Assembly: GCA_029379225.1 (NCBI GenBank)
Contig: JAQYWR010000005.1
Span: 124,001-188,000, forward strand
DNA from: Nostoc sp. S4
GTDB taxonomy: Bacteria; Cyanobacteriota; Cyanobacteriia; Cyanobacteriales; Nostocaceae
DNA: 64,000 nt
Reading direction: 5' to 3'
Part shown: in pieces, positions 1 to 64,000 of the stretch
Position numbering within the stretch: the first letter of the stretch is position 1
Layout: every line of letters begins with the position of its first letter
Notes under the pieces: model-generated
Database searches by the model: none
Seen by the model: only the letters and a program-made list of their open reading frames with translations
What the model was told of the DNA's origin: nothing
Made by a program: the position numbers and the translations under genes

Positions 1-1
1 G

Positions 2-934
2 AAAATGCCGCTGGAAATTCAACAGCGATACAACTGTTTACAACTACGCGGTTTTCTTTATGGCATCTACTATAACGGTCATTTACTAAATACACTCTCT
101 CTCTCAGACACAAGAGAGTTACCAACTGATTTAGAAAACAGTACTTTTTTAGGAATTGATAGGGAGTTTTTAGAACAGTTGCATCGTCATAATGCAGGTA
201 ATGGATATTATGATTATGGTTGGTCTATTTTGCAAGAAAAGAGTGATAATAGCTTAATTGTAAGTAAAGGTGATTTGAAATTACGTGTTGAACAAAATTG
301 CTATTTAGTGTCTGTTAACCAATCTGCTGTAGTTGATGAATTAGTTGCTATTTTAATGCCAAAAAACTTAATTCAAAAAGGATTTTATCTTGCAGTTGGC
401 AATATTGGTTCTCATCAGCAAACTGTATTCATTCAATCTCAAATAACAGTGCGAATTTATTTGAATATCAGTCCTAAGGGTGCTATTATTCTCATGGAAA
501 CTTTGACGCAAAAGCTTAACTTTGATTCTATTCCGTTCATCTTGAAATTTTTGTACAATCCTTGTGATTACAAACGCTACGATGCAGGAGTATTGTATTT
601 TGATAAGTCTCAATATCAAGTGGTTAGACAAATAATAAAAGCAGCTTACATCAAACATCAAGCACATTTTCGTGCAGAGGTTCCATTATTTACTAAAAAA
701 TTAATGCCAGGATTAGGACTAGCAGAACAACCTATAAATCAGTCTAGTATTTCTGAAAGCTTTGGAGAGAATCGTTGCCAAATTGTCGCTAATGGTTTAT
801 TAGAAGCAATGCAGAAAAAAGATATATCAGCAGATGGGAAAATTCAAACTATCTGCAAACAATTTGTTAATGCAAATATTGACTTATACTATCCCTATCT
901 TAATGCTGGTTCTGAAGATATATATGAATTTTAA
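2..934 (+). CDS. HopA1-family protein, 5' end cut by window edge
   Basis: Related over its whole visible length to the 361-residue protein at 27642-28727: both share FLYG.YYNG near the start, a KNL(I/V)QKGFY segment, a Y(D)AGVLYFDK / YDSAVLYFDK block and a PYLNA..DIY C-terminus. The reading frame is open to the window edge, and the residues before the first Met align with the interior of the longer paralogue, so the Met at position 5 is probably internal and about 55 residues lie outside. The family is the HopA1 group, named for a Pseudomonas type III effector; HopA1-domain proteins are also components of class V lanthipeptide synthetases, where a lyase step on phospho-Ser/Thr is proposed. 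The gene converges on the helix-turn-helix gene at 990-1607. The expected kinase partner would lie upstream, outside the window. Function in cyanobacteria is inferred. Confidence 0.8.
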   Translation, partial: KMPLEIQQRYNCLQLRGFLYGIYYNGHLLNTLSLSDTRELPTDLENSTFLGIDREFLEQLHRHNAGNGYYDYGWSILQEKSDNSLIVSKGDLKLRVEQNCYLVSVNQSAVVDELVAILMPKNLIQKGFYLAVGNIGSHQQTVFIQSQITVRIYLNISPKGAIILMETLTQKLNFDSIPFILKFLYNPCDYKRYDAGVLYFDKSQYQVVRQIIKAAYIKHQAHFRAEVPLFTKKLMPGLGLAEQPINQSSISESFGENRCQIVANGLLEAMQKKDISADGKIQTICKQFVNANIDLYYPYLNAGSEDIYEF

Positions 935-945
935 ACAACAAAATC

Positions 946-968
946 ACCGACCTGTCTAAAAAGTCGGT
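946..968. terminator. Hairpin between convergent genes
   Basis: ACCGAC (946-951) pairs with GTCGGT (963-968) across an 11-nt loop, 12 nt after the HopA1 stop codon and 22 nt before the end of the convergent gene. There is no strong T-run on either strand, so this is a weak terminator call. Confidence 0.4.
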
Positions 969-989
969 AATTTGAAGCAATGAGGTTAG

Positions 990-1607
990 TTAGAAAAAAT
1001 TGAGTGGTAGCAATTCAGATGTACCTGACATCAGCTCAGATTGACAATCAGATTTAATATTAGAAATTGAAATTTTATTTTTGAGAATATTCTCAGACGA
1101 ATTTTCAGTCTTTTGATGATGCGATCGCGTAGACAATCCCATTTGTTTGAGCAACTGTTTAATATGGCGATCGCTGATTTCAATTCCTAACTCTTTAGCT
1201 AAATGTTTTTGTAGCCAATTAGCAGTCCATTGCCGAAATCCATAACCATAATCGCGAGGACTATGGTTAACTAATTCTTTTAATCGCTCTAAATATTCTT
1301 CACTAATGATTTTAGGACGACCCATTGGACAATCTCTCCATCGATCTACCATACCGCTACGGGCTATATATATCCAATATCTTGCTGTTGCTGAAGAACA
1401 TCCCAAAGTTTTACAGATTTCAGTTTGAGATTTACCTCGATCTGCCAGCAACATAATCTGGATACGCTGGTAATATAACTCAGGTAAATTTTCATGCAAA
1501 CTTTTTTCGAGATTTTGACGTTGAAATTGTGTCAAAAACTTGCTTGTAGCTATAAATGAAATAGTGTTTGAAGTATGATTTTTAAGTCTATTTGTAGTAT
1601 TATTCAT
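990..1607 (-). CDS. IS630-type helix-turn-helix protein with leader-like tail
   Basis: About 205 residues from the ATG at 1607; a TTG three codons upstream is less likely. The N-terminal half has the helix-turn-helix of IS630-family transposases (RIQIMLLADRGKSQ..IC..LGCS..TARYW), a GRPK linker, and a second winged-helix region ending in HIKQLLKQMGLST. The DDE catalytic domain is absent, so this is a DNA-binding remnant, not a transposase. A unique tail of about 45 residues follows, containing ISISNIK, which resembles the start of the precursor leaders at 2048-2551. Three further copies occur at 8237, 8838 and 35371, all beside the peptide export genes. Likely a regulator or adaptor for the peptide cluster; that role is inferred. 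Confidence 0.75.
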   Translation of the reverse strand: MNNTTNRLKNHTSNTISFIATSKFLTQFQRQNLEKSLHENLPELYYQRIQIMLLADRGKSQTEICKTLGCSSATARYWIYIARSGMVDRWRDCPMGRPKIISEEYLERLKELVNHSPRDYGYGFRQWTANWLQKHLAKELGIEISDRHIKQLLKQMGLSTRSHHQKTENSSENILKNKISISNIKSDCQSELMSGTSELLPLNFF

Positions 1608-1757
1608 AATACACAATAGTTAAATATTTATCTGTAAAATACTATAAATACTAGATATTAATCTAATAAAATAAATTATTAAAATTTATCAAGTAGCTGT
1701 ATATTTATTTTATAGAATATACAGCATTTTTCCAAAGCTTTTTGCAATACAATTATT

Positions 1758-1967
1758 TTACTTTAGATAGTATGAGAATGGAGATAACTTACGATCTATT
1801 GATGCTGTTACTTGACCAAAAACATTGTTTGTTTTGGTTGTGCGATCTGTATGGTCTTGAAGGCCAAAATACAGACCGAGCAAAAAGGCTGAACCAGCTG
1901 CAATACCAAGCCATAATGCCATAAATGGACTAATTTCCCTAAAACCTGTCATAAAACAAGACCTCAC
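1758..1967 (-). CDS. Short peptide resembling a precursor core without leader
   Basis: The stretch SPFMALWLGIAAGSAFLLGL resembles the core of the precursor at 2348-2551 (EPFTGAMVLSLGIAAGAAFLGGL), and the DNA near 1895-1912 is nearly identical to that near 2382-2400. The conserved leader and Gly-Gly site are missing; only a few residues precede the core-like part, and about 40 unrelated residues follow it. It lies on the same strand as the two precursors, 80 bp downstream of the second. It may be a decayed third precursor that lost its leader, or a small membrane peptide such as an immunity protein. A single hydrophobic helix is the only visible structure. Confidence 0.4.
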   Translation of the reverse strand: MRSCFMTGFREISPFMALWLGIAAGSAFLLGLYFGLQDHTDRTTKTNNVFGQVTASIDRKLSPFSYYLK

Positions 1968-2047
1968 TGTGTACTTTCTTCTTTAAAATAGCTTTAGCAT
2001 GGCTCAGCCATGCCAAAGCTACAAAGCTCACCCTAATCAGTACTTCT

Positions 2048-2260
2048 TTAGAATATTGCTTTGATTAATTTTCCGGTTGCATAACCTAAAGCACCGGCAG
2101 CAACTACAGTTCCAGCACCGATTAAGAATAATGAAACTGGTTCAGTTCCACCGATTACGCGGTCAAGTTCATTGCTGCTGAGTTCTGTCATGTAGCTTTC
2201 ACCATCAAACAGCAAGTCATAACCAACGGGACGAATGTCACAAATAGTAATAGAAGCCAT
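2048..2260 (-). CDS. Double-glycine leader precursor peptide (cluster 1)
   Basis: A 70-residue peptide. The leader begins MASITICDIRPVGYDLLFDG and ends ...ELDRVIGG at residue 38, a typical double-glycine site for a C39 peptidase. The 32-residue core is hydrophobic and small-residue rich (IGAGTVVAAGALGYATGK), has no cysteine, and ends in a lysine-containing amphipathic tail. A strong AAAGGAG site precedes the ATG. It shares its leader with the gene at 2348-2551, 87 bp upstream. The export genes at 3249-8172 lie further upstream on the same strand. The core looks like a class IIb-type membrane-active bacteriocin helix; whether it is also modified by the kinase/HopA1 enzymes is unknown. Confidence 0.8.
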   Translation of the reverse strand: MASITICDIRPVGYDLLFDGESYMTELSSNELDRVIGGTEPVSLFLIGAGTVVAAGALGYATGKLIKAIF

Positions 2261-2347
2261 TTTTACTCCTTTGTTGTTTGTATTATTTTTGTTCTCAGGA
2301 ATTTAATTTCAAATCTGACAAGTGCTTTAGACCTTATTGAACAAGAA

Positions 2348-2551
2348 CTATCTTGTAGCAGCCCAGAGTCCACCTAGAAAAGCTGCACCAGCTGCAATAC
2401 CAAGCGATAGTACCATTGCTCCAGTAAATGGTTCAGTACCACCAACCACTCGGTCTAGTTCATTTTCATTAAGGTCTGCCATGTAGCTTTCAGCATCCAA
2501 CAACAGGTCATGACCAGCGGGACGGATGTCAAGAACATTAATAGATGCCAT
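2348..2551 (-). CDS. Double-glycine leader precursor peptide (cluster 1)
   Basis: A 67-residue peptide with leader MASINVLDIRPAGHDLLLDA ... ELDRVVGG and a 29-residue core that is hydrophobic, Gly/Ala rich and without cysteine. The leader is about 70 percent identical to that of the next gene (2048-2260) while the cores share only the TEP start, the pattern expected for paralogous precursors with diversifying cores. AAGGAG precedes the ATG at 2551. About 700 bp of non-coding DNA with a strong terminator separates it from the upstream isomerase gene, so the precursors probably have their own promoter and are expressed more strongly than the export genes. Confidence 0.8.
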   Translation of the reverse strand: MASINVLDIRPAGHDLLLDAESYMADLNENELDRVVGGTEPFTGAMVLSLGIAAGAAFLGGLWAATR

Positions 2552-3248
2552 GTTGGCTCCTTGTATAATTTGAGTTTGTCTTTTTTAGAGAAAGGGTTTT
2601 TCCTTTGCGTTTACATAGTAGGGCAGATATAGATAGATAAAAAGCGATTTTTTTCAGCTAGTTAGCTGTAATGAAGAGTTTTATGTCTCGTTTGAAAAAC
2701 AGGTCAAATCTTGATTAAAGCAATGGTTAAATTAACAAATTATTTTGCTAGATATAGCAGATTGCAAGAAAAGTGAAGTACAGAAGGATTTGTCTCAAAA
2801 CTATGTATAAAGCCTATTTTACTTATGAATTATAAAGGCGGAATCCTGCTGTAAGTTGTAAATTTTCTCTAGAAACAGAATCCACGCAGTTTTTAGGTTT
2901 TGAGTACGGAGCAAAAAACAGAAATAATTTTGTCCTCTATTCTTATCTCAAGTTGTCTTCAGAGCTATTTAAGGTAAAGGAACTATATCAACATGTAGAA
3001 TCATTTACTAATTGTTCAACGTTAACCGTTTATTAAATAAAAAGACGACTAAATTTAAATTTAGTCGTCTCATACTATTTCACTTTAAGGTTGATATAAA
3101 TAATGTGGTAGGGGCGCACGGCTAGCTGTACGCTCCTATAAAAAATGTATGTGTGTTAAGATTTTTGTGAAATGGTATCAAATCATTTATTTAGCGACTC
3201 TCTAGTAATCGGAGCGACTGTTAAAAGTTATCGTGTAGCTATATAGCT
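2552..3248. other. Non-coding interval between precursors and export operon
   Basis: No convincing ORF on either strand. It holds the perfect palindrome at 3043-3070 and must contain the promoter of the leftward precursor genes (towards 2551). A short GC-richer block near 3109-3137 looks like a dispersed intergenic repeat. Confidence 0.5.
3043..3070 (-). terminator. Perfect palindromic terminator of export operon 1
   Basis: AGACGACTAAATTT (3043-3056) is followed immediately by its exact reverse complement (3057-3070). On the minus strand it is followed by a T-rich run, so it fits a terminator for the leftward ABC-HlyD-PpiC operon that ends at 3249. Confidence 0.75.
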
Positions 3249-3989
3249 TTAGATTTCAATTGCTCTCACAATTTTGCTTTGACTAACTTTTTCCTCAAAC
3301 CATTGTGTAAGAAGCTCTAGCAAAATTTTTTCACGTAATTTATCGTTCAATTGTGGTTGAATAATTTCATCCAGAAAAATTAAGTGAACTCCCTTAGAAG
3401 TTAAAATTGGTTGAAGAAGTTGAGGGGGTTTAGCAGCATAGACAGCAGCAGTAATTTCTGGCTTGAGTTCTTCACGAGGCACTTTCCCACGATAACCTCC
3501 ACAACGTTGTAACTCTGTGTCTTGAATATATTGGCATGCAGCTTCAGAAAAACTGATTTCTGCTTCGGCGATCGCATAAAAAAGTTCTATTGCTAAATCT
3601 TCATTTTCTAATATAATCTCATGAAAACAAACACTGCTATACTCAAGTTGATGTTCGTAAAAAAATGGTTCAATTTGCTCGGCAAATAAATGTTGAGCTA
3701 ATTTGGTCGTAATTACAAAGTTATAGACAGATTCCTCGAAATCATCCAACGACATACCATGATGATGCAACCACTTCCAAGTTTCATCGCTACTAGTTAA
3801 TTTTTGAATAACGCGAAGATAATCGGCACTTTTTTGAAGTTCTTCTGTGGATACTTGAATTCCTATCTCTACAGCAGTAGATCTAATTATTTTAAGTCGA
3901 ACTACCTCATCTATTAAAGATGGTAATCGCCTAGATAGTTTGAGCTGCTGAAGAATTTCTTTTTGCGTAACTACGATTTGCTCAGACAT
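3249..3989 (-). CDS. PpiC/SurA-like peptidylprolyl isomerase (cluster 1)
   Basis: A 246-residue protein. Residues 1-100 are helical and SurA-like; residues about 110-220 resemble a parvulin rotamase (LAIELFYAIAEAEISFSEAA, a GGYRG segment, and KGVHLIFLDEIIQPQL). No signal peptide is seen. It is the last gene of the leftward export operon, 53 bp after the HlyD gene. Paralogous to 29148-29930, which occupies the same place in cluster 2. PpiC-like genes beside HlyD/C39-ABC genes are common in cyanobacteria; the likely role is handling the precursor or exported peptide, but isomerase activity is inferred from family only. Confidence 0.8.
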   Translation of the reverse strand: MSEQIVVTQKEILQQLKLSRRLPSLIDEVVRLKIIRSTAVEIGIQVSTEELQKSADYLRVIQKLTSSDETWKWLHHHGMSLDDFEESVYNFVITTKLAQHLFAEQIEPFFYEHQLEYSSVCFHEIILENEDLAIELFYAIAEAEISFSEAACQYIQDTELQRCGGYRGKVPREELKPEITAAVYAAKPPQLLQPILTSKGVHLIFLDEIIQPQLNDKLREKILLELLTQWFEEKVSQSKIVRAIEI

Positions 3990-4042
3990 GAGAAATACCC
4001 TATCAATCTTTTAGAGAGGATTTATAACAAATTATTGATGAA

Positions 4043-5428
4043 TTAAAACCGTATTCCTCCTTGTTGTAATTTTTTAAATGGGTCGATTACAAAATCAATA
4101 ACTTTCCGTTTACGAACAATCACTTCAGCTGTTGCTGTATCGCCAGGTTTGAATTTAATGCAGCTTCCTTCTGATTGAATACATGTTTGCTTGAGTCCGA
4201 CTTTGAGCTTAAATGCAGCAATATCACCTTGTGCCGTACTCTTAACATTTGAAGTTGGCGATACCTCTAATAATTTTCCTTTGACCACACCATAATCTTG
4301 ATAAGGATAGGCATCAAACTTGAGATTTACTTCCATTCCCTTTTGCAATGCTCCGCTTTCAGTTGTGGCCATTTCTGCTCGGAGAATAAACGAATTACCG
4401 TTAGGTGCAATCTCGGCTAAGAGGTCACCAGCAGAAATCACTGCTTCAGATTTGGAAATAGGTAGATTATAAATTACACCACTGAGCGGTGCTTTAATTA
4501 TTCGTTGTTGAAGTTGGTTTTCTAAAGATTGGATTTGGCTTTGTGTTTGCTTAATATTTCCTTGATTTTCAGCAATTTGTGAGCGAAACTGCTGAAGTTG
4601 TTGTTCGCTTTGAATGATTGCTAATTCACCTGTTCTTTTGACTCTTTCATAGGCGCTTTTACGCTGACTTAGTTCTAACTGGGCCTGTTGGATTTGTGAA
4701 TACATTTCCTCGACACTGATTTTTTGTTCTTCGTATTTCGACTCGATTTCTTCTGCGGTTTTTTTAGCAATCACACCTTCTTGCAAAAGCTCTTGATGAC
4801 GTTGTAAATCTTTATCTGCTATATTTAAACGACTTTTTACAATTAAAGATTGGCTTTTAAGTGAACTTAAGCGTTCTTGAGTCTGTTCGATTTGAGCTTG
4901 CTGTTCGGATATCTGCGCTTGATTCTGTAATTTTTGCGTATTAATGAGAACTTGCAGCTGTTGTTCGACAGGTTTTAGTTGCAAGCGACTCTCTTGAAAA
5001 CTTTCTAGTTTGGCGTTTGCTTGTTTTAATTCTAATCGCAGAGACTCTGAATCAAGTTCAATTAGTGGTTCGCCTGCTTTTACCCGATCGCCTTCACGAA
5101 CATGTACGGCTTTGACTCTGACACCAGTAAATTGAGTTTCTAGAGGTGCCTCTACTTTAATTGTCTCTTCTTGTGGCTCTAGCCTGCCTCTAGCAACTCC
5201 AGTCATCTCTACTTGATAAAGCATAGACCAGGGAAGGGCGATCGCTACGAATGCCATGAGTACATATAATAAGCCTCTCGTCCAAGGTCGTGGTAAGGCC
5301 TCTAGAAGCTCTTCAGTAGCATAAGACCAGTCGCCAGGATTACCTAGTAATTTATCAGAGGTGGTGGAAGAATCGATTTCATCCTGACGATCTTGGATGG
5401 GAGCGCGTGAATTTAATGAATGTGGCAT
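4043..5428 (-). CDS. HlyD-family membrane fusion protein (cluster 1)
   Basis: About 461 residues from the ATG at 5428 (a TTG at 5437 is possible). A single membrane segment near residues 52-75 (GLLYVLMAFVAIALPWSMLY) is followed by a biotinyl-lipoyl-like half-motif (VHVREGDRVKAGEPLIELDS), a long Gln-rich coiled coil (about 130-310), a second lipoyl half (APLSGVIYNLPISKSEAVIS) and a beta-barrel region. This is the periplasmic adaptor of a type I or bacteriocin exporter. It starts 5 bp after the stop of the C39-ABC gene, so the two are translationally linked. Paralogue: 30335-31882. Confidence 0.9.
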   Translation of the reverse strand: MPHSLNSRAPIQDRQDEIDSSTTSDKLLGNPGDWSYATEELLEALPRPWTRGLLYVLMAFVAIALPWSMLYQVEMTGVARGRLEPQEETIKVEAPLETQFTGVRVKAVHVREGDRVKAGEPLIELDSESLRLELKQANAKLESFQESRLQLKPVEQQLQVLINTQKLQNQAQISEQQAQIEQTQERLSSLKSQSLIVKSRLNIADKDLQRHQELLQEGVIAKKTAEEIESKYEEQKISVEEMYSQIQQAQLELSQRKSAYERVKRTGELAIIQSEQQLQQFRSQIAENQGNIKQTQSQIQSLENQLQQRIIKAPLSGVIYNLPISKSEAVISAGDLLAEIAPNGNSFILRAEMATTESGALQKGMEVNLKFDAYPYQDYGVVKGKLLEVSPTSNVKSTAQGDIAAFKLKVGLKQTCIQSEGSCIKFKPGDTATAEVIVRKRKVIDFVIDPFKKLQQGGIRF

Positions 5429-5433
5429 ACTTT

Positions 5434-8160
5434 TCAAACTTTGGCGACTGAGTGCTGTTGCTGATTGAGATAAAAGTAGTGACCCTGTTTATCCATTAAT
5501 TCTTGATGGGTTCCACTTTCCACTAAAACACCGCGATCGAGAACTAGAATTGTGTCAGCATTGCGGATTGTTGAAAGACGATGAGCAATGATAATTGCAG
5601 TTCGATTTTTCAAGATGTGATTTAAGTTTGTTTGAATCATCCGTTCAGATTCGGCATCAAGATGACTGGTTGCTTCATCAAAAATCAGTAAGCGGGGATT
5701 TCCCAATAAAGCGCGAGCGATTGCTAACCTTTGGCGCTGTCCTCCTGAGATCGTATTCCCACCTTCTCCAATATGAGTTTCATATCCTGCTGGTAATTGT
5801 TGAATAAACTCATCTGCTCCGGCTTGTCTGGCAGCTTCAATAATTTCTTCTAAAGAAGCAGAAGGATTACGCAAGCTAATATTTTTCCGAATCGTACTAC
5901 CAAATAAAAAGTTACCTTGATCGACGACTCCAATCTGTTGTCTGAGACTAGCTAGCGATAAGGTTGTGATATCTTTACCATCAATTAAAACTTTGCCATC
6001 TGTGGAAGAATACAAGCCTAAAATCAGTTTAGAAATAGTTGTTTTCCCTGAACCGCTGCGTCCTACTAAGGCTATTTTTTGACCTGGTTGGATTTCAAAA
6101 CTGAGATTTGTTAAAACGTTAATGTCACTATCAGGACGGTAACGAAATGTCACCTGCTCAAAGCGAATATTACCTTGGAGATTAGTCACAGGTTGACGTG
6201 ATTTAATTTGTAAGTCTTCTTCTAATGGTGTATCGAGGACATCGTTAAGCCGTTCTACAGAGATAATGATTTCTTGCAACTGATTCCACAGCACAATTAA
6301 TCTTTGGAATGGTTGCATAACATTGCTAAGGAGCATATTAAAAGCAACTAATTGTCCAATGGTGAGTTCATTGTTAATTACTAGCCATGCCCCAAACCAT
6401 AACAATCCTGTTCTGGCTAAAGATTCAATGATTGAGCTAATAGTTCGTAGTCGATTAGCAACTACTTGTCCTGTAAAGTTTTTCTTAATAGAAGTATTAA
6501 AATACTCTTCCCATTGCCAACGCACCAACTGTTCAGCAGCCATTGATTTAATAGAACTGACGCCTGTCAGTGCTTGAATTAAATATCCACTTTCATCAGC
6601 ACTAGCATTAAATATTTCGCGGGAAACACGCTGCAAAAATGGTGTAGCAATTAAGGCTAATAAAACAAATGGCGGAACTATAACTAATATCAAAAGTGCT
6701 AATTTCCAGTTATACCAGAACATCAAACCAACATAGACAAAAAGCGTTATTAGGTCTAGAAAAATAGAAAGTGATTCCCCAGTAATAAAACGCTGAATTT
6801 TCCGATTCTCTTCGATGCGAGTGATAATATCACCGACATAACGTGATTCAAAAAAACTCAAAGGTAGTCCAAATGTATGGCGAATAAAGCCGACAATCAA
6901 TGCTAAATCGACTTTATTCGCTGTGTGGTTCAATAGATACTGGCGTAGTCCTGTCATTGCTACTTGGAAAAGACCAAAAATCAATAATCCTAATCCAATA
7001 GCATTCAATGTTAATGAACTACCATGTACAACCACTCTATCAAAGAGTAATTGAGTAAAAATTGGTGTAACTAAACCAAAAATTTGAATGAATAGAGATG
7101 AAACAAATACTTCAAATAGAATAAATCCGTGTGGTTTGACTAATTCAAAAAACTGCCAAAAACTGGTTCTTTCTTGTTTTGATTCTTGTAGTAAAACTGT
7201 CGGTTGTAACAAAAGTGCGTAATTTGTCCAACTTGCTAGGAATTCTTGCCGTTTTAAAACTCGTTGACCGATATCAGGATCGACTAAGATAACATGTTTT
7301 TTTGTAATTTGATAAACGACTATATAGTGAGCTTTTTCCCAATGCACGATCGCCGGCAGAGTTTGTTTAGCCAGTTGATCTAAGGAAGCTTTCACAGGCC
7401 GAGTAGAAAAGCCAAGACTTTCTGCTGCTGCTGAGAGCGATCGCAACGATGCCCCATTACGATCTACATTGGCGCGATCGCGCAGATGATTGAGACTAAA
7501 ATTTTTGCCCCAGTAACGCGCAACCATCACTAAACAAGCAGCCCCACAATCCGATGCACTTTGCTGTAAAAAACATGGGTAACGTTGAGTCATCCGTTGC
7601 CACAGATGTCCAATTCGCTGGGTGGGAGTGGGAAAATAAGCTTGATTAATCTTCTTGTTTGAATGTCTAGATACTACAGGTAAGGAAATTGGTGTTGCTT
7701 GAGATTCCTTTTTGATAGAAGAAACAACTGGCTCATTTAACTCTATTATTTTGGCATCTAGTGCTTTTGCTTGTTCGTATAGATGATGGCGAATTTGATG
7801 ATTGTTAATTAAGGAAAATATTAATTGCAGTGGAATGTAGCAAAGCTTGACATTGACTGCTGTTCTTACAGCATAAAATTTAAAGGATTCTTCTGGAAAC
7901 ACACTACACTCACCAAATGTAGAACCAGCTGGTAATGTAGCGATCAGATTTTTCTGGCGATCGAGAAGACGAACTTTGCCTGTAATGACAATATAAATTC
8001 CCGTCTTTGCATTGCCTGTTTGCCAAAACAGTCCCACATCAGGCTCTAAAATTTCAATATTTTTATATAGCTGCTGAAATTCCAGATGATTAAATCCGTA
8101 TCCAAAAACTTCAATTAATACCTGATGAGAGATTTCCAAATTTTGTGCTTGGTCGGCCAT
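5434..8160 (-). CDS. C39-peptidase ABC exporter with cNMP-binding-like domain (cluster 1)
   Basis: About 908 residues from the ATG at 8160 (TTG at 8172 possible). Order of domains: cyclic-nucleotide-binding-like fold (about 30-140, with GIYIVITGKVRLLD), C39 peptidase with catalytic Cys near 205-209 (SASDCGAAC), His (AHYIVV, near 282) and Asp (DPD, near 298), six-helix ABC membrane domain, and an ATPase with Walker A GRSGSGKTT, signature SGGQRQR and Walker B LLIFDEAT. It should cut the precursors after Gly-Gly and export the core. The architecture matches the HetC type of cyanobacterial exporters. It is preceded by two helix-turn-helix genes on the same strand and followed by HlyD. Confidence 0.93.
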   Translation of the reverse strand: MADQAQNLEISHQVLIEVFGYGFNHLEFQQLYKNIEILEPDVGLFWQTGNAKTGIYIVITGKVRLLDRQKNLIATLPAGSTFGECSVFPEESFKFYAVRTAVNVKLCYIPLQLIFSLINNHQIRHHLYEQAKALDAKIIELNEPVVSSIKKESQATPISLPVVSRHSNKKINQAYFPTPTQRIGHLWQRMTQRYPCFLQQSASDCGAACLVMVARYWGKNFSLNHLRDRANVDRNGASLRSLSAAAESLGFSTRPVKASLDQLAKQTLPAIVHWEKAHYIVVYQITKKHVILVDPDIGQRVLKRQEFLASWTNYALLLQPTVLLQESKQERTSFWQFFELVKPHGFILFEVFVSSLFIQIFGLVTPIFTQLLFDRVVVHGSSLTLNAIGLGLLIFGLFQVAMTGLRQYLLNHTANKVDLALIVGFIRHTFGLPLSFFESRYVGDIITRIEENRKIQRFITGESLSIFLDLITLFVYVGLMFWYNWKLALLILVIVPPFVLLALIATPFLQRVSREIFNASADESGYLIQALTGVSSIKSMAAEQLVRWQWEEYFNTSIKKNFTGQVVANRLRTISSIIESLARTGLLWFGAWLVINNELTIGQLVAFNMLLSNVMQPFQRLIVLWNQLQEIIISVERLNDVLDTPLEEDLQIKSRQPVTNLQGNIRFEQVTFRYRPDSDINVLTNLSFEIQPGQKIALVGRSGSGKTTISKLILGLYSSTDGKVLIDGKDITTLSLASLRQQIGVVDQGNFLFGSTIRKNISLRNPSASLEEIIEAARQAGADEFIQQLPAGYETHIGEGGNTISGGQRQRLAIARALLGNPRLLIFDEATSHLDAESERMIQTNLNHILKNRTAIIIAHRLSTIRNADTILVLDRGVLVESGTHQELMDKQGHYFYLNQQQHSVAKV

Positions 8161-8236
8161 AGTATTAGTCAAATTAGTTTTAGATGCACCAAAAAATCAT
8201 TCAGATTTAGTAACTAAGAGTTAGTACTTATTCTAC

Positions 8237-8812
8237 TTATCCCTCTATATTTTTATTTTTGAGTAATTTAAAGCCAGAAGAACTGGCCTCAAAGTCTTCC
8301 ACATTAGAAATATTATTAATCACCAGATTGTTTACTTTGTTTTCTTGGTTTTCCACCTGGAGATTTTTACCTCTAGTCGAAAGTCCCATCTGCTTCAATA
8401 GCCGATTAATATGTCTAGCACTGATTTCTATAGCAAACTCTTTTACTAAATGCTTACTTAAGCGAGAAGCTGTCCAGTATTCAAATGAATACCCCAAAGT
8501 TTTAGGAGCGAAATTTATTAATTCTTTTAAACGCTTTAGATATTGGTCGTTGATAGTTTTCGGACGACCAACGGGAGATAGTTCCCAGTAGTGAGCTTGT
8601 CCAGTAGTTGCTACATTAGTCCAGTGCCTAACTGTTTCTCGCGCACACTTTAAACATCGAGAAATTTCTATTTGCGATTTTCCTATATCCGCTAGCAACA
8701 TAATTTCCACGCGCCGACGATGTATCTCAGACAAATGAGATTCTCTTAAAATTTTCAGAAGTAGATTTTGTTGAAATGGTGTTAAATGGACACTGTAATT
8801 TCGGTAATTCAT
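8237..8812 (-). CDS. IS630-type helix-turn-helix protein with tail (cluster 1, second copy)
   Basis: About 191 residues from the ATG at 8812. It has the same two DNA-binding parts as the other three copies: RRVEIMLLADIGKSQ.EIS..LKCARETVRHW, a GRPK linker, and HINRLLKQMGLST. It is the most divergent copy. The tail after GLST has NNLVINNISNVEDFE, a weaker match to the leader motif. It lies between another helix-turn-helix gene (19 bp upstream of its stop-start gap) and the exporter gene (about 75 bp downstream), so all three are probably co-transcribed. No transposase catalytic residues are present. Confidence 0.75.
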   Translation of the reverse strand: MNYRNYSVHLTPFQQNLLLKILRESHLSEIHRRRVEIMLLADIGKSQIEISRCLKCARETVRHWTNVATTGQAHYWELSPVGRPKTINDQYLKRLKELINFAPKTLGYSFEYWTASRLSKHLVKEFAIEISARHINRLLKQMGLSTRGKNLQVENQENKVNNLVINNISNVEDFEASSSGFKLLKNKNIEG

Positions 8813-8837
8813 CGTCAAACTAGATAATTTATTTTTT

Positions 8838-9437
8838 CTAATTATTGGAATTTATCTCTAAAAATTCATAATTTTCTGGGATATCTCCAGACTTGAGGTC
8901 ATGAATCAATATGCTGGAATTAATAGCGTTTTTATCTACTATTGTTTCTAGTTTCCTGGGTTTTGATAAAGTGGATAAACCTAATTGTTTGAGCAGTCGT
9001 TTGATATGGCGATCGCTCAACTCAATTCCTAATTCTTTGGCTAAATGTTTCTGCAACCAATTAGTTGTCCACCGCTTAAAAGAATAGCCATAATCACGAG
9101 GACTATGACTAATCAATTCTTGCAAACGCTCTAAATATTTCTCATTTACTGCTTTCGGACGGCCAACAGGACAAGCTTGCCATTGATGCGCCATACCAGT
9201 ACGAGCTATATGTATCCAATATCTTGCTGTTGCTGGACAACAACCTAATATTTGACAAATTGCAGTTTGCGACTTCCCTTGGTCAGCTAACAGCATAATT
9301 TCAATCCGCTGACGAGAAGAATTCAATAAATTTTCTTGTAAATTTTTTTGTAGTAGCCTTAGTTGAAATGGTGTTAAAAATTTACCTACATCGTGGTCTG
9401 GAATTTTTGATTGTATATTTGATTGATATTGAGACAT
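8838..9437 (-). CDS. IS630-type helix-turn-helix protein with leader-like tail (cluster 1, third copy)
   Basis: A 199-residue protein with RQRIEIMLLADQGKSQTAIC..LGC, GRPK and HIKRLLKQLGLST. It is closer to the copy at 990-1607 than to its neighbour at 8237. The tail contains ILIHDLKSGDIPE, again like the leader motif I-x-I-x-D-L. It is the first gene of the apparent leftward operon 9437 to 3249. The 500 bp upstream have no gene and should hold the operon promoter. The domain set suggests a domesticated transposase DNA-binding module, possibly a transcription regulator of the operon; this is inferred. Confidence 0.78.
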   Translation of the reverse strand: MSQYQSNIQSKIPDHDVGKFLTPFQLRLLQKNLQENLLNSSRQRIEIMLLADQGKSQTAICQILGCCPATARYWIHIARTGMAHQWQACPVGRPKAVNEKYLERLQELISHSPRDYGYSFKRWTTNWLQKHLAKELGIELSDRHIKRLLKQLGLSTLSKPRKLETIVDKNAINSSILIHDLKSGDIPENYEFLEINSNN

Positions 9438-9949
9438 AAATAACTAACCACCTAACATCCTAAACTGTAAGTGCTTAATTTTGAACTATTCTCAAGCAAT
9501 TTTTAGCTATTTTTAAATAGCATCAAACAAATACTACATTGTTATCATATATTACTCTATCAAGTATATTATCTACTTATCTTTTGAATCTAAAAATCGT
9601 CATTTGTCAATAACTTGAATGAGAACAAATGAAATAAATTTCCCTAAAATTTTAAACCTTTTTAATCAGATGTTAGTTTCAGTTTTTTTACTTTATCTGT
9701 TCAGTAGCAGTCTAATCTAATAAAAATTTATTTAAGTAAAGATTTGGTTAAATAATAGTAATTTCCTGATTGTGTTAAGATAAGTTTAATCAAGATGAAA
9801 ATCCTTAAAATAATAAAAGTTATTGAAATATAAAGTTGCCAATGATGTTGGGTTGAATGGCGATCGCATTTTGTAACTTATCTTTATAAATTGTCCTGTT
9901 TTGCAATCACTTTGTGCTGAGTCTGCAATTTTGACGTGCAGTAATAGTT
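9438..9949. other. AT-rich intergenic region upstream of export operon 1
   Basis: No convincing ORF. It separates the leftward export operon from the end of the diguanylate cyclase gene, which points into this interval. It should carry the promoter for the gene at 8838-9437; no clear promoter elements could be assigned by eye. Confidence 0.4.
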
Positions 9950-11770
9950 TCAGCCTATATTGCCCCGTGTAACAGCTAAGCCATCTAATAAGTAACAATA
10001 GCGATCGCGCCCCTTTTGTTTGGCATCGTACAGTGCTTTATCTGCTGAAGCGATCAGTGTATCTGGCTTTACATCCAAAGTGGGTATGCGAGAGCTAATC
10101 CCCATACTAACGGTGACGATATCCTTGACATCAGACTTTGCATGGGGAATGACCCGATCGTGAATTGCTTGCTGAATGTTTTGTGCTACTTTGATAGCTC
10201 CCGCTAAGTCAGTATTGGGAAGGAGTACCGAAAATTCTTCTCCACCATAACGCGCTACTAAATCGGCAGGACGACGAGCTGCCTCTTGCACTGTTTGCGC
10301 TATTGTGATTAGACAATCATCGCCTCTTAGATGACCATAGTAGTCGTTATAAGATTTAAATTTATCAACATCGAATAAAATCAATGACAGGAATTGTTGT
10401 TCTCGTGCAAGGCGTTTCCATTCTGCTTGCAGTCGTCCATCGAAGCAGCGACGGTTAGCCACTTGAGTCAAACCATCAAGATTTACCAATTTTTCTAGTT
10501 TCAGATTGGCATCTTCTGCTTTTTCTTTAGCAATTACTAACTCTGCTGTTCTCTGTTGTACTCGTTGTTCCAAAGTTTCAAAAGATGTTTGTAACTCAAG
10601 TGCCATGTCGTTAAACGATTTTGCCAGTTGACCTATTTCGTCTTTTGAAGTAATTTTGGCGCGGATATCTAAGTTACCTGCACTAAACTGTAAAACTACA
10701 TTGGTAAGGTAAATTATTGGCTTTGTTAGCAGTTGCCCAATGGCAAAAGCGATGATTGTCACTACTGAAGCGATAATTGCAAATAGAAACATTGCATCAC
10801 GAATTTGCTTTTCTACAGGTGCTAGGGCAACAGCAAGGGGCTGTGCGAACAATACAGACCAAGGTTTATATTTTAAACGAGCGATCGCAATCAAATTAAG
10901 CTGATTACCTGTTGCTGACAAAGATGCAACTAAATATGACTGTTTCTTATCCAATGCTTGCTTAAGTTTTGACTCATTAGTTGCCAATTCTTTGACAGGG
11001 TAATTAAGCAAATGCCCTTGACTTTGTAGTTGAGTAACAACATCTAAAGGCAGAGGTACAATTGATTTAAAAAGTAGTTGTGGTGCAGTACTATGTGCCA
11101 AATAAATATTATTTTTATCTAAAAGAATAGCAAATGATTTTGCCCCTGCCCTTTCAGTTTCTCGAGTTACTAACTGCTGGACAACAGTAGCATTATATGA
11201 AATACGCAATACACCCAATATATCTCCCTTGGCATTGCGAACCGGACTGCTAAAAAAGAGGGTAACAAGGTCAGGAATTGTCGGCGATCGCTTCATACCA
11301 GAAACAAACGATAGCCCAGTTTGCAACGGTTTTTTAAAATAATTTTCAACTGATTCATCTTTGCCAATGTTCGATGTACGTGTATCTAATATATTTTTAC
11401 CGTTTAAGTCGAGCAAAGCATAGGAGATAATATTGAGCATATCTTTGCGACTGAGACGAATTAATGTTTCTGTCGCCAATTGCATTTCAGGGCTGCCATT
11501 TCGCTGTTTTGGAGTTAAGCTAAGGTAGCGTGCCAAACCCGGTAAAATCGCCTCTACGCGCACGGCATTGAGATTTCCATCAATAAAGGCATCTATTCTA
11601 TTAGTGGTTTCGTTAGCCGCTACAGATAAGGCTTGTCGGGCGTTGTTAGTTAGTAGTTTTTCGGTTGTCTGTTTGTTGATAAATGCCAACACCAACAAAG
11701 GAATCAAAGCAACAATGAGAAACGAGACGATCAACTTTCTACGGATACCACCCAAAAAACGCTGCTGCAT
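9950..11770 (-). CDS. Membrane diguanylate cyclase with CACHE-like sensor, HAMP and GGDEF
   Basis: About 606 residues from the ATG at 11770; a TTG at 11779 would abut the upstream stop codon. A membrane helix near residues 15-35, an extracytoplasmic sensor region of about 280 residues (CACHE-like), a second membrane helix near 325-350, a HAMP region, a short coiled coil and a GGDEF domain. The active site reads GGEEF near residue 510, and five residues before it is RPAD, the product-binding inhibitory site. It is predicted to make cyclic di-GMP in response to an external ligand. The upstream gene encodes a binding lipoprotein and ends 9 bp before this start, so the two may form one sensory unit. 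Confidence 0.88.
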   Translation of the reverse strand: MQQRFLGGIRRKLIVSFLIVALIPLLVLAFINKQTTEKLLTNNARQALSVAANETTNRIDAFIDGNLNAVRVEAILPGLARYLSLTPKQRNGSPEMQLATETLIRLSRKDMLNIISYALLDLNGKNILDTRTSNIGKDESVENYFKKPLQTGLSFVSGMKRSPTIPDLVTLFFSSPVRNAKGDILGVLRISYNATVVQQLVTRETERAGAKSFAILLDKNNIYLAHSTAPQLLFKSIVPLPLDVVTQLQSQGHLLNYPVKELATNESKLKQALDKKQSYLVASLSATGNQLNLIAIARLKYKPWSVLFAQPLAVALAPVEKQIRDAMFLFAIIASVVTIIAFAIGQLLTKPIIYLTNVVLQFSAGNLDIRAKITSKDEIGQLAKSFNDMALELQTSFETLEQRVQQRTAELVIAKEKAEDANLKLEKLVNLDGLTQVANRRCFDGRLQAEWKRLAREQQFLSLILFDVDKFKSYNDYYGHLRGDDCLITIAQTVQEAARRPADLVARYGGEEFSVLLPNTDLAGAIKVAQNIQQAIHDRVIPHAKSDVKDIVTVSMGISSRIPTLDVKPDTLIASADKALYDAKQKGRDRYCYLLDGLAVTRGNIG

Positions 11771-11779
11771 GGCTTTCAA

Positions 11780-12760
11780 CTAGGAGGGAGGATTCAAGAA
11801 CGAAGAATTGAACAAACTTTTTAGCTCAGGAATCCGCGTCATGTTTCCAGAGCGAATAAAAAAGTCTGCATATATTTTGGCAGTTTTGTAGATGGAGTTA
11901 GGATTGCCAGATTGAAAGAATTTTTGATTTTCAGTTAAATCAGTTAGGTTTATTCCCTTCAAAGAAAGTGTATTGATAGGAATTTTTAACGCTTTGCTAA
12001 CGATCGTGTTTCCTTCTTGAACATTTGCTTTCCAATAAGCCGAAGCTTGCAGCCATCCTCGGACAAATGCACGAATGTCTTCGGGGCGGTCGCGGATTGT
12101 TTCACCGCGAAAAACAATTGTATCTAAAATAAAACCAGGGGTTTGTTTACTGCTAAATAGGATATGTCCCCCTGATTTAACAGCTTCAGAAAGATAAGGT
12201 TCCCAAGTGTGTCCGGCTTGAATAACATTATTTTTCAGGCGTTGAGGAATTTCTAAAGCCTCTGATTTAACCAAACTCACATCATCGCTGGTTAAGTTGG
12301 CACTTTTCAACATCTCAGTTACAAAAACTTCGCTAAAACCGCCTAGATTTGCACCCAGCTTTTTCCCTTTTAAATCAGCAACGGTTTTAATTTCTGATTT
12401 GGCAACTACCACATCTGCTCCTATTGATTCATCTATAACCATCACGCTTTGTATATCGGGATTTGTGGCACTCAACATTATAAAACTTCCCAAGGATGCT
12501 GGACCGCCATCAAACTTACCTGCACTGAAATTTGCTTGTTCCAATCGGGTGTATCGTATATGAATTAGTTCTACATCTACCCCTTGGGCTTTGAAAAATC
12601 CTTTTTCTCGAGCAATGATCCCTGGACACTCGCCAACAAAAGATGCGAATACCACCTTCAAGGGAGGACGTTTTAATTTAGTTGGTGCTGAAGCATTACA
12701 AGCAAATAGTAAATAGGTGGTAATGATAAAAATACTAAGGTATTTGAGTAGTTTAAACAT
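11780..12760 (-). CDS. ABC-type substrate-binding lipoprotein (NMT1/SsuA-like)
   Basis: A 326-residue protein. The N-terminus has a signal peptide with lipobox LLFAC, so it is probably a lipid-anchored periplasmic protein. The body has the NMT1/SsuA-type binding fold (VVFASFVGECPGIIAREKGF near the start, VADLKGKKLGANLGG in the middle). No ABC permease or ATPase is nearby. It is followed immediately by the membrane diguanylate cyclase, which suggests ligand-bound protein feeds into cyclic di-GMP signalling rather than uptake. Substrate unknown; thiamine precursor, nitrate or sulfonate-type ligands are family possibilities. Confidence 0.8.
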   Translation of the reverse strand: MFKLLKYLSIFIITTYLLFACNASAPTKLKRPPLKVVFASFVGECPGIIAREKGFFKAQGVDVELIHIRYTRLEQANFSAGKFDGGPASLGSFIMLSATNPDIQSVMVIDESIGADVVVAKSEIKTVADLKGKKLGANLGGFSEVFVTEMLKSANLTSDDVSLVKSEALEIPQRLKNNVIQAGHTWEPYLSEAVKSGGHILFSSKQTPGFILDTIVFRGETIRDRPEDIRAFVRGWLQASAYWKANVQEGNTIVSKALKIPINTLSLKGINLTDLTENQKFFQSGNPNSIYKTAKIYADFFIRSGNMTRIPELKSLFNSSFLNPPS

Positions 12761-13229
12761 ATAATATTTAATATTTTTATAATTATTGTTTATTAAAACT
12801 TTAACTAAATAAACTATCTGTTACAATTCAAATTTACGGACAAGTTGTGTTAGATATTAGATGAATTGTTTCTGTTTTAGCAATTTATCTAATTAATTTT
12901 ATGACAAGATTAGTCTTTGCTTATAAACCAGATTTATAGAAACGAAACTTTCCCAAGAAAAGTAAACATTTAAATTATTGCATTTCGCCAAATATTGGTA
13001 GCGCTCGCCTCCAGCCTCGACCTACCAAGAAGCGGGAACAGCACTAGCTCTCAAAAGCATTAACACAGCTTGTTTGTGGTAACTAAAGTAAGAAATTAAA
13101 TCCTGAAGTTTCTTACTTTAGAGGTTTTTAAAACATTTCTCGCTCTCCCTGCTGCCAGTTAGCGATCGCCTATACTCTCATGAAAAATCAGATAATATAG
13201 ATAGCGTTTTTCCCCACTTGCTGAGTTTC
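12761..13229. other. Intergenic region with hairpin
   Basis: No ORF. It holds the inverted repeat at 13083-13121 and short GC-rich dispersed repeat fragments near 13000-13040. It lies between two leftward genes and should carry the promoter of the binding-lipoprotein gene. Confidence 0.4.
13083..13121. terminator. Inverted repeat, probable terminator
   Basis: CTAAAGTAAGAAA (13083-13095) pairs perfectly with TTTCTTACTTTAG (13109-13121) across a 13-nt loop. It lies 110 bp downstream of the leftward gene ending at 13230. Confidence 0.6.
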
Positions 13230-13727
13230 TTAAGAATTTCCCCTTGAGCGTTGGGTTGCTGCTGGTTTTGAGCGCTGTTGTTGGTAAAAGCGGACAACTT
13301 TTTGTACATAGTCAGCAGTGAAGCCATTATTGCAGCCTGCATAGCTACCAGTCATCCACCAACAAGCGACGCCACGCACAGATGCAATTTCACTATTTTT
13401 GGTAGCGGCAAATTGATTGGTTAACTCGCGTCGGGTGATACAGGATACAACAGAGCGGGCGATCGCCGGACTGTTTTCAAACTGCGTCGGTGTTAGTTCT
13501 CGTTTAAGACAAGTTCTTGACCAGCCTTTGAGGGTTTCTGGTTTCACTTGCCATTCGCTATAAAGTCCATCGTTGGGATTTTTCGTTTGCGGTGCAGCTT
13601 GTCGCAACGCTTCTACCATTGCCGTAACTTGGGCATCAGAAACCGGCTGTTGTGCTTGAGCTAATGATGGTAATAGTCCGAAGCTAATAACTCCACTCAG
13701 TAGTAATCCTATAGGGTTTTTTGTCAT
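13230..13727 (-). CDS. Secreted hypothetical protein
   Basis: A 165-residue protein with a clear signal peptide (hydrophobic stretch, cut probably after AQAQ). The mature part has four cysteines (CLKREL, SCITRREL, ACWWMTGSYAGC) that could form disulfides, and a basic low-complexity end. I recognise no catalytic motif. The pattern is one of small cyanobacterial periplasmic proteins of unknown function. It stands alone, with a terminator-like hairpin downstream. Confidence 0.65.
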   Translation of the reverse strand: MTKNPIGLLLSGVISFGLLPSLAQAQQPVSDAQVTAMVEALRQAAPQTKNPNDGLYSEWQVKPETLKGWSRTCLKRELTPTQFENSPAIARSVVSCITRRELTNQFAATKNSEIASVRGVACWWMTGSYAGCNNGFTADYVQKVVRFYQQQRSKPAATQRSRGNS

Positions 13728-13801
13728 GAATTTGGAATTATTTTAGATATCACGAGGTATCATATTATATTTTTATCAAGCCACCAGAGTAATTTTTTAC
13801 T

Positions 13802-14161
13802 ATGCCAATAGCCAAACGAGATGATTGGAAAACAGAACCTATGCCTTCTGTGTCCAGAATAACGGTAGAAAAGCTTTATTCCAAGGAAGAATTTGACCGA
13901 ATTGCTGCTGGAATAATTCCCCAGCAGATGGAAGATAAGTGGTTCATTTTCTACGAGGCTCCTTGGTTATACTTGCATCGTAGTTGGACTGGTTTTTGTA
14001 TTTTCAAGGTGCGTTTTGAGATAGTTGGAGAAAGCTTTAAAATTGCCCAAGTGGAGGTAAATCGAAATCCAGCAGAATACTCTAACACCGACGCTCAGTG
14101 CGATGTCTCTTTGTTAGAAACCTTACTGGATTTATTAACTAAGAATAGACTCAGCTATTAA
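13802..14161 (+). CDS. Hypothetical protein
   Basis: A 119-residue soluble protein of mixed alpha/beta character with several Trp and Tyr residues (DKWFIFYEAPWLYLHRSW). No known motif. It ends 11 bp inside the convergent aminopeptidase P gene. It resembles small conserved bacterial proteins of unknown function; no role is assigned. Confidence 0.6.
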   Translation: MPIAKRDDWKTEPMPSVSRITVEKLYSKEEFDRIAAGIIPQQMEDKWFIFYEAPWLYLHRSWTGFCIFKVRFEIVGESFKIAQVEVNRNPAEYSNTDAQCDVSLLETLLDLLTKNRLSY

Positions 14162-15533
14162 CTAGATTTTCTACAGAATTAGTATCATTGGGTAATGCAG
14201 CCGTTAAAACTTCGCTACCTTCTGTGGTAACCAAAACATCATCTTCAATCCGGATTCCGCGGACATCAGCAAATTCTGATAAGCGCTGCCAATTGACTAC
14301 ATTTTGATATTTTGATAGCACGTTGGCATTATTTAAAATTGCTGGTACTTGATAAAAACCAGGCTCAATTGTAACTAACATTCCTGGACGCAAAGGACGA
14401 TTTAAACGCAAATAGCCCAAGCCAAAGCGATCGCTTCTTGTTCTTCCCTCTTCATATCCTGCCAAATCGCCTAAATCTTCCATGTCATGGACATCTAAAC
14501 CCAATAAATGACCAATACCGTGAGGAAAAAACAGCGCGTGGGCATTCATTTCTACCAAATCATCGGCATTTCCTTGGAGAATTCCTAAATCTACTAGACC
14601 TTCAGCTATCACCGTGGCTGCTAACAAATGAATATCCCCATACTCTACACCAGGATATATTTTGCCAATGCAAGCATCGTGAGCGGCTAAGACAATATTA
14701 TAAATATCTCTTTGGGTGGATGAAAACTTACCAGAAACCGGCCAAGTGCGAGTCACATCACCAGCCCAACCCGTTTCTGTTTCAGCACCAACATCAGCAA
14801 GCAGTAAGTCACCTGGTTGCAAATAATGGTGATACTGTTCGTTGTGCAAAACTTCGCCGTGAACGGTGACAATGCTGTTGTAAGAAGTGGTCATATTGTT
14901 GGCAATAATTACCCCTTCCATTGCTGCACGAACTTCTGCTTCCAATTTGGCTTGAGCTGTTGCAGCCATACCAGCTTTGTGTGCTTGGACAGTTACAGCC
15001 GCAGCTTTTTGCAACTCGGCTAATGCAGCATCATCGTGGGTGAGACGCAGAAAAACGATCGCCTTAGCTAACTCTAAATCAATTTCTTGGGGAAGACTTT
15101 GGGGCAAAACCCATCTATTTAAAAGCTGTGATTGCTGCGTCCAAGTAGCAGCATCTTGGACAGCAATTGTTGCAGCATCTTCTAACCAAGAGCCTAATTC
15201 TGCCATTGGTCGAGCCGTATCTGCCCCAATTTGCTCGGCGATTTGCTGCCGCGTTGGCATTTCTCCATGCCAAAGGGCACTGCTGGGTGAAGGGTCTTCC
15301 ATGAATAATTCTAGGTTGCCCGCTTCTAGGCGAATTGCTGCGTTTGCTAGAGGTAGTCCTGCAAAATAGAGGAAATGACTATTAGCGCGAAAAGCAAAGG
15401 AATTTGCCGGAAAGTTGCGCGGACTGTTGCTACCTGACCAGAGAATTGCTGGAAAATCAATCAGGCTGGCTAGTTTTTGCCGTCGCTGGCGTAAAGTATC
15501 AGCCAGGGAACTAGAAGTTTGTGGAATAAGCAT
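14151..15533 (-). CDS. pepP: Aminopeptidase P (Xaa-Pro aminopeptidase, M24B)
   Basis: A 460-residue protein of the usual length for the family. The N-terminal creatinase-like domain is followed by the pita-bread peptidase domain. Metal-binding residues are visible: two Asp (LLADVGAE and GWAGDVTRTW), His in PHGIGHLLGLDVHD, Glu in TIEPGFY and Glu in GIRIEDDVLVT. It removes N-terminal residues preceding proline in the cytoplasm. Single gene. Confidence 0.92.
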   Translation of the reverse strand: MLIPQTSSSLADTLRQRRQKLASLIDFPAILWSGSNSPRNFPANSFAFRANSHFLYFAGLPLANAAIRLEAGNLELFMEDPSPSSALWHGEMPTRQQIAEQIGADTARPMAELGSWLEDAATIAVQDAATWTQQSQLLNRWVLPQSLPQEIDLELAKAIVFLRLTHDDAALAELQKAAAVTVQAHKAGMAATAQAKLEAEVRAAMEGVIIANNMTTSYNSIVTVHGEVLHNEQYHHYLQPGDLLLADVGAETETGWAGDVTRTWPVSGKFSSTQRDIYNIVLAAHDACIGKIYPGVEYGDIHLLAATVIAEGLVDLGILQGNADDLVEMNAHALFFPHGIGHLLGLDVHDMEDLGDLAGYEEGRTRSDRFGLGYLRLNRPLRPGMLVTIEPGFYQVPAILNNANVLSKYQNVVNWQRLSEFADVRGIRIEDDVLVTTEGSEVLTAALPNDTNSVENLVNS

Positions 15534-15565
15534 AAATAAAAACTCGAAAAAAGGATAAAGGTTAT

Positions 15566-15820
15566 TTAATCTTTATCATCATTGTTTTTATCATCATTGT
15601 CTTCATCGTCATTGTCATCATCATGTTTATTGTCATTATTTTTGTCATTCGGGTTCGCCTGATTAGGTTCTAGCGTTGATTTTTGTTGCTCAATTGGAAA
15701 AAGTGGCTTCGGTGCTTGAGGAATACAGCTAACTAATCCTCCACAAATTAATACTAAGTTGAAACTAGCAAAGATGCCCCTGAAGATTTTTAGCTTCATG
15801 CTTTGATTTACTGCTTTCAT
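15566..15820 (-). CDS. Small lipoprotein with acidic Asp/Asn/Lys tail
   Basis: An 84-residue protein with signal peptide and lipobox LVSC. The mature part is proline-containing and ends in about 28 residues made almost only of Asp, Asn and Lys. At DNA level the tail is a run of imperfect short repeats (15569-15645), so its length probably varies between strains. It may bind cations at the cell surface; this is a guess from charge. It lies just downstream of the aminopeptidase P gene on the opposite-facing upstream side. Confidence 0.5.
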   Translation of the reverse strand: MKAVNQSMKLKIFRGIFASFNLVLICGGLVSCIPQAPKPLFPIEQQKSTLEPNQANPNDKNNDNKHDDDNDDEDNDDKNNDDKD

Positions 15821-16200
15821 GAATACACCCTTTGCAGATAATCCTGCTATGAGTAGCGATGGAGAAGTGAAAGTGTATTATAAGGGAAGCGATGTCTGCC
15901 TTTTACCGCCACAAAGATTGTCATTACCATCTATATCCTATATCTGTCTAAAGATAGGTGACTTAATACATTAGTAGAACTCATGTAAAAGTTATCTTTT
16001 GCTACCTAGTTCTCGTTGTCAGGATTTACAAACAGTAAGTAAGTCGGCACAATAAAACTAAACTATGTGAATAAAAATTAACTAGGCTAAAACCCTCTTC
16101 CCTTCTGCCTCTAGCATAGCTGCCTTCTGCCTCCTGCCTCATCTCAACGATAAATTTTCCCACCCACCTACTTAACTAACATTACTTTGAGAGTAATTTT
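15821..16200. other. Intergenic region between divergent genes
   Basis: No ORF. It contains a stretch of purine/pyrimidine-biased dispersed repeat (near 16091-16142, TGCCT-rich) common in this window. The promoters of the lipoprotein gene and of the PhzF gene should lie here. Confidence 0.4.
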
Positions 16201-17001
16201 ATGGGACAAATCATTACTCAAGTCGATGCTTTCACGAATACACCTTTTGCAGGTAATCCTGCTGCTGTCTGTGTTTTAGCTACTCCCCAAGATGATGTTT
16301 GGATGCAAAACGTGGCGCAGGAAATGAATTTATCTGAGACAGCTTTTTTAGTTAAACAAGATGATGGCTTCAATCTGCGTTGGTTTACCCCAACAGTGGA
16401 AGTACCACTTTGTGGTCACGCAACTTTAGCTAGTGCCCATGTACTTTGGTCGGAGGGACATTTATCACTTAATGAAGTTGCACGTTTCTACACTAAAAGT
16501 GGAGTACTTGTTGCTAACTTACAAGGTGAATGGATTGAGTTAGATTTTCCCGTGAATCGCTCCAAAGCAACGATCGCTCCCCCACAACTAAACCAAGCTT
16601 TGGGTGTACCATACAAATCTGTATTACAAAATTCACTTGGCTATTTAGTGGAATTAGAATCTGAAGAATTGGTGCGGCAAATACAGCCTAATTTTCAGCT
16701 GCTAAAAACATTGTCGATTCCTGATATGATTGTTACCAGTACTACTCATCCTGATTCTGAATATGATTTCGTTTCGCGCTTTTTTGCACCAGGATTAGGT
16801 ATTAATGAAGACCCAGTGACAGGGGCGGCTCATTGTTGTCTTGCTGCCTTTTGGCGCGATCGCTTGCACAAACAGCAGTTTTTAGCTTATCAAGCTTCCA
16901 GTCGCGGTGGTGTGGTGAAGGTGTATTATGATGGGGGCGATCGCGTTTTGCTTGCCGGACAAGCGATAACTGTTTTGCGAGGCGAATTAACTACTGCTTA
17001 A
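16201..17001 (+). CDS. PhzF-family isomerase/epimerase-like protein
   Basis: A 266-residue protein of the PhzF fold. Diagnostic segments: DAFTNTPFAGNPAAVC near the N-terminus, catalytic Glu in NLSETAFL, CGHATLASAHV, and GINEDPVTGAAHC. These give the two-lobed diaminopimelate-epimerase-like enzyme. There are no phenazine genes nearby, so this is a stand-alone homologue of unknown substrate. Confidence 0.88.
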   Translation: MGQIITQVDAFTNTPFAGNPAAVCVLATPQDDVWMQNVAQEMNLSETAFLVKQDDGFNLRWFTPTVEVPLCGHATLASAHVLWSEGHLSLNEVARFYTKSGVLVANLQGEWIELDFPVNRSKATIAPPQLNQALGVPYKSVLQNSLGYLVELESEELVRQIQPNFQLLKTLSIPDMIVTSTTHPDSEYDFVSRFFAPGLGINEDPVTGAAHCCLAAFWRDRLHKQQFLAYQASSRGGVVKVYYDGGDRVLLAGQAITVLRGELTTA

Positions 17002-17008
17002 ACTTCCA

Positions 17009-17473
17009 CTACAAATTAATTGCATCCGGCAAAAACTCAGCATCAAGAACTTGAGCAATGGAATAAGGACATTCTGCTGGAAACGTATCTACTGCTAGTT
17101 TAGTTTCATTACTAGCAGCTTTCAATCCTCGATGATAGGACAGAGCTAATACTTCTTCTAAATAAGACTTGAGGCTGGGACTCTCTTGCAGCAAATCTGT
17201 AATTCGGTTGCGTTGCTCGTCAATCGTATTTCGCCAGGAGCCACTTTGCAAACTAGACTGATATTGCCACTTGAGCAAATGTTGTAATAATACCTCCAAG
17301 CGGCTTTTCAACTCCCGCCGTTCTGACCGTCCCAAGCTTTCAATCTCCTCAATCACAGCATCCCAGTCTACTTGTTCAAATTCTCCAGCACGAATGAGTT
17401 GCACAGTCTGTTTTGTCCATGCGACAAAATCTGTTTCATACAATTGGGCTACGGTTTTCGGAATTGGGGTCAT
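17009..17473 (-). CDS. DUF29 domain protein
   Basis: A 154-residue protein with the DUF29 pattern: YETDFVAWTKQTVQLIRAG, WDAVIEEIESLGRSERREL, a helical LLQHLLKWQYQ segment and SWRNTIDEQRNRI. DUF29 is abundant in filamentous cyanobacteria and has no firm function. It converges with the PhzF gene, 7 bp apart. Confidence 0.85.
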   Translation of the reverse strand: MTPIPKTVAQLYETDFVAWTKQTVQLIRAGEFEQVDWDAVIEEIESLGRSERRELKSRLEVLLQHLLKWQYQSSLQSGSWRNTIDEQRNRITDLLQESPSLKSYLEEVLALSYHRGLKAASNETKLAVDTFPAECPYSIAQVLDAEFLPDAINL

Positions 17474-17622
17474 GAATTTTCTGCAATCCCCAGTGGACTA
17501 GTTAAATTTGAGATATTTGACCCTATGTTAACGCTAAGCGAGTAATCAACGACTACACAAGGCGATCGCATTTCGCTTACCATACAAGCGATTGTAGAAT
17601 GGAATTCAAAACTATAGTAAAG

Positions 17623-18039
17623 ATGGCAGCGAAAGATTTGTTCCATGAAGCCGTAAAGAGGGCGTTAGAAAAGGAACAATAAGTTCTCACCAACGACCCG
17701 CTAAAAGTGGAAGTAGGAGGTGCAAAGTTTGAGATTGACTTAGGTGCTGAGCTTCTTCTAGCAGCAGAACGAGCAGGCAAAAAAATAGCTGTTGAAATTA
17801 AAAGTTTTTTAGGTGACTCGGCCATCACCGATTACCATACAGCACTGGGGCAATTTTTCAACTATCGCCTTGCTTTAGAACTTAATGAACCAGATCGCAC
17901 CCTTCATTTAGCAATTCCAGTTGCAGTTCATCAAGCCTTCTTTCAACGGGAATTTGCTCAACTGTCAATTGAACGATATGAAATTAAGCGGCTGATTTAC
18001 GATCCAGTTCAGGAAGTAATTGTGGAATGGATAAACTAG
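17623..18039 (+). pseudogene. xisH: xisH with premature stop codon
   Basis: From ATG 17623 the frame reads MAAKDLFHEAVKRALEKEQ, then TAA at 17680-17682 (codon 20), then continues in the same frame as VLTNDPLKVEV through a normal XisH body (KIAVEIKSF, LGQFFNYRLAL) to VIVEWIN. XisH normally starts (M/A)AKD..HDAVK and continues without a break here; homologues have Trp-containing sequence at the stop. No frameshift is needed, so this is a nonsense mutation. A later in-frame start at 17707 would lose the N-terminal strand and helix. XisH is named for control of fdxN element excision, but XisH/XisI pairs are widespread without the element. Overlaps xisI by 13 bp. Confidence 0.82.
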
Positions 18040-18362
18040 AACAGTATCGCCAGTGCATTCAAAACTTACTTAGCAATTACGCCGCCACACCATTTGCAAA
18101 CGGCGAAATAGAATCACAAACTGTTTTTGATCTCCAACAAAATCGCTATCAAGTAATGAATGTTGGTTGGGATGGCAATCGTCGCGTACATGGCTGTGTC
18201 TTACACTTAGACATCAAAGATGGCAAAATCTGGGTGCAACAGAATACAACAGAGTTACGAATTGCCCATGAATTAGTTGCAATGGGAATTCCCAAAGAAG
18301 ATATTATATAGGGCTTTCAAGCGCCCTATATGCGGCAATACACCGGATTTGGTGTAGCGTAA
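18027..18362 (+). pseudogene. xisI: xisI with premature stop codon near the C-terminus
   Basis: The frame from ATG 18027 encodes a XisI protein (DKLEQYRQCI ... VGWDGNRRVHGCVLHLDIKDGKIWVQQNTTE) but meets TAG at 18309-18311. The same frame continues as GFQAPYMRQYTGFGVA to TAA at 18360-18362, matching the conserved XisI end (LGFQ.P..R..TGFA). Thus only the last 16 residues are lost through one nonsense codon. A 94-residue product may still be made. With the stop in xisH, both partners carry a lesion. Confidence 0.82.
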
Positions 18363-18428
18363 ACTTGCTTGTGGGTAAACTTTTAGTGAGTTTCCTCCCA
18401 AGGGAGACACAAATAGGTTGATTTTTGT

Positions 18429-18575
18429 AAGCCGAGGCATTAACAATGCAAGCCGAGGCATTAACAATGCAGGTCGATGTATTAAGATTGCAAGTCGATG
18501 CATTAACAATGCAAGTCGATGCATTAACAATGCAAGTCGATGCATTAACAATGCAAGTCGATGTATTAAGATTGC
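18429..18575. repeat. Tandem repeat, seven 21-bp units
   Basis: Seven units of exactly 21 bp, each starting AAG(C/T)CGA(G/T)G and containing CATTAACAATGC or the variant TATTAAGATTGC. Units start at 18429, 18450, 18471, 18492, 18513, 18534 and 18555. The 21-bp period keeps all frames open, so spurious heptad peptides arise on both strands. Located downstream of xisI. A different 21-bp array occurs at 31961-32086. Confidence 0.95.
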
Positions 18576-18642
18576 ACGTTAATACAAAACCTTAAAAGCG
18601 GTTGTCACAATATTTAAATAAGCTTATATTTTAGTTTTACAA

Positions 18643-19089
18643 ATGTTTCCTAAACAGACAAATCATCGAAATCCTGCCGCATCTTGTGACTGGCCAATTG
18701 AGCAATTGCCTGGACTTAGCCAAGACGAAGAATCTCGACTGCAAAATTGTGGGATTACCACTACAGTAGCGCTACTCCAACAAGGAAAAACTCCACAAGC
18801 AAGATTGGCGTTAGCAAATAAACTCCAGATTCATCTTCAGTATGTAAATAAATGGATGGCTTTGGCTGACTTGGCGCGTATTCCCAGCGTCGGAACCCAA
18901 TATTGTGGTTTATTGCTTCATGCGGGTATTGGTTCTGTGGCACAGTTAACTCAGACCCCGGCTCACAGATTGCACAAACAGATTTTGCGCTTGCAGGTAG
19001 CAACAATCCAGCGGCGAGATTTATGTCCAGCAATTGAGTTAGTACAACAGTGGAGTCAGGAAGCGAAGATGGTGGGGAGTGGGGAGTAG
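18643..19089 (+). CDS. DUF4332 domain protein
   Basis: A 148-residue protein with two helix-hairpin-helix-like segments (LPGLSQDEESRLQNCGITTT and LARIPSVGTQYCGLLLHAGIGSVAQL), the pattern of DUF4332. Such domains often bind nucleic acid without sequence specificity; that role is inferred. Its last residues run into a purine-rich repeat tract (19070-19110), so the C-terminus may be recent. Confidence 0.75.
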   Translation: MFPKQTNHRNPAASCDWPIEQLPGLSQDEESRLQNCGITTTVALLQQGKTPQARLALANKLQIHLQYVNKWMALADLARIPSVGTQYCGLLLHAGIGSVAQLTQTPAHRLHKQILRLQVATIQRRDLCPAIELVQQWSQEAKMVGSGE

Positions 19090-19127
19090 GGGAGATGAGG
19101 GAGATGAGGGGGATGAATTATTAATAT

Positions 19128-19296
19128 CGGCGTTGCTGAATTTGAATATGAAATCCAAAAATCAACTCTTCTCAACTCTTCTCAACTCTTACTTTCTGCG
19201 ACTCTGCGCGACGCCACTTGCTTCAAGTCGGGGAACCGCAAGGGCGCAGTGGCTCCTCTGCGTGAGGCAAATTCATATTTCCACTCAGCAACGCCT
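19128..19296. mobile_element. MITE-like dispersed repeat, copy 1
   Basis: About 168 bp bounded by GGCGTTGCTGAA and its imperfect inverse TCAGCAACGCC. Inside are ATTTGAATATGAAATC, runs of CAACTCTT and a CTCTGCG-rich GC core. The copy at 60663-60816 is the same element in inverted orientation with a different GC core. No ORF. It lies just downstream of the TetR gene. Confidence 0.75.
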
Positions 19297-19323
19297 TAAT
19301 ATCCATTCGCCATTCCCCATTCC

Positions 19324-19938
19324 CTAATCTTTCACCAACACACCATTGAGAAAGATATCAGCTAGTCCTTCGGCCATTTGTTGCATTTCTTGGGGGGAGG
19401 CGTTTGGTTCCATCAGGGTGTTATTGGAAAAACCTGCGATCGCGAACATTCCCAAAAAAACTTTAGCGACTAGATTGGCATCCATTTGGCGATAAATGCC
19501 TTTATCCATCGCTGTTTGAAAGAAGACTTCGGCAACATCGGTCATTTTGGTAATGACTTCTAATTGAATGCGATCGCGCAAATCGGGATGAAATTGCACT
19601 TCCATAAAACAAACGCGCATCATATCAGCATTTTTTTGGAAATTCCACATCCGCCGCCGCATCACTTGCGCTACAGCTTTATAGCTGCCCATTTCACTTA
19701 ATTCTGTGAGTAAATCCGTTAAAATCTCTACCCATCCACTGGTAGCTACTTCGATCAAAATTGCCTTTTTATTAGGAAAATGGCGAAATAGAGTGCCTTC
19801 AGCAACACCTGCTGCCTGTGCTAAATCACGGGTGGTAGTGCCATCAAATCCCTGAGAGGCAAACAAGCGTTGTGCTGCCTGTAAAATCCGGGTACGTGTC
19901 TGAGCCTCAGAAGGTGGGGAAGAATTAAAAACTCGCAT
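19324..19938 (-). CDS. TetR-family transcriptional regulator
   Basis: A 204-residue protein. The N-terminal helix-turn-helix is typical of TetR (RILQAAQRLFASQGF, TTRDLAQAAGVAEGTLFRHF), with a helical ligand-binding C-terminal part that is not assignable. It is divergent from the M16 peptidase genes, with 150 bp between starts, so it may control them or itself. Effector unknown. Confidence 0.9.
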   Translation of the reverse strand: MRVFNSSPPSEAQTRTRILQAAQRLFASQGFDGTTTRDLAQAAGVAEGTLFRHFPNKKAILIEVATSGWVEILTDLLTELSEMGSYKAVAQVMRRRMWNFQKNADMMRVCFMEVQFHPDLRDRIQLEVITKMTDVAEVFFQTAMDKGIYRQMDANLVAKVFLGMFAIAGFSNNTLMEPNASPQEMQQMAEGLADIFLNGVLVKD

Positions 19939-20090
19939 AACTGTTATGGTGAGATATCCGGAACAGGACTTGTAGCATTAATTGTCTAACGTCAAGTACA
20001 AAAAGCCGAAAAAGCTTAATACAACATTAATGCTCTGTTTGCTAATCAGCCTATTTCTTCGGTAGTGTAACTTTATCTTAACTTTGGCTT

Positions 20091-21752
20091 ATGAACAAAC
20101 TCACTCGGTCAATTTTAGATTTGAGGTGGCAGCAAAGATACGCTCACAGAACAACTTGGATTTTGCAACTCGCTAAAAAACTATCTTTGACATCCCATCG
20201 CCTGTTTATTAGCTTGTTGGCTTTGCTCGTCTTTTGCTGGGGATTGCAGCCAGAAATTGCTTTGGCTCAAACTCAAACAATATCTCCTCCAGCCAAAACT
20301 CAAATACCAGCTGCAAGTTCGATTCAACCTTATCTAGATCGAGTCATCGACCAGTTAACGGAGTTTCGCTTAGAGAATAACTTAAAATTCATTGTTTTGG
20401 AACGACATCAAGCACCTGTAGTTTCTTTTCTTACTTATGCTGATGTCGGTGGTGTGGATGAGCCTGATGGCAAAACTGGTGTAGCTCACTTTCTGGAACA
20501 TTTGGCGTTTAAAGGGACGACGCGCATCGGTACAGAAGATTACAAGGCAGAAAAACCCCTACTCGAACGCTTGGAACAGTTGGATACCCAAATTAGAGCA
20601 GCAAAAGCTGATGGTAGAAAAGATGAAGTAGTGCGGTTAGAAGCTGAGTTTAAGCAAGTAGAATCCCAAGCAGGTAAGTTAGTCAAGCAAAACGAATTAG
20701 GGCGAATTGTCGAACAAGCCGGAGGTGTGGGTTTAAATGCTAATACTTCAACCGAAGCTACCCGTTACTTTTACAGCTTTCCGGCTAATAAGTTGGAACT
20801 TTGGATGTCGCTGGAGTCGGAGCGATTTCTCGACCCTGTAATTCGTCGTGAGTTTTATAAAGAAAAAGATGTGATTTTAGAGGAGCGACGGATGCGGGTG
20901 GATAATTCACCCATTGGCTTGATGTTAGAAAAATTTACTGACGCTGCTTACAAGGTTCATCCTTACAGGCGTCCGGTGATTGGTTATGACAAAGATATCC
21001 GTAACTTAACCCCAGAAGACGTACAAAAGTTTTTCGATGCTTATTATGTACCAAGTAATTTAGCGATCGCCATTGTCGGAGATGTCAATCCCGCCCAAGT
21101 AAAACAACTGGCACAAATTTATTTTGGACGCTATCGAGCCAAAGCCAAAGCTACCGAACAAATCCCTGTGGAACCGCGACAACAACAAACACGGGAAGTT
21201 AGTTTAGAACTCCCTGCTCAACCTTTGTATTTAGAAGGCTATCACCGTCCCTCAGTTACTCATCCAGATAATGTAGTCTATGAAATCATTGGCAGTTTAT
21301 TAAGCGATGGACGCACGTCGCGGCTGTATAAGTCTTTGGTAGAAAAGCAGCGTTTGGCGCTCAATGCTCAAGGTTTCAGTGGTTTTCCTGGAGATAAATA
21401 TTCAAATTTAATGTTGTTTTATGCTTTGACTGCTCCCGGTCACACGCTTGATGAGTTGGCGGTAGCTTTGCGTCAGGAAATTGACAAATTAAAAACTGAG
21501 CCTGTAGCGGCGGTTGAGTTGGAACGAGTGAAAACCCAAGCACGTGCGGATTTATTACGCACCCTGACTTCTAATACGGGAATGGCTCAACAATTGTTGG
21601 AATTTGAAGTCAAAACTGGCTCTTGGCGGAATTTGTTTAAGCAGTTGGATGAAATTGCAGCGGTAACTCCTGCTGATATTCAGCGGGTAGCAAAGGCGAC
21701 GTTTACGCCACAAAATCGCACAATTGGTAAGCTGTTGTCAAAACAAGGATAA
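20091..21752 (+). CDS. M16 zinc peptidase, catalytic subunit type
   Basis: A 553-residue protein with an N-terminal membrane or signal segment (LFISLLALLVFCWGLQPEIALAQ) and a pitrilysin-type domain. The inverted zinc motif HFLEH is at residues 133-137, and downstream acidic residues (LESERF) fit the third ligand. A helical insertion of about 50 residues lies between the motif and the next conserved block. Predicted periplasmic or membrane-bound processing peptidase. The second M16 gene starts 6 bp after its stop. Confidence 0.9.
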   Translation: MNKLTRSILDLRWQQRYAHRTTWILQLAKKLSLTSHRLFISLLALLVFCWGLQPEIALAQTQTISPPAKTQIPAASSIQPYLDRVIDQLTEFRLENNLKFIVLERHQAPVVSFLTYADVGGVDEPDGKTGVAHFLEHLAFKGTTRIGTEDYKAEKPLLERLEQLDTQIRAAKADGRKDEVVRLEAEFKQVESQAGKLVKQNELGRIVEQAGGVGLNANTSTEATRYFYSFPANKLELWMSLESERFLDPVIRREFYKEKDVILEERRMRVDNSPIGLMLEKFTDAAYKVHPYRRPVIGYDKDIRNLTPEDVQKFFDAYYVPSNLAIAIVGDVNPAQVKQLAQIYFGRYRAKAKATEQIPVEPRQQQTREVSLELPAQPLYLEGYHRPSVTHPDNVVYEIIGSLLSDGRTSRLYKSLVEKQRLALNAQGFSGFPGDKYSNLMLFYALTAPGHTLDELAVALRQEIDKLKTEPVAAVELERVKTQARADLLRTLTSNTGMAQQLLEFEVKTGSWRNLFKQLDEIAAVTPADIQRVAKATFTPQNRTIGKLLSKQG

Positions 21753-21758
21753 GGCAAT

Positions 21759-23303
21759 ATGGTAAGAAAGTCTTTTGCTGGCATAAATTCCAAATTTCGC
21801 TTCAGAACAATTCAAAATCTCAAATCACAAATCCCAAATGGCAAGAGGCTTATTTATGCTTTGGTTGGGGCTTTTGCTTTTTTACTTTTAACTTTTAACT
21901 TTTCTGTGGCGGCGACAACAGAGGCGAAGCATTATACTCAGTTACAGCTACCACCGCTACCTGAGATTAAGATACCCAAGTATGAGCGGTTTGTGCTGCA
22001 AAACGGCTTGGTTGTCTATTTGATGGAGGATCGCGAGTTACCCTTGGTGAAGGGTACGGCGTTGGTAAGGACTGGGAATCGTTTGGAACCTTTAGAAAAA
22101 GTCGGTTTGGCTGGTTTTACAGGCGCGGTGATGCGGACTGGGGGAACTACGAAGCATTCGCCCGATGAACTAAATGAGATATTAGAACAACGGGCGGCGT
22201 CGGTGGAAACTAGTATTAGTGAAACTGCTGGTAGTGCTAGCTTTGATGCCCTCAGTGAAGATTTAGAAACGGTGTTTGGGCTATTTGCTGAGGTATTGCG
22301 ATCGCCTGTATTTGCTCAAGAAAAGCTAGATTTGGCGAAAACCCAAGCTAGAGGTAGTATTGCGCGACGCAATGACGATCCCGGTGGAATTGCTAGTCGA
22401 GAATTTCGCAAGTTGCTGTATGGCAAAGATAGCCCTTATGGTCGCACCACAGAGTATGCAACGGTAGACCGAGTTGAGCGTCAGGATTTGCTCAAGTTTT
22501 ATCAGCAGTATTTTTACCCGAATAATATGATTTTGGGGATTGTAGGGGATTTCGACGCCAAGAAAATGCGATCGCTCGTTGAAGCTAAATTTGGCGACTG
22601 GAAGCCAAACCCCAAAATTGCCAAATCCCAATTACCAGAGGTTTCGCCAGCTAATAGTGGCGGAGTGTTTTTTGTCAATCAGCCGCAACTCACGCAAAGT
22701 AGTGTGTTGATCGGACATTTAGGCGGACAGTTCGACAGTCCAGATTATCCAGCGCTGAGTGTATTGAATGATGTGTTGAATGGGTTTGGCGGACGGTTAT
22801 TTAATGAAGTGCGATCGCGCCAAGGTATAGCTTATTCTGTATACGGTGTTTGGAGTCCCCGTTACGATTATCCTGGAATGTTCATTGCTGGTGGACAAAC
22901 GCGATCGGATGCTACTGTGCAGTTTGTCCTCGCCTTACAAGCCGAAATTAAACGCATCCAAGCTCAAACAGTCACACCAAAGGAACTAGCTTTTGCCAAA
23001 GAATCTACCCTCAACTCCTTTGTATTCAACTTCCAAGACCCCAGTCAAACCTTATCACGGTTGATGCAATACGAATATTACGGCTATCCCGCCGATTTTC
23101 TCTTTCGCTATCAAAAAGCCGTCGCCGCTACCACAGCCGCCGATGTCCAACGGGTAGCACGAAAATACCTCAAGCCAGAAAATATCGTGACTTTAGTAGT
23201 GGGAAATCAAACCGCCATTCAACCGCCTTTGACGCAGCTAGCTGCACAGGTAATACCAATAGATGTGACAATTCCCAACTCACAACCAGAAGCCAAAAAT
23301 TAA
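21759..23303 (+). CDS. M16-like peptidase partner lacking the zinc motif
   Basis: A 514-residue protein with an N-terminal hydrophobic segment (LIYALVGAFAFLLLTFNFSVAA). Where HxxEH is expected it reads LAGFTGAVMRTGGT, so it is catalytically empty. The C-terminal half keeps the SRQGIAYSVYG segment with Arg and Tyr found in partner subunits of two-chain M16 peptidases. Together with the upstream gene it probably forms a heterodimer. Same operon (6 bp gap). Confidence 0.88.
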   Translation: MVRKSFAGINSKFRFRTIQNLKSQIPNGKRLIYALVGAFAFLLLTFNFSVAATTEAKHYTQLQLPPLPEIKIPKYERFVLQNGLVVYLMEDRELPLVKGTALVRTGNRLEPLEKVGLAGFTGAVMRTGGTTKHSPDELNEILEQRAASVETSISETAGSASFDALSEDLETVFGLFAEVLRSPVFAQEKLDLAKTQARGSIARRNDDPGGIASREFRKLLYGKDSPYGRTTEYATVDRVERQDLLKFYQQYFYPNNMILGIVGDFDAKKMRSLVEAKFGDWKPNPKIAKSQLPEVSPANSGGVFFVNQPQLTQSSVLIGHLGGQFDSPDYPALSVLNDVLNGFGGRLFNEVRSRQGIAYSVYGVWSPRYDYPGMFIAGGQTRSDATVQFVLALQAEIKRIQAQTVTPKELAFAKESTLNSFVFNFQDPSQTLSRLMQYEYYGYPADFLFRYQKAVAATTAADVQRVARKYLKPENIVTLVVGNQTAIQPPLTQLAAQVIPIDVTIPNSQPEAKN

Positions 23304-23774
23304 TTTTATTTGTCAATCCCTAAATACGCGAAAACTGCTGTAAGCCTCTCTCTGAAGTGGGGAGAGGTTTGGAGAGGGGATTATTGAAAATCTATTAAAC
23401 TCACGCTATTTTATGGACAAATTTACAGTAGTTTCGTCTATATTTTTACTCTCAAGAGTTTGATTTTTTCAATTATTATTTCACAATGAAAGAGAGAAAT
23501 TATCGATATATAGCTTAATGCTATTCAAAGCTATAGCAGTCCTAAATGAGAAAGTGAAATCTTGCGTAGAGGCTGTTGACTGTTAACACTCAACAATCAA
23601 CACTAATATTTTTCACAACTCAAATAGCATGGATATATATCAATACGGTTTAGTTAACTAATTTATCTGTTAAGGCAGGGGGGCAGGGAGCTATTAGCAG
23701 GAGAGGAAAAAGCTTAACTGAACTGTATTGGGCTATATATTAAATCATTTCATTATCTTTTAGGAGGCAATCCA
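23304..23774. other. Intergenic region upstream of cluster 2 precursors
   Basis: No ORF. A purine-rich low-complexity block (23660-23710) and a short GGGGAGAGG repeat near 23357-23380 are the only structure seen. It should carry the promoter of the precursor at 23775. Confidence 0.4.
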
Positions 23775-24002
23775 ATGGTGAGAATAACAATATCAGACCT
23801 ACAGCATTCTAATAGTGACGAGAATCTACTCAGTGAACTAACTAGTTGGCAAATGAAAACAGTAGAAGGCGGAATTAGAAGAATAGCCAAAGAAGATACT
23901 TCAGGAGTACTTTCAGCAGATAATATAAAACAGACTGTTAGTGATTGGTTAACTAACATAGATAAACAGATAATAGATCTGCGAAATCAACTTAGTGTTT
24001 GA
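23775..24002 (+). CDS. Precursor-like peptide with ITISDLQ leader (cluster 2)
   Basis: A 75-residue peptide. The leader begins MVRITISDLQHSNSDENLL and reaches a possible double-glycine site TVEGG at residue 33. The core of about 42 residues is charged and helical (IRRIAKEDTSGVLSADNIKQ ...), has no cysteine, and differs from all other cores here, which are hydrophobic. AGGAGG precedes the ATG. A strong terminator follows at 24038-24079, so it is a single-gene unit. The leader core ITISDLQ is identical to that in the tail of the helix-turn-helix protein at 35371-35970. Confidence 0.65.
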   Translation: MVRITISDLQHSNSDENLLSELTSWQMKTVEGGIRRIAKEDTSGVLSADNIKQTVSDWLTNIDKQIIDLRNQLSV

Positions 24003-24612
24003 CAAGAATGTTGAGCGCATAAAACCTTATATTCATGAAAAACGTGTACTCTTAGATTAATTAAGAGCGCACGTTTTTTATTTAGCCTTTTCAGCTCATC
24101 TTATTGAGTAAAATAATAAATAAAACCTAATTCTAGCCTATGTTCCTTGCTATGAATGACTGGATGTGAAATTTTTAATACTTTAGATCAAACTGCAATT
24201 TTAATACCCGACCATAAAACCAAGATAAAAACCTTTATTTAGAGATTTTTGAATAAATTGAACTCAGCAAAAATTACTTAGGTGTTGGTCAAGTTATATC
24301 GTGTTCTAAAAGAATTTAGGAGTGAGTAACGCCAGCACAGACTTGGAAGATTCGAGTCAAAATTCAGTTAGTTATTCTTTACTGTTTCCAGTCTTTTTCA
24401 TAATCTATCAATTTGAATAATTGTGTAAATATTACCAATTTATTAAACCTATAAAGAAAGACTTAAACCATATATTTATGTCTTATCAATCAAGTTTACA
24501 AGCTTGAATTTTCTAATTTTTATAAATAAAAATGGAATCAGCAGTTAAGCAATACACAGCTTAATCACAGCCAAATTATGCTCAACTGTAACAATTATCT
24601 GAGGAGAAAATT
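24003..24612. other. Non-coding interval with terminator and conserved 5' leader DNA
   Basis: No ORF. Holds the terminator at 24038-24079 and, at its right end (about 24541-24612), the first copy of the upstream element repeated before each duplicated precursor gene. Confidence 0.45.
24038..24079 (+). terminator. Rho-independent terminator
   Basis: AAAAACGTG...CTCTTA pairs with TAAGAG...CACGTTTTTT, giving a long interrupted stem ending in six T on the plus strand, 36 nt after the precursor stop codon. Confidence 0.8.
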
Positions 24613-24876
24613 ATGGCAAGTATCGCTCTTTCCCAACTAAATACCGTTGGTTGTGAACTGTTCCAAGATTCTGAAAGTTTCCTCAACGACCTCAGCAATG
24701 TAGATTCCATCACGATTTATGGTGGTGTTAGTGATGTTTCTAGTGTTGCCGAAGGTCTAGACCCACTTTTAGCTTACGGCATTAAGGGACAAGAGTTTGG
24801 ATTGTTAGCCTTTGGCGCTAGCTTGACTGCACACATCGTCAAGTCATTCAGCGAAAATGGTGGTTACTTTTATTAA
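24613..24876 (+). CDS. Double-glycine leader precursor peptide (cluster 2, copy A)
   Basis: An 87-residue peptide: leader MASIALSQLNTVGCELFQDS ... ITIYGG (residues 1-38) and a 49-residue core starting VSDVSSVAEG. The core is hydrophobic in the middle (FGLLAFGASLTAHIV), rich in Ser (7 Ser/Thr) and without cysteine; the only Cys is in the leader. GAGGAG precedes the ATG. The first 80 residues are identical to copy B; only the last residues differ (ENGGYFY). Predicted substrate of the kinase/HopA1 pair at 25990-28727 and of a C39 exporter. Confidence 0.82.
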   Translation: MASIALSQLNTVGCELFQDSESFLNDLSNVDSITIYGGVSDVSSVAEGLDPLLAYGIKGQEFGLLAFGASLTAHIVKSFSENGGYFY

Positions 24877-24925
24877 TTTCTAATTGACTACTGAGCTAGA
24901 TTGCTCTGTAGAACTTTTGGTATTT

Positions 24926-24952
24926 GCGATTAAGCTGGTATTGCTTAATCGC
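24926..24952 (+). promoter_or_regulatory. Conserved hairpin between precursor copies
   Basis: GCGATTAAGC pairs with GCTTAATCGC (loop TGGTATT). The same element recurs at 25300-25327 and, degenerate, near 24543-24567. Each copy lies about 50-60 bp upstream of a precursor start or former start. It could end the previous transcript or act as a 5'-UTR stabiliser. Confidence 0.6.
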
Positions 24953-24996
24953 AACCAAATTCTACTCAACTGTGACAATTATCTAAGGAGAAAATT

Positions 24997-25257
24997 ATGG
25001 CAAGTATCGCTCTTTCCCAACTAAATACCGTTGGTTGTGAACTGTTCCAAGATTCTGAAAGTTTCCTCAACGACCTCAGCAATGTAGATTCCATCACGAT
25101 TTATGGTGGTGTTAGTGATGTTTCTAGTGTTGCCGAAGGTCTAGACCCACTTTTAGCTTACGGCATTAAGGGACAAGAGTTTGGATTGTTAGCCTTTGGC
25201 GCTAGCTTGACTGCACACATCGTCAAGTCATTCAGCGACGCAACTCATTATTATTAA
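24997..25257 (+). CDS. Double-glycine leader precursor peptide (cluster 2, copy B)
   Basis: An 86-residue peptide identical to copy A through residue 80, with a different C-terminus (DATHYY). AAGGAG ribosome site. The near-perfect DNA identity shows a recent duplication, while the changed end shows the C-terminal tail is the variable part. Leader cut predicted after IYGG at residue 38. No cysteine in the core. Confidence 0.82.
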   Translation: MASIALSQLNTVGCELFQDSESFLNDLSNVDSITIYGGVSDVSSVAEGLDPLLAYGIKGQEFGLLAFGASLTAHIVKSFSDATHYY

Positions 25258-25299
25258 TTGACTACTGAGCTAGATTGCTCTGTGGGACTTTTGGAATTA

Positions 25300-25327
25300 G
25301 CGATTAAGCAGTGTATTGCTTAATCGC
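25300..25327 (+). promoter_or_regulatory. Second copy of conserved hairpin
   Basis: GCGATTAAGCA pairs with TGCTTAATCGC. It is followed by the start of a precursor upstream element (to about 25356) but no gene, marking a lost third unit. Confidence 0.6.
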
Positions 25328-25591
25328 AACCAAATTCTGCTCAACTGTGATAATTATAGCAATTCCCAAGCACATAAAATACACCCCACCCACGCTGTCG
25401 CGCACCCTCCCCAAGACATCGGGGAGGGTTGGGGGGGAGGAGTGATTCTGTACTCCGCCTGAGTGGGAAACGCTATACCTTAATTTGTAAGTTTTTTTAT
25501 TTCCTGACTAATGAGTGAGATTTTTAAGTAATTGATGCTTAAATCAGCTCATATTGACCAATTGTTTGATGTTTTTTGGGAATATAAATCC

Positions 25592-25804
25592 ATGTCAAAA
25601 ATTACCATTTCTGATCTGCGTACAGCTAATTCAGAAAGTTTACTCATAAACGTGAGTAATCTGGATTATATATCTATATATGGTGGCGCAGACGATCCTG
25701 TTTCTCAGATTATTGACTATGGAGAGAAAAGTCTTAATTTTGCATTATTAGCATTTACTATCTATGAAATTGCAGAGCTAGCAAAATCATACAACACTCA
25801 ATAG
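25592..25804 (+). CDS. Double-glycine leader precursor peptide (cluster 2, third type)
   Basis: A 70-residue peptide from ATG 25592, chosen because MSKITISDLRTANSESLL matches the leader start of its neighbours; a start 20 codons upstream would add unrelated sequence. Leader ends YISIYGG at residue 32. The core starts ADDPVSQIIDYGEKSLNF, has ALLAFTIYEIAELA in common pattern with copies A and B, and has no cysteine. It lies 185 bp before the kinase gene and may be co-transcribed with it. Confidence 0.78.
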   Translation: MSKITISDLRTANSESLLINVSNLDYISIYGGADDPVSQIIDYGEKSLNFALLAFTIYEIAELAKSYNTQ

Positions 25805-25989
25805 TAAATTCATGAATCAGTTTAAGTGTACGTAAAATTGTTAATATTTTCTAGTTGATTAATTCATACAACCAAATCAAAAAGTTTTTGGATGATTATT
25901 CCATACATAGTTAGATAGACAAAATATTTTCAATGTCTTCTAACTAGGCAATTATTTCTAGTTGTTAATCTTGAAAGCAATTTGAAGCT

Positions 25990-27177
25990 ATGTCATCATT
26001 TTTATTGAGTTATAAGAATGCTTTTGATTACCTGATTCTTGAGGGATTATGTACTCAAGATGATAAGTCATTGAGCAAAGTTGAGCTAAAAGTTGCTAAA
26101 AACTTTAATTTATTAATTGGCTTACCAGATCAGCGGAAACTTCTAATTAAGCAAGAGCCTCACAAACGAGAAGGAAAGACTGCTGGTGAATTTTTCAAAG
26201 AATGGCGAGTTCACGAGTTTTTACGAAGATTCCCACAACTGAGCCAGATTCGCCCATATTTTTCAGAGGCAATATATTTCGATCCGGAAAATTCCATCAT
26301 GGTTTTTAATTATCTCAGTAACTATCGAGATTTGATGGATTTTTACAATCAGGATAATTTAAAGACCTTTCCGATAAAGATTGCAACAGTAGTTGGAGCT
26401 ACTTTGGCATCAATTCATCGCGTATCTATTAATTGCCAAGATTATCAAGATTTCTTTAAAAATACTGATAATCTACTCAGCCAGGGAAATCCTAATCTCA
26501 ACCGGGGAATGGATAGGATTACCCCAGCAGTCTTTGGTAATTTGCCTACCGATGGACTGAAATTCTTAACTCTTTATCAACGTTATGAGAGTTTAGCAGA
26601 AGCGATCGCCCAATTGAATCATGCCTTCACTCCTTGTTGTTTAACCCATAACGATCTGAAGCTGAACAATATCCTTCTTTGTTTGAATTGGGAAGAATTA
26701 GTTATTGATGAACCGTTATTAGATAAGAAAATCATTCGACTGATTGATTGGGAACGCGGTGCTTGGGGAGATCCAGCGAATGATTTAGGAACACTGATTG
26801 CTAGTTATTTACAAATTTGGCTTTACAGCATCATTACCAGTAAATCAATCTTGATTCAAGAGTCTTTACGCTTAGCCAAAACTCCTCTACATGTTATCCA
26901 GCCTTCAATTAGAGAGTTAATGATTGCTTATTTAACTAATTTCCCAGAAATTTTAGAACATCGTCCTGATTTCTTGCAAAGGGTCGTGCAATTTTGCGGT
27001 TTAGCTTTAATTAAAGCAATTCAAGCTCAACTCCAGCACGAAAAAAGCTTTGGTAATTTAGGTATCTGTATGCTGCAAGTTGCCAAGAGTTTGCTATGCA
27101 GTCCTGAAGCATCTACAAAAACGATTTTTGGGGTGGAAGCATCAGACCTCTGTCCTAATAGCTTATCTATTGCTTAG
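25990..27177 (+). CDS. APH-fold kinase, class V lanthipeptide kinase-like (cluster 2)
   Basis: A 395-residue protein of the aminoglycoside phosphotransferase/choline kinase fold. The ATP-binding Lys is in LLIKQEP (near 54), the catalytic loop is HNDLKLNN (220-227) with Asp 222, and the metal site is IDWERGAWGDPANDLG (252-266). In class V lanthipeptide pathways a protein of this fold phosphorylates Ser/Thr of the precursor and a HopA1-domain protein removes the phosphate. Here it stands between the precursor genes and the HopA1 gene, which supports the same job. An antibiotic- or sugar-kinase role is the alternative. Confidence 0.8.
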   Translation: MSSFLLSYKNAFDYLILEGLCTQDDKSLSKVELKVAKNFNLLIGLPDQRKLLIKQEPHKREGKTAGEFFKEWRVHEFLRRFPQLSQIRPYFSEAIYFDPENSIMVFNYLSNYRDLMDFYNQDNLKTFPIKIATVVGATLASIHRVSINCQDYQDFFKNTDNLLSQGNPNLNRGMDRITPAVFGNLPTDGLKFLTLYQRYESLAEAIAQLNHAFTPCCLTHNDLKLNNILLCLNWEELVIDEPLLDKKIIRLIDWERGAWGDPANDLGTLIASYLQIWLYSIITSKSILIQESLRLAKTPLHVIQPSIRELMIAYLTNFPEILEHRPDFLQRVVQFCGLALIKAIQAQLQHEKSFGNLGICMLQVAKSLLCSPEASTKTIFGVEASDLCPNSLSIA

Positions 27178-27641
27178 AAACACGGATTTAATCGCGCATG
27201 TCCGGTTGAATACTTATGATATCTGTGAGGTCGATAATGGGTAATCGTCAGTTATTTATTCCCTTTTTCCCAATTAGCTTTTTCCCAATTACCAAAAAGA
27301 CCAACATATTGTAAGTAATTAGCCGAACTTGATATAAGGCTTTGCTAAATAATATCATGTCTGCTCAAATAACCGTCATTGTAACTGTAAGAAAGTAATC
27401 CTGAAAACCCTGTGATTGCGTCGTTTCACTCGCAATGACATATTAACGAGTGCCGGACATGATATAAGGGGATGATTCGAGACCGATCGTAAGAGATGGT
27501 GATTGTTTTTGATCTAAGTTGCAAAATCATCCGCTATGCAACGCAGTCTTCTGCTTAACGGAAAATTAAAGGAATGTAGACATTTTTATTGGTTTCTCCC
27601 CTACTGACCCATGTTTTTAGTTAATTCATAGGCAAGTCTTT
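27178..27641. other. Intergenic region between kinase and HopA1 genes
   Basis: No ORF. Short repeated fragments are seen (the ACATGATATAAGG-type segment near 27459 and ATATCATGTC near 27350 are inverse-related). The gap suggests HopA1 has its own promoter despite shared direction. Confidence 0.4.
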
Positions 27642-28727
27642 ATGCAACTATTAGATTTACTACCAACTCAACTTTCTGGTATTCCAGAGTCATTGCAGAT
27701 ATCATTGAAAGACATCGTTTATAAAGTTGAGATTCAGTCTCACTGTTGTATTAAGCATCCAGATTACAACCTTTTAGAATTGCCAGAAACAGTAGTTTCC
27801 AGCTTTGAGAAATTATCTGTAGATTTCCAGAATAAGTTTTTAAGCGAGCAATTACGCAATTTTCTGTATGGTACTTATTACAATGGTTCCTTGAAACGTA
27901 CCTTAGCATTGGATGCAGAAGTAACGAATTTGGCTTTGAACGAAAATCTAGAAAACAACACATTTTTTGGTGTGGATGTAGCTTTTTACGATCGCTTGCA
28001 CGAAAGTAATAGAGGTGTAGGATACTGGAATCATAATTGGCTACTAGTAAAAAAAGAAACAGATGGCATGTTAGCGGTAAATAAAAATGGGTTGACACTG
28101 CACGTTGAACCCCATACTTTAGAACAAAACGCTAACGTCGGTGACTCGGTAGCAATCAAAATGCCCAAGAATCTGGTACAAAAGGGATTTTATATGGCGG
28201 TTGCTAATACCGGTACACCCTCAAATGAAAAAAATTTAGTGCGTGTCTACTTCAATTTAAATCCAGAGGGTGCAGTTGCAGTTATAGATAGTTTGACTAC
28301 CCAACTCAACGCGATAAACATTTCTTTTTCTTTGAAAGCACTATACAATCCTTCCGAATATGGGCGTTACGATTCAGCAGTGCTTTACTTTGATAAAAAT
28401 AACTATCAAGTTGTTCGCCCAATATTAGAGAGATTCTATACACAACATCAATCAGATTTTAATCAACAAGTGCCTTTGTTTACCAAGATGGTAGCACCAG
28501 GATTGGCGATCGCTGAAGAACCAAACCAAAAATTTGGTGACAAAGAAAGTTTTGGTACAAACCGTTGCCAAGTTGTTGCTAATGGTTTATTTGAGGCTTG
28601 GCATCAAGGAAATAATACTCCAGCAGGACGCCTAGCATCGATTATGCGACATTTTTCGTTGTGCGAAATTGACTTGCAACGTCCTTATCTCAATGCCAAT
28701 TCGGATGATATTTACACTTTTTTTTAA
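27642..28727 (+). CDS. HopA1-family protein, candidate phospho-Ser/Thr lyase (cluster 2)
   Basis: A complete 361-residue HopA1-family protein. Conserved blocks: LRNFLYGTYYNG (about 70-81), KMPKNLVQKGFYMAV, a VRVYFNLNPEGAVAVID strand-helix, and YGRYDSAVLYFDKNNYQVV near 245-263. Cytoplasmic, no signal or membrane segment. Downstream of the APH-fold kinase, which is the class V lanthipeptide pairing (kinase plus HopA1 domain). I see no gene for a third cyclase component. The paralogue at the window start belongs to cluster 1. The lyase activity is inferred from class V work, not visible in the sequence. Confidence 0.82.
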   Translation: MQLLDLLPTQLSGIPESLQISLKDIVYKVEIQSHCCIKHPDYNLLELPETVVSSFEKLSVDFQNKFLSEQLRNFLYGTYYNGSLKRTLALDAEVTNLALNENLENNTFFGVDVAFYDRLHESNRGVGYWNHNWLLVKKETDGMLAVNKNGLTLHVEPHTLEQNANVGDSVAIKMPKNLVQKGFYMAVANTGTPSNEKNLVRVYFNLNPEGAVAVIDSLTTQLNAINISFSLKALYNPSEYGRYDSAVLYFDKNNYQVVRPILERFYTQHQSDFNQQVPLFTKMVAPGLAIAEEPNQKFGDKESFGTNRCQVVANGLFEAWHQGNNTPAGRLASIMRHFSLCEIDLQRPYLNANSDDIYTFF

Positions 28728-28773
28728 TTTCTAGGAATTTGACAAGGCTGATTTTCATTTACCAGGTAAATAT

Positions 28774-29079
28774 ATGACTCAAGAGCTTTCCAAGTCTGAT
28801 GAAATCTTAGCTCCTAAATTCAACTTCAATCATGAAGAATTAGAACAAATTATCAAAGCTGTTACACTTGGTAAATATTCTTGGGCTTGTGTTTTAATCC
28901 TACGTTTTATTGGCTACGATCCTCTCAAATATATACCCTCCCGTACCTACATTCGATTGATAAAAAGTAATTGTTTACTTGGCACCAACCGTCAACAAAC
29001 TGATACTCAAAATTTCGGACTTTTTAAATTAGAATCAACTTGGACTAAACAGGGTCACAGTAAACGCAGTTCTAAGTAA
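28774..29079 (+). CDS. HetP-family heterocyst-regulation protein
   Basis: A 101-residue protein with the HetP core: [34 protein letters not shown] (given here in parts: [32 protein letters not shown]). HetP and its paralogues act on heterocyst commitment in Anabaena. In that genus hetP lies next to hetC, which encodes a C39-type ABC exporter with a cNMP-binding-like domain. Here the HetP gene starts 46 bp after HopA1 and faces the HetC-like exporter operon. It may be a diverged paralogue specialised to the peptide cluster. The C-terminal 30 residues are not conserved. Confidence 0.82.
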
Positions 29080-29110
29080 GTATTACTCATTGATAAATTG
29101 CAATATACGG

Positions 29111-29136
29111 TAAGGTAGCACAACTGTGCTACCTTA
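29111..29136. terminator. Bidirectional terminator between convergent operons of cluster 2
   Basis: TAAGGTAGCACA (29111-29122) and TGTGCTACCTTA (29125-29136) form a perfect 12-bp stem. It lies in the 68-bp gap between the HetP gene and the convergent PpiC gene. Confidence 0.85.
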
Positions 29137-29147
29137 TTGATATTCCT

Positions 29148-29930
29148 TTAAGCTTGCATTACTATATTTTTAGATGATTCCGGATTGACAGATTTTGTGA
29201 TTGCTACTATTTCCATAGCGGCAATTTGCGTTTTTAACCAATTAGCGAATAAGTCTCCCATAATTTGTAGCCGTCGCTGTTCATCTAATTGAGGTTTAAT
29301 AATTTCCTCAACTGCAATAATATGCGCTCCTTTGGGAGTAATTATTGGCTTGAGAATTTGTGGAGGATTTGCAGCAAAGATGGCTGCTGCAATCTCTGGT
29401 CTAAAATCTCTGCGGAGACGTATTCCTTGATATCCTCCAGCACGGCGGATTTCAATATTATCGATGTATTGGCGAGCGATTTCTTGAAAACTAATTTCTC
29501 CTTCTTGCAGAGCATAAAACAGTTCTAGAGCTAAATCTTCATCGTCTAAAATAACTTCATAAGTTACTGCTCCAACATAATCGAGTTGATGTGCATAAAA
29601 GAATGGTTCGACTTTGTCTGCAAATAGATGATTTGCTAATTTACCAGATAAAAGACTTGTTTGAGCGATCGCTTCAAAGTCGTCTAGAGAAAGATGATAT
29701 TTTTCTAACCATGTCCAGGTATCTTCAGCTTTTAGCAGTTGGTTGGCTAAACGTAGGTTATCTGCTGCCTGTTGCAGTTCTTCTAAATCAATTTGAATAC
29801 CTGCCTCTTTAGCTTCATCTTCAACAATTTTGCGAGTGGCGATCGCCTCCAATATATTAGGAATTTGACAAGAAAGCTTGATGTGGTCAAGAATATCCTC
29901 AGGAGAAACAGTTAATACTTTTGACATCAT
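29148..29930 (-). CDS. PpiC/SurA-like peptidylprolyl isomerase (cluster 2)
   Basis: A 260-residue protein, paralogue of 3249-3989 with the same layout: helical N-terminal part, then a parvulin-like domain (LALELFYALQEGEISFQEIA, AGGYQG, KGAHIIAVEEIIKPQL). No signal peptide. It ends the leftward set but is separated from the HlyD gene by 404 bp with a hairpin at 30169-30209, so it may be expressed separately here, unlike in cluster 1. Confidence 0.8.
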   Translation of the reverse strand: MMSKVLTVSPEDILDHIKLSCQIPNILEAIATRKIVEDEAKEAGIQIDLEELQQAADNLRLANQLLKAEDTWTWLEKYHLSLDDFEAIAQTSLLSGKLANHLFADKVEPFFYAHQLDYVGAVTYEVILDDEDLALELFYALQEGEISFQEIARQYIDNIEIRRAGGYQGIRLRRDFRPEIAAAIFAANPPQILKPIITPKGAHIIAVEEIIKPQLDEQRRLQIMGDLFANWLKTQIAAMEIVAITKSVNPESSKNIVMQA

Positions 29931-30334
29931 CTAATTCCTCCAATCATTCACCTAAATTAATTAGGACATTTCATTTTTATCTCAATACTAATAATTATAG
30001 CTTTTCTATATTTAATCAAAGATATTTTTGAAGTTATTTTAATATTAAATTTTAATTTAATTATTAATTAAAAAATAATTGTCTTGATTTTTATCAAAAT
30101 ATATCTATCTAAAAATAGAAATATTTAAATTTTAGTATTTTCACGTAAAAAATATTAATATCAAATGTAATTAAAACCCCAAACTTTTAAGAAAATTAGG
30201 GTTTTAATTATACTTGAATGATATAGTAATAGTTCTATCTTATGCCTCCTGCCTTCTTTCTGCCTTCTGCCTCCTGCTATATCTGCCAATTCTCAATTAT
30301 GACTCCTGAGTTTTGAATTATTTGTTATTAATTA
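29931..30334. other. AT-rich gap between HlyD and PpiC genes of cluster 2
   Basis: No ORF. Contains the terminator-like inverted repeat at 30169-30209 and a pyrimidine-rich TGCCT repeat at about 30244-30275. Confidence 0.5.
30169..30209 (-). terminator. Inverted repeat between HlyD and PpiC genes
   Basis: AATTAAAACCC (30169-30179) pairs with GGGTTTTAATT (30199-30209) across a 19-nt loop. On the minus strand it sits 126 bp after the HlyD stop and could attenuate read-through into the PpiC gene. Confidence 0.6.
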
Positions 30335-31882
30335 CTAAAGCTGTAAACCGCCTTGTTGCAACTTTTTAAATGGATCTAAAATAAAGTCCATAACCCGACG
30401 TTGGCGGATGATTACTTCTGCGGTTGCTGTTTGACCTGCTGTAAGAGGAATACGTTTGTTGGCAGTTTGGATATAAGGGTGAGCTACGGAAATTTGTAAT
30501 TCATAGGTTTCGATGTTGCCTTGATTAGTCGTCTGAATTTTTGAGTTGGGTGAAATCCAACTAACTTGCCCTTGCAGCACTCCATAATCTTGGAAGGGAT
30601 AGGCATCAAATTTGATTTTAACTGGCATTCCCAACTTCAAAAAACCACTTTGTTCGCTGGGCATCTGTGCCCTTAAAATCAAAGAACTATTGTTGGGCGC
30701 AATTTGGGCAATCATTTGTCCTGGTTCTACTACTGAGCCTGGTTTTTGGATAGGCAATTCAAAAATTACCCCATCAATAGGCGATCGCACCACTCTTTGT
30801 TGTAACTGTAGTTTTAAGGATGTAATCTCGCTTCCAGTTTGAGCAATTTCTGATTGGACGCTAGTAATTTGTGTTTGCAAATCTTTAAATTGTTCCTGGT
30901 TTTTCAGCAGCGCTAGTTTACCAGCTTGCACCACACTGCCATAGCTGCTTTGTTCTTCTTTGAGGCGAAGTTTGAGCAGTTGAATATCTGAATGAGCTTG
31001 ACTGATTAGGGATTGATAGCTGTTGAGTTCTTGTTTTAAGCGTAACTGGGCTTGGGTAATATCAGATTTTGCTTGTTCTTGCAAGCGTTGACTTTCTTCT
31101 GCTGTTTTTTCTAGTTCCACAAGTTTGGTTTCGGGAATCGCACCTTGTCGTAAAAGTTGGCGATAACGCGTAACTTCTGTAAAATCTCGACTTAAACGAC
31201 TCTTAGCTAATTTCTGAGCAATCTGGGTAGAATTGATATTCTGGCTAGCTTGTTCTACCAGAGCCAGTTTTTCCATTCGTTGTAAGTTATAGGTACTTTG
31301 TTTAGCATCAAGGTTTTGCTGTGCCTGACTAACTTGAGCAAGTTTTTCTAATTCTTGGGATTTATTTTGTTGCTCTTGGATATTAATCGTCAATGAAATT
31401 TGGTTTTTTAGGAGATCCAATTGCGATCGCTGACTTAATAAACCTTCTAGTTTTGTCTGTACCTGTTGCAGTTGTGTATGTAGCACATCAGACTCTAATT
31501 CAACTAAAACCTGTCCTGCTTTTACCGTTGCGCCTTCTTTAACATTGACAGCCGTCACACTACCAGTAACAGGACTATCTAATTTTTGCGTTGCTCCTTC
31601 GGGTTCCATCCGTCCTCTAGCGCTTCCTGTCTCATCAACTTTAGAAAGCATTGCCCAAGGTATAACAATTACAGCAAAGCCAATCAGTAAATACAACAAG
31701 GAACGTGTCCAGATCCTTGGTAAAGCATCTAATAGTTCCTCAGTTCCATAAAACCAATCGTTCGTCTGTGATGTTTCCTGTGTTTGAGGATTGACAACAC
31801 TACTCGTATTTCCAGCCAAGAAAAACTCAGCCTGCTTTTCTATGGGGATCGCAGATAATGAATTATTAGATGGGTTTGGCAT
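30335..31882 (-). CDS. HlyD-family membrane fusion protein (cluster 2)
   Basis: A 515-residue adaptor. One membrane segment near 58-78 (LLYLLIGFAVIVIPWAML), lipoyl half VNVKEGATVKAGQVLVELES, a very long coiled coil (about 125-370), second half SPIDGVIFELPIQKPGSVVE and a C-terminal beta domain ending DPFKKLQQGGLQL, the same ending as the cluster 1 protein (DPFKKLQQGG). It links the C39 exporter to the outer envelope. A 21-bp tandem array lies between it and the exporter gene. Confidence 0.9.
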   Translation of the reverse strand: MPNPSNNSLSAIPIEKQAEFFLAGNTSSVVNPQTQETSQTNDWFYGTEELLDALPRIWTRSLLYLLIGFAVIVIPWAMLSKVDETGSARGRMEPEGATQKLDSPVTGSVTAVNVKEGATVKAGQVLVELESDVLHTQLQQVQTKLEGLLSQRSQLDLLKNQISLTINIQEQQNKSQELEKLAQVSQAQQNLDAKQSTYNLQRMEKLALVEQASQNINSTQIAQKLAKSRLSRDFTEVTRYRQLLRQGAIPETKLVELEKTAEESQRLQEQAKSDITQAQLRLKQELNSYQSLISQAHSDIQLLKLRLKEEQSSYGSVVQAGKLALLKNQEQFKDLQTQITSVQSEIAQTGSEITSLKLQLQQRVVRSPIDGVIFELPIQKPGSVVEPGQMIAQIAPNNSSLILRAQMPSEQSGFLKLGMPVKIKFDAYPFQDYGVLQGQVSWISPNSKIQTTNQGNIETYELQISVAHPYIQTANKRIPLTAGQTATAEVIIRQRRVMDFILDPFKKLQQGGLQL

Positions 31883-31960
31883 AATAATTGGGGACTAGCG
31901 AATGGGGAACTGGTGATTTGAGACTAGGTAATGGGGATTAGGGATTAAGAGGTTTGAGTC

Positions 31961-32086
31961 TTTGAACTTCATTAATGAGTGTTTGAACTTCATTAATAAG
32001 TATTTGAACTTCATTAATGAGCCTTTGAACTTCATTATTGAGCCTTTGAATTTCATTAATGAGTATTTGAACTTCATTAATGAACC
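31961..32086. repeat. Tandem repeat, six 21-bp units, between exporter and HlyD genes
   Basis: Six units of 21 bp with consensus TTTGAACTTCATTAATGAG plus two variable bases, starting at 31961, 31982, 32003, 32024, 32045 and 32066; partial units flank both ends. It sits in the gap between two genes normally translated together. The unit length equals that of the array at 18429-18575 although the sequence differs. Confidence 0.92.
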
Positions 32087-32108
32087 TTTGAGGGAAATAT
32101 ACGAGTAT

Positions 32109-35100
32109 CTATTTTTCCTCAGCCCCAGCCCCCAGTCCCCTTCCTAGTTGTTGCTGATTAAGATAGAAGTAATGACCTTTTTTGGCGATTAATTGCTCGT
32201 GAGTACCGCTTTCAACTAAAATCCCCCGATCTAAAACCAAAATCAAGTCAGCATGACGCACGGTAGAGAGACGGTGAGCAATAATTAAACTTGTGCGTCC
32301 TTGGAGAATTTTTTTGAGGTTGTTTTGAATAATTCGCTCAGATTCAGCATCTAAATGACTGGTTGCTTCATCTAATACCAAGAAAGAGGGATTTCCAAGC
32401 AAAGCACGAGCGATCGCTAGGCGTTGGCGTTGTCCACCAGATAGCATACCTCCACCTTCACCGATTTGGGTTTCGTAACCCATTGGCATTTGCACAATAA
32501 ACTCGTCTGCTCCTGCTAGACGCGCCGCTTCAATCATTTCTTCTTGGGGAGCTTCTGGATGAGCAATGCAAATGTTTTCCCGAATTGTACCGCCAAACAA
32601 AAATGTATCTTGGTCTACAACACCAATTTGAGAACGTAGCGATCGCAGGGAAATATTAGTTACATCTTGGGCATCAATCAACACTTTACCATCTGTCGGC
32701 AGATATAGTCCTAAAATCAATTTTGAAAGCGTAGTTTTCCCAGAACCGCTACGCCCAACAACTGCAACAGTTTGCTCCGGTTTAATTTCAAAATTGAGAT
32801 TTTCTAAGACATTAATATCGCTTTGTTGATGATAGCGAAAAGTCACATTTTCAAAGATAATATGACCGCGTAAATAACTTAAAGACTGGCGGGGTTGATG
32901 TTGTAAATCTTCTTCTGGTTCTGCTTCTAAAACATCATTAATTCGTTCTGTAGAAATAATTACTTCTTGTAATTGATTCCACAGCACAACCAGCCTTTGG
33001 AAAGGTCGAATGATGTTACCTAACAGCATATTGAAAGCGACTAATTGGCCGATGGTCAGTTGGTTTTGAATTACTTGCCACGCACCAAACCAAAGTAATC
33101 CCGTAGTTACCAGCGATTCTATACTAGAACTGAAAACCTGGAGTTGGTTACTAATTACTTGTCCGCTAAAGGTCTTTTTAATAACATTATTCAGCAGCTC
33201 TTCCCAATGCCAGCGTACTGTTTGCTCAATTGCCATCGAGCGAACTGAGCGAATACCTGTCAGAGATTGAATTAGATAACTGTTCTCTGTGGCTGAGGCA
33301 TTAAAAACTTCGCGGCTGATGCGACGCAAGAAAGGTGTAGCAATCAGCGCTAAAAAGACAAAAGGCGGTATAATTGCCAAGCTGAATAATGCCATTTGCC
33401 AGCTATACCAAAACATCAATCCTACATAGATAAATACTGTCAGCAAATCCAAAATAATAGACAGTGCTTCTCCAGTTAAAAAGCGCTGAATTTTTTGATT
33501 TTCTTGGACGCGAGAGACAATATCCCCAACATAACGCGACTCAAAAAAAGCTAAGGGTAAACGAAAAGTATGCTTAATAAAACCTACCAAAAGTGCTAGT
33601 CCCAGACGATTTGCTGTGTGATCCAGTAAATATTGCCGTAGTCCGTTGATTGCAACGCGGAAAAAACCAAAAATTAGTAACCCTAAACCAACGGCGTTTA
33701 AAGTTAGAGTGCTACCTTGGACAATCACTCTATCTAACAGTAATTGAGTAAATAAAGGTGTAACTAATCCAAGTAACTGAATTAATACCGAAGCGATAAA
33801 CACTTCTATCAATACTTGGGAGTGGGGTTTAACTAAATCAAAAAACTGCCAAAATGGCGTAACTAATTCCTGGGTTTCTCTGAGTAAAGCTGTGGGCTGT
33901 AATAACAAAGCATAACCACTCCAACCAGCTTGAAATTCGCTAGGAGTCAGGCTGCGTTGACCGATGGCGGGGTCAGCAACAATCACACGCTTTTTATTGA
34001 CTTCATAGACAACAATATAGTGCTTACCTTCCCAGTGAGCGATCGCTGGTAGCGGTTGTTGTGCTAATTTATCCAAACTAGCCTTCACCGGACGGGTAGC
34101 AAAGCCAATACTTTCTGCGGCTGCTGTTAAACCCTGCAATGATGCGCCACTGCGGCTAATGTTGCTTAAATCTCGCAAGCGGTTAACACTAAAGCGCTTC
34201 CCCCAATAGCGACTAATCATCACCAAGCAAGCTGCTCCACAGTCCGAGGCGCTTTGTTGTTCAAAGAACGGATACCGTTTAGTTAAACGCCCCAACAAAT
34301 GTCTAGCCCTTACCCTTGGACTGGGAAAGTAAACTCGTTGTCTGTTTTTCTTTTGTTTTGGCTCGACATTAGGGATTGGGGATTGGGGAGTTCGCGGCTT
34401 CCTTTGGGAATTAGGAGTAATGGGTATTGGGGAAGGTGGAACCCCCTCTGGGGATAAGGGGTAATGGGTATTAAGTATTGGATATTGGGAAAAACCTTCC
34501 CCATTCCCCACTGTCCGCTCCCTACTTTTTTGTCCAGCTTGACGCTCTTGGAAATCTATTAAGTCTGCTAATTGCGGCCAATGTTGTAGTGCTGTTTGCC
34601 AATCAGCATTGCTCAAACTGTAAGCGATGGTTGGTTGCGCTACTTGCCAACTTCCGTGTTTGGGATTTAGGTAGATGTTTCCAGGTGTCAATTTTCGGCC
34701 GCTGGAATCCAGCATTTCTCCCCGGTAAAGTAACCAGAGCTTGCTATCTTTGGTCAGATTAGTATTTAAAGACCCACTCTCTAAATTGTGGCGATGAAAT
34801 AGGGATAGTGCTTTTAACATCTCCTCCATATAACCATTACGCCCCATTAATAAATTTTCGGAACATAACAGTAGCAAATCCCTAATTTCGGCACGTTTAA
34901 AAAGGCGATCGCGGATAGTCAGCGATGTGGAAATTACCTCTTGTAAATTCTCTGCTGTGATATAACAAAGATTTAAATTTACTGAAGCTCTAGCAACATA
35001 AGGACTAAATTTTTCTTGGGGAAATAAAGTCAATTCACCAAATGATGCTCCAGACAAAAGGCTAGTAATTAGGTTGTTAGAACTATCCAGTAGTCTGGCT

Positions 35101-35285
35101 TTACCACTCAGAATGATATAAATTCCTGGCTTCGCTGTGGTTGCTTCCCAAAACTGCTTTGCTACAGGTGGTTCAACAATTTCCAGTACTTTGAGACACC
35201 TATAAACTTGTTCCTCTGACAGCGACTCACCCAAAGTTTGGGTGAGTTTTTCAACTAAATATTCCTGAGAAAACGCTGACGGCAT
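32109..35285 (-). CDS. HetC-like C39-peptidase ABC exporter with cNMP-binding-like domain (cluster 2)
   Basis: A 1058-residue protein: cNMP-binding-like domain (about 30-135, GIYIILSGKARLLD), a further domain absent from the cluster 1 exporter (about 135-250), a low-complexity linker (258-308), C39 peptidase with Cys 349 (SASDCGAAC), His 422 (KHYIVV) and Asp 438 (ADPA), ABC membrane domain, and ATPase with GRSGSGKTT, SGGQRQR and LVLDEAT. Length and layout match HetC of Anabaena. Expected to cleave the YGG and IGG leaders and export the cores. It is preceded by a helix-turn-helix gene 85 bp upstream. Confidence 0.92.
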   Translation of the reverse strand: MPSAFSQEYLVEKLTQTLGESLSEEQVYRCLKVLEIVEPPVAKQFWEATTAKPGIYIILSGKARLLDSSNNLITSLLSGASFGELTLFPQEKFSPYVARASVNLNLCYITAENLQEVISTSLTIRDRLFKRAEIRDLLLLCSENLLMGRNGYMEEMLKALSLFHRHNLESGSLNTNLTKDSKLWLLYRGEMLDSSGRKLTPGNIYLNPKHGSWQVAQPTIAYSLSNADWQTALQHWPQLADLIDFQERQAGQKSRERTVGNGEGFSQYPILNTHYPLSPEGVPPSPIPITPNSQRKPRTPQSPIPNVEPKQKKNRQRVYFPSPRVRARHLLGRLTKRYPFFEQQSASDCGAACLVMISRYWGKRFSVNRLRDLSNISRSGASLQGLTAAAESIGFATRPVKASLDKLAQQPLPAIAHWEGKHYIVVYEVNKKRVIVADPAIGQRSLTPSEFQAGWSGYALLLQPTALLRETQELVTPFWQFFDLVKPHSQVLIEVFIASVLIQLLGLVTPLFTQLLLDRVIVQGSTLTLNAVGLGLLIFGFFRVAINGLRQYLLDHTANRLGLALLVGFIKHTFRLPLAFFESRYVGDIVSRVQENQKIQRFLTGEALSIILDLLTVFIYVGLMFWYSWQMALFSLAIIPPFVFLALIATPFLRRISREVFNASATENSYLIQSLTGIRSVRSMAIEQTVRWHWEELLNNVIKKTFSGQVISNQLQVFSSSIESLVTTGLLWFGAWQVIQNQLTIGQLVAFNMLLGNIIRPFQRLVVLWNQLQEVIISTERINDVLEAEPEEDLQHQPRQSLSYLRGHIIFENVTFRYHQQSDINVLENLNFEIKPEQTVAVVGRSGSGKTTLSKLILGLYLPTDGKVLIDAQDVTNISLRSLRSQIGVVDQDTFLFGGTIRENICIAHPEAPQEEMIEAARLAGADEFIVQMPMGYETQIGEGGGMLSGGQRQRLAIARALLGNPSFLVLDEATSHLDAESERIIQNNLKKILQGRTSLIIAHRLSTVRHADLILVLDRGILVESGTHEQLIAKKGHYFYLNQQQLGRGLGAGAEEK
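34361..34511. repeat. Intergenic-type repeat inserted in frame within the exporter gene
   Basis: This stretch encodes the Pro/Ser/Asn-rich linker before the peptidase domain and consists of GGGGATTGGGGA/GGGTAATGGGTATT-type units, the same kind of DNA seen between genes in this window (for example 31895-31950). The cluster 1 paralogue lacks it. The frame is kept. Confidence 0.75.
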
Positions 35286-35370
35286 TTTCTATCCTCCAAA
35301 ACAGTATTTGGGCATTGAGTATGGGGTATTGGTCATTTATGCTTTGACTAATGACCAATGACAAATGACT

Positions 35371-35970
35371 TTAGTTATTAGTTTGAATTAAATTAAAAGA
35401 CCAATGCATACTAGCTTCAGATTTAGATTGCAAGTCAGAAATTGTAATCCCAGCATCCTTATTTTGGTCAGTTTCTTGTGGCTGGAACTTTTTGCGTTTA
35501 GTAGAAAGTCCCATTTGTTTGAGTAAACGATTAATATGGCGGTCAGTAATTACAATGCCAAATTCATTTGCTAAATGTTTGCTCAACCATTGAGCTGTCC
35601 AGTAAGTAAATGCATAGCCATATTCCCGCGGACTATTACTGACTAATTCTTTCAAACGTTCAATATAGCGATCGTTAACAGTCTTAGGTCTACCTATAGG
35701 TCGCTCATTCCATTTATGCGCTAAACCTGCCTCTGCTATCCCAATCCAGTACCGTGCCATTTCCTGCGAACAACCTAAAATTTCACAGATTTGGCTTTGA
35801 GATTTACCCATATCCGCCAATAACATAATTTCAATCCGCCGACGATATTCTGGCTGTAAATTAGCTTGCAGATTTTTCAGCAGTGCTTTCCGCTGAAAAG
35901 GTGTTAAAAACTTGCTTTCGTGCATGTCATAGCTTTCAAAAGCGTTGTCTTGTCCGGAGTATTCTGACAT
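35371..35970 (-). CDS. IS630-type helix-turn-helix protein with leader-identical tail (cluster 2)
   Basis: A 199-residue protein with RRRIEIMLLADMGKSQSQIC, a GRPKT linker and HINRLLKQMGLST. The tail holds ITISDLQSKSEASMHWSFN; ITISDLQ is identical to the leader start of the precursor at 23775-24002 and nearly so to that at 25592. No DDE domain. It begins the leftward exporter set of cluster 2, matching the place of the two copies in cluster 1. The tail ends about 20 residues after the motif with no Gly-Gly and no core. Confidence 0.8.
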   Translation of the reverse strand: MSEYSGQDNAFESYDMHESKFLTPFQRKALLKNLQANLQPEYRRRIEIMLLADMGKSQSQICEILGCSQEMARYWIGIAEAGLAHKWNERPIGRPKTVNDRYIERLKELVSNSPREYGYAFTYWTAQWLSKHLANEFGIVITDRHINRLLKQMGLSTKRKKFQPQETDQNKDAGITISDLQSKSEASMHWSFNLIQTNN

Positions 35971-36602
35971 AGTTATTACCAGTTGCCGTCAATTATCAAA
36001 TGTAGGCAAAATTCTTTTTTGCAACTGTTTTTAAATCCTGATACATCAGGATACACAACTGCAAAATTAATTAGTCCTAGAAGGTTAATTAAATATTTAT
36101 GTGGTGTGCAAATAATGCTAAAAATTACTTCGCTAATATCCTTAGAAATTAGCACATTATTGGTATCTTTACTGAGCTGATACAGCAGATTTCAAACAAA
36201 GTAAAATATATAACGCATTCGTCTGGTAAACAGGTATTTGGAGCGCCAGATAGCTTGCAGCGCTTAAACTTCTCTCTCTATTCCGATCTCCGCTGTAACA
36301 ACCAAATCTCAAGGTTAATGGTCTTCACTTGGAATAAAAATAAAAAGTCTGAGCTATATCACGTGATTTTTATTATATCTATCCAGCAAATCTTGCAGCT
36401 AAGCTGTACTACAAAGTTAGCAGAGTAAGAGCCTCTACAAATAGTAAACAACTTTGACAAAATTAGCTCTCAGACATAGCTGTTATTTGCTCTAATAAAC
36501 AGCAATAAAACAATTTTTGATTTTTAATTTTGGATTGATTACGCTCACCAAGGGTGCAGACACTAAAAATCAAAATCGTCAGGGTCATTGGTAAAACACT
36601 TA

Positions 36603-36625
36603 AACCAGTAAGTATTTTACTGGTT
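36603..36625. terminator. Orphan hairpin
   Basis: AACCAGTAA (36603-36611) pairs with TTACTGGTT (36617-36625) across a 5-nt loop. No gene ends nearby; it may be a remnant of a lost gene. Confidence 0.4.
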
Positions 36626-37658
36626 AAATTATAAAATTAGACAGACTTTCCTAAAGCCCAGTGCAATAATGGTATTTATTAAGACCATTCGCCCCTGGTT
36701 GATGGTAATAGGCAAACACTTTCGAGCCTTCGGGTAGCCCTTATTTTGATTGATTTTGCTAAATTCTGCAATACGGCTTTTAAGGTCAACCTACTCAAAG
36801 TTTTGATTACCAAAAAGAGGTTGAATCTTGTTTCATTAATTAAAGTCTAAAAACAGTCAAGGCCAGGTGTGAGTGAGTACAAATCTACTTCTGATTCTAT
36901 CCTAAAACTAGTTATTTTTTCATCAGTAGATAATGATATATTTGAACCTATTTTAAATAAAACTTACACAAAAAAGCGACAGTTATTCAATCCTTTTCTC
37001 TACTCTTACTTATTTAAAAATATTTCCATATTTAGTCAATAGTTTTTACCAAAAATTAACAAGAACTTTATAAAAATTGGATATTGCACCTTGACAAAAA
37101 AATAATGATTTTACTTATGAAATTTTATGCTTAAAAATAATAGTTAATTTAAAATTAACGCTCGAATTTCATTATTGGAGATATAGGTATTCTATCTAAT
37201 TTTTGAATACAACTAATATCCGCTTTAATTTTCTATAAGCTACTTGTATTTTGCCCGCGTAGACGCTAAATTCAAAAATCAAAGCAGATTAGATAAATTA
37301 TTTACTAATAAGTACAATATAATCATTCAATTTATAGTAAGTTTACATCTGTCGATAGAAATAAAAAGACATCTATTAATATCTGCTATATTTCGTATAT
37401 CTATATCTATCTTGAGGATGAAAATAATTTTAATTGCTGGGAAACGTTGCTAATATTTCTCAAAGTTCTAGCTGAAAAATCTAACTATAGTCGAATGTAA
37501 TTTTAGATAAGTAGTAATATTTAAACATTCTTAGAGGCTGGGGTTAGAATCAAGAGTTATTAGCACCAAGCTTTGCAAGTTTAAATCTAAGAAAGCCAGA
37601 AGCTACTAATTCAAGCCTAGTTACACTATTCTCTGATTCATTAGCTACATAGCATACA

Positions 37659-37779
37659 TACAGCACTTTTCTTTTAGATGAGGTACAAAGTTACAGGTTT
37701 TGAGGCAGGAGGCAGAAACTCTTTATATTTGATACGTGAGTCCTACGCTTTGTACCTCATTTACTTGCAAACTGCTGTA
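37659..37779. mobile_element. MITE with TA ends, copy 1
   Basis: About 121 bp. The left end TACAGCACTTTTCTTTTAGA and the inverse of the right end TACAGCAGTTTGCAAGTAAA are related over 34 bp, including the shared inner GAGGTACAAAG. TA flanks on both sides fit a Tc1/IS630-type target. Another copy, inverted, lies at 46985-47136. Confidence 0.85.
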
Positions 37780-38562
37780 ACCCTGTTGTGTCACTCTCCG
37801 AAAACATTTGCCATTTGTGAATTCTAGAGCTTTTATCTACTAAGTGTAGGCGTAGCCCACCGCAGGCATCGCGCGATTTTTTCTCATAATAAATGCAAGA
37901 CCTATTTTTTCCTAATAAGAAAGCCTGTATTGACCGACCGATAAAGCTTTCAGAGATTCGCTGCTCTGAAAGTGATAGAAGAGGGGTAAGGGACTTCCAA
38001 TTAAAAAAATATTCCATCGCTTTGAGGGCAGGGGAGCAGGGAGCAGGGGGGAAGCAGGTCGTTTTGAAAGAGCGAAATTGGATAATTTATTTTCTGGAAT
38101 TCCCTAATACCCTCTCAAATAGATATTAGTTTTTCTGATAATATATTTTAATTAGATAGAATTTATTAATTTATAAGCTCTTGCACCATTCTCAATAATC
38201 GATGAGTTATGGTGTAACTCCCATAATGTAGGAAAACCAGTACATTGGAGCGATTAAACTCCAAATAAAATAATTTTCTTGCCTATCAGGAAATGACTGA
38301 AGACAAATTGTAGTAAAAGTAGAAACTAAATCAGGAACCAAAACCTCTGGAAATTCCAGGGTTTTTTTTTGGATTGCGCTTTTTTATGTGGAAGCGAGCC
38401 GATCCACACACTTCCATGAAAATTTTAAGTAGGCGATCGCCAACGACAAGCTCCTACCTATGTTGAGCATTCGACAATTTAGCAATGAAGCAGCAAAAAT
38501 TGTCACAACCCGTTAGTCAACTGGAGTAAGCTAAATTTAAGTTTGAGCGACTGGGAGTGGAG

Positions 38563-39210
38563 ATGATGTTGTTGGAACTAAAGCGCATCCATGTTCCACC
38601 GGGACAAAGAGTGCTACTGCAAGATGTAACCTGGCAGGAATTAGAAACAATTCTAGAGGAATTAGGGGAACACCGTGCAGCACGAATCGCTTATGACAGG
38701 GGAACATTAGAGATTATGGCACCACTGCCAGAACATGAATATGACAAAGAAATTATAAGCGATTTAGTCAAAGCGCTTCTCGAAGAGTTAAATACTGAGT
38801 TCATCAGCCTTGGTTCTACAACTTTTAAAAATGAAGCAATGGCTCAAGGTATAGAACCCGACCAGTGTTTTTATGTAAAAAATGAATCAAAGGTTCGTGG
38901 AAAGAAGCGGCTGGATTTAACAGTAGACCCCCCTCCAGATTTAGCTCTAGAAATTGATATTACTTCTCGCACTCATCCGGATATTTATCAAGCACTAAAA
39001 GTACCTGAACTTTGGCGTTTTGAACGAGGAAAGCTCCAAATTAGTATTCTGCAAGATGGGCATTATATAGAGTCTGAGCAAAGTTTAAACTTTCCTTTAT
39101 TTCCCCTAATTGAAGCAATTCCTGAATATTTGAACCAAAGTGTAACAGTAGGCAGAAATGCAACACTTAAAGCTTTTCGTGCTTGGGTACAAAAGCAGAT
39201 ACAGCAGTGA
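38563..39210 (+). CDS. Uma2-family (DUF820) endonuclease-like protein
   Basis: About 215 residues from ATG 38563 (a GTG at 38557 is in frame). The PD-(D/E)xK-like pattern is present: GTLEIMAPLPEHE, IEPDQCFYV and LALEIDITS. Uma2 genes are very numerous in filamentous cyanobacteria and their function is not settled. A decayed copy of the same C-terminal part occurs at 49079-49174. Confidence 0.85.
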   Translation: MMLLELKRIHVPPGQRVLLQDVTWQELETILEELGEHRAARIAYDRGTLEIMAPLPEHEYDKEIISDLVKALLEELNTEFISLGSTTFKNEAMAQGIEPDQCFYVKNESKVRGKKRLDLTVDPPPDLALEIDITSRTHPDIYQALKVPELWRFERGKLQISILQDGHYIESEQSLNFPLFPLIEAIPEYLNQSVTVGRNATLKAFRAWVQKQIQQ

Positions 39211-39342
39211 TGACCTATACTGCCATTATTAAGTAGGTTAACATTGAAAAATGTAATCTAAAATCTTTGCGATTACTTCTCTACGAGACGCTTTGCGTAG
39301 CTTGCTTCCACGTTCGCGTAGCGTCCCGCAGGGAAGTGATAC
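39211..39342. repeat. Dispersed GC-rich repeat fragment
   Basis: The stretch near 39270-39335 (CTCTACGAGACGCTTTGCG, TTCGCGTAGCGTCCCGCAGG) is an imperfect inverted-repeat type found between genes here and near 60700. No ORF. Confidence 0.6.
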
Positions 39343-40801
39343 AACCAGTAAACCAAAAAGTTTTTCGCTCTTTGCGAACGCTAATCCCAACTACTTAAGT
39401 CAAGGTGCTATATGCTACTAAAACTCTCAATGATTTTTATACTCCTCTCAAAGGTTTCAAAAAATGAAATGATGGAAGTAGTGTGTAGGATATTGGCTAA
39501 AATTAATTGACTTTTTTATCAGAACAACTGGCAATAACAGATTCAGAAACCCTGAATGAAGTTATTGAGTGTTTACTAGAAAACTTCTCGATTGAGACTC
39601 AAGGAGTATGTGACCAACAAACTTTATTTGAGATTCTTATCAAGGCAGCTAGCAGTGGAGACAGTATTGAAAATACAGCCAAGCTATTAAAGAAGGTTCC
39701 CACAGCTAACGATATTAGATATCATCTCAAGAAAATCAACAATTTTGAAGAACTAGAGGCGCAAATAAATCAGGCATTGAAAAGTCGAATTCCTTTAGGG
39801 TTAAAAAAAGGGTGTTTAAAAATAGCGATTGATTTAAATTTAATTTGCTATTATGGGAAGCCAACATTAGAGGAATTACCGTACATATATCGAAGTAAAG
39901 CTCAATCTGGTACTTATTCATTTTACGCCTATGCTACCTTATATGTTATTAGCAAAAACAAGCGTGTAACTCTTGCATTGAGAGGTGTACGGCGATTAGA
40001 TACGGCTTTGTTGCTATAATTACTTATTTATTGGCAGAACTTGAATCCCTGAGAATAAATATAAAAAAACTCTACCTAGATAGAGGCTTTTTTAATACTT
40101 CTGTAATTCGCTGGTTGCAGGCATTAGATATTCCATTTCTCATGCCTGCTATCAAAACAGGTAAATCAGCAGGGATTAAGCAATTGCTCAAGGAGAAAAA
40201 AAGTTATAAGACCACCTATACAATCACCAGAAGCCTAGATGATTCAGTTACATTTGATTTATGGATTATCTGCAAGTATGGAAAGGGAAAGCGTAAGAAA
40301 CATGGAGTGCAATACTTTATTTATGTTGCTTATAAAGTCAAAACAAATTTAAATTACATTTATGAAGATTATCGAAAAAGATTTGGTATTGAAACTAGTT
40401 ATCGACTCCAAAATATCTGTCGAATTAAAACTAATAATAAAAAGCCTGCTTTGAGATTACTATTCGTTGGCATATCTTTTCTTCTAGTTAATATTTGGCT
40501 GAATATCCTTTGGCTCAGAATTAGTCGTAAAAGAAAAGGTAGTCGATTAATTTATCGCACACTTTTCGTACTCAAACAGATGTTGGCCTTTTTATCTCAA
40601 TCGCTACAGCGTAAATATCAAGTAGTTGAAAGCATTTATATTCCCACAGGTTAGTACTAATAGTTTATCGAGCAAGCTAATCATAAGTAATCATAATCTA
40701 TACTATGTCTGCTGGCTAGAGAATTGTGGCTCAAAAAGTATCAAAACATATAAGTATTTCAGCGATCCCTCTTTGGAGAAAAACTTTTTGGTTTACTGGT
40801 T
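39343..40801 (+). mobile_element. ISH3-like insertion sequence, 1459 bp
   Basis: A 24-bp perfect terminal inverted repeat: left end at 39343-39366 (AACCAGTAAACCAAAAAG...), right end at 40778-40801. It encloses one transposase gene broken by a frameshift. The flanks (GATAC on the left, ACGGG on the right) are not a clear target duplication, and the right flank starts in the middle of a tyrosine recombinase gene whose other half is missing on the left. Confidence 0.9.
39507..40654 (+). pseudogene. ISH3-type transposase, frameshifted
   Basis: The first frame (39507-40019) encodes the N-terminal part to LRGVRRLDTALLL with a DDE Asp in KIAIDLN. The second frame (about 40025-40654) continues ITYLLAELESLRINIKKLYLDRGFF and carries the second Asp (LDRGFF) and the Glu in GIETSYRLQN. 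A frameshift close to 40010-40025 separates them; otherwise the protein is complete. Whether programmed frameshifting occurs cannot be judged, but a single lost base is the simpler view. Confidence 0.85.
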
Positions 40802-41176
40802 ACGGGGAAACGAAATAAAACCAGGACTATTAGTCTCGATCCGGAGACTAGTGAGGTGTTACTGGATTACCGTGGGGATGCAGGCAACGATCAGCCGGTG
40901 TTTCCTAGTCCTAGTCGGCGGGACAGGGGTAAACCTCTAAGCGATCGCGGGTTGCGACTGATGATGGAGGAAATTTCTGCTTGTGCCTTAATTCAGTTCA
41001 GCGCCCACTTTCTGCGCCACACCCACGCAACGCTGGCTAAAAAAAATGGAGCTTCTGATTTTGACTTGCAAGCAGATTTGGGCCATGCTTCCCCGGCGAC
41101 AACTGCAAAGTACATTCACCATGTCGGGCGTGTTGGGACTTCTCACGCACTGCGTAGAAAAAGCAAACATCGGTAA
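40802..41176 (+). pseudogene. Tyrosine recombinase, 5'-truncated at IS end
   Basis: The frame starts at the IS boundary with TGKRNKTRTISLDPETSEVL and keeps the catalytic end: HFLRHTHATLA (HxxR), LGHASPATTAKYIH with the nucleophile Tyr. The first catalytic Arg and the N-terminal domain are missing. A remnant of a phage- or plasmid-type integrase. Confidence 0.85.
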
Positions 41177-41385
41177 AAAATAAAAAAGCGTAGGCGTACC
41201 CCTACGCTTAAGCAAGCTACGCGTAGCATCTCACTCCAGAAGGCATCGCCTCCGCCGGGCGGTTAGGTCATCGCACTCATACGCTCATCATGATAGTGTC
41301 AAGGTAGTTATCAAGATGGAAACACGCTCAGTTGTTCCTGTCCGCGGATAAGTTTACCTAGATAATACCTAGACATTACCTAGAT
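41177..41385. repeat. Dispersed repeat fragments
   Basis: Contains CGTAGGCGTACCCCTACGCTT (hairpin-forming, near 41189-41209) and AAGGCATCGCCTCCGCCGGG (near 41239), forms of the palindromic repeats found elsewhere in the window. The DNA repeats CTAGATAATACC / CTAGACATTACC / CTAGATATGAG just before the next gene. Confidence 0.5.
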
Positions 41386-41910
41386 ATGAGCAATACAGGG
41401 AGAACAAAGAAGCTAGCATCTTTCAACTATGACCAAAAGATGTGGGAGCAGTTTATCGCCTGTTGCAACTTGAAAGGCACGACGGCAACAGCAACGCTCA
41501 CCCGTTTTATTGAGCTACACCTAGATGGTTCTCTAGATGAGCTTGATGCAATTGCTGGTAATGAAGATAAACGTTTGGACTCTTTAGAACAAAAAACTGA
41601 AGAGATAACAGCCCAAATGAAACAATTTGCTGAGGCTATTATTAAAATTCAAAATCATCTCAACAACCAACCGAAGCGGCGGAATAAATCGTACAACAAC
41701 AATTCATATTATCAAGGGCAAACTCCTCGAATCCAACCGCTAACGGAAGAAGGTTTAGCTTCAAGACTTGGTGTAAGTGTAGAAACTATATGCGAGCAGC
41801 GAATTAATCTGCCACCACCGCTTTTTGTGGGATGGTGCAAAGGCAAGGATAGAGCAGGGTTAGGGTGGGAATTTAATCAGGATACGGGACTATATTATCC
41901 GGCAAGTTAG
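41386..41910 (+). CDS. Ribbon-helix-helix-like hypothetical protein
   Basis: A 174-residue protein. Residues 1-50 (KLASFNYDQKMWEQFIACCN, TRFIELHL) could form a ribbon-helix-helix DNA-binding fold; residues 60-100 are coiled coil; the C-terminal part has an HTH-like segment (LTEEGLASRLGVSVETICEQ) and a WEFNQDTGLYYP end typical of cyanobacterial plasmid or mobile-element proteins. The imperfect direct repeats just upstream (41349-41386) might be its operator. Confidence 0.55.
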   Translation: MSNTGRTKKLASFNYDQKMWEQFIACCNLKGTTATATLTRFIELHLDGSLDELDAIAGNEDKRLDSLEQKTEEITAQMKQFAEAIIKIQNHLNNQPKRRNKSYNNNSYYQGQTPRIQPLTEEGLASRLGVSVETICEQRINLPPPLFVGWCKGKDRAGLGWEFNQDTGLYYPAS

Positions 41911-41970
41911 AATTTTTATTAATTTTAATAATTTCTGAATTTAGACTGAATACTTCAGAGATTGCAGTTA

Positions 41971-43919
41971 TTAATTTAATCCGGAACAGGTGAAAGCTGC
42001 CCAATAATAAGGATGAGAGAAAGGTTTAGATTCTCGACAAAAAAGTTCTAAATCTTTTTTTGCTTGATAAATCAATTTTCCGATTTTGTCGTATTTTTTG
42101 TATTCTTCATTACATTGTTCGTATAATAGGGAACTATGTGGATGACTATCCCGTTCTTTTTGAATTTTTTTACGTAGCATGTCAGTTTCCTTGAGTTTCT
42201 GCGTCAAAAAATAACTTAACTTAGGTTTGTAAATTGTGGTAAGAGTTTCACCTGTAAGGGTACGCAGTTCAAATTGAGCTTGTCTGATTGATTGCAGTCG
42301 CTTGTTTCCCTGATGTCGGGATTGATAGTAAAATACTGAAAAGAGTGCTGTTGCCAAGTCATTTACTGCCCAGAGTGTACTGATACACTTTTAGCACCAG
42401 CACAAAGGAAAGCTGTTGAAAAAGTGAGAATATCGTCAGTTATTTCAGTCACACTTAAACCAGTTTCACAGCAAGATAGAAATACATCTTTTAACTGGGG
42501 ATTGCGCCAACTTGGAGTTAATAACTGACTTAATGTAATACAGCCATCTCCTAAAAATAATACGGATTCTAGAGGATTATCGAGCCGCGAGCGCGCGTGA
42601 TGACTAGAATGAATTACTTGGACTTTTTGTATCAGTTGACGATAGTTGCTGACACTAGCTTCTTGACTACCTTTTAAACGTTGATGATTAGGAATATTAT
42701 ATAAATTTGCTAGTTGTTCTCCTTCCCAACTAGCGTAAGGTAAATCTTCAGTAGCATCTTCAACAATACCGTAATTCAAATGGTTACCCGTTGAGGTACG
42801 ATTATGACAAAATTCTAAAATTTGGCAGCTAGGAACATAACGAATGAGAAATTTATCTCCCAAATATTGATTTTCTCCAATTAGTAAAGTAGCAAAAGGA
42901 ATTTGATGTAATGCTAAATGAGGAACAAGAATCAATTCATCAATATTTTTCAGATGTTGTGCAATTAAATTATTTAAGTTTAAGACTTCGGCAAGTTCTG
43001 CTATTAAAAAACTAAATTGCTCTTTTCAAGTATCTTTGTGATGAACATATTGCCCTAACCAGTGAGTTAAAATCGATGATTGTAAAGTCTCAAATCCCAA
43101 GTCAGTGCAAGTGTGCAAAGTAATTTGACTCTGGCGGATGATAAAGATATGAGTGTCATTCGAGGTAGTATAAAAACTCAGAATAGCCGTGGTGGGTAGG
43201 TCAATTAACTGCTGTATAGATGATAAATTTATAGGACTTACTTGAATTTGACCAGCCAAGACAGGATCGAGACGGCGCATTTGTTCCCAAATTTGCTGTT
43301 TGTCAGCTTCCAAATCTGCAATTATTTGATTATGAGCTTCGATAGCAGCACAGTTCTGTGGGCTTTTACCGAGTTTACTACCATCAAATTTACTGCTATT
43401 ATTATACTGTCTTAGTTCATTATCAATTTGCCGCTGTATAGCTTCAAAATCTTGTAAATACTGTTGAATTTCATCAGGAATTTCACCATCTGAATAAAGG
43501 TCATTACTGGCAATTAAATCTACGAGTCGTTTTGAGCGAGAACGTTCGACATATTCAACTGCTTTATTCAGTTGTTTATTATTAATACAAGCTTGCACGA
43601 TATTTTCGTAAATATGGAGAGAATTAGCTAAAATTTCTTGACGACGTGAATCGGAAATTACCCAAGTGCGACTAGTTTCTACAGCTTCAATAGCTACACT
43701 ATAACCCCTAATAGCTTCAGCCCAATCACCAATCATAAAAGCAGTGTTTCCCAGGGTTTGTCCTACTTTTAGGCATTCATTAGGGAAAGCGGTGGGAGTG
43801 AAGATTTTTAAAGCTGAATGATAACAGCTAATCGCTTCTTCTATTTGCTCTTGTTCTAAGAAGACATTTCCTAAATTCATCTGAGCCATAGCCCACTGTC
43901 GCGGAAATTCTTTTTTGGT
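41971..43919 (-). pseudogene. TPR-CHAT protein, broken and cut by an IS
   Basis: Reading leftward from 43919: TPR repeats (FPRQWAMAQMNLGNVFLEQ), a linker and a CHAT peptidase-like domain (LILVPHLALHQIPFATLL, HSSHHARSRL with the His, FLSCCETGLS with the Cys) ending KPFSHPYYWAAFTCSGL. There is an in-frame TGA at 43026-43028 and a one-base frameshift near 42370 that splits SVSV from LWAVNDLATALF. The N-terminal end is lost at the IS630 boundary. CHAT proteins act as caspase-like proteases, including in defence. Confidence 0.85.
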
Positions 43920-45065
43920 TATACCATTTCACGAAAAGCCTGATACAAATAAAGCCGATAAAATAAAATCCCACCCTGCAATAGATTTAACTTGAGAAGC
44001 TGTCAATTTACCTAGCTGTTTCCACACAGCTTCTCGCAATTCATCTAAGGTTTGAAAACATTCCCATTTCAAAGTCTTCTTGATTTCTTTCCATAGTCTT
44101 TCAATTGGATTTACATCTGGTGTATGGGGAGGTTGGAACAAGAGAATTATATTGCCCGGAACTCGTAAATAATTGCGCTCCGTGAAACGCTCCATTATCA
44201 ACTTGGATGATATGTATTTCTTCTGGATACAAGGCTGCAAACTTTTCTAAAAACATTTCAAAACATACTGTATCCAAATGTGAGAATTCCAGGGCAAAGT
44301 TATCACCAGTTAATGGTTCTACAACTCCATAGATATAAAAGTTATCTCGCTTCCACTGCGTCAAACCAACTGGTTTGACTCCGGTCAGTGTTATCAATTT
44401 TCCCGTTATAGTTTGAAGACCAAACCTACTTTCATCTCCACACCAATAACGTACTTTACGATGTTGTTCTAACGGTGATATTAAGTAATTTTTTATTAAC
44501 TCTAGCCAGGAAGGAAGTTTTTTTAAAGTCTTCTTCTATGCCCTTGTGTTGTTTTATGCTACGTGGACGCGGTACTTTTAATTTTGCTTTTAGTTTGTAA
44601 CGCACAACTTCATGCACAACTTTATAAAATGCTTTGATTCCTTCAGACGCTAAAAGCCATGTCTGGACTTCCTGATAGCTTTTAAACCCTTCAGCAACAG
44701 ACAGTTGTTTTTTGATTAGCGATCGCACCTCCGGGGGAATAGTTTTTGGTCGTCCTGGACTTTTACCCAGTTCGAGCAACGTGCTTAACCCGCCTTCTCT
44801 ATAGCGTTTTAACCACCTCTGCACAGTCATTCGCCCTCTCTCTGCCTAGCACTACTGCTAAGTGCTGCACTGTTTCTACTTGTCGCGTCTTGAGTAAATA
44901 CAATGCCTGTATTCGTTCTTTCCCATATCCAGTTTTTTGCTGTCTCAATAGCTCTTGAAGTTCAGCAATTGTTTCTTTTATCTCTAGTTTGAGAACCCTA
45001 CACACTGTTTTTCATGAGTAATGCACCTGCAATTATATGTATCACACTTTTAGTGAAACGGTATA
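43920..45065 (-). mobile_element. IS630-family element, decayed
   Basis: About 1146 bp with imperfect terminal inverted repeats: TATACCATTTCACGAAAAG at the left, and the inverse of the right end reads TATACCGTTTCACTAAAAG. TA at the ends fits IS630 targeting. It carries one broken transposase gene and truncates the TPR-CHAT gene. Confidence 0.88.
43929..45005 (-). pseudogene. IS630 transposase with several frameshifts
   Basis: Four pieces in different frames: 45005-44799 (helix-turn-helix start), 44830-44456 (WLKRYREGGLSTLLELGKSP, GRPK linker, winged helix), 44460-44101 (CGDESRFGLQ, IHIIQVDNGAFH, the two Asp) and 44240-43929 (PIERLWKEIKK, the Glu). All DDE residues remain but no single frame encodes them. 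Its N-terminal half is the same fold as the four helix-turn-helix proteins of the peptide clusters, which lack the DDE half. Confidence 0.85.
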
Positions 45066-45481
45066 AGACCAACTTTGCCTAAAACAGAACCCAGGCAGCA
45101 CCCCTCAAAGAAGCTACAACCCTGATTATTTTATTAAAAATTTATTTGACTTTGCCTAAAAGAATATAAACTAGGCAATGTTTAACAGTTGTTAGAAAGC
45201 TTGCTGTGTCTACTTTTTGGCCTTAGCGTAAGTTCTTGCATAGATGCTATGAGAACGCCGTTATCTTTAATTAACACTTATCTGCTCTTGGCTACAAGTT
45301 CCAAAACGCGATCGCTACCGTTGGCAAAACTCTGATGGATAGGGATGGCGATCGCATCTGGCATCCAGAACAACATACTTACCACAAGCTTAATGGCTGC
45401 AATCCATCCCTTGAATTAACGAGCTAAAACTTGAACCATAGCGATTCTCTGAATTGTTCAAAAGTTTTCTGAAAGCTTGGA
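45066..45481. other. Intergenic region
   Basis: No ORF. Two related stretches, TTTGCCTAAAACAGAACCCAGGC and TTTGCCTAAAAGAATATAAACTAGGC (about 45070 and 45150), are imperfect direct repeats. No clear function. Confidence 0.35.
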
Positions 45482-46426
45482 TCAAGATGGATGAACGACT
45501 TGTAAAACGAGCTTACCGCGAGGATGACCGTGTTGACTAACTTCCTGTGCTTTGGCGGCTTCTGCTAGTTCAAAAATCTGTTCAACAGACACTTTGATCG
45601 GTCCGTCATCAATTAATTGAGCAATCTGCTGTAGCTGGGAATTCGCTCTAAGATTGGCGAAAACAGGAACTGCTTGAATGCCATGCGGAATGCCCGATTG
45701 AGGCACACCGACTGTCGAAACCAAAACTCCACCAGGACGGATGATCTGCCACGATCGCGCCTGCGTTTCTCCACCGACCAAATCAAGCACTACATCTATA
45801 TCTTTCACTTGTTCCTCAAATGCTTGGGCAGCATAGTCGATCGCTCGATCGGCACCCAGATTTTTCACATCGTTAAGGTTCGCCGCCGATGCCGTTGCAA
45901 TTACTCGTGCGCTCTTCCACTTGGCAAGCTGAATCGCATAGCGACCCACTCCGCCCGCGCCACCGTGAATCAGCACGCTCTGCCCTGGTTGGAGATTTGC
46001 TCCATCAAACAGCGACTGCCATGCAGTTATTGCCACAATTGGGACAGACGCTGCGTGAAGGTAGTCGAGAGTTTTCGGCATCGGCGCGATCGCGTCTGCA
46101 TAGCCCAGCGCATATTCGGCGTAGGCTCCCGAAAGCATCATGTCTGCTGTTCCATAAACGGCTTGTCCAGGTTGGAGTGTGTTTACGCCATCGCCAACAC
46201 TCGTGACAACGCCAGCAACATCAGCGCCAACAATCACGGGCAACGAATAATCATATACTTGTTTGAAAAACCCTTCACGAATCTTCCAATCGATCGGGTT
46301 CACGCCTGCTGCATAAACTTGAATGAGTACTTCCCCTGATTTAGGTTCAGGGCGAGGTACTTCGTCGAACTTGAGGTTTTCAGATCCTCCATAAGCATGA
46401 ATTCGGATTGCTTTCATCATTTCCAT
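45482..46426 (-). CDS. NADPH:quinone reductase-like oxidoreductase (MDR family)
   Basis: A 314-residue zinc-independent MDR protein. N-terminal GroES-like fold (PKSGEVLIQVYAAGVNPIDW), then the Rossmann fold with GGAGGVGRYAIQLAKW and VLDLVGG. No structural-zinc cysteines. NADPH-dependent reduction of quinones or enones is the family activity. The start could be the ATG at 46417 three codons in. Stands alone in a decayed region with a higher GC content than its neighbours, so transfer is possible. Confidence 0.88.
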   Translation of the reverse strand: MEMMKAIRIHAYGGSENLKFDEVPRPEPKSGEVLIQVYAAGVNPIDWKIREGFFKQVYDYSLPVIVGADVAGVVTSVGDGVNTLQPGQAVYGTADMMLSGAYAEYALGYADAIAPMPKTLDYLHAASVPIVAITAWQSLFDGANLQPGQSVLIHGGAGGVGRYAIQLAKWKSARVIATASAANLNDVKNLGADRAIDYAAQAFEEQVKDIDVVLDLVGGETQARSWQIIRPGGVLVSTVGVPQSGIPHGIQAVPVFANLRANSQLQQIAQLIDDGPIKVSVEQIFELAEAAKAQEVSQHGHPRGKLVLQVVHPS

Positions 46427-46532
46427 TGTGATGTACTCCTATAAATAGAATCAGTGTTCGTCTCATCGGACTGCACTTACCAATAAACCTCGATCAAAAG
46501 ATTGTCAGTATTCGATCGACCTGCACTAGAAT

Positions 46533-46721
46533 CTACCAAAAGCGCCGGGCATATATTGAATTGTAGGCAGCATGTCGATCGTCTTGGTTGAAGGGGATGG
46601 GATTGCCAATCTCCTGAGGCATACTCCAAATCGAAACTTCAATGTCGATCGCAGCCAATGCTGCCATCACCGCCTGGTAAAAATCTGCTACCAATCGCGG
46701 AACCAGTTCAATGTTCTGGGG
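46533..46721 (-). pseudogene. DUF5996 protein remnant
   Basis: On the minus strand one frame reads IELVPRLVADFYQAVMAALA then IEVSIWSMPQEIGNPIPF and ends ARRFW followed by TAG. This matches the middle of DUF5996 proteins. There is no start in this frame and the C-terminal two thirds are missing. The region was not covered by any intact ORF. Confidence 0.65.
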
Positions 46722-46761
46722 GGAATGGCACTAAGACTCATGTGAAACCTCGTCAGGGCAG

Positions 46762-46806
46762 GGTGTGGGAGGTGTGGGAGGTGTGGGAGGTGTGGGAGGT
46801 GTGGGA
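46762..46806. repeat. Tandem repeat, five 9-bp units
   Basis: Five copies of GGTGTGGGA in a row, followed by a pyrimidine-rich inverse-like stretch (CCCCACACTCCCCACAC near 46828). Similar G-rich tracts recur between genes here. Confidence 0.9.
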
Positions 46807-46865
46807 GGATGGAGAAGAAATCTTTCCCCCCACACTCCCCACACTCAAAAAGCCAGTTATATCTA

Positions 46866-47364
46866 GGCTTTGCGATTAACAAGCGTGCCATTCCAGCATG
46901 TGCTTTGATGGAATTACTGGAGGAACGGCCAGAATTATTAGAAAAAGTTGAAGTCATGTGGGTTGACTCGGGCTATGACGGTAATACAGCAGATTGCAAC
47001 TAAGTGAGGTACAAAATCCAGGACTGATTTATCACAGATAAAGAGTTTCTACCTCCTGCCCCCAGCAAGAACTGCCTCCTGCCCCCTGCCTTAAAACCCG
47101 TAACTTTGTACTTCATGCGAATAGAAAAGTGCTGTAAGTTTGCGCGCTTCGGTATGGCTGATGATTCAAGCTCATGTTGAGGTCATGCGCTGTACTGATA
47201 AAAAGTTTGAGGTTTTACCCAAGCGTTGGGTAGTAGAAAGAACATTTGGCTGGTTCAATCAGTATCATCGTCTAAGTAAGGATTACGAACGTCTTCCTGA
47301 TATGAGTGAAGCTGCCATATATGCTGTTATGACTCGTATTATGCTACGTCGTCTAGTCACCTAA
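46866..47364 (+). pseudogene. IS5-family transposase remnant split by a MITE
   Basis: The left part encodes LEKVEVMWVDSGYDGN and stops where the MITE begins (46985). The right part resumes at 47137 with [15 protein letters not shown]-like sequence and the conserved end [38 protein letters not shown]. The N-terminal half of the transposase is missing, replaced by G-rich repeats. Confidence 0.85.
46985..47136. mobile_element. MITE with TA ends, copy 2 (inverted), inside IS5 remnant
   Basis: The left end TACAGCAGATTGCAACTAAG matches the right end of copy 1 read inversely, including GAGGTACAAA; the right end is the inverse of TACAGCACTTTTCTATTCGC. The middle is a TGCCCCC-rich repeat tract. About 152 bp, flanked by TA. 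Confidence 0.85.
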
Positions 47365-47386
47365 AGATTTACTTTATAAATGGTCT

Positions 47387-47767
47387 CTAATTCGGTGACT
47401 GAGAAGAAGCAAATAAATATCGATGGATTTTCCAGTTGCCGTTCTCCTGCTTGAAGATAAACATCTCATTATTTCCTTCAGATGTAGTTTTGTTCTCAGC
47501 TAAAACAGTTGCCGTGCCTGATGATGAGGTGCGAGCATAGGCAAGTTCTCCCATTGCCTCTACCTCATGGATCGTAAACTTGACCTGGAGTTGGATAGTT
47601 TGAAAAATTTGCTTGTAGGTATCAAGAACTGCATCGCGTCCTACTTGAGCAGGTGCAAACTGGGGCATGAATATCGGATCGTTGCTGTAAAGTTCCAACG
47701 CCGCATGAGCATCTGACGCGTTTAAAACCTGCTCATATTGCTGAAGAACTTGTTGAATCTGTTTCAT
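47387..47767 (-). CDS. SnoaL-like / DUF4440 NTF2-fold protein
   Basis: About 126 residues from the ATG at 47767 (MKQIQQVLQQYEQVLNASDA); an upstream start at 47878 would include unrelated residues. The NTF2-like fold pattern is clear (VGRDAVLDTYKQIF, GNWKIHRYLF). These proteins bind small hydrophobic ligands or act as ketosteroid-isomerase-like enzymes. Divergent from a LysR regulator 110 bp away, which probably controls it. Confidence 0.8.
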   Translation of the reverse strand: MKQIQQVLQQYEQVLNASDAHAALELYSNDPIFMPQFAPAQVGRDAVLDTYKQIFQTIQLQVKFTIHEVEAMGELAYARTSSSGTATVLAENKTTSEGNNEMFIFKQENGNWKIHRYLFASSQSPN

Positions 47768-47877
47768 AGATACTTTCCTGAATTGAAATTTTTTTATATT
47801 GAGCAGTGTACATATTCTTATATTTGATGGGTAGTAGGTAAAATTGAGAAGCATTTTCTCAAATATGGAAAGATACA

Positions 47878-48750
47878 ATGGACTTCAATTCAGCTGCTTT
47901 GTTTATCAAGGTGGTTCAGTATGGCAGCTTTTCGGAGGCTGCCCGACGGACAAATACCCCGGTGGCAACCGTGAGTCGATGGATTGCTGAACTGGAAAAA
48001 GACCTCGGCATTCGACTCTTAGAACGTTCTACACGCCATTTACGAATGACTCTTGCAGGTACTACGTTTTATGAATACGCCGTTCGTGGGTTCGAGGCGT
48101 TTGAAACTGGCTTGTCTATCCTTGAAAATCAGCAGGAGGAATTGACAGGGACACTACGACTCTCTTTGCCACCTGCATTTCTTCCGATGCAACAACTACT
48201 ACAAGACTTTCAAGCACGCTATCGCAAGGTTAAACTCGAAATTTTTATTACTGAACGCAAGATCAATTTGATTGAGGATGGTATTGATGTGGCTTTAAGA
48301 GTTGGCGAACTCAAGGATAATCAGACAATTGCCAGGAAGTTGGGTGAATATAGTCATCAGGTCGTTGCTAGCCCAGATTTTCTCAAAAAATATGGTGAAC
48401 CTTCCCAACCAGAGCAACTTCTCACAATGCCTTGCGCCAGTTGGAACACCCGAACTGATGCCTTAAAATGGTCATTAGGAGATGAGTCAATCCAGATTGC
48501 TCCCAGTTTACAAGTTAATGATTATCTTCATCTCCTGAAGTTAGTTCTAGCTGGTACGCATTTTACTGAACTGCCCCCTTTCCTAATCAAAGAGCATCTA
48601 GCTAGTGGACGCTTGAAGACATTACTCGAAGATTATTCCTTACCCACTCAACAAATAAATCTGCTCTATCCATCTTCTAAGCAGCTATCTCGTTTGGTCA
48701 GTACTTATATTGATTTTTGTACTGAGTGGGTTGATTGCTTATTTCAATAG
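47878..48750 (+). CDS. LysR-family transcriptional regulator
   Basis: A 290-residue protein with the LysR helix-turn-helix (FIKVVQYGSFSEAARRTNTP, VSRWIAELEKDLGIRLLERS) and a substrate-binding-like effector domain. Divergent with the SnoaL-like gene, the usual arrangement for LysR targets. Inducer not evident. Confidence 0.92.
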   Translation: MDFNSAALFIKVVQYGSFSEAARRTNTPVATVSRWIAELEKDLGIRLLERSTRHLRMTLAGTTFYEYAVRGFEAFETGLSILENQQEELTGTLRLSLPPAFLPMQQLLQDFQARYRKVKLEIFITERKINLIEDGIDVALRVGELKDNQTIARKLGEYSHQVVASPDFLKKYGEPSQPEQLLTMPCASWNTRTDALKWSLGDESIQIAPSLQVNDYLHLLKLVLAGTHFTELPPFLIKEHLASGRLKTLLEDYSLPTQQINLLYPSSKQLSRLVSTYIDFCTEWVDCLFQ

Positions 48751-49609
48751 TCAGAAACTTTTACTGACAGAATTTACAATAGAACTCTAAGTGAAATACC
48801 AATTAAAAAACCAAAAGGGAAGAAGTTAACTAAAAAATAGAAAAAATATAATCAAGAACTCAATCGATTAAGGATTGTTGTCAAACACGTTAATCGTTAG
48901 TTAAGTTTAGTAAATCTCATCTACTAAAGGATTGTTTTTATGCGTCCTCAACTAATTTTTCCATGATTTGAAGAATACTTAACACAGCCGATTACTGTTA
49001 CTAATTTCAGCAATGCCATCTAGCTACGCCACTTTTATTTAGTACGTATTTACTATAATAATGCGATCGCCCTGTGCCAGTTCTGTAATTCCTGAATATT
49101 TAAAGCAGTGTAAAACTGATGGGAGAAATGCAACGATGAAAGTATTTAGGGCTTGGGTGAGAAAGCAAATATAATTTATTCACGCACAGATGCAGCGTGA
49201 AAGTCTGTAGACGCTTCTGCGGCTTCCGGTGTAGACACCCGGAGGGCAGCTTGCCGAAGGTATCAGAACTTTCCAAGATAGAGGCGCAAAGGTAAAGATA
49301 CTTTTATACTTCAGTTTTTAGAATATCAGATTGGCGATCGCACCTTTTTTAATGTGAGTTAGATAGATCCTGAACAACTCTGCTTCCATTCCTCTTACCG
49401 AAACGGGGAAAGGCTTAAATAACCTTATTCTTTGGTACCAATTTAGAGATTTTTGTTATCTTGACGGTTATAATATCTGCTGGCTTATTCTTAACCTGAG
49501 TACTCCTAAGTTTTTTAGACTGCCTGAGGTGGTTATAAATGCTTTACCAACCAGTCAATATTAGCCGTAGTAGTTTGGTTTTAAATACTAACTTTCTTCT
49601 AAAAGACGA
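48751..49609. other. Intergenic region with a gene remnant
   Basis: No intact ORF. Holds the Uma2 remnant at 49079-49174, a dispersed inverted-repeat fragment near 49200-49262 and, at the right, the promoter region of the PotD-like gene. Confidence 0.5.
49079..49174 (+). pseudogene. Uma2 C-terminal remnant
   Basis: One frame reads SVIPEYLKQCKTDGRNATMK then FRAWVRKQI and stop, matching AIPEYLNQSVTVGRNATLKAF RAWVQKQI at the end of the Uma2 gene 38563-39210. Only the last 31 residues remain. Confidence 0.8.
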
Positions 49610-50695
49610 ATGACTAAAAGACGACAATTTTTAAAACAAGTAGCAGCACTTTCTAGCTTGTCATTAACAAGTTGTGGTTGGAGACTAGCCCAAGTACGTG
49701 CTAATTCTACTACTTCCGATCGCACTGACCAACTTTATATCTATACTTGGACACAATATACTGACAAAGAATTACTAAAAACTTTCAGCACTCAAACTGG
49801 TATGAAAGTGCTGGCGGATGTATATGATTCTAACGATGTAATGCTAGCTAAGTTGCAAGCTGGAGGTGGTGGCGCCTATAGCATTATCTACCCATCTGAT
49901 TATATGGTACAGAAGATGGTAGACAAAGGTTTATTAATAGAAATAAATCACGATCGGCTAATTGGGCTAGAAAATTTATTTCCCCGCTTTTCTAATCCTA
50001 TTTATGACCCGAATAACCGTTACAGTATACCTTTTAATTGGGGTACAACAGGTTTTATCTATAACTCTGAAAAAATCAAAGAACCACCAGAAGATTGGGA
50101 TTATCTTTGGCAAAACCAAGACAAACTTAATAAACGAATGACTCTGCTTAATGATGTGCGAGAGGTGATAGGTGCAGTATTGCGGATGCTAGGTTATTCT
50201 TATAACTCCAAAAATGAATTAGAAATTAAACAAGCTTATGATAAATTGAAGGTGCTAAAACCTGCGATCGCTGCTTTTGATACAGATGCTTGGCAAAATC
50301 AGATTCTTGGAGGAGATTTGCTCTTAGCAATGTGTTATTCAGCAGATGCAGTGAAAATCTCTCAAGAAAATCCCAAACTCAAATATGTGATTCCTCGTAG
50401 TGGTTCTTCATTATGGACAGACACTATTGTAATTTCTAAAACAGCCCCAAATTTAGCTGGAGCCTATGCTTGGATTAATATGATTTTGCAACCAGAAGTA
50501 GCAGGTCAAATCAGTCAACGTCTAAATATTGCTACGCCTAATAGCGCTGGATTTGAGCAATTACCGAAAAGAATACAGAACAATCCTAATTTGTTTCCTC
50601 CAGAATCACTTTTAGCAAATTGCGAACGGATTAGTCCTGTAGGTGAATTTGAAGAAGTTTATGACCGCTATTGGACTCAATTAACTAGCAGTTAA
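49610..50695 (+). CDS. PotD-like polyamine-binding lipoprotein
   Basis: A 361-residue periplasmic binding protein. The N-terminus has a twin-arginine-like KRRQFLK and a lipobox LTSC. The body follows PotD/PotF (LYIYTWTQYTDKELLKTFST, YSIIYPSDYMVQKMV, NWGTTGFIYN). Binds spermidine/putrescine or related compounds by family. A permease gene follows after 19 bp; no ATPase gene is nearby. Confidence 0.85.
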   Translation: MTKRRQFLKQVAALSSLSLTSCGWRLAQVRANSTTSDRTDQLYIYTWTQYTDKELLKTFSTQTGMKVLADVYDSNDVMLAKLQAGGGGAYSIIYPSDYMVQKMVDKGLLIEINHDRLIGLENLFPRFSNPIYDPNNRYSIPFNWGTTGFIYNSEKIKEPPEDWDYLWQNQDKLNKRMTLLNDVREVIGAVLRMLGYSYNSKNELEIKQAYDKLKVLKPAIAAFDTDAWQNQILGGDLLLAMCYSADAVKISQENPKLKYVIPRSGSSLWTDTIVISKTAPNLAGAYAWINMILQPEVAGQISQRLNIATPNSAGFEQLPKRIQNNPNLFPPESLLANCERISPVGEFEEVYDRYWTQLTSS

Positions 50696-50714
50696 ATAGA
50701 TTTAGGAGTTAGGA

Positions 50715-51611
50715 ATGATTAATATTGAAAAAAGTGATATTCCTGAAAGAGAAGTACTGCATCCTCGGCGAGGAAATTGGCTGCAACCTTTAGTATTACT
50801 TGCACCATCTGGAATTTGGTTATTACTTTTGCTGGTGTTGCCAAGTTTAATAATTTTCGAGTTAAGTTTGGTTGCAAATATTCGACCGGGAGATGTGGTT
50901 AATCCCAATGGACTCCAAAATTATATCCGTATATTCGATCCTCTTTACTTACAAGTAATCGTGCGATCGCTATTTTTAGCATTTGGCACTACAATCATTT
51001 GTTTAGTTTTAGGCTTTCCTGTGGCCTATTGGATTGCTGTAGTTGCACCGAAGCGATGGCAAAATTTGTTGGTATTAAGCTTTGTTTTACCTTTGTGGAC
51101 TTCTTCGTTACTACGTTCTTATGCTTGGATTACAATTCTTCGTCCTAGTGGTTTATTAAATAGTTTGTTAACCTATTTTGGCTTGCCTATTTTAGAATTA
51201 CTTAATACAACTGTGGCTGTATTAATTGGTATGAGTTACAGCTTGTTACCCTATATGGTTTTAATTTTATACGCTTCTCTAGAAAAGCTAGATAAGCGTT
51301 TACTAGAAGCAGCAGCAGATTTAGGTGCAAATCCGATGGAAGCTTTTTTGCAAGTAACTATACCCCAAATTTTTCCTGGGATTGCAGCTGGTTCGATGCT
51401 TGTATTTATCACAGGTTTAGGGGATTTTATTGACCCAGAATTACTTGGAGGTGCTTCTAGTATGACAGCAGCGCGATTAGTTTATAACCAATTTCTGGGA
51501 GCAACTCAAAATTGGGGTTTTGGTTCAGCTTTGAGTATGACGTTAATTTTAATTGTGACTATTGCGATCGCTCTTTTAATTAAGTTTGGTGAAGCTACAC
51601 CCAAACGCTAA
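50715..51611 (+). CDS. PotB-like ABC permease
   Basis: A 298-residue membrane protein with six predicted helices and the permease loop LLEAAADLGANPMEAFLQVT (EAA motif). First permease of a polyamine-type importer. The second permease (PotC) and ATPase (PotA) are not adjacent, so they must be encoded elsewhere or the system is incomplete. Confidence 0.85.
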   Translation: MINIEKSDIPEREVLHPRRGNWLQPLVLLAPSGIWLLLLLVLPSLIIFELSLVANIRPGDVVNPNGLQNYIRIFDPLYLQVIVRSLFLAFGTTIICLVLGFPVAYWIAVVAPKRWQNLLVLSFVLPLWTSSLLRSYAWITILRPSGLLNSLLTYFGLPILELLNTTVAVLIGMSYSLLPYMVLILYASLEKLDKRLLEAAADLGANPMEAFLQVTIPQIFPGIAAGSMLVFITGLGDFIDPELLGGASSMTAARLVYNQFLGATQNWGFGSALSMTLILIVTIAIALLIKFGEATPKR

Positions 51612-51665
51612 ACCTTTCACAACTCACTTATAATAAATGCGTCGAACACCACCAAGACAAAGGTT

Positions 51666-52373
51666 ATGCTTTCACCCGATCTCAAAAATGCGTTACCAAC
51701 TACTGATGAACTTGCCTGCTCAGATGATACACCAGTGGATAATGAAGACCAAAACTTTTTGCCTAACATTTTACTTTTCTTGCTCAACTCGATTTGGACA
51801 AATCGCATGGATTGGTACTTTGGAGTAGATATGGCAGTTTATCACACTACCGGAGTAAATTCTAGAGTTCCTGTAGTACCTGATGCTTTTTTGAGTCTGG
51901 GAGTAGAACGGAAAAAAGGTGGTAAATCACGTAAAAGTTATGCAGTTTGGGAAGAAAATGGAATAATTCCAATACTCACATTGGAAATGGTATCACAGAC
52001 CCCAGGAGGTGAATACGAAGAAAAGCTAGATATATATAAAAAACTCGGTGTGTTGTACTACTTAATTTATAACCCTGAGTTTTGGCGGCGCGACCAACAT
52101 CAACCGTTTGAAGTGTATAAATTTATCAATGGAAGTTATCAAATACAAATAGGAGAACCTTATTTCATGCCAGAAATTGGCTTAGGTATTGGGTGGCGCC
52201 AAGCTGTAATCGGGGGAATACAACAGGAGTTTTTATGTTGGTATGATGAACGAGAAAATTGCTATTTGACAGACGCAGAACAAGTACAACAAGAACGACA
52301 AAAGGCTGAACAGTTAGCCCAGTATTTACGTTCTCTAGGTATAGATCCAAATAATCTTCCTCCTAAAAAATAA
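51666..52373 (+). CDS. Uma2-family (DUF820) endonuclease-like protein
   Basis: A 235-residue protein from ATG 51666. Segments DMAVYHTTG, VVPDAFLSLGV, PILTLEMVSQTPGGEYEEKL and YLIYNPEFW give the Uma2 pattern; the C-terminus is a Gln-rich helix. It belongs to a different Uma2 subgroup than 38563-39210. Confidence 0.82.
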   Translation: MLSPDLKNALPTTDELACSDDTPVDNEDQNFLPNILLFLLNSIWTNRMDWYFGVDMAVYHTTGVNSRVPVVPDAFLSLGVERKKGGKSRKSYAVWEENGIIPILTLEMVSQTPGGEYEEKLDIYKKLGVLYYLIYNPEFWRRDQHQPFEVYKFINGSYQIQIGEPYFMPEIGLGIGWRQAVIGGIQQEFLCWYDERENCYLTDAEQVQQERQKAEQLAQYLRSLGIDPNNLPPKK

Positions 52374-52854
52374 AAAGAAAATTCGCGAACAATAAATTCA
52401 GTTTTTCTTAAATTATTATTTTGTTCTTTTTACTTGTACTTTTTACCTTATTTAGTAGTTAAGGTAAATATTAATGATACTGATTTCCAGTGAAGTGAGG
52501 TACGAAACTAATGTTTTTTAACGCAGAGGAACGCAGAGTCAAGCGCAAAGGTACGCACAGAGAAGTTGCCATAGCGAAGCGTTAGCGAGTCTTCGAGCGT
52601 CGGAGGGTTTCCCTCCAAGCAAACTTCGGTGGGTTTGCCCAATTTTATTAGCAATATATATGTAAACATAGCTGAAATATAAAGTAAAACAATTTTGAAT
52701 TTTAGATTTGTTATTTAAGATTGTTTAAAAGCGATTAGAAATCACAAAGCAGTTGCTACAAAGCAGAAAAGCTCACGAAGTTATGATGAGCAAACAAAAC
52801 TTCGGAGCGGTGTCATGTTTTCCAATTGTCTGATGGAAGATTGGAACTATATTG
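52374..52854. other. Intergenic region with dispersed repeats
   Basis: No ORF. Holds a GTGAGGTACGAAACT fragment of the MITE inner end (near 52495) and an ACGCAGAG/TTAGCGAGTC-type repeat with a self-complementary GGAGGGTTTCCCTCC (52602-52616). Confidence 0.5.
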
Positions 52855-53781
52855 TCAGGGTTGTTTATGATTTTTGTAGTTGATAACAGCTGCCCTGAGA
52901 TTGCCTTGGTGTTCGCAAAGAAGGCGATCGCCCTCGTCTTTTTCTAAACCAGTCCAGTGCATTAATAAAGCTAGTTTTACCCATTTACCACTACGTTCCA
53001 ATAAAAAACTAGCAGCTTCTCGACTTAAACCTGTGAGGTCTTGCAAAATTCGCAAAGCGCGATCGCGTAACTTTTGATTTGTTACCGCCACATCCACCAT
53101 GCGATTGCCGTAAACTTTGCCCAGCTTGACCATTACCCCACTAGAAAGGATATTTAAAGCTAATTTTGTGGCTGTAGCAGCTTTCAGGCGAGTTGAACCA
53201 GCGATGATTTCTGGCCCTGTCAATAGGCGAATGTCAACATCAACATCAAAGCTAACTTGTTCGGTTGGAACACAGGCAATAAAAATAGTAACGGCTCCGC
53301 GCTGACGAGCTGCATTCAAGGCACCGTGGACATACGGTGTTGTTCCACCAGCAGTGATGCCAACTACTACATCTAGCTGTGTGATGTGTCGCCCTGCGAT
53401 CGCAGTTTCACCATCTTCGATGCTGTCTTCTAAATCCTCAGAACTGCGTACCAGCGCCCCAGCACCACCAGCGATAATTCCCTGTACCAACTCTGGGGGC
53501 GTACAAAAAGTAGGGGGACACTCAGCAGCATCTAATACCCCTAACCTACCACTAGTACCCGCACCAACATAAAATAAGCGTCCTCCATGGTGCAAACGCT
53601 CTGAGGTGCGTTCAATTGCTTGTGCCAACTGAACTTTTGCTGCCGCGACTGCGACGACTGCCTTTTGGTCTTCGTTATTAAATAGCTCCACCAACTCCAG
53701 AGAACTCAACTGGTCTAAGTTGAGACTGTTAGGATTTACTAACTCGGTTAAAAGATGCCCGCGTTCTTGTAGGTTTGTCAT
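52855..53781 (-). CDS. murQ: N-acetylmuramic acid 6-phosphate etherase MurQ
   Basis: About 308 residues from ATG 53781, chosen because MTNLQERGHLLTELVNPNS matches the family start; an upstream Met would lie within a TTGTCATTTG repeat tract. SIS-domain enzyme with GGRLFYVGAGTSGRLGVLDA, ECPPTF and GSTRLKAATATKLALN. Cleaves the lactyl ether of MurNAc-6-phosphate to GlcNAc-6-phosphate in cell-wall recycling. Confidence 0.95.
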   Translation of the reverse strand: MTNLQERGHLLTELVNPNSLNLDQLSSLELVELFNNEDQKAVVAVAAAKVQLAQAIERTSERLHHGGRLFYVGAGTSGRLGVLDAAECPPTFCTPPELVQGIIAGGAGALVRSSEDLEDSIEDGETAIAGRHITQLDVVVGITAGGTTPYVHGALNAARQRGAVTIFIACVPTEQVSFDVDVDIRLLTGPEIIAGSTRLKAATATKLALNILSSGVMVKLGKVYGNRMVDVAVTNQKLRDRALRILQDLTGLSREAASFLLERSGKWVKLALLMHWTGLEKDEGDRLLCEHQGNLRAAVINYKNHKQP

Positions 53782-53888
53782 TTGTTGTTTGTCAATTGTC
53801 ATTTGTTGTTTGTCAATTGTTAGTTGTCAGTTGTCATTTGTCCTTCGTCTAAAACTCATTACCAATGACTAATGACCAATGACCAATG
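53782..53888. repeat. Short direct-repeat tract upstream of murQ
   Basis: TTTGTTGTTTGTCAATTGTC and close variants recur from about 53778 to 53840, then ATGACTAATGACCAATGACC repeats to 53890. Related TAATGACCAATGAC stretches occur at 35345-35367. Typical short repeats of this genome type. Confidence 0.8.
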
Positions 53889-53893
53889 ACTAA

Positions 53894-54328
53894 TTACAAT
53901 AATCCTTCGAGTTGGCGACGAATTTTGTCTAGTTCAGAATCAGAGAAATCTGGTTCTTCTGGTGGCTGTTGCTTGGGACGGGAGGTATCTTCAACAGTAT
54001 CCTGTTTCTCGGCATCTGGTTGCCAGTCGGTTTGTTCAACGTTAACTTCTGGGGGAGTGACAACTGAGTTGCTGTTTTCTGAAATGATTTCCCAGTCATA
54101 TCCAGCACTTTCACAAAATTCTTTGATTTCCTCAGCATCGATCGCCTCTGGTGTAGGTGTGGCGAAATCTTGAGCTTCCAGCATCAAAGCATAACGCGTG
54201 GCGTCGTCTTCTGACTCAAACATCAAAATTGTATTGCGTAGCTTGCCGCCGTAGGCATCGCCTCTGAGAACCGTGTGAATCCCTTCGTTTTCTGTTCCAG
54301 CGTTAAACATTAACACAAAAACACGCAT
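53894..54328 (-). CDS. DUF3110 protein with in-frame repeat insertion
   Basis: A 144-residue protein starting MRVFVLMFNAGTENEGIHT, then TILMFESEDDATRYALMLEA, the DUF3110 pattern, and an acidic low-complexity tail. Between these parts residues about 20-33 (LRGDAYGGKLRNT) are encoded by a dispersed palindromic repeat (54232-54268) that keeps the frame; relatives normally lack this loop. Function unknown; conserved in cyanobacteria and plastid-bearing lines. Confidence 0.82.
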   Translation of the reverse strand: MRVFVLMFNAGTENEGIHTVLRGDAYGGKLRNTILMFESEDDATRYALMLEAQDFATPTPEAIDAEEIKEFCESAGYDWEIISENSNSVVTPPEVNVEQTDWQPDAEKQDTVEDTSRPKQQPPEEPDFSDSELDKIRRQLEGLL

Positions 54329-54606
54329 AAATGTAGTTATCTATTATTTTCAGGTCTAGATCTATTTATATTAAAGTTTTAGGCTATCCCTTAAGGAAAG
54401 TCACACTCACAATTTTCACTTTATTCAGATTTTCCTGAAAGCGCCAACATCATTGAGCATAAGTATTGGGTTGAGCAAATGCCGTAACTTAACCCATGAG
54501 TTCTTGAGTTTAGTTAACGTATCCTGGAAATGGCATAGTCAATTCAATGTGCCAGTTAATGCTTGTGTGTGCCAGCTATATCCGGCAATTAATACAGTGA
54601 AAGCAA

Positions 54607-57600
54607 ATGACTAAATCTCCCAATCAAAATTGTTACTCCCCTTCCCCCATTCGTAAGCGTCTGTGGTTGCTGGTGTTGAGTCGCGGTGGTATTGCCTTGG
54701 GAGGAATTTTGCTGATTGGAATTGTCGGGGGTATTTGGCGGTTGTGGATTTTTGTCCAAAAAGAGTTAACACCGTTGGCACAACAAAGTCTCACCACTAC
54801 ACTCAACCGTCCAGTCGAACTCGGAAGAGTCAGACAATTTTCGTTGACGGGAGTGCAGTTTGGTGCATCAGCTATCCCAGCGACAGCTACAGATCCAGAC
54901 CGAGCCGCAGTCGAAGCTGTGGAGGTGACTTTTGACCTATTGCAGTTAATTTTTAACCGCCACCTCAAGCTAGATGTCACCTTAATCAATCCAGATATTT
55001 ATATCGAACAGGATAACCAAGGGCGCTGGGTTTCCACTAGTATCGCATCATCAGGTAAAGGTGGCGTCATTAAAACAGATTTGGATAAAGTGTGGTTTCG
55101 CAATGCCAAATTGGTGTTGATGCCGCAGCACAGGGATGAGGAGCAGGGGGGTAGAGGGGCAGAAGGGCAGGGGGGCAGAGGAGCAGGGGGGCAGAGGGGC
55201 AGGGAGCAGGGCGGCAGAGGGGTAAACAATAACTCATTACTCAACAGTCAACGCTCTCCCGTATCATTTTCCCAACTAAACGGATCTGCCCAACTTTTAG
55301 CAAACAATCAGTTGGTCAGGTTTGAAGTCGGGGGTCAAGCAGACAGTGGTGGTAGTATTTCTATTCAGGGAGAAACGCGTTCTCAAGTATTAACAGGGAA
55401 TTTACAGTTGCGAGTACAAGATTTCCTGGCTGCGGATATTACTCGTTTAATTAAGTTACCAGTGAACTTACAAGCGGGTCGAGTCAATGCCGATTTATTG
55501 GTTCGGTTGATAGCACAACAGCAGACTTTATTGTTTGGCAATGCTGCTGTTGCCGGAGTAACGGTTGAATTGCCCAAAGTGCCGCAACTATTGAGCAATA
55601 CCCAAGGGAACCTTCGTTTCCAGGGAACCCAATTGCAGTTAGATGATGTTACTACTAACTATGGCAAAATTCCCCTAGTGACTAGTGGAATCATTGATAC
55701 TCAAGCAGGCTTGAAGTTGGCAGCGCGTGTAAATGCAGTAAGTTTGGCGAATGCAGTAGATACCCTCAAGGTAAAACTACCTGTGCCAGTAAGTGGGAAA
55801 GTACAAGCTTCTTTGCAGATTACTGGCTCGACTAAAGAGCCAATTCTGACAGGCAAAGTTGCCACAATCCAAACTGCCCGAATTGATAAACTGGATTTTA
55901 ATAATATTAGTAGTAAATTTGAGCTTGTTACTAGTTCTTCTTTAATTACTCTCAAAGATATTCAAGGGTTCGCTAAAGTCGGTGGTGAAATTACGGGCGC
56001 TGGCACAATTGAAATCGATAAAACCCCACGACTGGATTTAAATTTTGCTGCTAAAAATGTTCCAGGAGATGCGATCGCTAAAGTTTACCAAATAACGCCT
56101 AGTTTCCAAATTGGTAATCTCTCGGCTACAGCGCAACTATTTGGCGCTCCTACCAATGTCCAAACTGTAGTAAAATTTCAAGCTCCTAACGCAACTTATC
56201 CTGGAACTGGCGAAGTGGCGTTCCCCTCTGGGGTTGCCGCAGGCATCGCTCCCAATCGTACCCTCTCTTTTAGCAATGTAGCTCTGAATGTGGGTGGTGG
56301 TACAGTCCGCGCAACTGGTAGTTATGCCAATGAGCGTTGGCAAACCGTTGCTGTTGCCTCTGGGGTGGAGGTGCAACGTTTTGTAGATCCAAATCAACTG
56401 CAAAATGTCTCTTTGGCAGGGGCACGATTCAATGGCCGTCTGATCCTCTCAGGCAGCACAGCACCATTTGAAATTGCCACAATTCGCACTCAGGACGCAG
56501 CAGTTACAATTGGTGGCGGTACAGTTGCAGTTTCTAATATCCAACTCCAAAACCAAAATTTCTCTGCTCAACTCGTAGCTAATAATGTGCGGCTGGGACG
56601 AATATTGAAACAGTCTCCCCCAGCTTTAAATAATCCTTTAGCGGGTACGTTCCAAATCGCAGGCAACAGAGATAATTTCAGCCTGAAAACTCTCCGTGGC
56701 AGTGGTGAAGGCCGCTTGACAATTGGCGGTGGTACGGTTACAGCAAAAAATATCCAACTTGCTGAGGGTTTATATCAGGCACAAGTGCAAGCAAAGAATG
56801 TGCCTGTACAGCAGTTGGCAGCAGTACCAAAGCAGTTTCAAGGCGCGTTAACTGGTGAAGTAAACGTGGCGGGTTCTGTTGAATCCTTCCAATTGCAAGC
56901 CATCCAAGCCAGCGGTCAAGGGCAGATAAATGTTGGGCGTGGAATAATTACAGCGTCTAATATTCAACTTGTCAATGGTGCTTATCAGGCGCAAATCCAA
57001 GCAAAGAATGTACCTGTGCGGCAGTTGGCAGCAGTACCACCGCAGTTTCAAGGTGCGTTAACTGGTCAGTTTAACGTCGCGGGATTAGTTGATTCTTTAA
57101 GTCCACGAACAATCCAAGCTAATGGTCAGGCATTAATAAGTGTTGCAGGTGGAACGATCGCCGCCTCTAATATTCAAGTGGGTAATGGTGTATACCAGGC
57201 ACGAGTTCAGGCAAATAATGTACCGTTACAGCAGTTGGCAGCAGTACCACCGCAGTTGCGGGGAAAATTAACTGGTCAAGTTAACGTGGCGGGTTCTGTT
57301 GAGTCCTTCCGACCACAAACAATCCAAGCTGTTGGTGAGGGACAAATCAATGTTGCAGGTGGGACGATCGCCGCTTCTAATATCCAAGTAAGTAATGGTC
57401 GCTATCAAGCTGTAGTAGATGCCTCAGGCATAGAATTAAATCGCTTCAATCAGCAATTGCGAAGTGAATTTGGCGGCAAATTGCAATTAGCTGGCACACT
57501 CGCATCGTCTCAATTAGCTGATGTGCGTGCTGCTGGACAAGTGCAGTTATCCCAAGGTATCCCTGGACTTGAGCGACCACTGAGTGCGGCGATCGCTTGG

Positions 57601-60600
57601 AATGGTGAAAGGCTAACCATTGAGCAAGCAACTGCTCCCGGTTTAAATGTGACTGGTAACATCTTAGCCAATGCCAAACAACCGGGGATACCGGAAATTA
57701 CTGCCCTAAATCTCAACGTCCAAGCCCAGAATTACGATTTAAAACAGTTACCCATCAATCTTCCTAATCAGGTTGCAGTGGCGGGGAGAGTAGATTTTAA
57801 TGGACAAGTGACTGGCAAGCTACCTTTACCAAATGTAGTCGGGCAAATTAATTTACGAGATTTTGTTGTTCAAGATATTGCTTTTGAACCGTTGTTAACT
57901 GGAAATATTAATTCAGCACAAGGACGCGGGTTGAATTTGAATTTGGCAGGAAATCGCGACCGCCTTGCTTTTAATTTAGATGCCAATAATCGCCCGAAAT
58001 CTTTTTTAGTCCAATGGCAGCAAGCATTGGCATCAGGTAATGTTCGAGGAAATGACTGGACAATTAAAGTTGCAAGTTTCCCCTTACAAATATTAAATTT
58101 GACTCCACCGCCAAGTACTCGGCTCGGTAGTGGAAAAATCACTGGATTGTTAACAGGGGATTTGCTCTTTAATCAGCAGACATTAGCAACAAGCGGAAAT
58201 GTAGCAATCGCCAACCCAGAAATTGGCCGGGTAAAAGGCGATCGTTTAGCAGCTCAATTCCGTTACAGTAATGGTAAAGCTACACTCACTAGTAGCCAAT
58301 TTGTTAAAGGTAATAGTAGTTACGCTGCTGTTGGTACTTTTGCTCAAACTCACCAAGGGCCTCAACTGCAAGGTAAACTCAATGTCAGCCAGGGTAAAAT
58401 CGAAGATGTTCTGGCTGTAGCACAGGTATTTGATTTACAGGATTTGCAAGGTGGTTCGGTCCCGACCTACGGCACAGCAGCGGATCTGACAACCAGCGCT
58501 CAAGGCTGGTCAAATCAACCCTTATTAACCCAACTCCAGCGATTTTCTGAAATTGAAGCCTTGGTAGCACAACAGGAACAACAGCGACTTGATTCCACTC
58601 CCATACCAGATTTAGCTGACTTGAAAGGCACTTTCAACGGGGAAGTGGCTGTAGATACGGCTACAGCTAATGGATTAGCAGTGCAATTTAATTTGAATGG
58701 AGAAAATTTTGCTTGGGGTAAAAAGTCAGAACGCAGTCGTTTTTATACTGCCGATAAATTAATTGCTGAAGGCAACTTTGAAAATGGTGTTTTGAGTTTG
58801 CGACCTTTACGAATCGAATCTCAAAATAGGCTGATTGCTTTCACAGGTAACATTGGCGGTAACGAACAATCTGGTCAGTTGCGGGTGAATAATTTTCCAG
58901 TACAAGTATTAAATAATTTTGTCAAACTACCAGTTGGCATTACAGGTAATCTCAACGCTACAGCGGCTTTAGCAGGCAGTATTGCTAATCCCCAAGCCAG
59001 AGGGGAATTGCAAATTATACAAGGAACTCTAAATCAGAACCCAATAGAATCAGCGACGGCAAGTTTCAGCTATGCCAACGGACGTTTAAACTTTGATAGT
59101 ACTGTAGCGGTTACTGGGCCAAAACCTGTGGATATTACTGGCAGCATACCTTATAAATTACCTTTTGCAACCGTTGCATCAGACAGCGAGCAAATCAATT
59201 TGGATATGAAGTTACAAAACGAAGGATTAGCACTGTTAAACGCATTGACTAATCAAGTGATGTTTGAAAAAGGTGAAGGAGAAGTAGACCTGAAGGTACA
59301 TGGAACATTGCAACAACCACAGGTAGATGGAATTGCGACTGTTAATAATGCTACTTTTTCAGCCCAGGCTTTGCCGGGTAAGCTCAGACATGTTACAGGT
59401 AAAGTACTATTTAATTTTGACCGCATATTAGTAGAAAATCTCCAAGGTAGATTTAGCCGAGGGAAGGTAGAGGCGGCTGGAGAAATTCCTATCTTTGACA
59501 ATAAGAATTTAACTATCAACAATCCTTTGACTATTAATCTCGAACAGCTAGCATTGAATCTTAAAGGACTTTACCAAGGAGGCGCTAGCGGTAATTTGCA
59601 GATTACTGGTTCTGCCCTTAACCCACTAATTGGTGGTCGGGTGGATTTGTTTGATGGTCAGGTATTGCTGGCAGAATCTACTAACACTACTACATCTGCA
59701 AATAATAATGGTGTTGGTTTGTCATCGATAAAAGCCAATAAGCAGACTCAAGCAGAAATTGGAAATGGGATCCCAAATGCAATCGCCAGATTTAATAATC
59801 TAGATCTGGAACTAGGTAAAAAAGTGCAAATTACTCGTCCACCTATTCTCAGCTTCCGTGCAACTGGTAATCTTATAGTTAACGGCTCAATTAATCAGCC
59901 CATACCCGATGGCACTATCAGATTAGAACAAGGTGGCGTAAATTTATTTACTACCCAATTTAACCTTGTTCGTGGTTATAAACACACTGCAACTTTTAGT
60001 CCCTCCCAACCGCGCGACCCTGACTTGAATATTCGACTATTTGCTAAGGTACTTGATATAACTCAAGGTAATGATTTGACCAGGGTAAATTCCACAGGTT
60101 TATCAACCTTAGAAAGTGTTAGAGTCGAAGCTACCATTAATGGTCTCGCTAGCAAATTAAATGAAAATCTAGAACTAACAAGCAGTCCATCACGTAGTCA
60201 AACTGAAATTGTTGCTCTTTTAGGAGGTGGGTTTATAGACACCCAAGGACGTGGCGACAGTACTTTGGGTTTGATTAATATTGCAGGCTCAGCAGTATTC
60301 AACAATTTTCAGTCAGCTTTTAACCAGATTGGTAGTACCTTTGGCTTGAGTGAACTGCGGATATTTCCTACCGTTATTTCTGAGAATCCCGAAGCGGGAA
60401 GACCCAATTCAAGTTTAGAATTAGCAGCTGAAGCTGGAGTTGATATTACTTCTAAAATATCCGTTTCTAGCATTAAAATTTTAACCACAAATGACCCATT
60501 TCAATGGGGTGTTAATTATCGGATAAATGATGAATTTCGGGTACGTGCTTCTACTAATTTAACCGATGATAGTCGTGCTGTAGTAGAATATCAAACACGG

Positions 60601-60606
60601 TTTTAA
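54607..60606 (+). CDS. TamB-like outer-membrane assembly protein
   Basis: A 1999-residue protein. One N-terminal membrane anchor (about 18-50), then a very long beta-helical body and a C-terminal DUF490/TamB domain (LEQGGVNLFTTQFNLVRGYK, LTSSPSRSQTEIVALLGGGF, VEYQTRF end). TamB-type proteins bridge the periplasm for lipid transport or outer-membrane assembly. An RGAEGQGG-type low-complexity insert lies near residues 176-210, and a 70-residue repeat is present at 56700-57420. Stands alone. Confidence 0.9.
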   Translation: MTKSPNQNCYSPSPIRKRLWLLVLSRGGIALGGILLIGIVGGIWRLWIFVQKELTPLAQQSLTTTLNRPVELGRVRQFSLTGVQFGASAIPATATDPDRAAVEAVEVTFDLLQLIFNRHLKLDVTLINPDIYIEQDNQGRWVSTSIASSGKGGVIKTDLDKVWFRNAKLVLMPQHRDEEQGGRGAEGQGGRGAGGQRGREQGGRGVNNNSLLNSQRSPVSFSQLNGSAQLLANNQLVRFEVGGQADSGGSISIQGETRSQVLTGNLQLRVQDFLAADITRLIKLPVNLQAGRVNADLLVRLIAQQQTLLFGNAAVAGVTVELPKVPQLLSNTQGNLRFQGTQLQLDDVTTNYGKIPLVTSGIIDTQAGLKLAARVNAVSLANAVDTLKVKLPVPVSGKVQASLQITGSTKEPILTGKVATIQTARIDKLDFNNISSKFELVTSSSLITLKDIQGFAKVGGEITGAGTIEIDKTPRLDLNFAAKNVPGDAIAKVYQITPSFQIGNLSATAQLFGAPTNVQTVVKFQAPNATYPGTGEVAFPSGVAAGIAPNRTLSFSNVALNVGGGTVRATGSYANERWQTVAVASGVEVQRFVDPNQLQNVSLAGARFNGRLILSGSTAPFEIATIRTQDAAVTIGGGTVAVSNIQLQNQNFSAQLVANNVRLGRILKQSPPALNNPLAGTFQIAGNRDNFSLKTLRGSGEGRLTIGGGTVTAKNIQLAEGLYQAQVQAKNVPVQQLAAVPKQFQGALTGEVNVAGSVESFQLQAIQASGQGQINVGRGIITASNIQLVNGAYQAQIQAKNVPVRQLAAVPPQFQGALTGQFNVAGLVDSLSPRTIQANGQALISVAGGTIAASNIQVGNGVYQARVQANNVPLQQLAAVPPQLRGKLTGQVNVAGSVESFRPQTIQAVGEGQINVAGGTIAASNIQVSNGRYQAVVDASGIELNRFNQQLRSEFGGKLQLAGTLASSQLADVRAAGQVQLSQGIPGLERPLSAAIAWNGERLTIEQATAPGLNVTGNILANAKQPGIPEITALNLNVQAQNYDLKQLPINLPNQVAVAGRVDFNGQVTGKLPLPNVVGQINLRDFVVQDIAFEPLLTGNINSAQGRGLNLNLAGNRDRLAFNLDANNRPKSFLVQWQQALASGNVRGNDWTIKVASFPLQILNLTPPPSTRLGSGKITGLLTGDLLFNQQTLATSGNVAIANPEIGRVKGDRLAAQFRYSNGKATLTSSQFVKGNSSYAAVGTFAQTHQGPQLQGKLNVSQGKIEDVLAVAQVFDLQDLQGGSVPTYGTAADLTTSAQGWSNQPLLTQLQRFSEIEALVAQQEQQRLDSTPIPDLADLKGTFNGEVAVDTATANGLAVQFNLNGENFAWGKKSERSRFYTADKLIAEGNFENGVLSLRPLRIESQNRLIAFTGNIGGNEQSGQLRVNNFPVQVLNNFVKLPVGITGNLNATAALAGSIANPQARGELQIIQGTLNQNPIESATASFSYANGRLNFDSTVAVTGPKPVDITGSIPYKLPFATVASDSEQINLDMKLQNEGLALLNALTNQVMFEKGEGEVDLKVHGTLQQPQVDGIATVNNATFSAQALPGKLRHVTGKVLFNFDRILVENLQGRFSRGKVEAAGEIPIFDNKNLTINNPLTINLEQLALNLKGLYQGGASGNLQITGSALNPLIGGRVDLFDGQVLLAESTNTTTSANNNGVGLSSIKANKQTQAEIGNGIPNAIARFNNLDLELGKKVQITRPPILSFRATGNLIVNGSINQPIPDGTIRLEQGGVNLFTTQFNLVRGYKHTATFSPSQPRDPDLNIRLFAKVLDITQGNDLTRVNSTGLSTLESVRVEATINGLASKLNENLELTSSPSRSQTEIVALLGGGFIDTQGRGDSTLGLINIAGSAVFNNFQSAFNQIGSTFGLSELRIFPTVISENPEAGRPNSSLELAAEAGVDITSKISVSSIKILTTNDPFQWGVNYRINDEFRVRASTNLTDDSRAVVEYQTRF
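55131..55232. repeat. G-rich dispersed repeat inside tamB
   Basis: GGGGCAGAGGAGCAGGGGGG-type units of the sort found between genes (for example 38028-38060) occur here in frame and encode a Gly/Gln/Arg stretch. It is not expected in a TamB protein. Confidence 0.85.
56700..57420. repeat. 210-bp tandem repeat inside tamB
   Basis: Units of 70 codons start near 56749, 56958, 57168 and 57378, each NIQ(L/V) ... YQA..QAKNVP..QLAAVP ... LTGQ(V/F)NVAGS ... The similarity at DNA level points to recent internal duplication of one beta-helical unit. Confidence 0.88.
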
Positions 60607-60662
60607 ACTATCCAAAATTTCAATTAATATACCTGGAATAGTTTGGATAAAATGTAAAATCC

Positions 60663-60816
60663 GGCGTTGCTGATTCCAAATATGAATTTACCGGGCTACG
60701 CCCCGCTTCTCTACGAGATGCTACGCGAACGCTAACACGCAGAGGCGCTCCAGTCGCAGAGAGTAAGAGTTGAGAAGAGTTGATTTTTAAATTTTATATT
60801 CAAATTCGGCAATGCC
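60663..60816. mobile_element. MITE-like dispersed repeat, copy 2
   Basis: Inverted copy of the element at 19128-19296: GGCGTTGCTGATTCC at the left and, at the right, the inverse of GGCATTGCCGAATTTGAATA. The shared inner parts are CAACTCTT/AAGAGTTG runs and the CTCTGCG core. No ORF. Confidence 0.75.
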
Positions 60817-61362
60817 GAATTTTTATTAAATAGCACAAGCCTTGGTGGTTAGGACATCAATAAGATGATAAAACTTAGGCACAAAGCGAAAAGTCGAGCC
60901 AGTGCGATCCTGTCGCCTTGCGTCAGAAAGCAACTGGCGTCGGAGCAGCGGCTTTTGCCGATTTGTTAGCGCAGCGTTAACGACTGTGCGTAGCGTCACT
61001 TTTCAAAACAAAGACTTTTCACCCAGTCCCCAGTCCCTTGCTATAAGTCCCCTAATCTATGCTATATATGGGCTACCGCCCTCCCTGGCATTTGGAACAG
61101 ACGAGTTAGCGAGGAGGACTTCGAGCGATTGCACTCCGATCTAGTTCCAATGGCACAAAGAGGACGTAAATTTATTATCATATTTAACTACGAAACTTTG
61201 TATGATTGTTTATCACTAAATATAGCTCGTTTGGTAGTTTCATGACTTAAGTAACAAAGTGTAAACATTACTCGTGTAAGATAAATAAGCTGATAATCTC
61301 AGCGATTGTATCAAGTAAAAATATAGTTCTATTAGATATGCGATCGCATATCTTTAATTAAA
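60817..61362. other. Intergenic region upstream of treS
   Basis: No convincing ORF. GC-rich repeat fragments (near 60900-61000 and 61075-61140) precede about 200 bp of AT-rich DNA that should hold the treS promoter. A HIP1 octamer is at about 61338-61348. Confidence 0.4.
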
Positions 61363-64000
61363 ATGCCAAACTCAAATTTGAAAGATGACCCATTATGGTT
61401 CAAAAATGCAATTATCTACGAACTAGGTGTTCGCACATTTGCCGACAGTAATGGTGATGGTATTGGTGATTTTCCAGGACTGACAGAAAAACTAGACTAT
61501 TTACAAGATTTAGGTATTACTGCTATTTGGTTGTTACCTTTTTTTCCATCACCACTCAGAGATGATGGTTACGATATTGCTGATTACACTAGTGTCAATC
61601 CTATCTATGGCACGTTAGAAGACTTTAAAGCGTTTTTGAGCGCTGCTCATCAACGCGGTATTCGTGTAATTATTGAATTAATTATTAATCATACCTCTGA
61701 CCAACATCCTTGGTTTCAAAGAGCACGTCGCGCCCCAAAAGGAAGTCAGGAGCGAGATTTTTATGTTTGGAATGATACTCCTGAAAAATACCAAGAAGCA
61801 CGAATTATCTTTCAAGATTTTGAAACATCTAACTGGACTTGGGATTCAGTTGCCCAAGCTTATTGCTGGCATCGTTTCTATTCCCATCAGCCGGATTTGA
61901 ATTATGATAATCCCTTGGTGCGCGAGGCAGTATTTGATGTTCTAGATTTTTGGTTGGAGATGGGTGTAGATGGACTACGCATGGATGCTGTGCCTTATCT
62001 CTACGAACGGCAAGGAACGAACTGCGAAAACTTACCCGAAACCCATGGGTTTTTGAAGGAGTTGCGATCGCACATTGACGCCAAATTTCCTAACCGGATG
62101 TTACTAGCTGAGGCGAACCAATGGCCTGAAGATGCAGCCGAGTATTACGGTGCGGGGGATGAGTGTCACATGAACTTTCATTTTCCCCTAATGCCACGTT
62201 TGTTTATGGCAGTGCGGATGGAAGATAATTTTCCGATTGTAGATATTCTCCAACAAACTCCATCGATTCCTGATAACTGTCAGTGGGCATTGTTCCTCCG
62301 CAACCATGACGAACTGACTTTAGAAATGGTGACAGATGAAGACCGGGATTTTATGTACGGAGCCTATGCACAAGACCCGATGATGCGGGTAAATTTAGGC
62401 ATCCGCCGCAGATTAGCGCCGCTTTTAGGCAATGACCGCCGCCAAATTGAGTTACTCAATAGTTTACTGTTATCTCTACCAGGAACCCCCGTACTTTACT
62501 ACGGTGATGAAATTGGGATGGGAGATAACGTTTATCTAGGCGATCGCAATGGTGTTCGCACACCTATGCAGTGGAGTTCTGACCGCAACGCCGGTTTTAG
62601 TCGCGCCAACCCGCAACGCTTATATCTACCCGTGATCGTTGACTCAGAATATCACTACGAAGCACTCAACGTTGAGGCACAACGGATTAATACCAATTCT
62701 CTCTGGTATTGGATGAAACGTTTAATTGCTACTCGCAAACGGTTTGCGGCATTGGGTGAAGGACGTTTTGAATTAGTACAGTCTAATAATCGCAAAGTTT
62801 TTGCCTTCAGCCGGATTACCTCTGAAGAAGATGTCTTGGTAGTAGCAAATTTGTCTCGTTACGTGCAAACGGTGGCGTTAGATTTATCAACCTTCAATGG
62901 GCAACTACCAGTAGAAATTTTTGGTTCCACTGAGTTTCCACCAATTACAGAATCGCCTTATTTCCTCAGCTTAAGTCCTTACGGGTTTTACTGGTTCACC
63001 TTACAACGCAAAGCTAGCTTGACGCAATCTCCTAAATCCCATGCAGACTTGAGCTATCTACTGGTAAATGGTTCATGGCAGAATGTAATTTCGCAGCGAG
63101 AGCCAAAAAGCATTCTCGAATCAACACTGCGCGACTATCTCTATACCTGTAGCTGGTTTGGCGGCAAAAATCAGACTGTACAATCAGTACAAATCACTGA
63201 AGCGATTTCTTTACCCTACGATCGGCAGATAGCTCAAATTGTTTGGTTGCAGGTAGATTATATCCAGGGAAACCAGGAAACTTATCTGTTATTTCTCGCC
63301 TATGCAGAAGGTGAGCAAGCAACAAATCTTTTGGCACAAATGCCGCAAGCTGTGATTGCACGGCTTGGGGTGCAAGGCAAAATAGACACTCCTCCATCCA
63401 ATACTCAAGAAGTTGGAATTTTATTTGATGCTTTAGCAGACAAGAACTTTCTCACCTCACTGTTAGATGATGCGATCGCTAATCATCACTCTTATAAAGG
63501 GATAACCGGAGAATTATTTGGCACTACTACTGATTCATTCTCCGAATTGCGCCGACAGTTAACCAATCATGAGCCGACTGTCTTAAATAAAGAAGAAGAA
63601 ACCAATACTTATATAGTTTATGGCGATCGCTTGTTGTTAAAACTCTTTCGCAAAGTCGAGGAGGGTTTGCAGCCAGATTTAGAAATCCGGCGTTTTCTAT
63701 ATCAGAAAAAACGTTTGGAACGCTCAGTTTTCCTAGCTGGTGCTTTAGAGTACCGCCGTGCAAATAAAACAGGCAATAAAACTACTCTACCCATAACTAT
63801 AGGCATATTACAAGAGTTTATTTCAGATATCCGTAGTGGCTGGGACTACACCCTTGATAGTTTGCAAAAGTACTTTGATTTAGTGACCACAGAACACGCC
63901 ACTATTACCGAAGTGCCTCTGCCATCACGTTCCTTGTTGGATTTACAGAAAATTGAGATTCCAGAATTGGCAATTGCAACTATCACTTCTTACTTGCAAA
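61363..64000 (+). CDS. treS: Trehalose synthase fused to maltokinase domain, 3' end cut by window edge
   Basis: The frame is open from ATG 61363 to the window edge (879 residues so far, no stop). Residues 1-550 are a GH13 trehalose synthase: GVRTFADSNGDGIGDFPGL, catalytic Asp in DGLRMDAVPY, Glu in LLAEANQWPEDA and Asp in LRNHDELTLEM. From about residue 560 the sequence follows the maltokinase (Pep2/Mak) N-terminal part (LRDYLYTCSWFGGKNQTVQS, LLLKLFRKVEEGLQPDLEI). The fusion converts trehalose and maltose and phosphorylates maltose towards glucan synthesis. Stands after a long intergenic region. Confidence 0.93.
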   Translation, partial: MPNSNLKDDPLWFKNAIIYELGVRTFADSNGDGIGDFPGLTEKLDYLQDLGITAIWLLPFFPSPLRDDGYDIADYTSVNPIYGTLEDFKAFLSAAHQRGIRVIIELIINHTSDQHPWFQRARRAPKGSQERDFYVWNDTPEKYQEARIIFQDFETSNWTWDSVAQAYCWHRFYSHQPDLNYDNPLVREAVFDVLDFWLEMGVDGLRMDAVPYLYERQGTNCENLPETHGFLKELRSHIDAKFPNRMLLAEANQWPEDAAEYYGAGDECHMNFHFPLMPRLFMAVRMEDNFPIVDILQQTPSIPDNCQWALFLRNHDELTLEMVTDEDRDFMYGAYAQDPMMRVNLGIRRRLAPLLGNDRRQIELLNSLLLSLPGTPVLYYGDEIGMGDNVYLGDRNGVRTPMQWSSDRNAGFSRANPQRLYLPVIVDSEYHYEALNVEAQRINTNSLWYWMKRLIATRKRFAALGEGRFELVQSNNRKVFAFSRITSEEDVLVVANLSRYVQTVALDLSTFNGQLPVEIFGSTEFPPITESPYFLSLSPYGFYWFTLQRKASLTQSPKSHADLSYLLVNGSWQNVISQREPKSILESTLRDYLYTCSWFGGKNQTVQSVQITEAISLPYDRQIAQIVWLQVDYIQGNQETYLLFLAYAEGEQATNLLAQMPQAVIARLGVQGKIDTPPSNTQEVGILFDALADKNFLTSLLDDAIANHHSYKGITGELFGTTTDSFSELRRQLTNHEPTVLNKEEETNTYIVYGDRLLLKLFRKVEEGLQPDLEIRRFLYQKKRLERSVFLAGALEYRRANKTGNKTTLPITIGILQEFISDIRSGWDYTLDSLQKYFDLVTTEHATITEVPLPSRSLLDLQKIEIPELAIATITSYLQ

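What the first reader, a model, noticed from the sequence alone, without database searches (positions are those of the whole stretch)
990..35970. Transposase-derived helix-turn-helix proteins carry tails that mimic precursor-peptide leaders
Four ~200-aa proteins (990-1607, 8237-8812, 8838-9437, 35371-35970) are IS630-type DNA-binding halves without the DDE domain. After GLST each has a unique tail with a motif of the form I-x-I-x-[DN]-[LI]: ISISNIK, LVINNIS, ILIHDLK and ITISDLQ. The precursor leaders begin INVLDIR, ITICDIR, IALSQLN, ITISDLR and ITISDLQ. One tail and one leader share ITISDLQ exactly, and the 990 tail aligns without gaps to the 2048 leader (S-G-x-S spacing kept). The tails end about 20 residues on, with no Gly-Gly and no core. 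This suggests a DNA-binding protein that presents a leader-like peptide to the leader-binding enzymes or exporter, linking precursor supply to transcription, or that is itself modified. I know of no description of such a system.
Basis: partly seen in the sequence, partly recalled or inferred. Interest (0 to 1): 0.93.

Follow-up and report, generated by a model that had tools for sequence, protein, structure and literature searches.

The report
Leader-mimicking tail on domesticated transposase
Cyanobacterial peptide-export operons carry a small DNA-binding protein, derived from a transposase, whose otherwise variable tail keeps the same short address tag that opens the leaders of the exported peptides; this suggests, but does not prove, that the protein docks where the peptides dock.

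Summary
All six short homologues in this genome, and 151 of 153 distinct relatives just upstream of a CAP_ED-C39-ABC exporter gene, carry I-x-I-x-D-L or a close variant in the tail (7% in shuffled tails). Across 41 diverged proteins the four fixed motif positions are 85% identical, the linker 10-12%, the DNA-binding core 63%. Precursor leaders carry the same motif at residues 4-9, and a matrix built only from tails picks leaders out. The leader motif goes with the HTH/CAP_ED-exporter system (144 of 150 leaders) and is missing from kinase/HopA1 clusters with a short exporter and no HTH (0 of 11); two genomes without a HopA1 hit still have motif leaders. So the tail most likely copies the leader's export address, not its modification address. 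Against: tail and leader do not co-vary by locus, AlphaFold2 docks the tail on nothing, some orphan homologues keep the motif, and the short-exporter contrast rests on few evolutionary switches. Coupling to transcription is inferred. Longer tails ending in a leader-like Gly-Ala in some relatives reflect an overlap with the exporter's start codon.

The parts
990..1607 (-). HTH protein 1 (IS630-type DNA-binding half, 205 aa), downstream of two precursor genes
1053..1073 (-). tail motif ISISNIK of HTH protein 1
8237..8812 (-). HTH protein 2 (191 aa), directly upstream of the exporter gene 5434-8172
8306..8326 (-). tail motif LVINNIS of HTH protein 2
8838..9437 (-). HTH protein 3 (199 aa), first gene of the tandem HTH pair
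8892..8912 (-). tail motif ILIHDLK of HTH protein 3
35371..35970 (-). HTH protein 4 (199 aa), directly upstream of the exporter gene 32109-35285
   Evidence: AlphaFold2 model
35428..35448 (-). tail motif ITISDLQ of HTH protein 4
5434..8172 (-). exporter 1: cNMP_binding (CAP_ED) - C39 peptidase - ABC
   Evidence: Pfam
32109..35285 (-). exporter 2: cNMP_binding (CAP_ED) - C39 peptidase - ABC
   Evidence: Pfam
4043..5437 (-). HlyD-type membrane fusion protein 1
   Evidence: Pfam
30335..31882 (-). HlyD-type membrane fusion protein 2
   Evidence: taken as a query for HlyD by resemblance; not put through Pfam
3249..3989 (-). SurA-like PPIC-type peptidyl-prolyl isomerase 1
   Evidence: Pfam Rotamase
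29148..29930 (-). SurA-like isomerase 2
   Evidence: taken as a query for SurA by resemblance; not put through Pfam
2048..2260 (-). precursor, leader MASITICDIRPVGYDLLFDGESYMTELSSNELDRVIGG
2348..2551 (-). precursor, leader MASINVLDIRPAGHDLLLDAESYMADLNENELDRVVGG
23775..24002 (+). precursor, leader MVRITISDLQHSNSDENLLSELTSWQMKTVEGG
24613..24876 (+). precursor, leader MASIALSQLN...IYGG
24997..25257 (+). precursor, leader MASIALSQLN...IYGG (second copy)
25592..25804 (+). precursor, leader MSKITISDLRTANSESLLINVSNLDYISIYGG (ORF from 25532)
25990..27177 (+). APH-like kinase (LanK-like)
   Evidence: Pfam APH over its cut-off
27642..28727 (+). HopA1-like protein (LanY-like)
   Evidence: Pfam HopA1
5..934 (+). 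second HopA1-like protein, near the window edge (its open frame may begin before the window)
   Evidence: Pfam HopA1; one search gives an open frame of 362 aa

Best explanation
The proteins are domesticated IS630 DNA-binding halves that are a near-constant part of an exporter operon (HTH, CAP_ED-C39-ABC exporter, HlyD, SurA-like isomerase). Their tail is a hypervariable tether of about 19 residues that ends in a docking peptide, I-x-I-x-D-L. This copies the first of three address elements in the precursor leaders: (1) I-x-[IV]-x-[DE]-L at residues 4-9; (2) a middle segment, GSELFxDSESFL, that goes with the kinase/HopA1 enzymes; (3) the helix ending in Gly-Gly, cut by C39 (established knowledge of C39 exporters). 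Shown: the motif, its conservation, the operon, the association of element 1 with the HTH/CAP_ED-exporter system and of element 2 with kinase/HopA1. Inferred: tail and leader bind one receptor, most likely a site on the HTH-associated exporter complex. When few precursors are present the DNA-binding protein sits on the exporter; when precursors fill it, the protein is displaced and acts on DNA, which makes it a sensor of exporter occupancy. The sign of the response and the DNA targets are unknown.
For: Motif in 6 of 6 short own-genome homologues and 151 of 153 distinct exporter-adjacent homologues; 45 of 47 representatives at 70% identity, the two misses holding near-motifs. Fixed positions 85% identical against 10-12% in the linker and 14% after the motif; nonsynonymous/synonymous codon differences 0.34 at fixed positions, 1.12 in the core, 16.8 in the linker. 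Some tails keep little but the motif (L186, L194, L198). Leader motif at residue 4 in 166 of the 170 leaders in which it follows a Met, of 182 found. Tail-only matrix: 109 of 150 leaders of HTH/CAP_ED loci exceed the 99th percentile of 8328 background ORFs, 0 of 11 of short-exporter loci. Genome co-occurrence of HTH and leaders: 52 both, 18 HTH only, 5 leader only, 313 neither of 388 (recounted; Fisher 5e-43). Dissociation: 144 of 150 against 0 of 11 leaders; 75 of 77 against 0 of 11 loci, Fisher 2e-12. G542 and G567 have no HopA1 hit but have HTH, CAP_ED exporter and three motif leaders without the middle segment.
Against: AlphaFold2 leaves the tail disordered alone (pLDDT about 35) and when joined to the exporter's CAP_ED-C39 part (26-38), though the alignments were shallow. 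No co-variation of tail and leader by locus (own 15.94, permuted 16.06). Homologues L067, L167 and L195 keep the motif with nothing of the cluster in the stretch held, about 10 kb to each side. The kinase tree needs only 4 changes of the motif label, so the short-exporter contrast is few independent events, and short-exporter leaders are not random at that place (AUC of the tail matrix 0.80, median score -1.1). Leaders go with HopA1 (54 of 57 genomes) as closely as with HTH (52 of 57). Second CAP_ED exporters in 8 inspected loci have no HTH beside them and no motif leader was found there, so CAP_ED alone is not the determinant. No DNA element shared by HTH and leader upstream regions.
Confidence: 0.5

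Rival explanations
1. The HTH protein itself is the receptor: leaders bind its core (or a dimer of it), and its own tail is an intramolecular pseudo-leader that keeps it auto-inhibited until precursor displaces it.
For: The motif in leaders tracks the HTH as closely as the exporter, because the two are nearly always adjacent (153 of the 167 distinct homologues that could be judged). Pseudosubstrate tails are a known regulatory device (recalled).
Against: The model of the HTH protein is all-helical, without a sheet to add a strand to, and the tail is disordered at pLDDT about 35. Only a monomer was modelled.
Confidence: 0.17
2. The tail is read by the modification enzymes (kinase/HopA1), so that the DNA-binding protein senses or is modified by them.
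For: Leader-positive genomes also have HopA1 in 54 of 57 cases. A kinase or HopA1 gene lies in the stretch in 68 of 137 HTH loci of 10 kb or more.
Against: 0 of 11 leaders of kinase/HopA1 clusters with a short exporter and no HTH keep the motif; G542 and G567 keep motif leaders with no HopA1 hit. The tails lack the middle segment that does go with kinase/HopA1.
Confidence: 0.1
3. Another partner of the operon (SurA-like isomerase or HlyD) reads the motif, and tail and leader are both its clients, with no transcriptional role.
For: SurA and HlyD follow the HTH gene also in loci where no exporter gene was found between (L072, L074, L075, L077), and the tail motif is kept there.
Against: No direct evidence for it. 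SurA-like genes also stand near the second, HTH-less exporters of the same loci.
Confidence: 0.13
4. The tail motif is the end of an unrelated functional peptide and resembles the leaders only because I-x-I-x-D-L is a simple pattern.
For: Six residues with two free positions is a weak pattern; no co-variation by locus.
Against: Both families fix the same positions, in the same gene clusters, and the tail matrix recovers leaders and little else: at score 12 or more, 76 of 170 leaders and 5 of 6069 other small ORFs, and four of these five look like further Gly-Gly precursors (that reading is mine).
Confidence: 0.07
5. The tail is a worn remnant of a fusion between an HTH gene and a precursor gene.
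For: Some relatives have longer tails with IYGA or IHGA, like the IYGG of leaders.
Against: In these relatives the tail overlaps the 5' end of the exporter gene by about 100-136 bases, and in the five checked Gly-Ala is the exporter's ATG start region read in another frame. The stretch after the motif is not conserved.
Confidence: 0.03

Closest known systems
IS630 family transposase, DNA-binding half (NF033545; paired-domain-like bipartite HTH, as in Tc3 and Pax)
   Same: Sequence match to about the first 114-127 of 299 positions; Foldseek ranks Pax paired domains first to third and the Tc3 DNA-binding domain fifth, all weaker than E 0.001.
   Different: No DDE catalytic domain; near-constant operon partner of an exporter; leader-like tail in its place.
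Cyanobacterial bacteriocin clusters with a long CAP_ED-C39-ABC exporter, HlyD and SurA (Wang, Fewer and Sivonen 2011, PMC3140520, groups I, II, VI; abstract, passages and its cluster-classification section read)
   Same: Same exporter architecture, HlyD and SurA.
   Different: That paper's main text does not mention a helix-turn-helix protein (0 occurrences; supplements not read); here the HTH gene is a near-constant first gene with a leader-like tail.
Class V lanthipeptide dehydratases LanK/LanY (cacaoidin CaoK/CaoY; PMC9486802, abstract and passages read)
   Same: APH-like kinase plus HopA1-like protein next to small precursors; that paper notes a 'type-B' group of putative precursors, all from cyanobacteria.
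   Different: No leader-like tail on a regulator is described in the passages read; whether the precursors here are of its type B was not tested; core chemistry here unknown.
HetC, cNMP-domain peptidase-containing exporter of Nostoc PCC 7120 (PMC10986499, abstract and passages read)
   Same: Same domain order cNMP-binding, C39, ABC; its cNMP domain binds ppGpp in vitro and is required in vivo.

Membership tests
IS630 transposase | IS630-type N-terminal HTH pair | tested here: met
   NF033545 first part of the model, E 1.6e-17 to 4.3e-23; HTH_32 over cut-off in 4 of 4
IS630 transposase | DDE catalytic domain / full-length model over cut-off | tested here: not met
   63.9-82.2 bits against cut-off 100, matches end by position 127 of 299
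Double-glycine bacteriocin/RiPP precursor | leader ending in Gly-Gly followed by a core | tested here: not met
   the window's HTH tails end about 20 residues after the motif with no Gly-Gly; Gly-Ala in long tails of relatives is the exporter start read out of frame
Double-glycine bacteriocin/RiPP precursor | N-terminal leader motif I-x-I-x-D-L of this precursor group | tested here: met
RiPP recognition element (RRE) | winged HTH with a beta-sheet that binds the leader as an extra strand (recalled definition) | tested here: not met
   AlphaFold2 model (mean pLDDT 70.7) has nine helices and no strand of 3 or more residues; no RRE model was scanned by name
Class V lanthipeptide cluster | APH-like kinase plus HopA1-like protein beside precursors | tested here: met
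   (PF01636 29.5 bits, cut-off 23.2; PF17914 202.9 bits, cut-off 22.7)
Class V lanthipeptide cluster | dehydrated, thioether-bridged product | not testable with these tools
   needs chemistry
Long-type (CAP_ED) cyanobacterial bacteriocin exporter cluster | CAP_ED-C39-ABC exporter, HlyD, SurA | tested here: met
   window; related loci; cNMP_binding in 3 of 3 HTH-adjacent exporters scanned elsewhere, one of them below the cut-off
DNA-binding transcriptional regulator | binds DNA of the cluster | not tested
   a conserved element lies upstream of the 35371-type HTH genes, but no binding data

The most novel reading that the evidence does not exclude
A whole family of transposase-derived DNA-binding proteins senses how busy a peptide exporter is: the tail occupies the exporter's first leader-docking site, arriving precursors compete it off, and the freed protein changes expression of exporter and precursor genes. 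Export load would thus be read by substrate mimicry rather than by a small-molecule signal.
Probability: 0.33. Interest if true: 0.9.

Novelty: categorically new. Interest (0 to 1): 0.75.

Why it matters
If tail and leader share a receptor, this is a direct molecular wire between a peptide exporter and DNA, built from a domesticated transposase. It would also show that these leaders are modular, with one segment for the exporter system, one for the kinase/HopA1 enzymes and one for the peptidase, which tells engineers which leader segment to keep for which step. The tail is a ready-made competitor peptide with which to find the unknown first docking site of these cyanobacterial exporters.

Tried and rejected
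Fusion with a whole precursor: some relatives have tails that look like a full leader with IYGA and a core (whose script stopped with an error after printing 14 such tails). Rejected: in 18 of the 19 ORFs concerned that searches showed (three of them the same genes fetched twice), the exception being L114, the tail overlaps the exporter ORF by 97-130 bases, and in the five checked at base level Gly-Ala comes from the exporter's start region read in another frame.

Self-docking of the tail and docking on the exporter by AlphaFold2: no support in either. Only monomer jobs were possible and the alignments held 42 and 32 close sequences.

Co-variation of tail and leader by locus: none, 69 loci.

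Common operator upstream of HTH and leader genes: none found by shared 10-mers. A conserved element (GCAACTGGTA in 33 of 139 distinct HTH upstreams) stands out in the 35371-type clade.

L141 first looked like a motif-leader cluster without kinase/HopA1; rejected, both lie just beyond the stretch fetched first. G593 looked HTH-less; it has a shortened HTH with tail IAIVDLF, so 4 of the 5 leader-only genomes stand, and the leader contig of G501 is only 10 kb long.

No solved structure matches the HTH profile at E 0.01.

Rows dropped before counts: L007 (373-aa intact IS630-type protein) and any other HTH ORF of 320 aa or more; 2 of 208 HTH ORFs whose core end was not reached; 3 distinct proteins set aside as undetermined because too little downstream DNA was seen; reps without motif or with a short core (47 to 41); leader candidates with no Met upstream, or under score 16; kinases of L008-L087 thinned to every fifth locus before the tree. 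The 80 loci are nearest relatives of one clade, hence the counts per identity cluster. The leader models were built from motif-bearing leaders, which biases detection towards them.
Full report
What is in the window. The window is G000:C4:124001-188000 of a 7.66-Mb genome; the nearest relatives of its HTH protein 35371-35970 in the genome scan are from Nostoc and kin. It holds two exporter operons on the - strand. One runs HTH (8838-9437), HTH (8237-8812), exporter (5434-8172), HlyD, SurA-like isomerase, two precursors (2348-2551, 2048-2260) and a third HTH gene (990-1607). The other runs HTH (35371-35970), exporter, HlyD, SurA-like isomerase. Facing it on the + strand are four precursors, an APH-like kinase and a HopA1-like protein. 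Pfam confirms cNMP_binding, C39 and ABC domains in both exporters, and HopA1 and APH domains. The four HTH proteins match only the first part of the IS630 model (to position 114-127 of 299) and stay below its cut-off.

The tail motif is real. The genome has two further short homologues, both directly upstream of an exporter gene, with ILISDLK and LVINDLT; a seventh, distant match (L007) is an intact 373-aa IS630-type protein. In the window and 199 loci held, one search examined 208 HTH ORFs; 170 distinct proteins under 320 aa remained: 153 lie just upstream of an exporter gene, 14 do not, 3 could not be judged. Of the 153, 151 have the motif; the two that miss the pattern contain INIQVLN and RIVDLSP. 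Shuffled tails match in 7.1% (standard deviation 2.0%, maximum 13.7% of 300 shuffles). Because 80 loci come from one clade, clustered them: 47 representatives at 70% identity, 45 with the motif; 19 at 60%, 18 with it. Among 41 representatives with motif and full core, mean pairwise identity is 0.63 in the core, 0.10-0.12 in the linker, 0.85 at motif positions 1, 3, 5, 6, 0.14 at positions 2 and 4, and 0.14 in the 20 residues after it. Codons tell the same: nonsynonymous/synonymous differences are 483/1405 at the fixed positions, 30332/27034 in the core and 8886/528 in the linker. Some tails keep little but the motif (L186, L194, L198).

How widespread. At E 1e-35, 70 of 388 genomes drawn from the class have the family; at E 1e-20, 206 of 388 from the order match, but the weak end of that list (around E 1e-20 to 1e-30) looks like IS630 transposases (my reading).

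The leaders carry the same motif. An iterated search found 149 leader ORFs, 182 after more loci; in 170 the motif follows a Met, in 166 of these at residue 4; several of the other 12 are cut by locus ends. Position preferences agree: I, x, I (tails) or I/V/L (leaders), x, D (leaders also E), L. A matrix made from tails alone was then run on the first 14 residues of ORFs, with leaders defined by a model of the leader without its N-terminal motif: 109 of 150 leaders in HTH/CAP_ED loci score above the 99th percentile of 8328 background ORFs. In an earlier run, where leaders had been chosen by the motif pattern, 76 of 170 leaders and 5 of 6069 other small ORFs score 12 or more, and four of these five read like further Gly-Gly precursors (L186, L188, L074, L145; my reading). 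HTH and leaders co-occur in genomes: of 388, 52 have both, 18 HTH only, 5 leaders only, 313 neither. One of the five (G593) has a shortened HTH that fell under the threshold.

Which part of the leader is copied. HopA1 is found in 67 of the 388 genomes and in 54 of the 57 leader-positive ones, so genome counts alone cannot say who reads the motif. Clusters can. Kinase/HopA1 clusters with a short exporter (C39-ABC, no cNMP_binding domain in 4 of 4 scanned) and no HTH have leaders that keep the middle segment and the Gly-Gly (much like PAGxxLFSxxESFLxDLSEEDExxIxGG) but lack the motif: 0 of 11 distinct leaders, against 144 of 150 in loci with HTH or CAP_ED exporter; by locus 0 of 11 against 75 of 77 (Fisher 2e-12). 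Four of the six misses in the HTH class read VxINNF and two differ at the Asp position. The short-exporter leaders are not random at that place: the tail matrix still gives AUC 0.80, with a median of -1.1 against 11.4, so a weakened form may remain. G526 and G460 contain both kinds of cluster. Conversely G542 and G567 have no HopA1 hit but have HTH, CAP_ED exporter and three motif leaders (MKNIKINDL..., MQNINISDL..., MSKITISDL...) that lack the middle segment; G567 is only 88% complete, and its cNMP_binding match is just under the cut-off. Leaders beside an exporter with no kinase/HopA1 in the stretch (L142, L216) look alike, although those genomes have HopA1 elsewhere. In L244 two leaders beside kinase/HopA1 lack the motif; HTH was not found in that genome at E 1e-20, but it is 87% complete. 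The other leader classes are mixed: 37 of 44 in loci classed as kinase/HopA1 only and 4 of 8 in loci with none of these carry the motif; 8 of these 11 misses differ at the Asp position alone (my reading), two are L244, and one (L237) sits in a short contig with a piece of a short exporter, so it belongs with the 11. The contrast is not many independent events: on a tree of 54 kinases the label needs 4 changes, at least 3 forced by well-supported branches.

What speaks against a simple story. Tail and leader do not co-vary by locus (69 loci, own 15.94, permuted 16.06 with standard deviation 0.30; 1321 of 2000 permutations as high). This fits a motif fixed in both by one conserved reader, but gives no support for matched pairs. 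Fourteen distinct homologues show no exporter within 2.5 kb downstream; 9 keep the motif (Fisher against the adjacent set 4e-5). Five of the nine have HlyD/SurA in the locus, and L085 has a leader ORF at 11182-11391. L067, L167 and L195 keep it with nothing of the cluster in view. L182, L189 and L190, and L184 (set apart as undetermined), have no motif; L193 and L196 have near-motifs. The AlphaFold2 model of the window protein has helical HTH units and a disordered tail; its nearest solved folds are Pax paired domains, with the Tc3 DNA-binding domain fifth, at weak E-values. Joining HTH and the CAP_ED-C39 part of the exporter in one chain did not order the tail. CAP_ED by itself is not the key: second C39 exporters with a long N-terminal part in 8 inspected loci have no HTH beside them, and no motif leader was found there.

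A trap avoided. Some relatives have ORFs of 242-272 codons (stop to stop) whose tails run on to IYGA or IHGA and a core-like stretch. The exporter gene starts inside that stretch: for example CAT GGT GCA (His-Gly-Ala) is C ATG GTG CA.., the exporter's start, read one frame over; the overlap with the exporter ORF is 97-130 bases in 18 of these 19 ORFs. It is a gene overlap, which adds to the evidence that the two genes belong together.

How it most likely works. Shown: the motif, its conservation, the operon, the modular leader. Inferred: one receptor for tail and leader, most likely on the exporter side, and a DNA-binding protein whose freedom depends on how many precursors compete with its tail. 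The HTH core is well conserved, so DNA binding is probably kept, but no target is known; the conserved element upstream of the 35371-type genes is a candidate. The CAP_ED domain need not be the docking site: in HetC the corresponding domain binds ppGpp (PMC10986499, abstract and passages).

Novelty. The searches of the open-licence PubMed Central library (no paper) listed no paper that by title and start of abstract describes such a protein; PMC3140520, a genome-wide survey of such clusters, has no occurrence of 'helix-turn-helix' in its main text. Subscription papers and supplements are not covered. I know of no regulator with a RiPP-leader mimic (from memory). I call it categorically new as a kind of part, with the mechanism unproven.

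Noticed in passing
L089, L091, L092, L095-L099, L107, L108, L110, L111, L113, L120; again in L142, L143, L145, L152: HTH ORFs of 242-272 codons run on into the 5' end of the exporter gene in another frame (97-130 bases of overlap), kept open in many genomes; a likely translational coupling.
   Followed up: partly
L201, L221, L224, L231, L232, L233, L237: Kinase and HopA1-like regions in one 749-878-aa open frame, next to precursors with Arg- or Lys-rich cores and, where seen whole, a short C39-ABC exporter.
   Followed up: partly
window upstream of 35970 and L008-L087 upstream of the HTH start: Conserved element TTTGCCCACATTT ... GACGGCAACTGGTAA just before the HTH start codon; possible operator or 5' UTR element.
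   Followed up: partly
window 1758-1967 (-): ORF that resembles a precursor core (FMALWLGIAAGSAFLLGLYFG) without a leader, between leader 2048 and the 990 HTH gene; perhaps a decayed precursor.
   Followed up: no
L141 / L234 (own genome, C84): MvdD-like ATP-grasp (PF21068) and GNAT genes upstream of an HTH-exporter operon that also has kinase and HopA1 genes and four precursors.
   Followed up: no
window 18273-18551 and 31895-32077: ORFs that read as short repeat peptides (LMHRLAL; MKFKxSL), which suggests tandem DNA repeats (no repeat search was run).
   Followed up: no
L204 (G470): Fifteen leader ORFs before one kinase/HopA1 pair, with no exporter found in the stretch.
   Followed up: no
window 28774-29079 (+): Small protein after the HopA1 gene with no Pfam hit at 0.001; looks HetP-like to me from memory only.
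   Followed up: no
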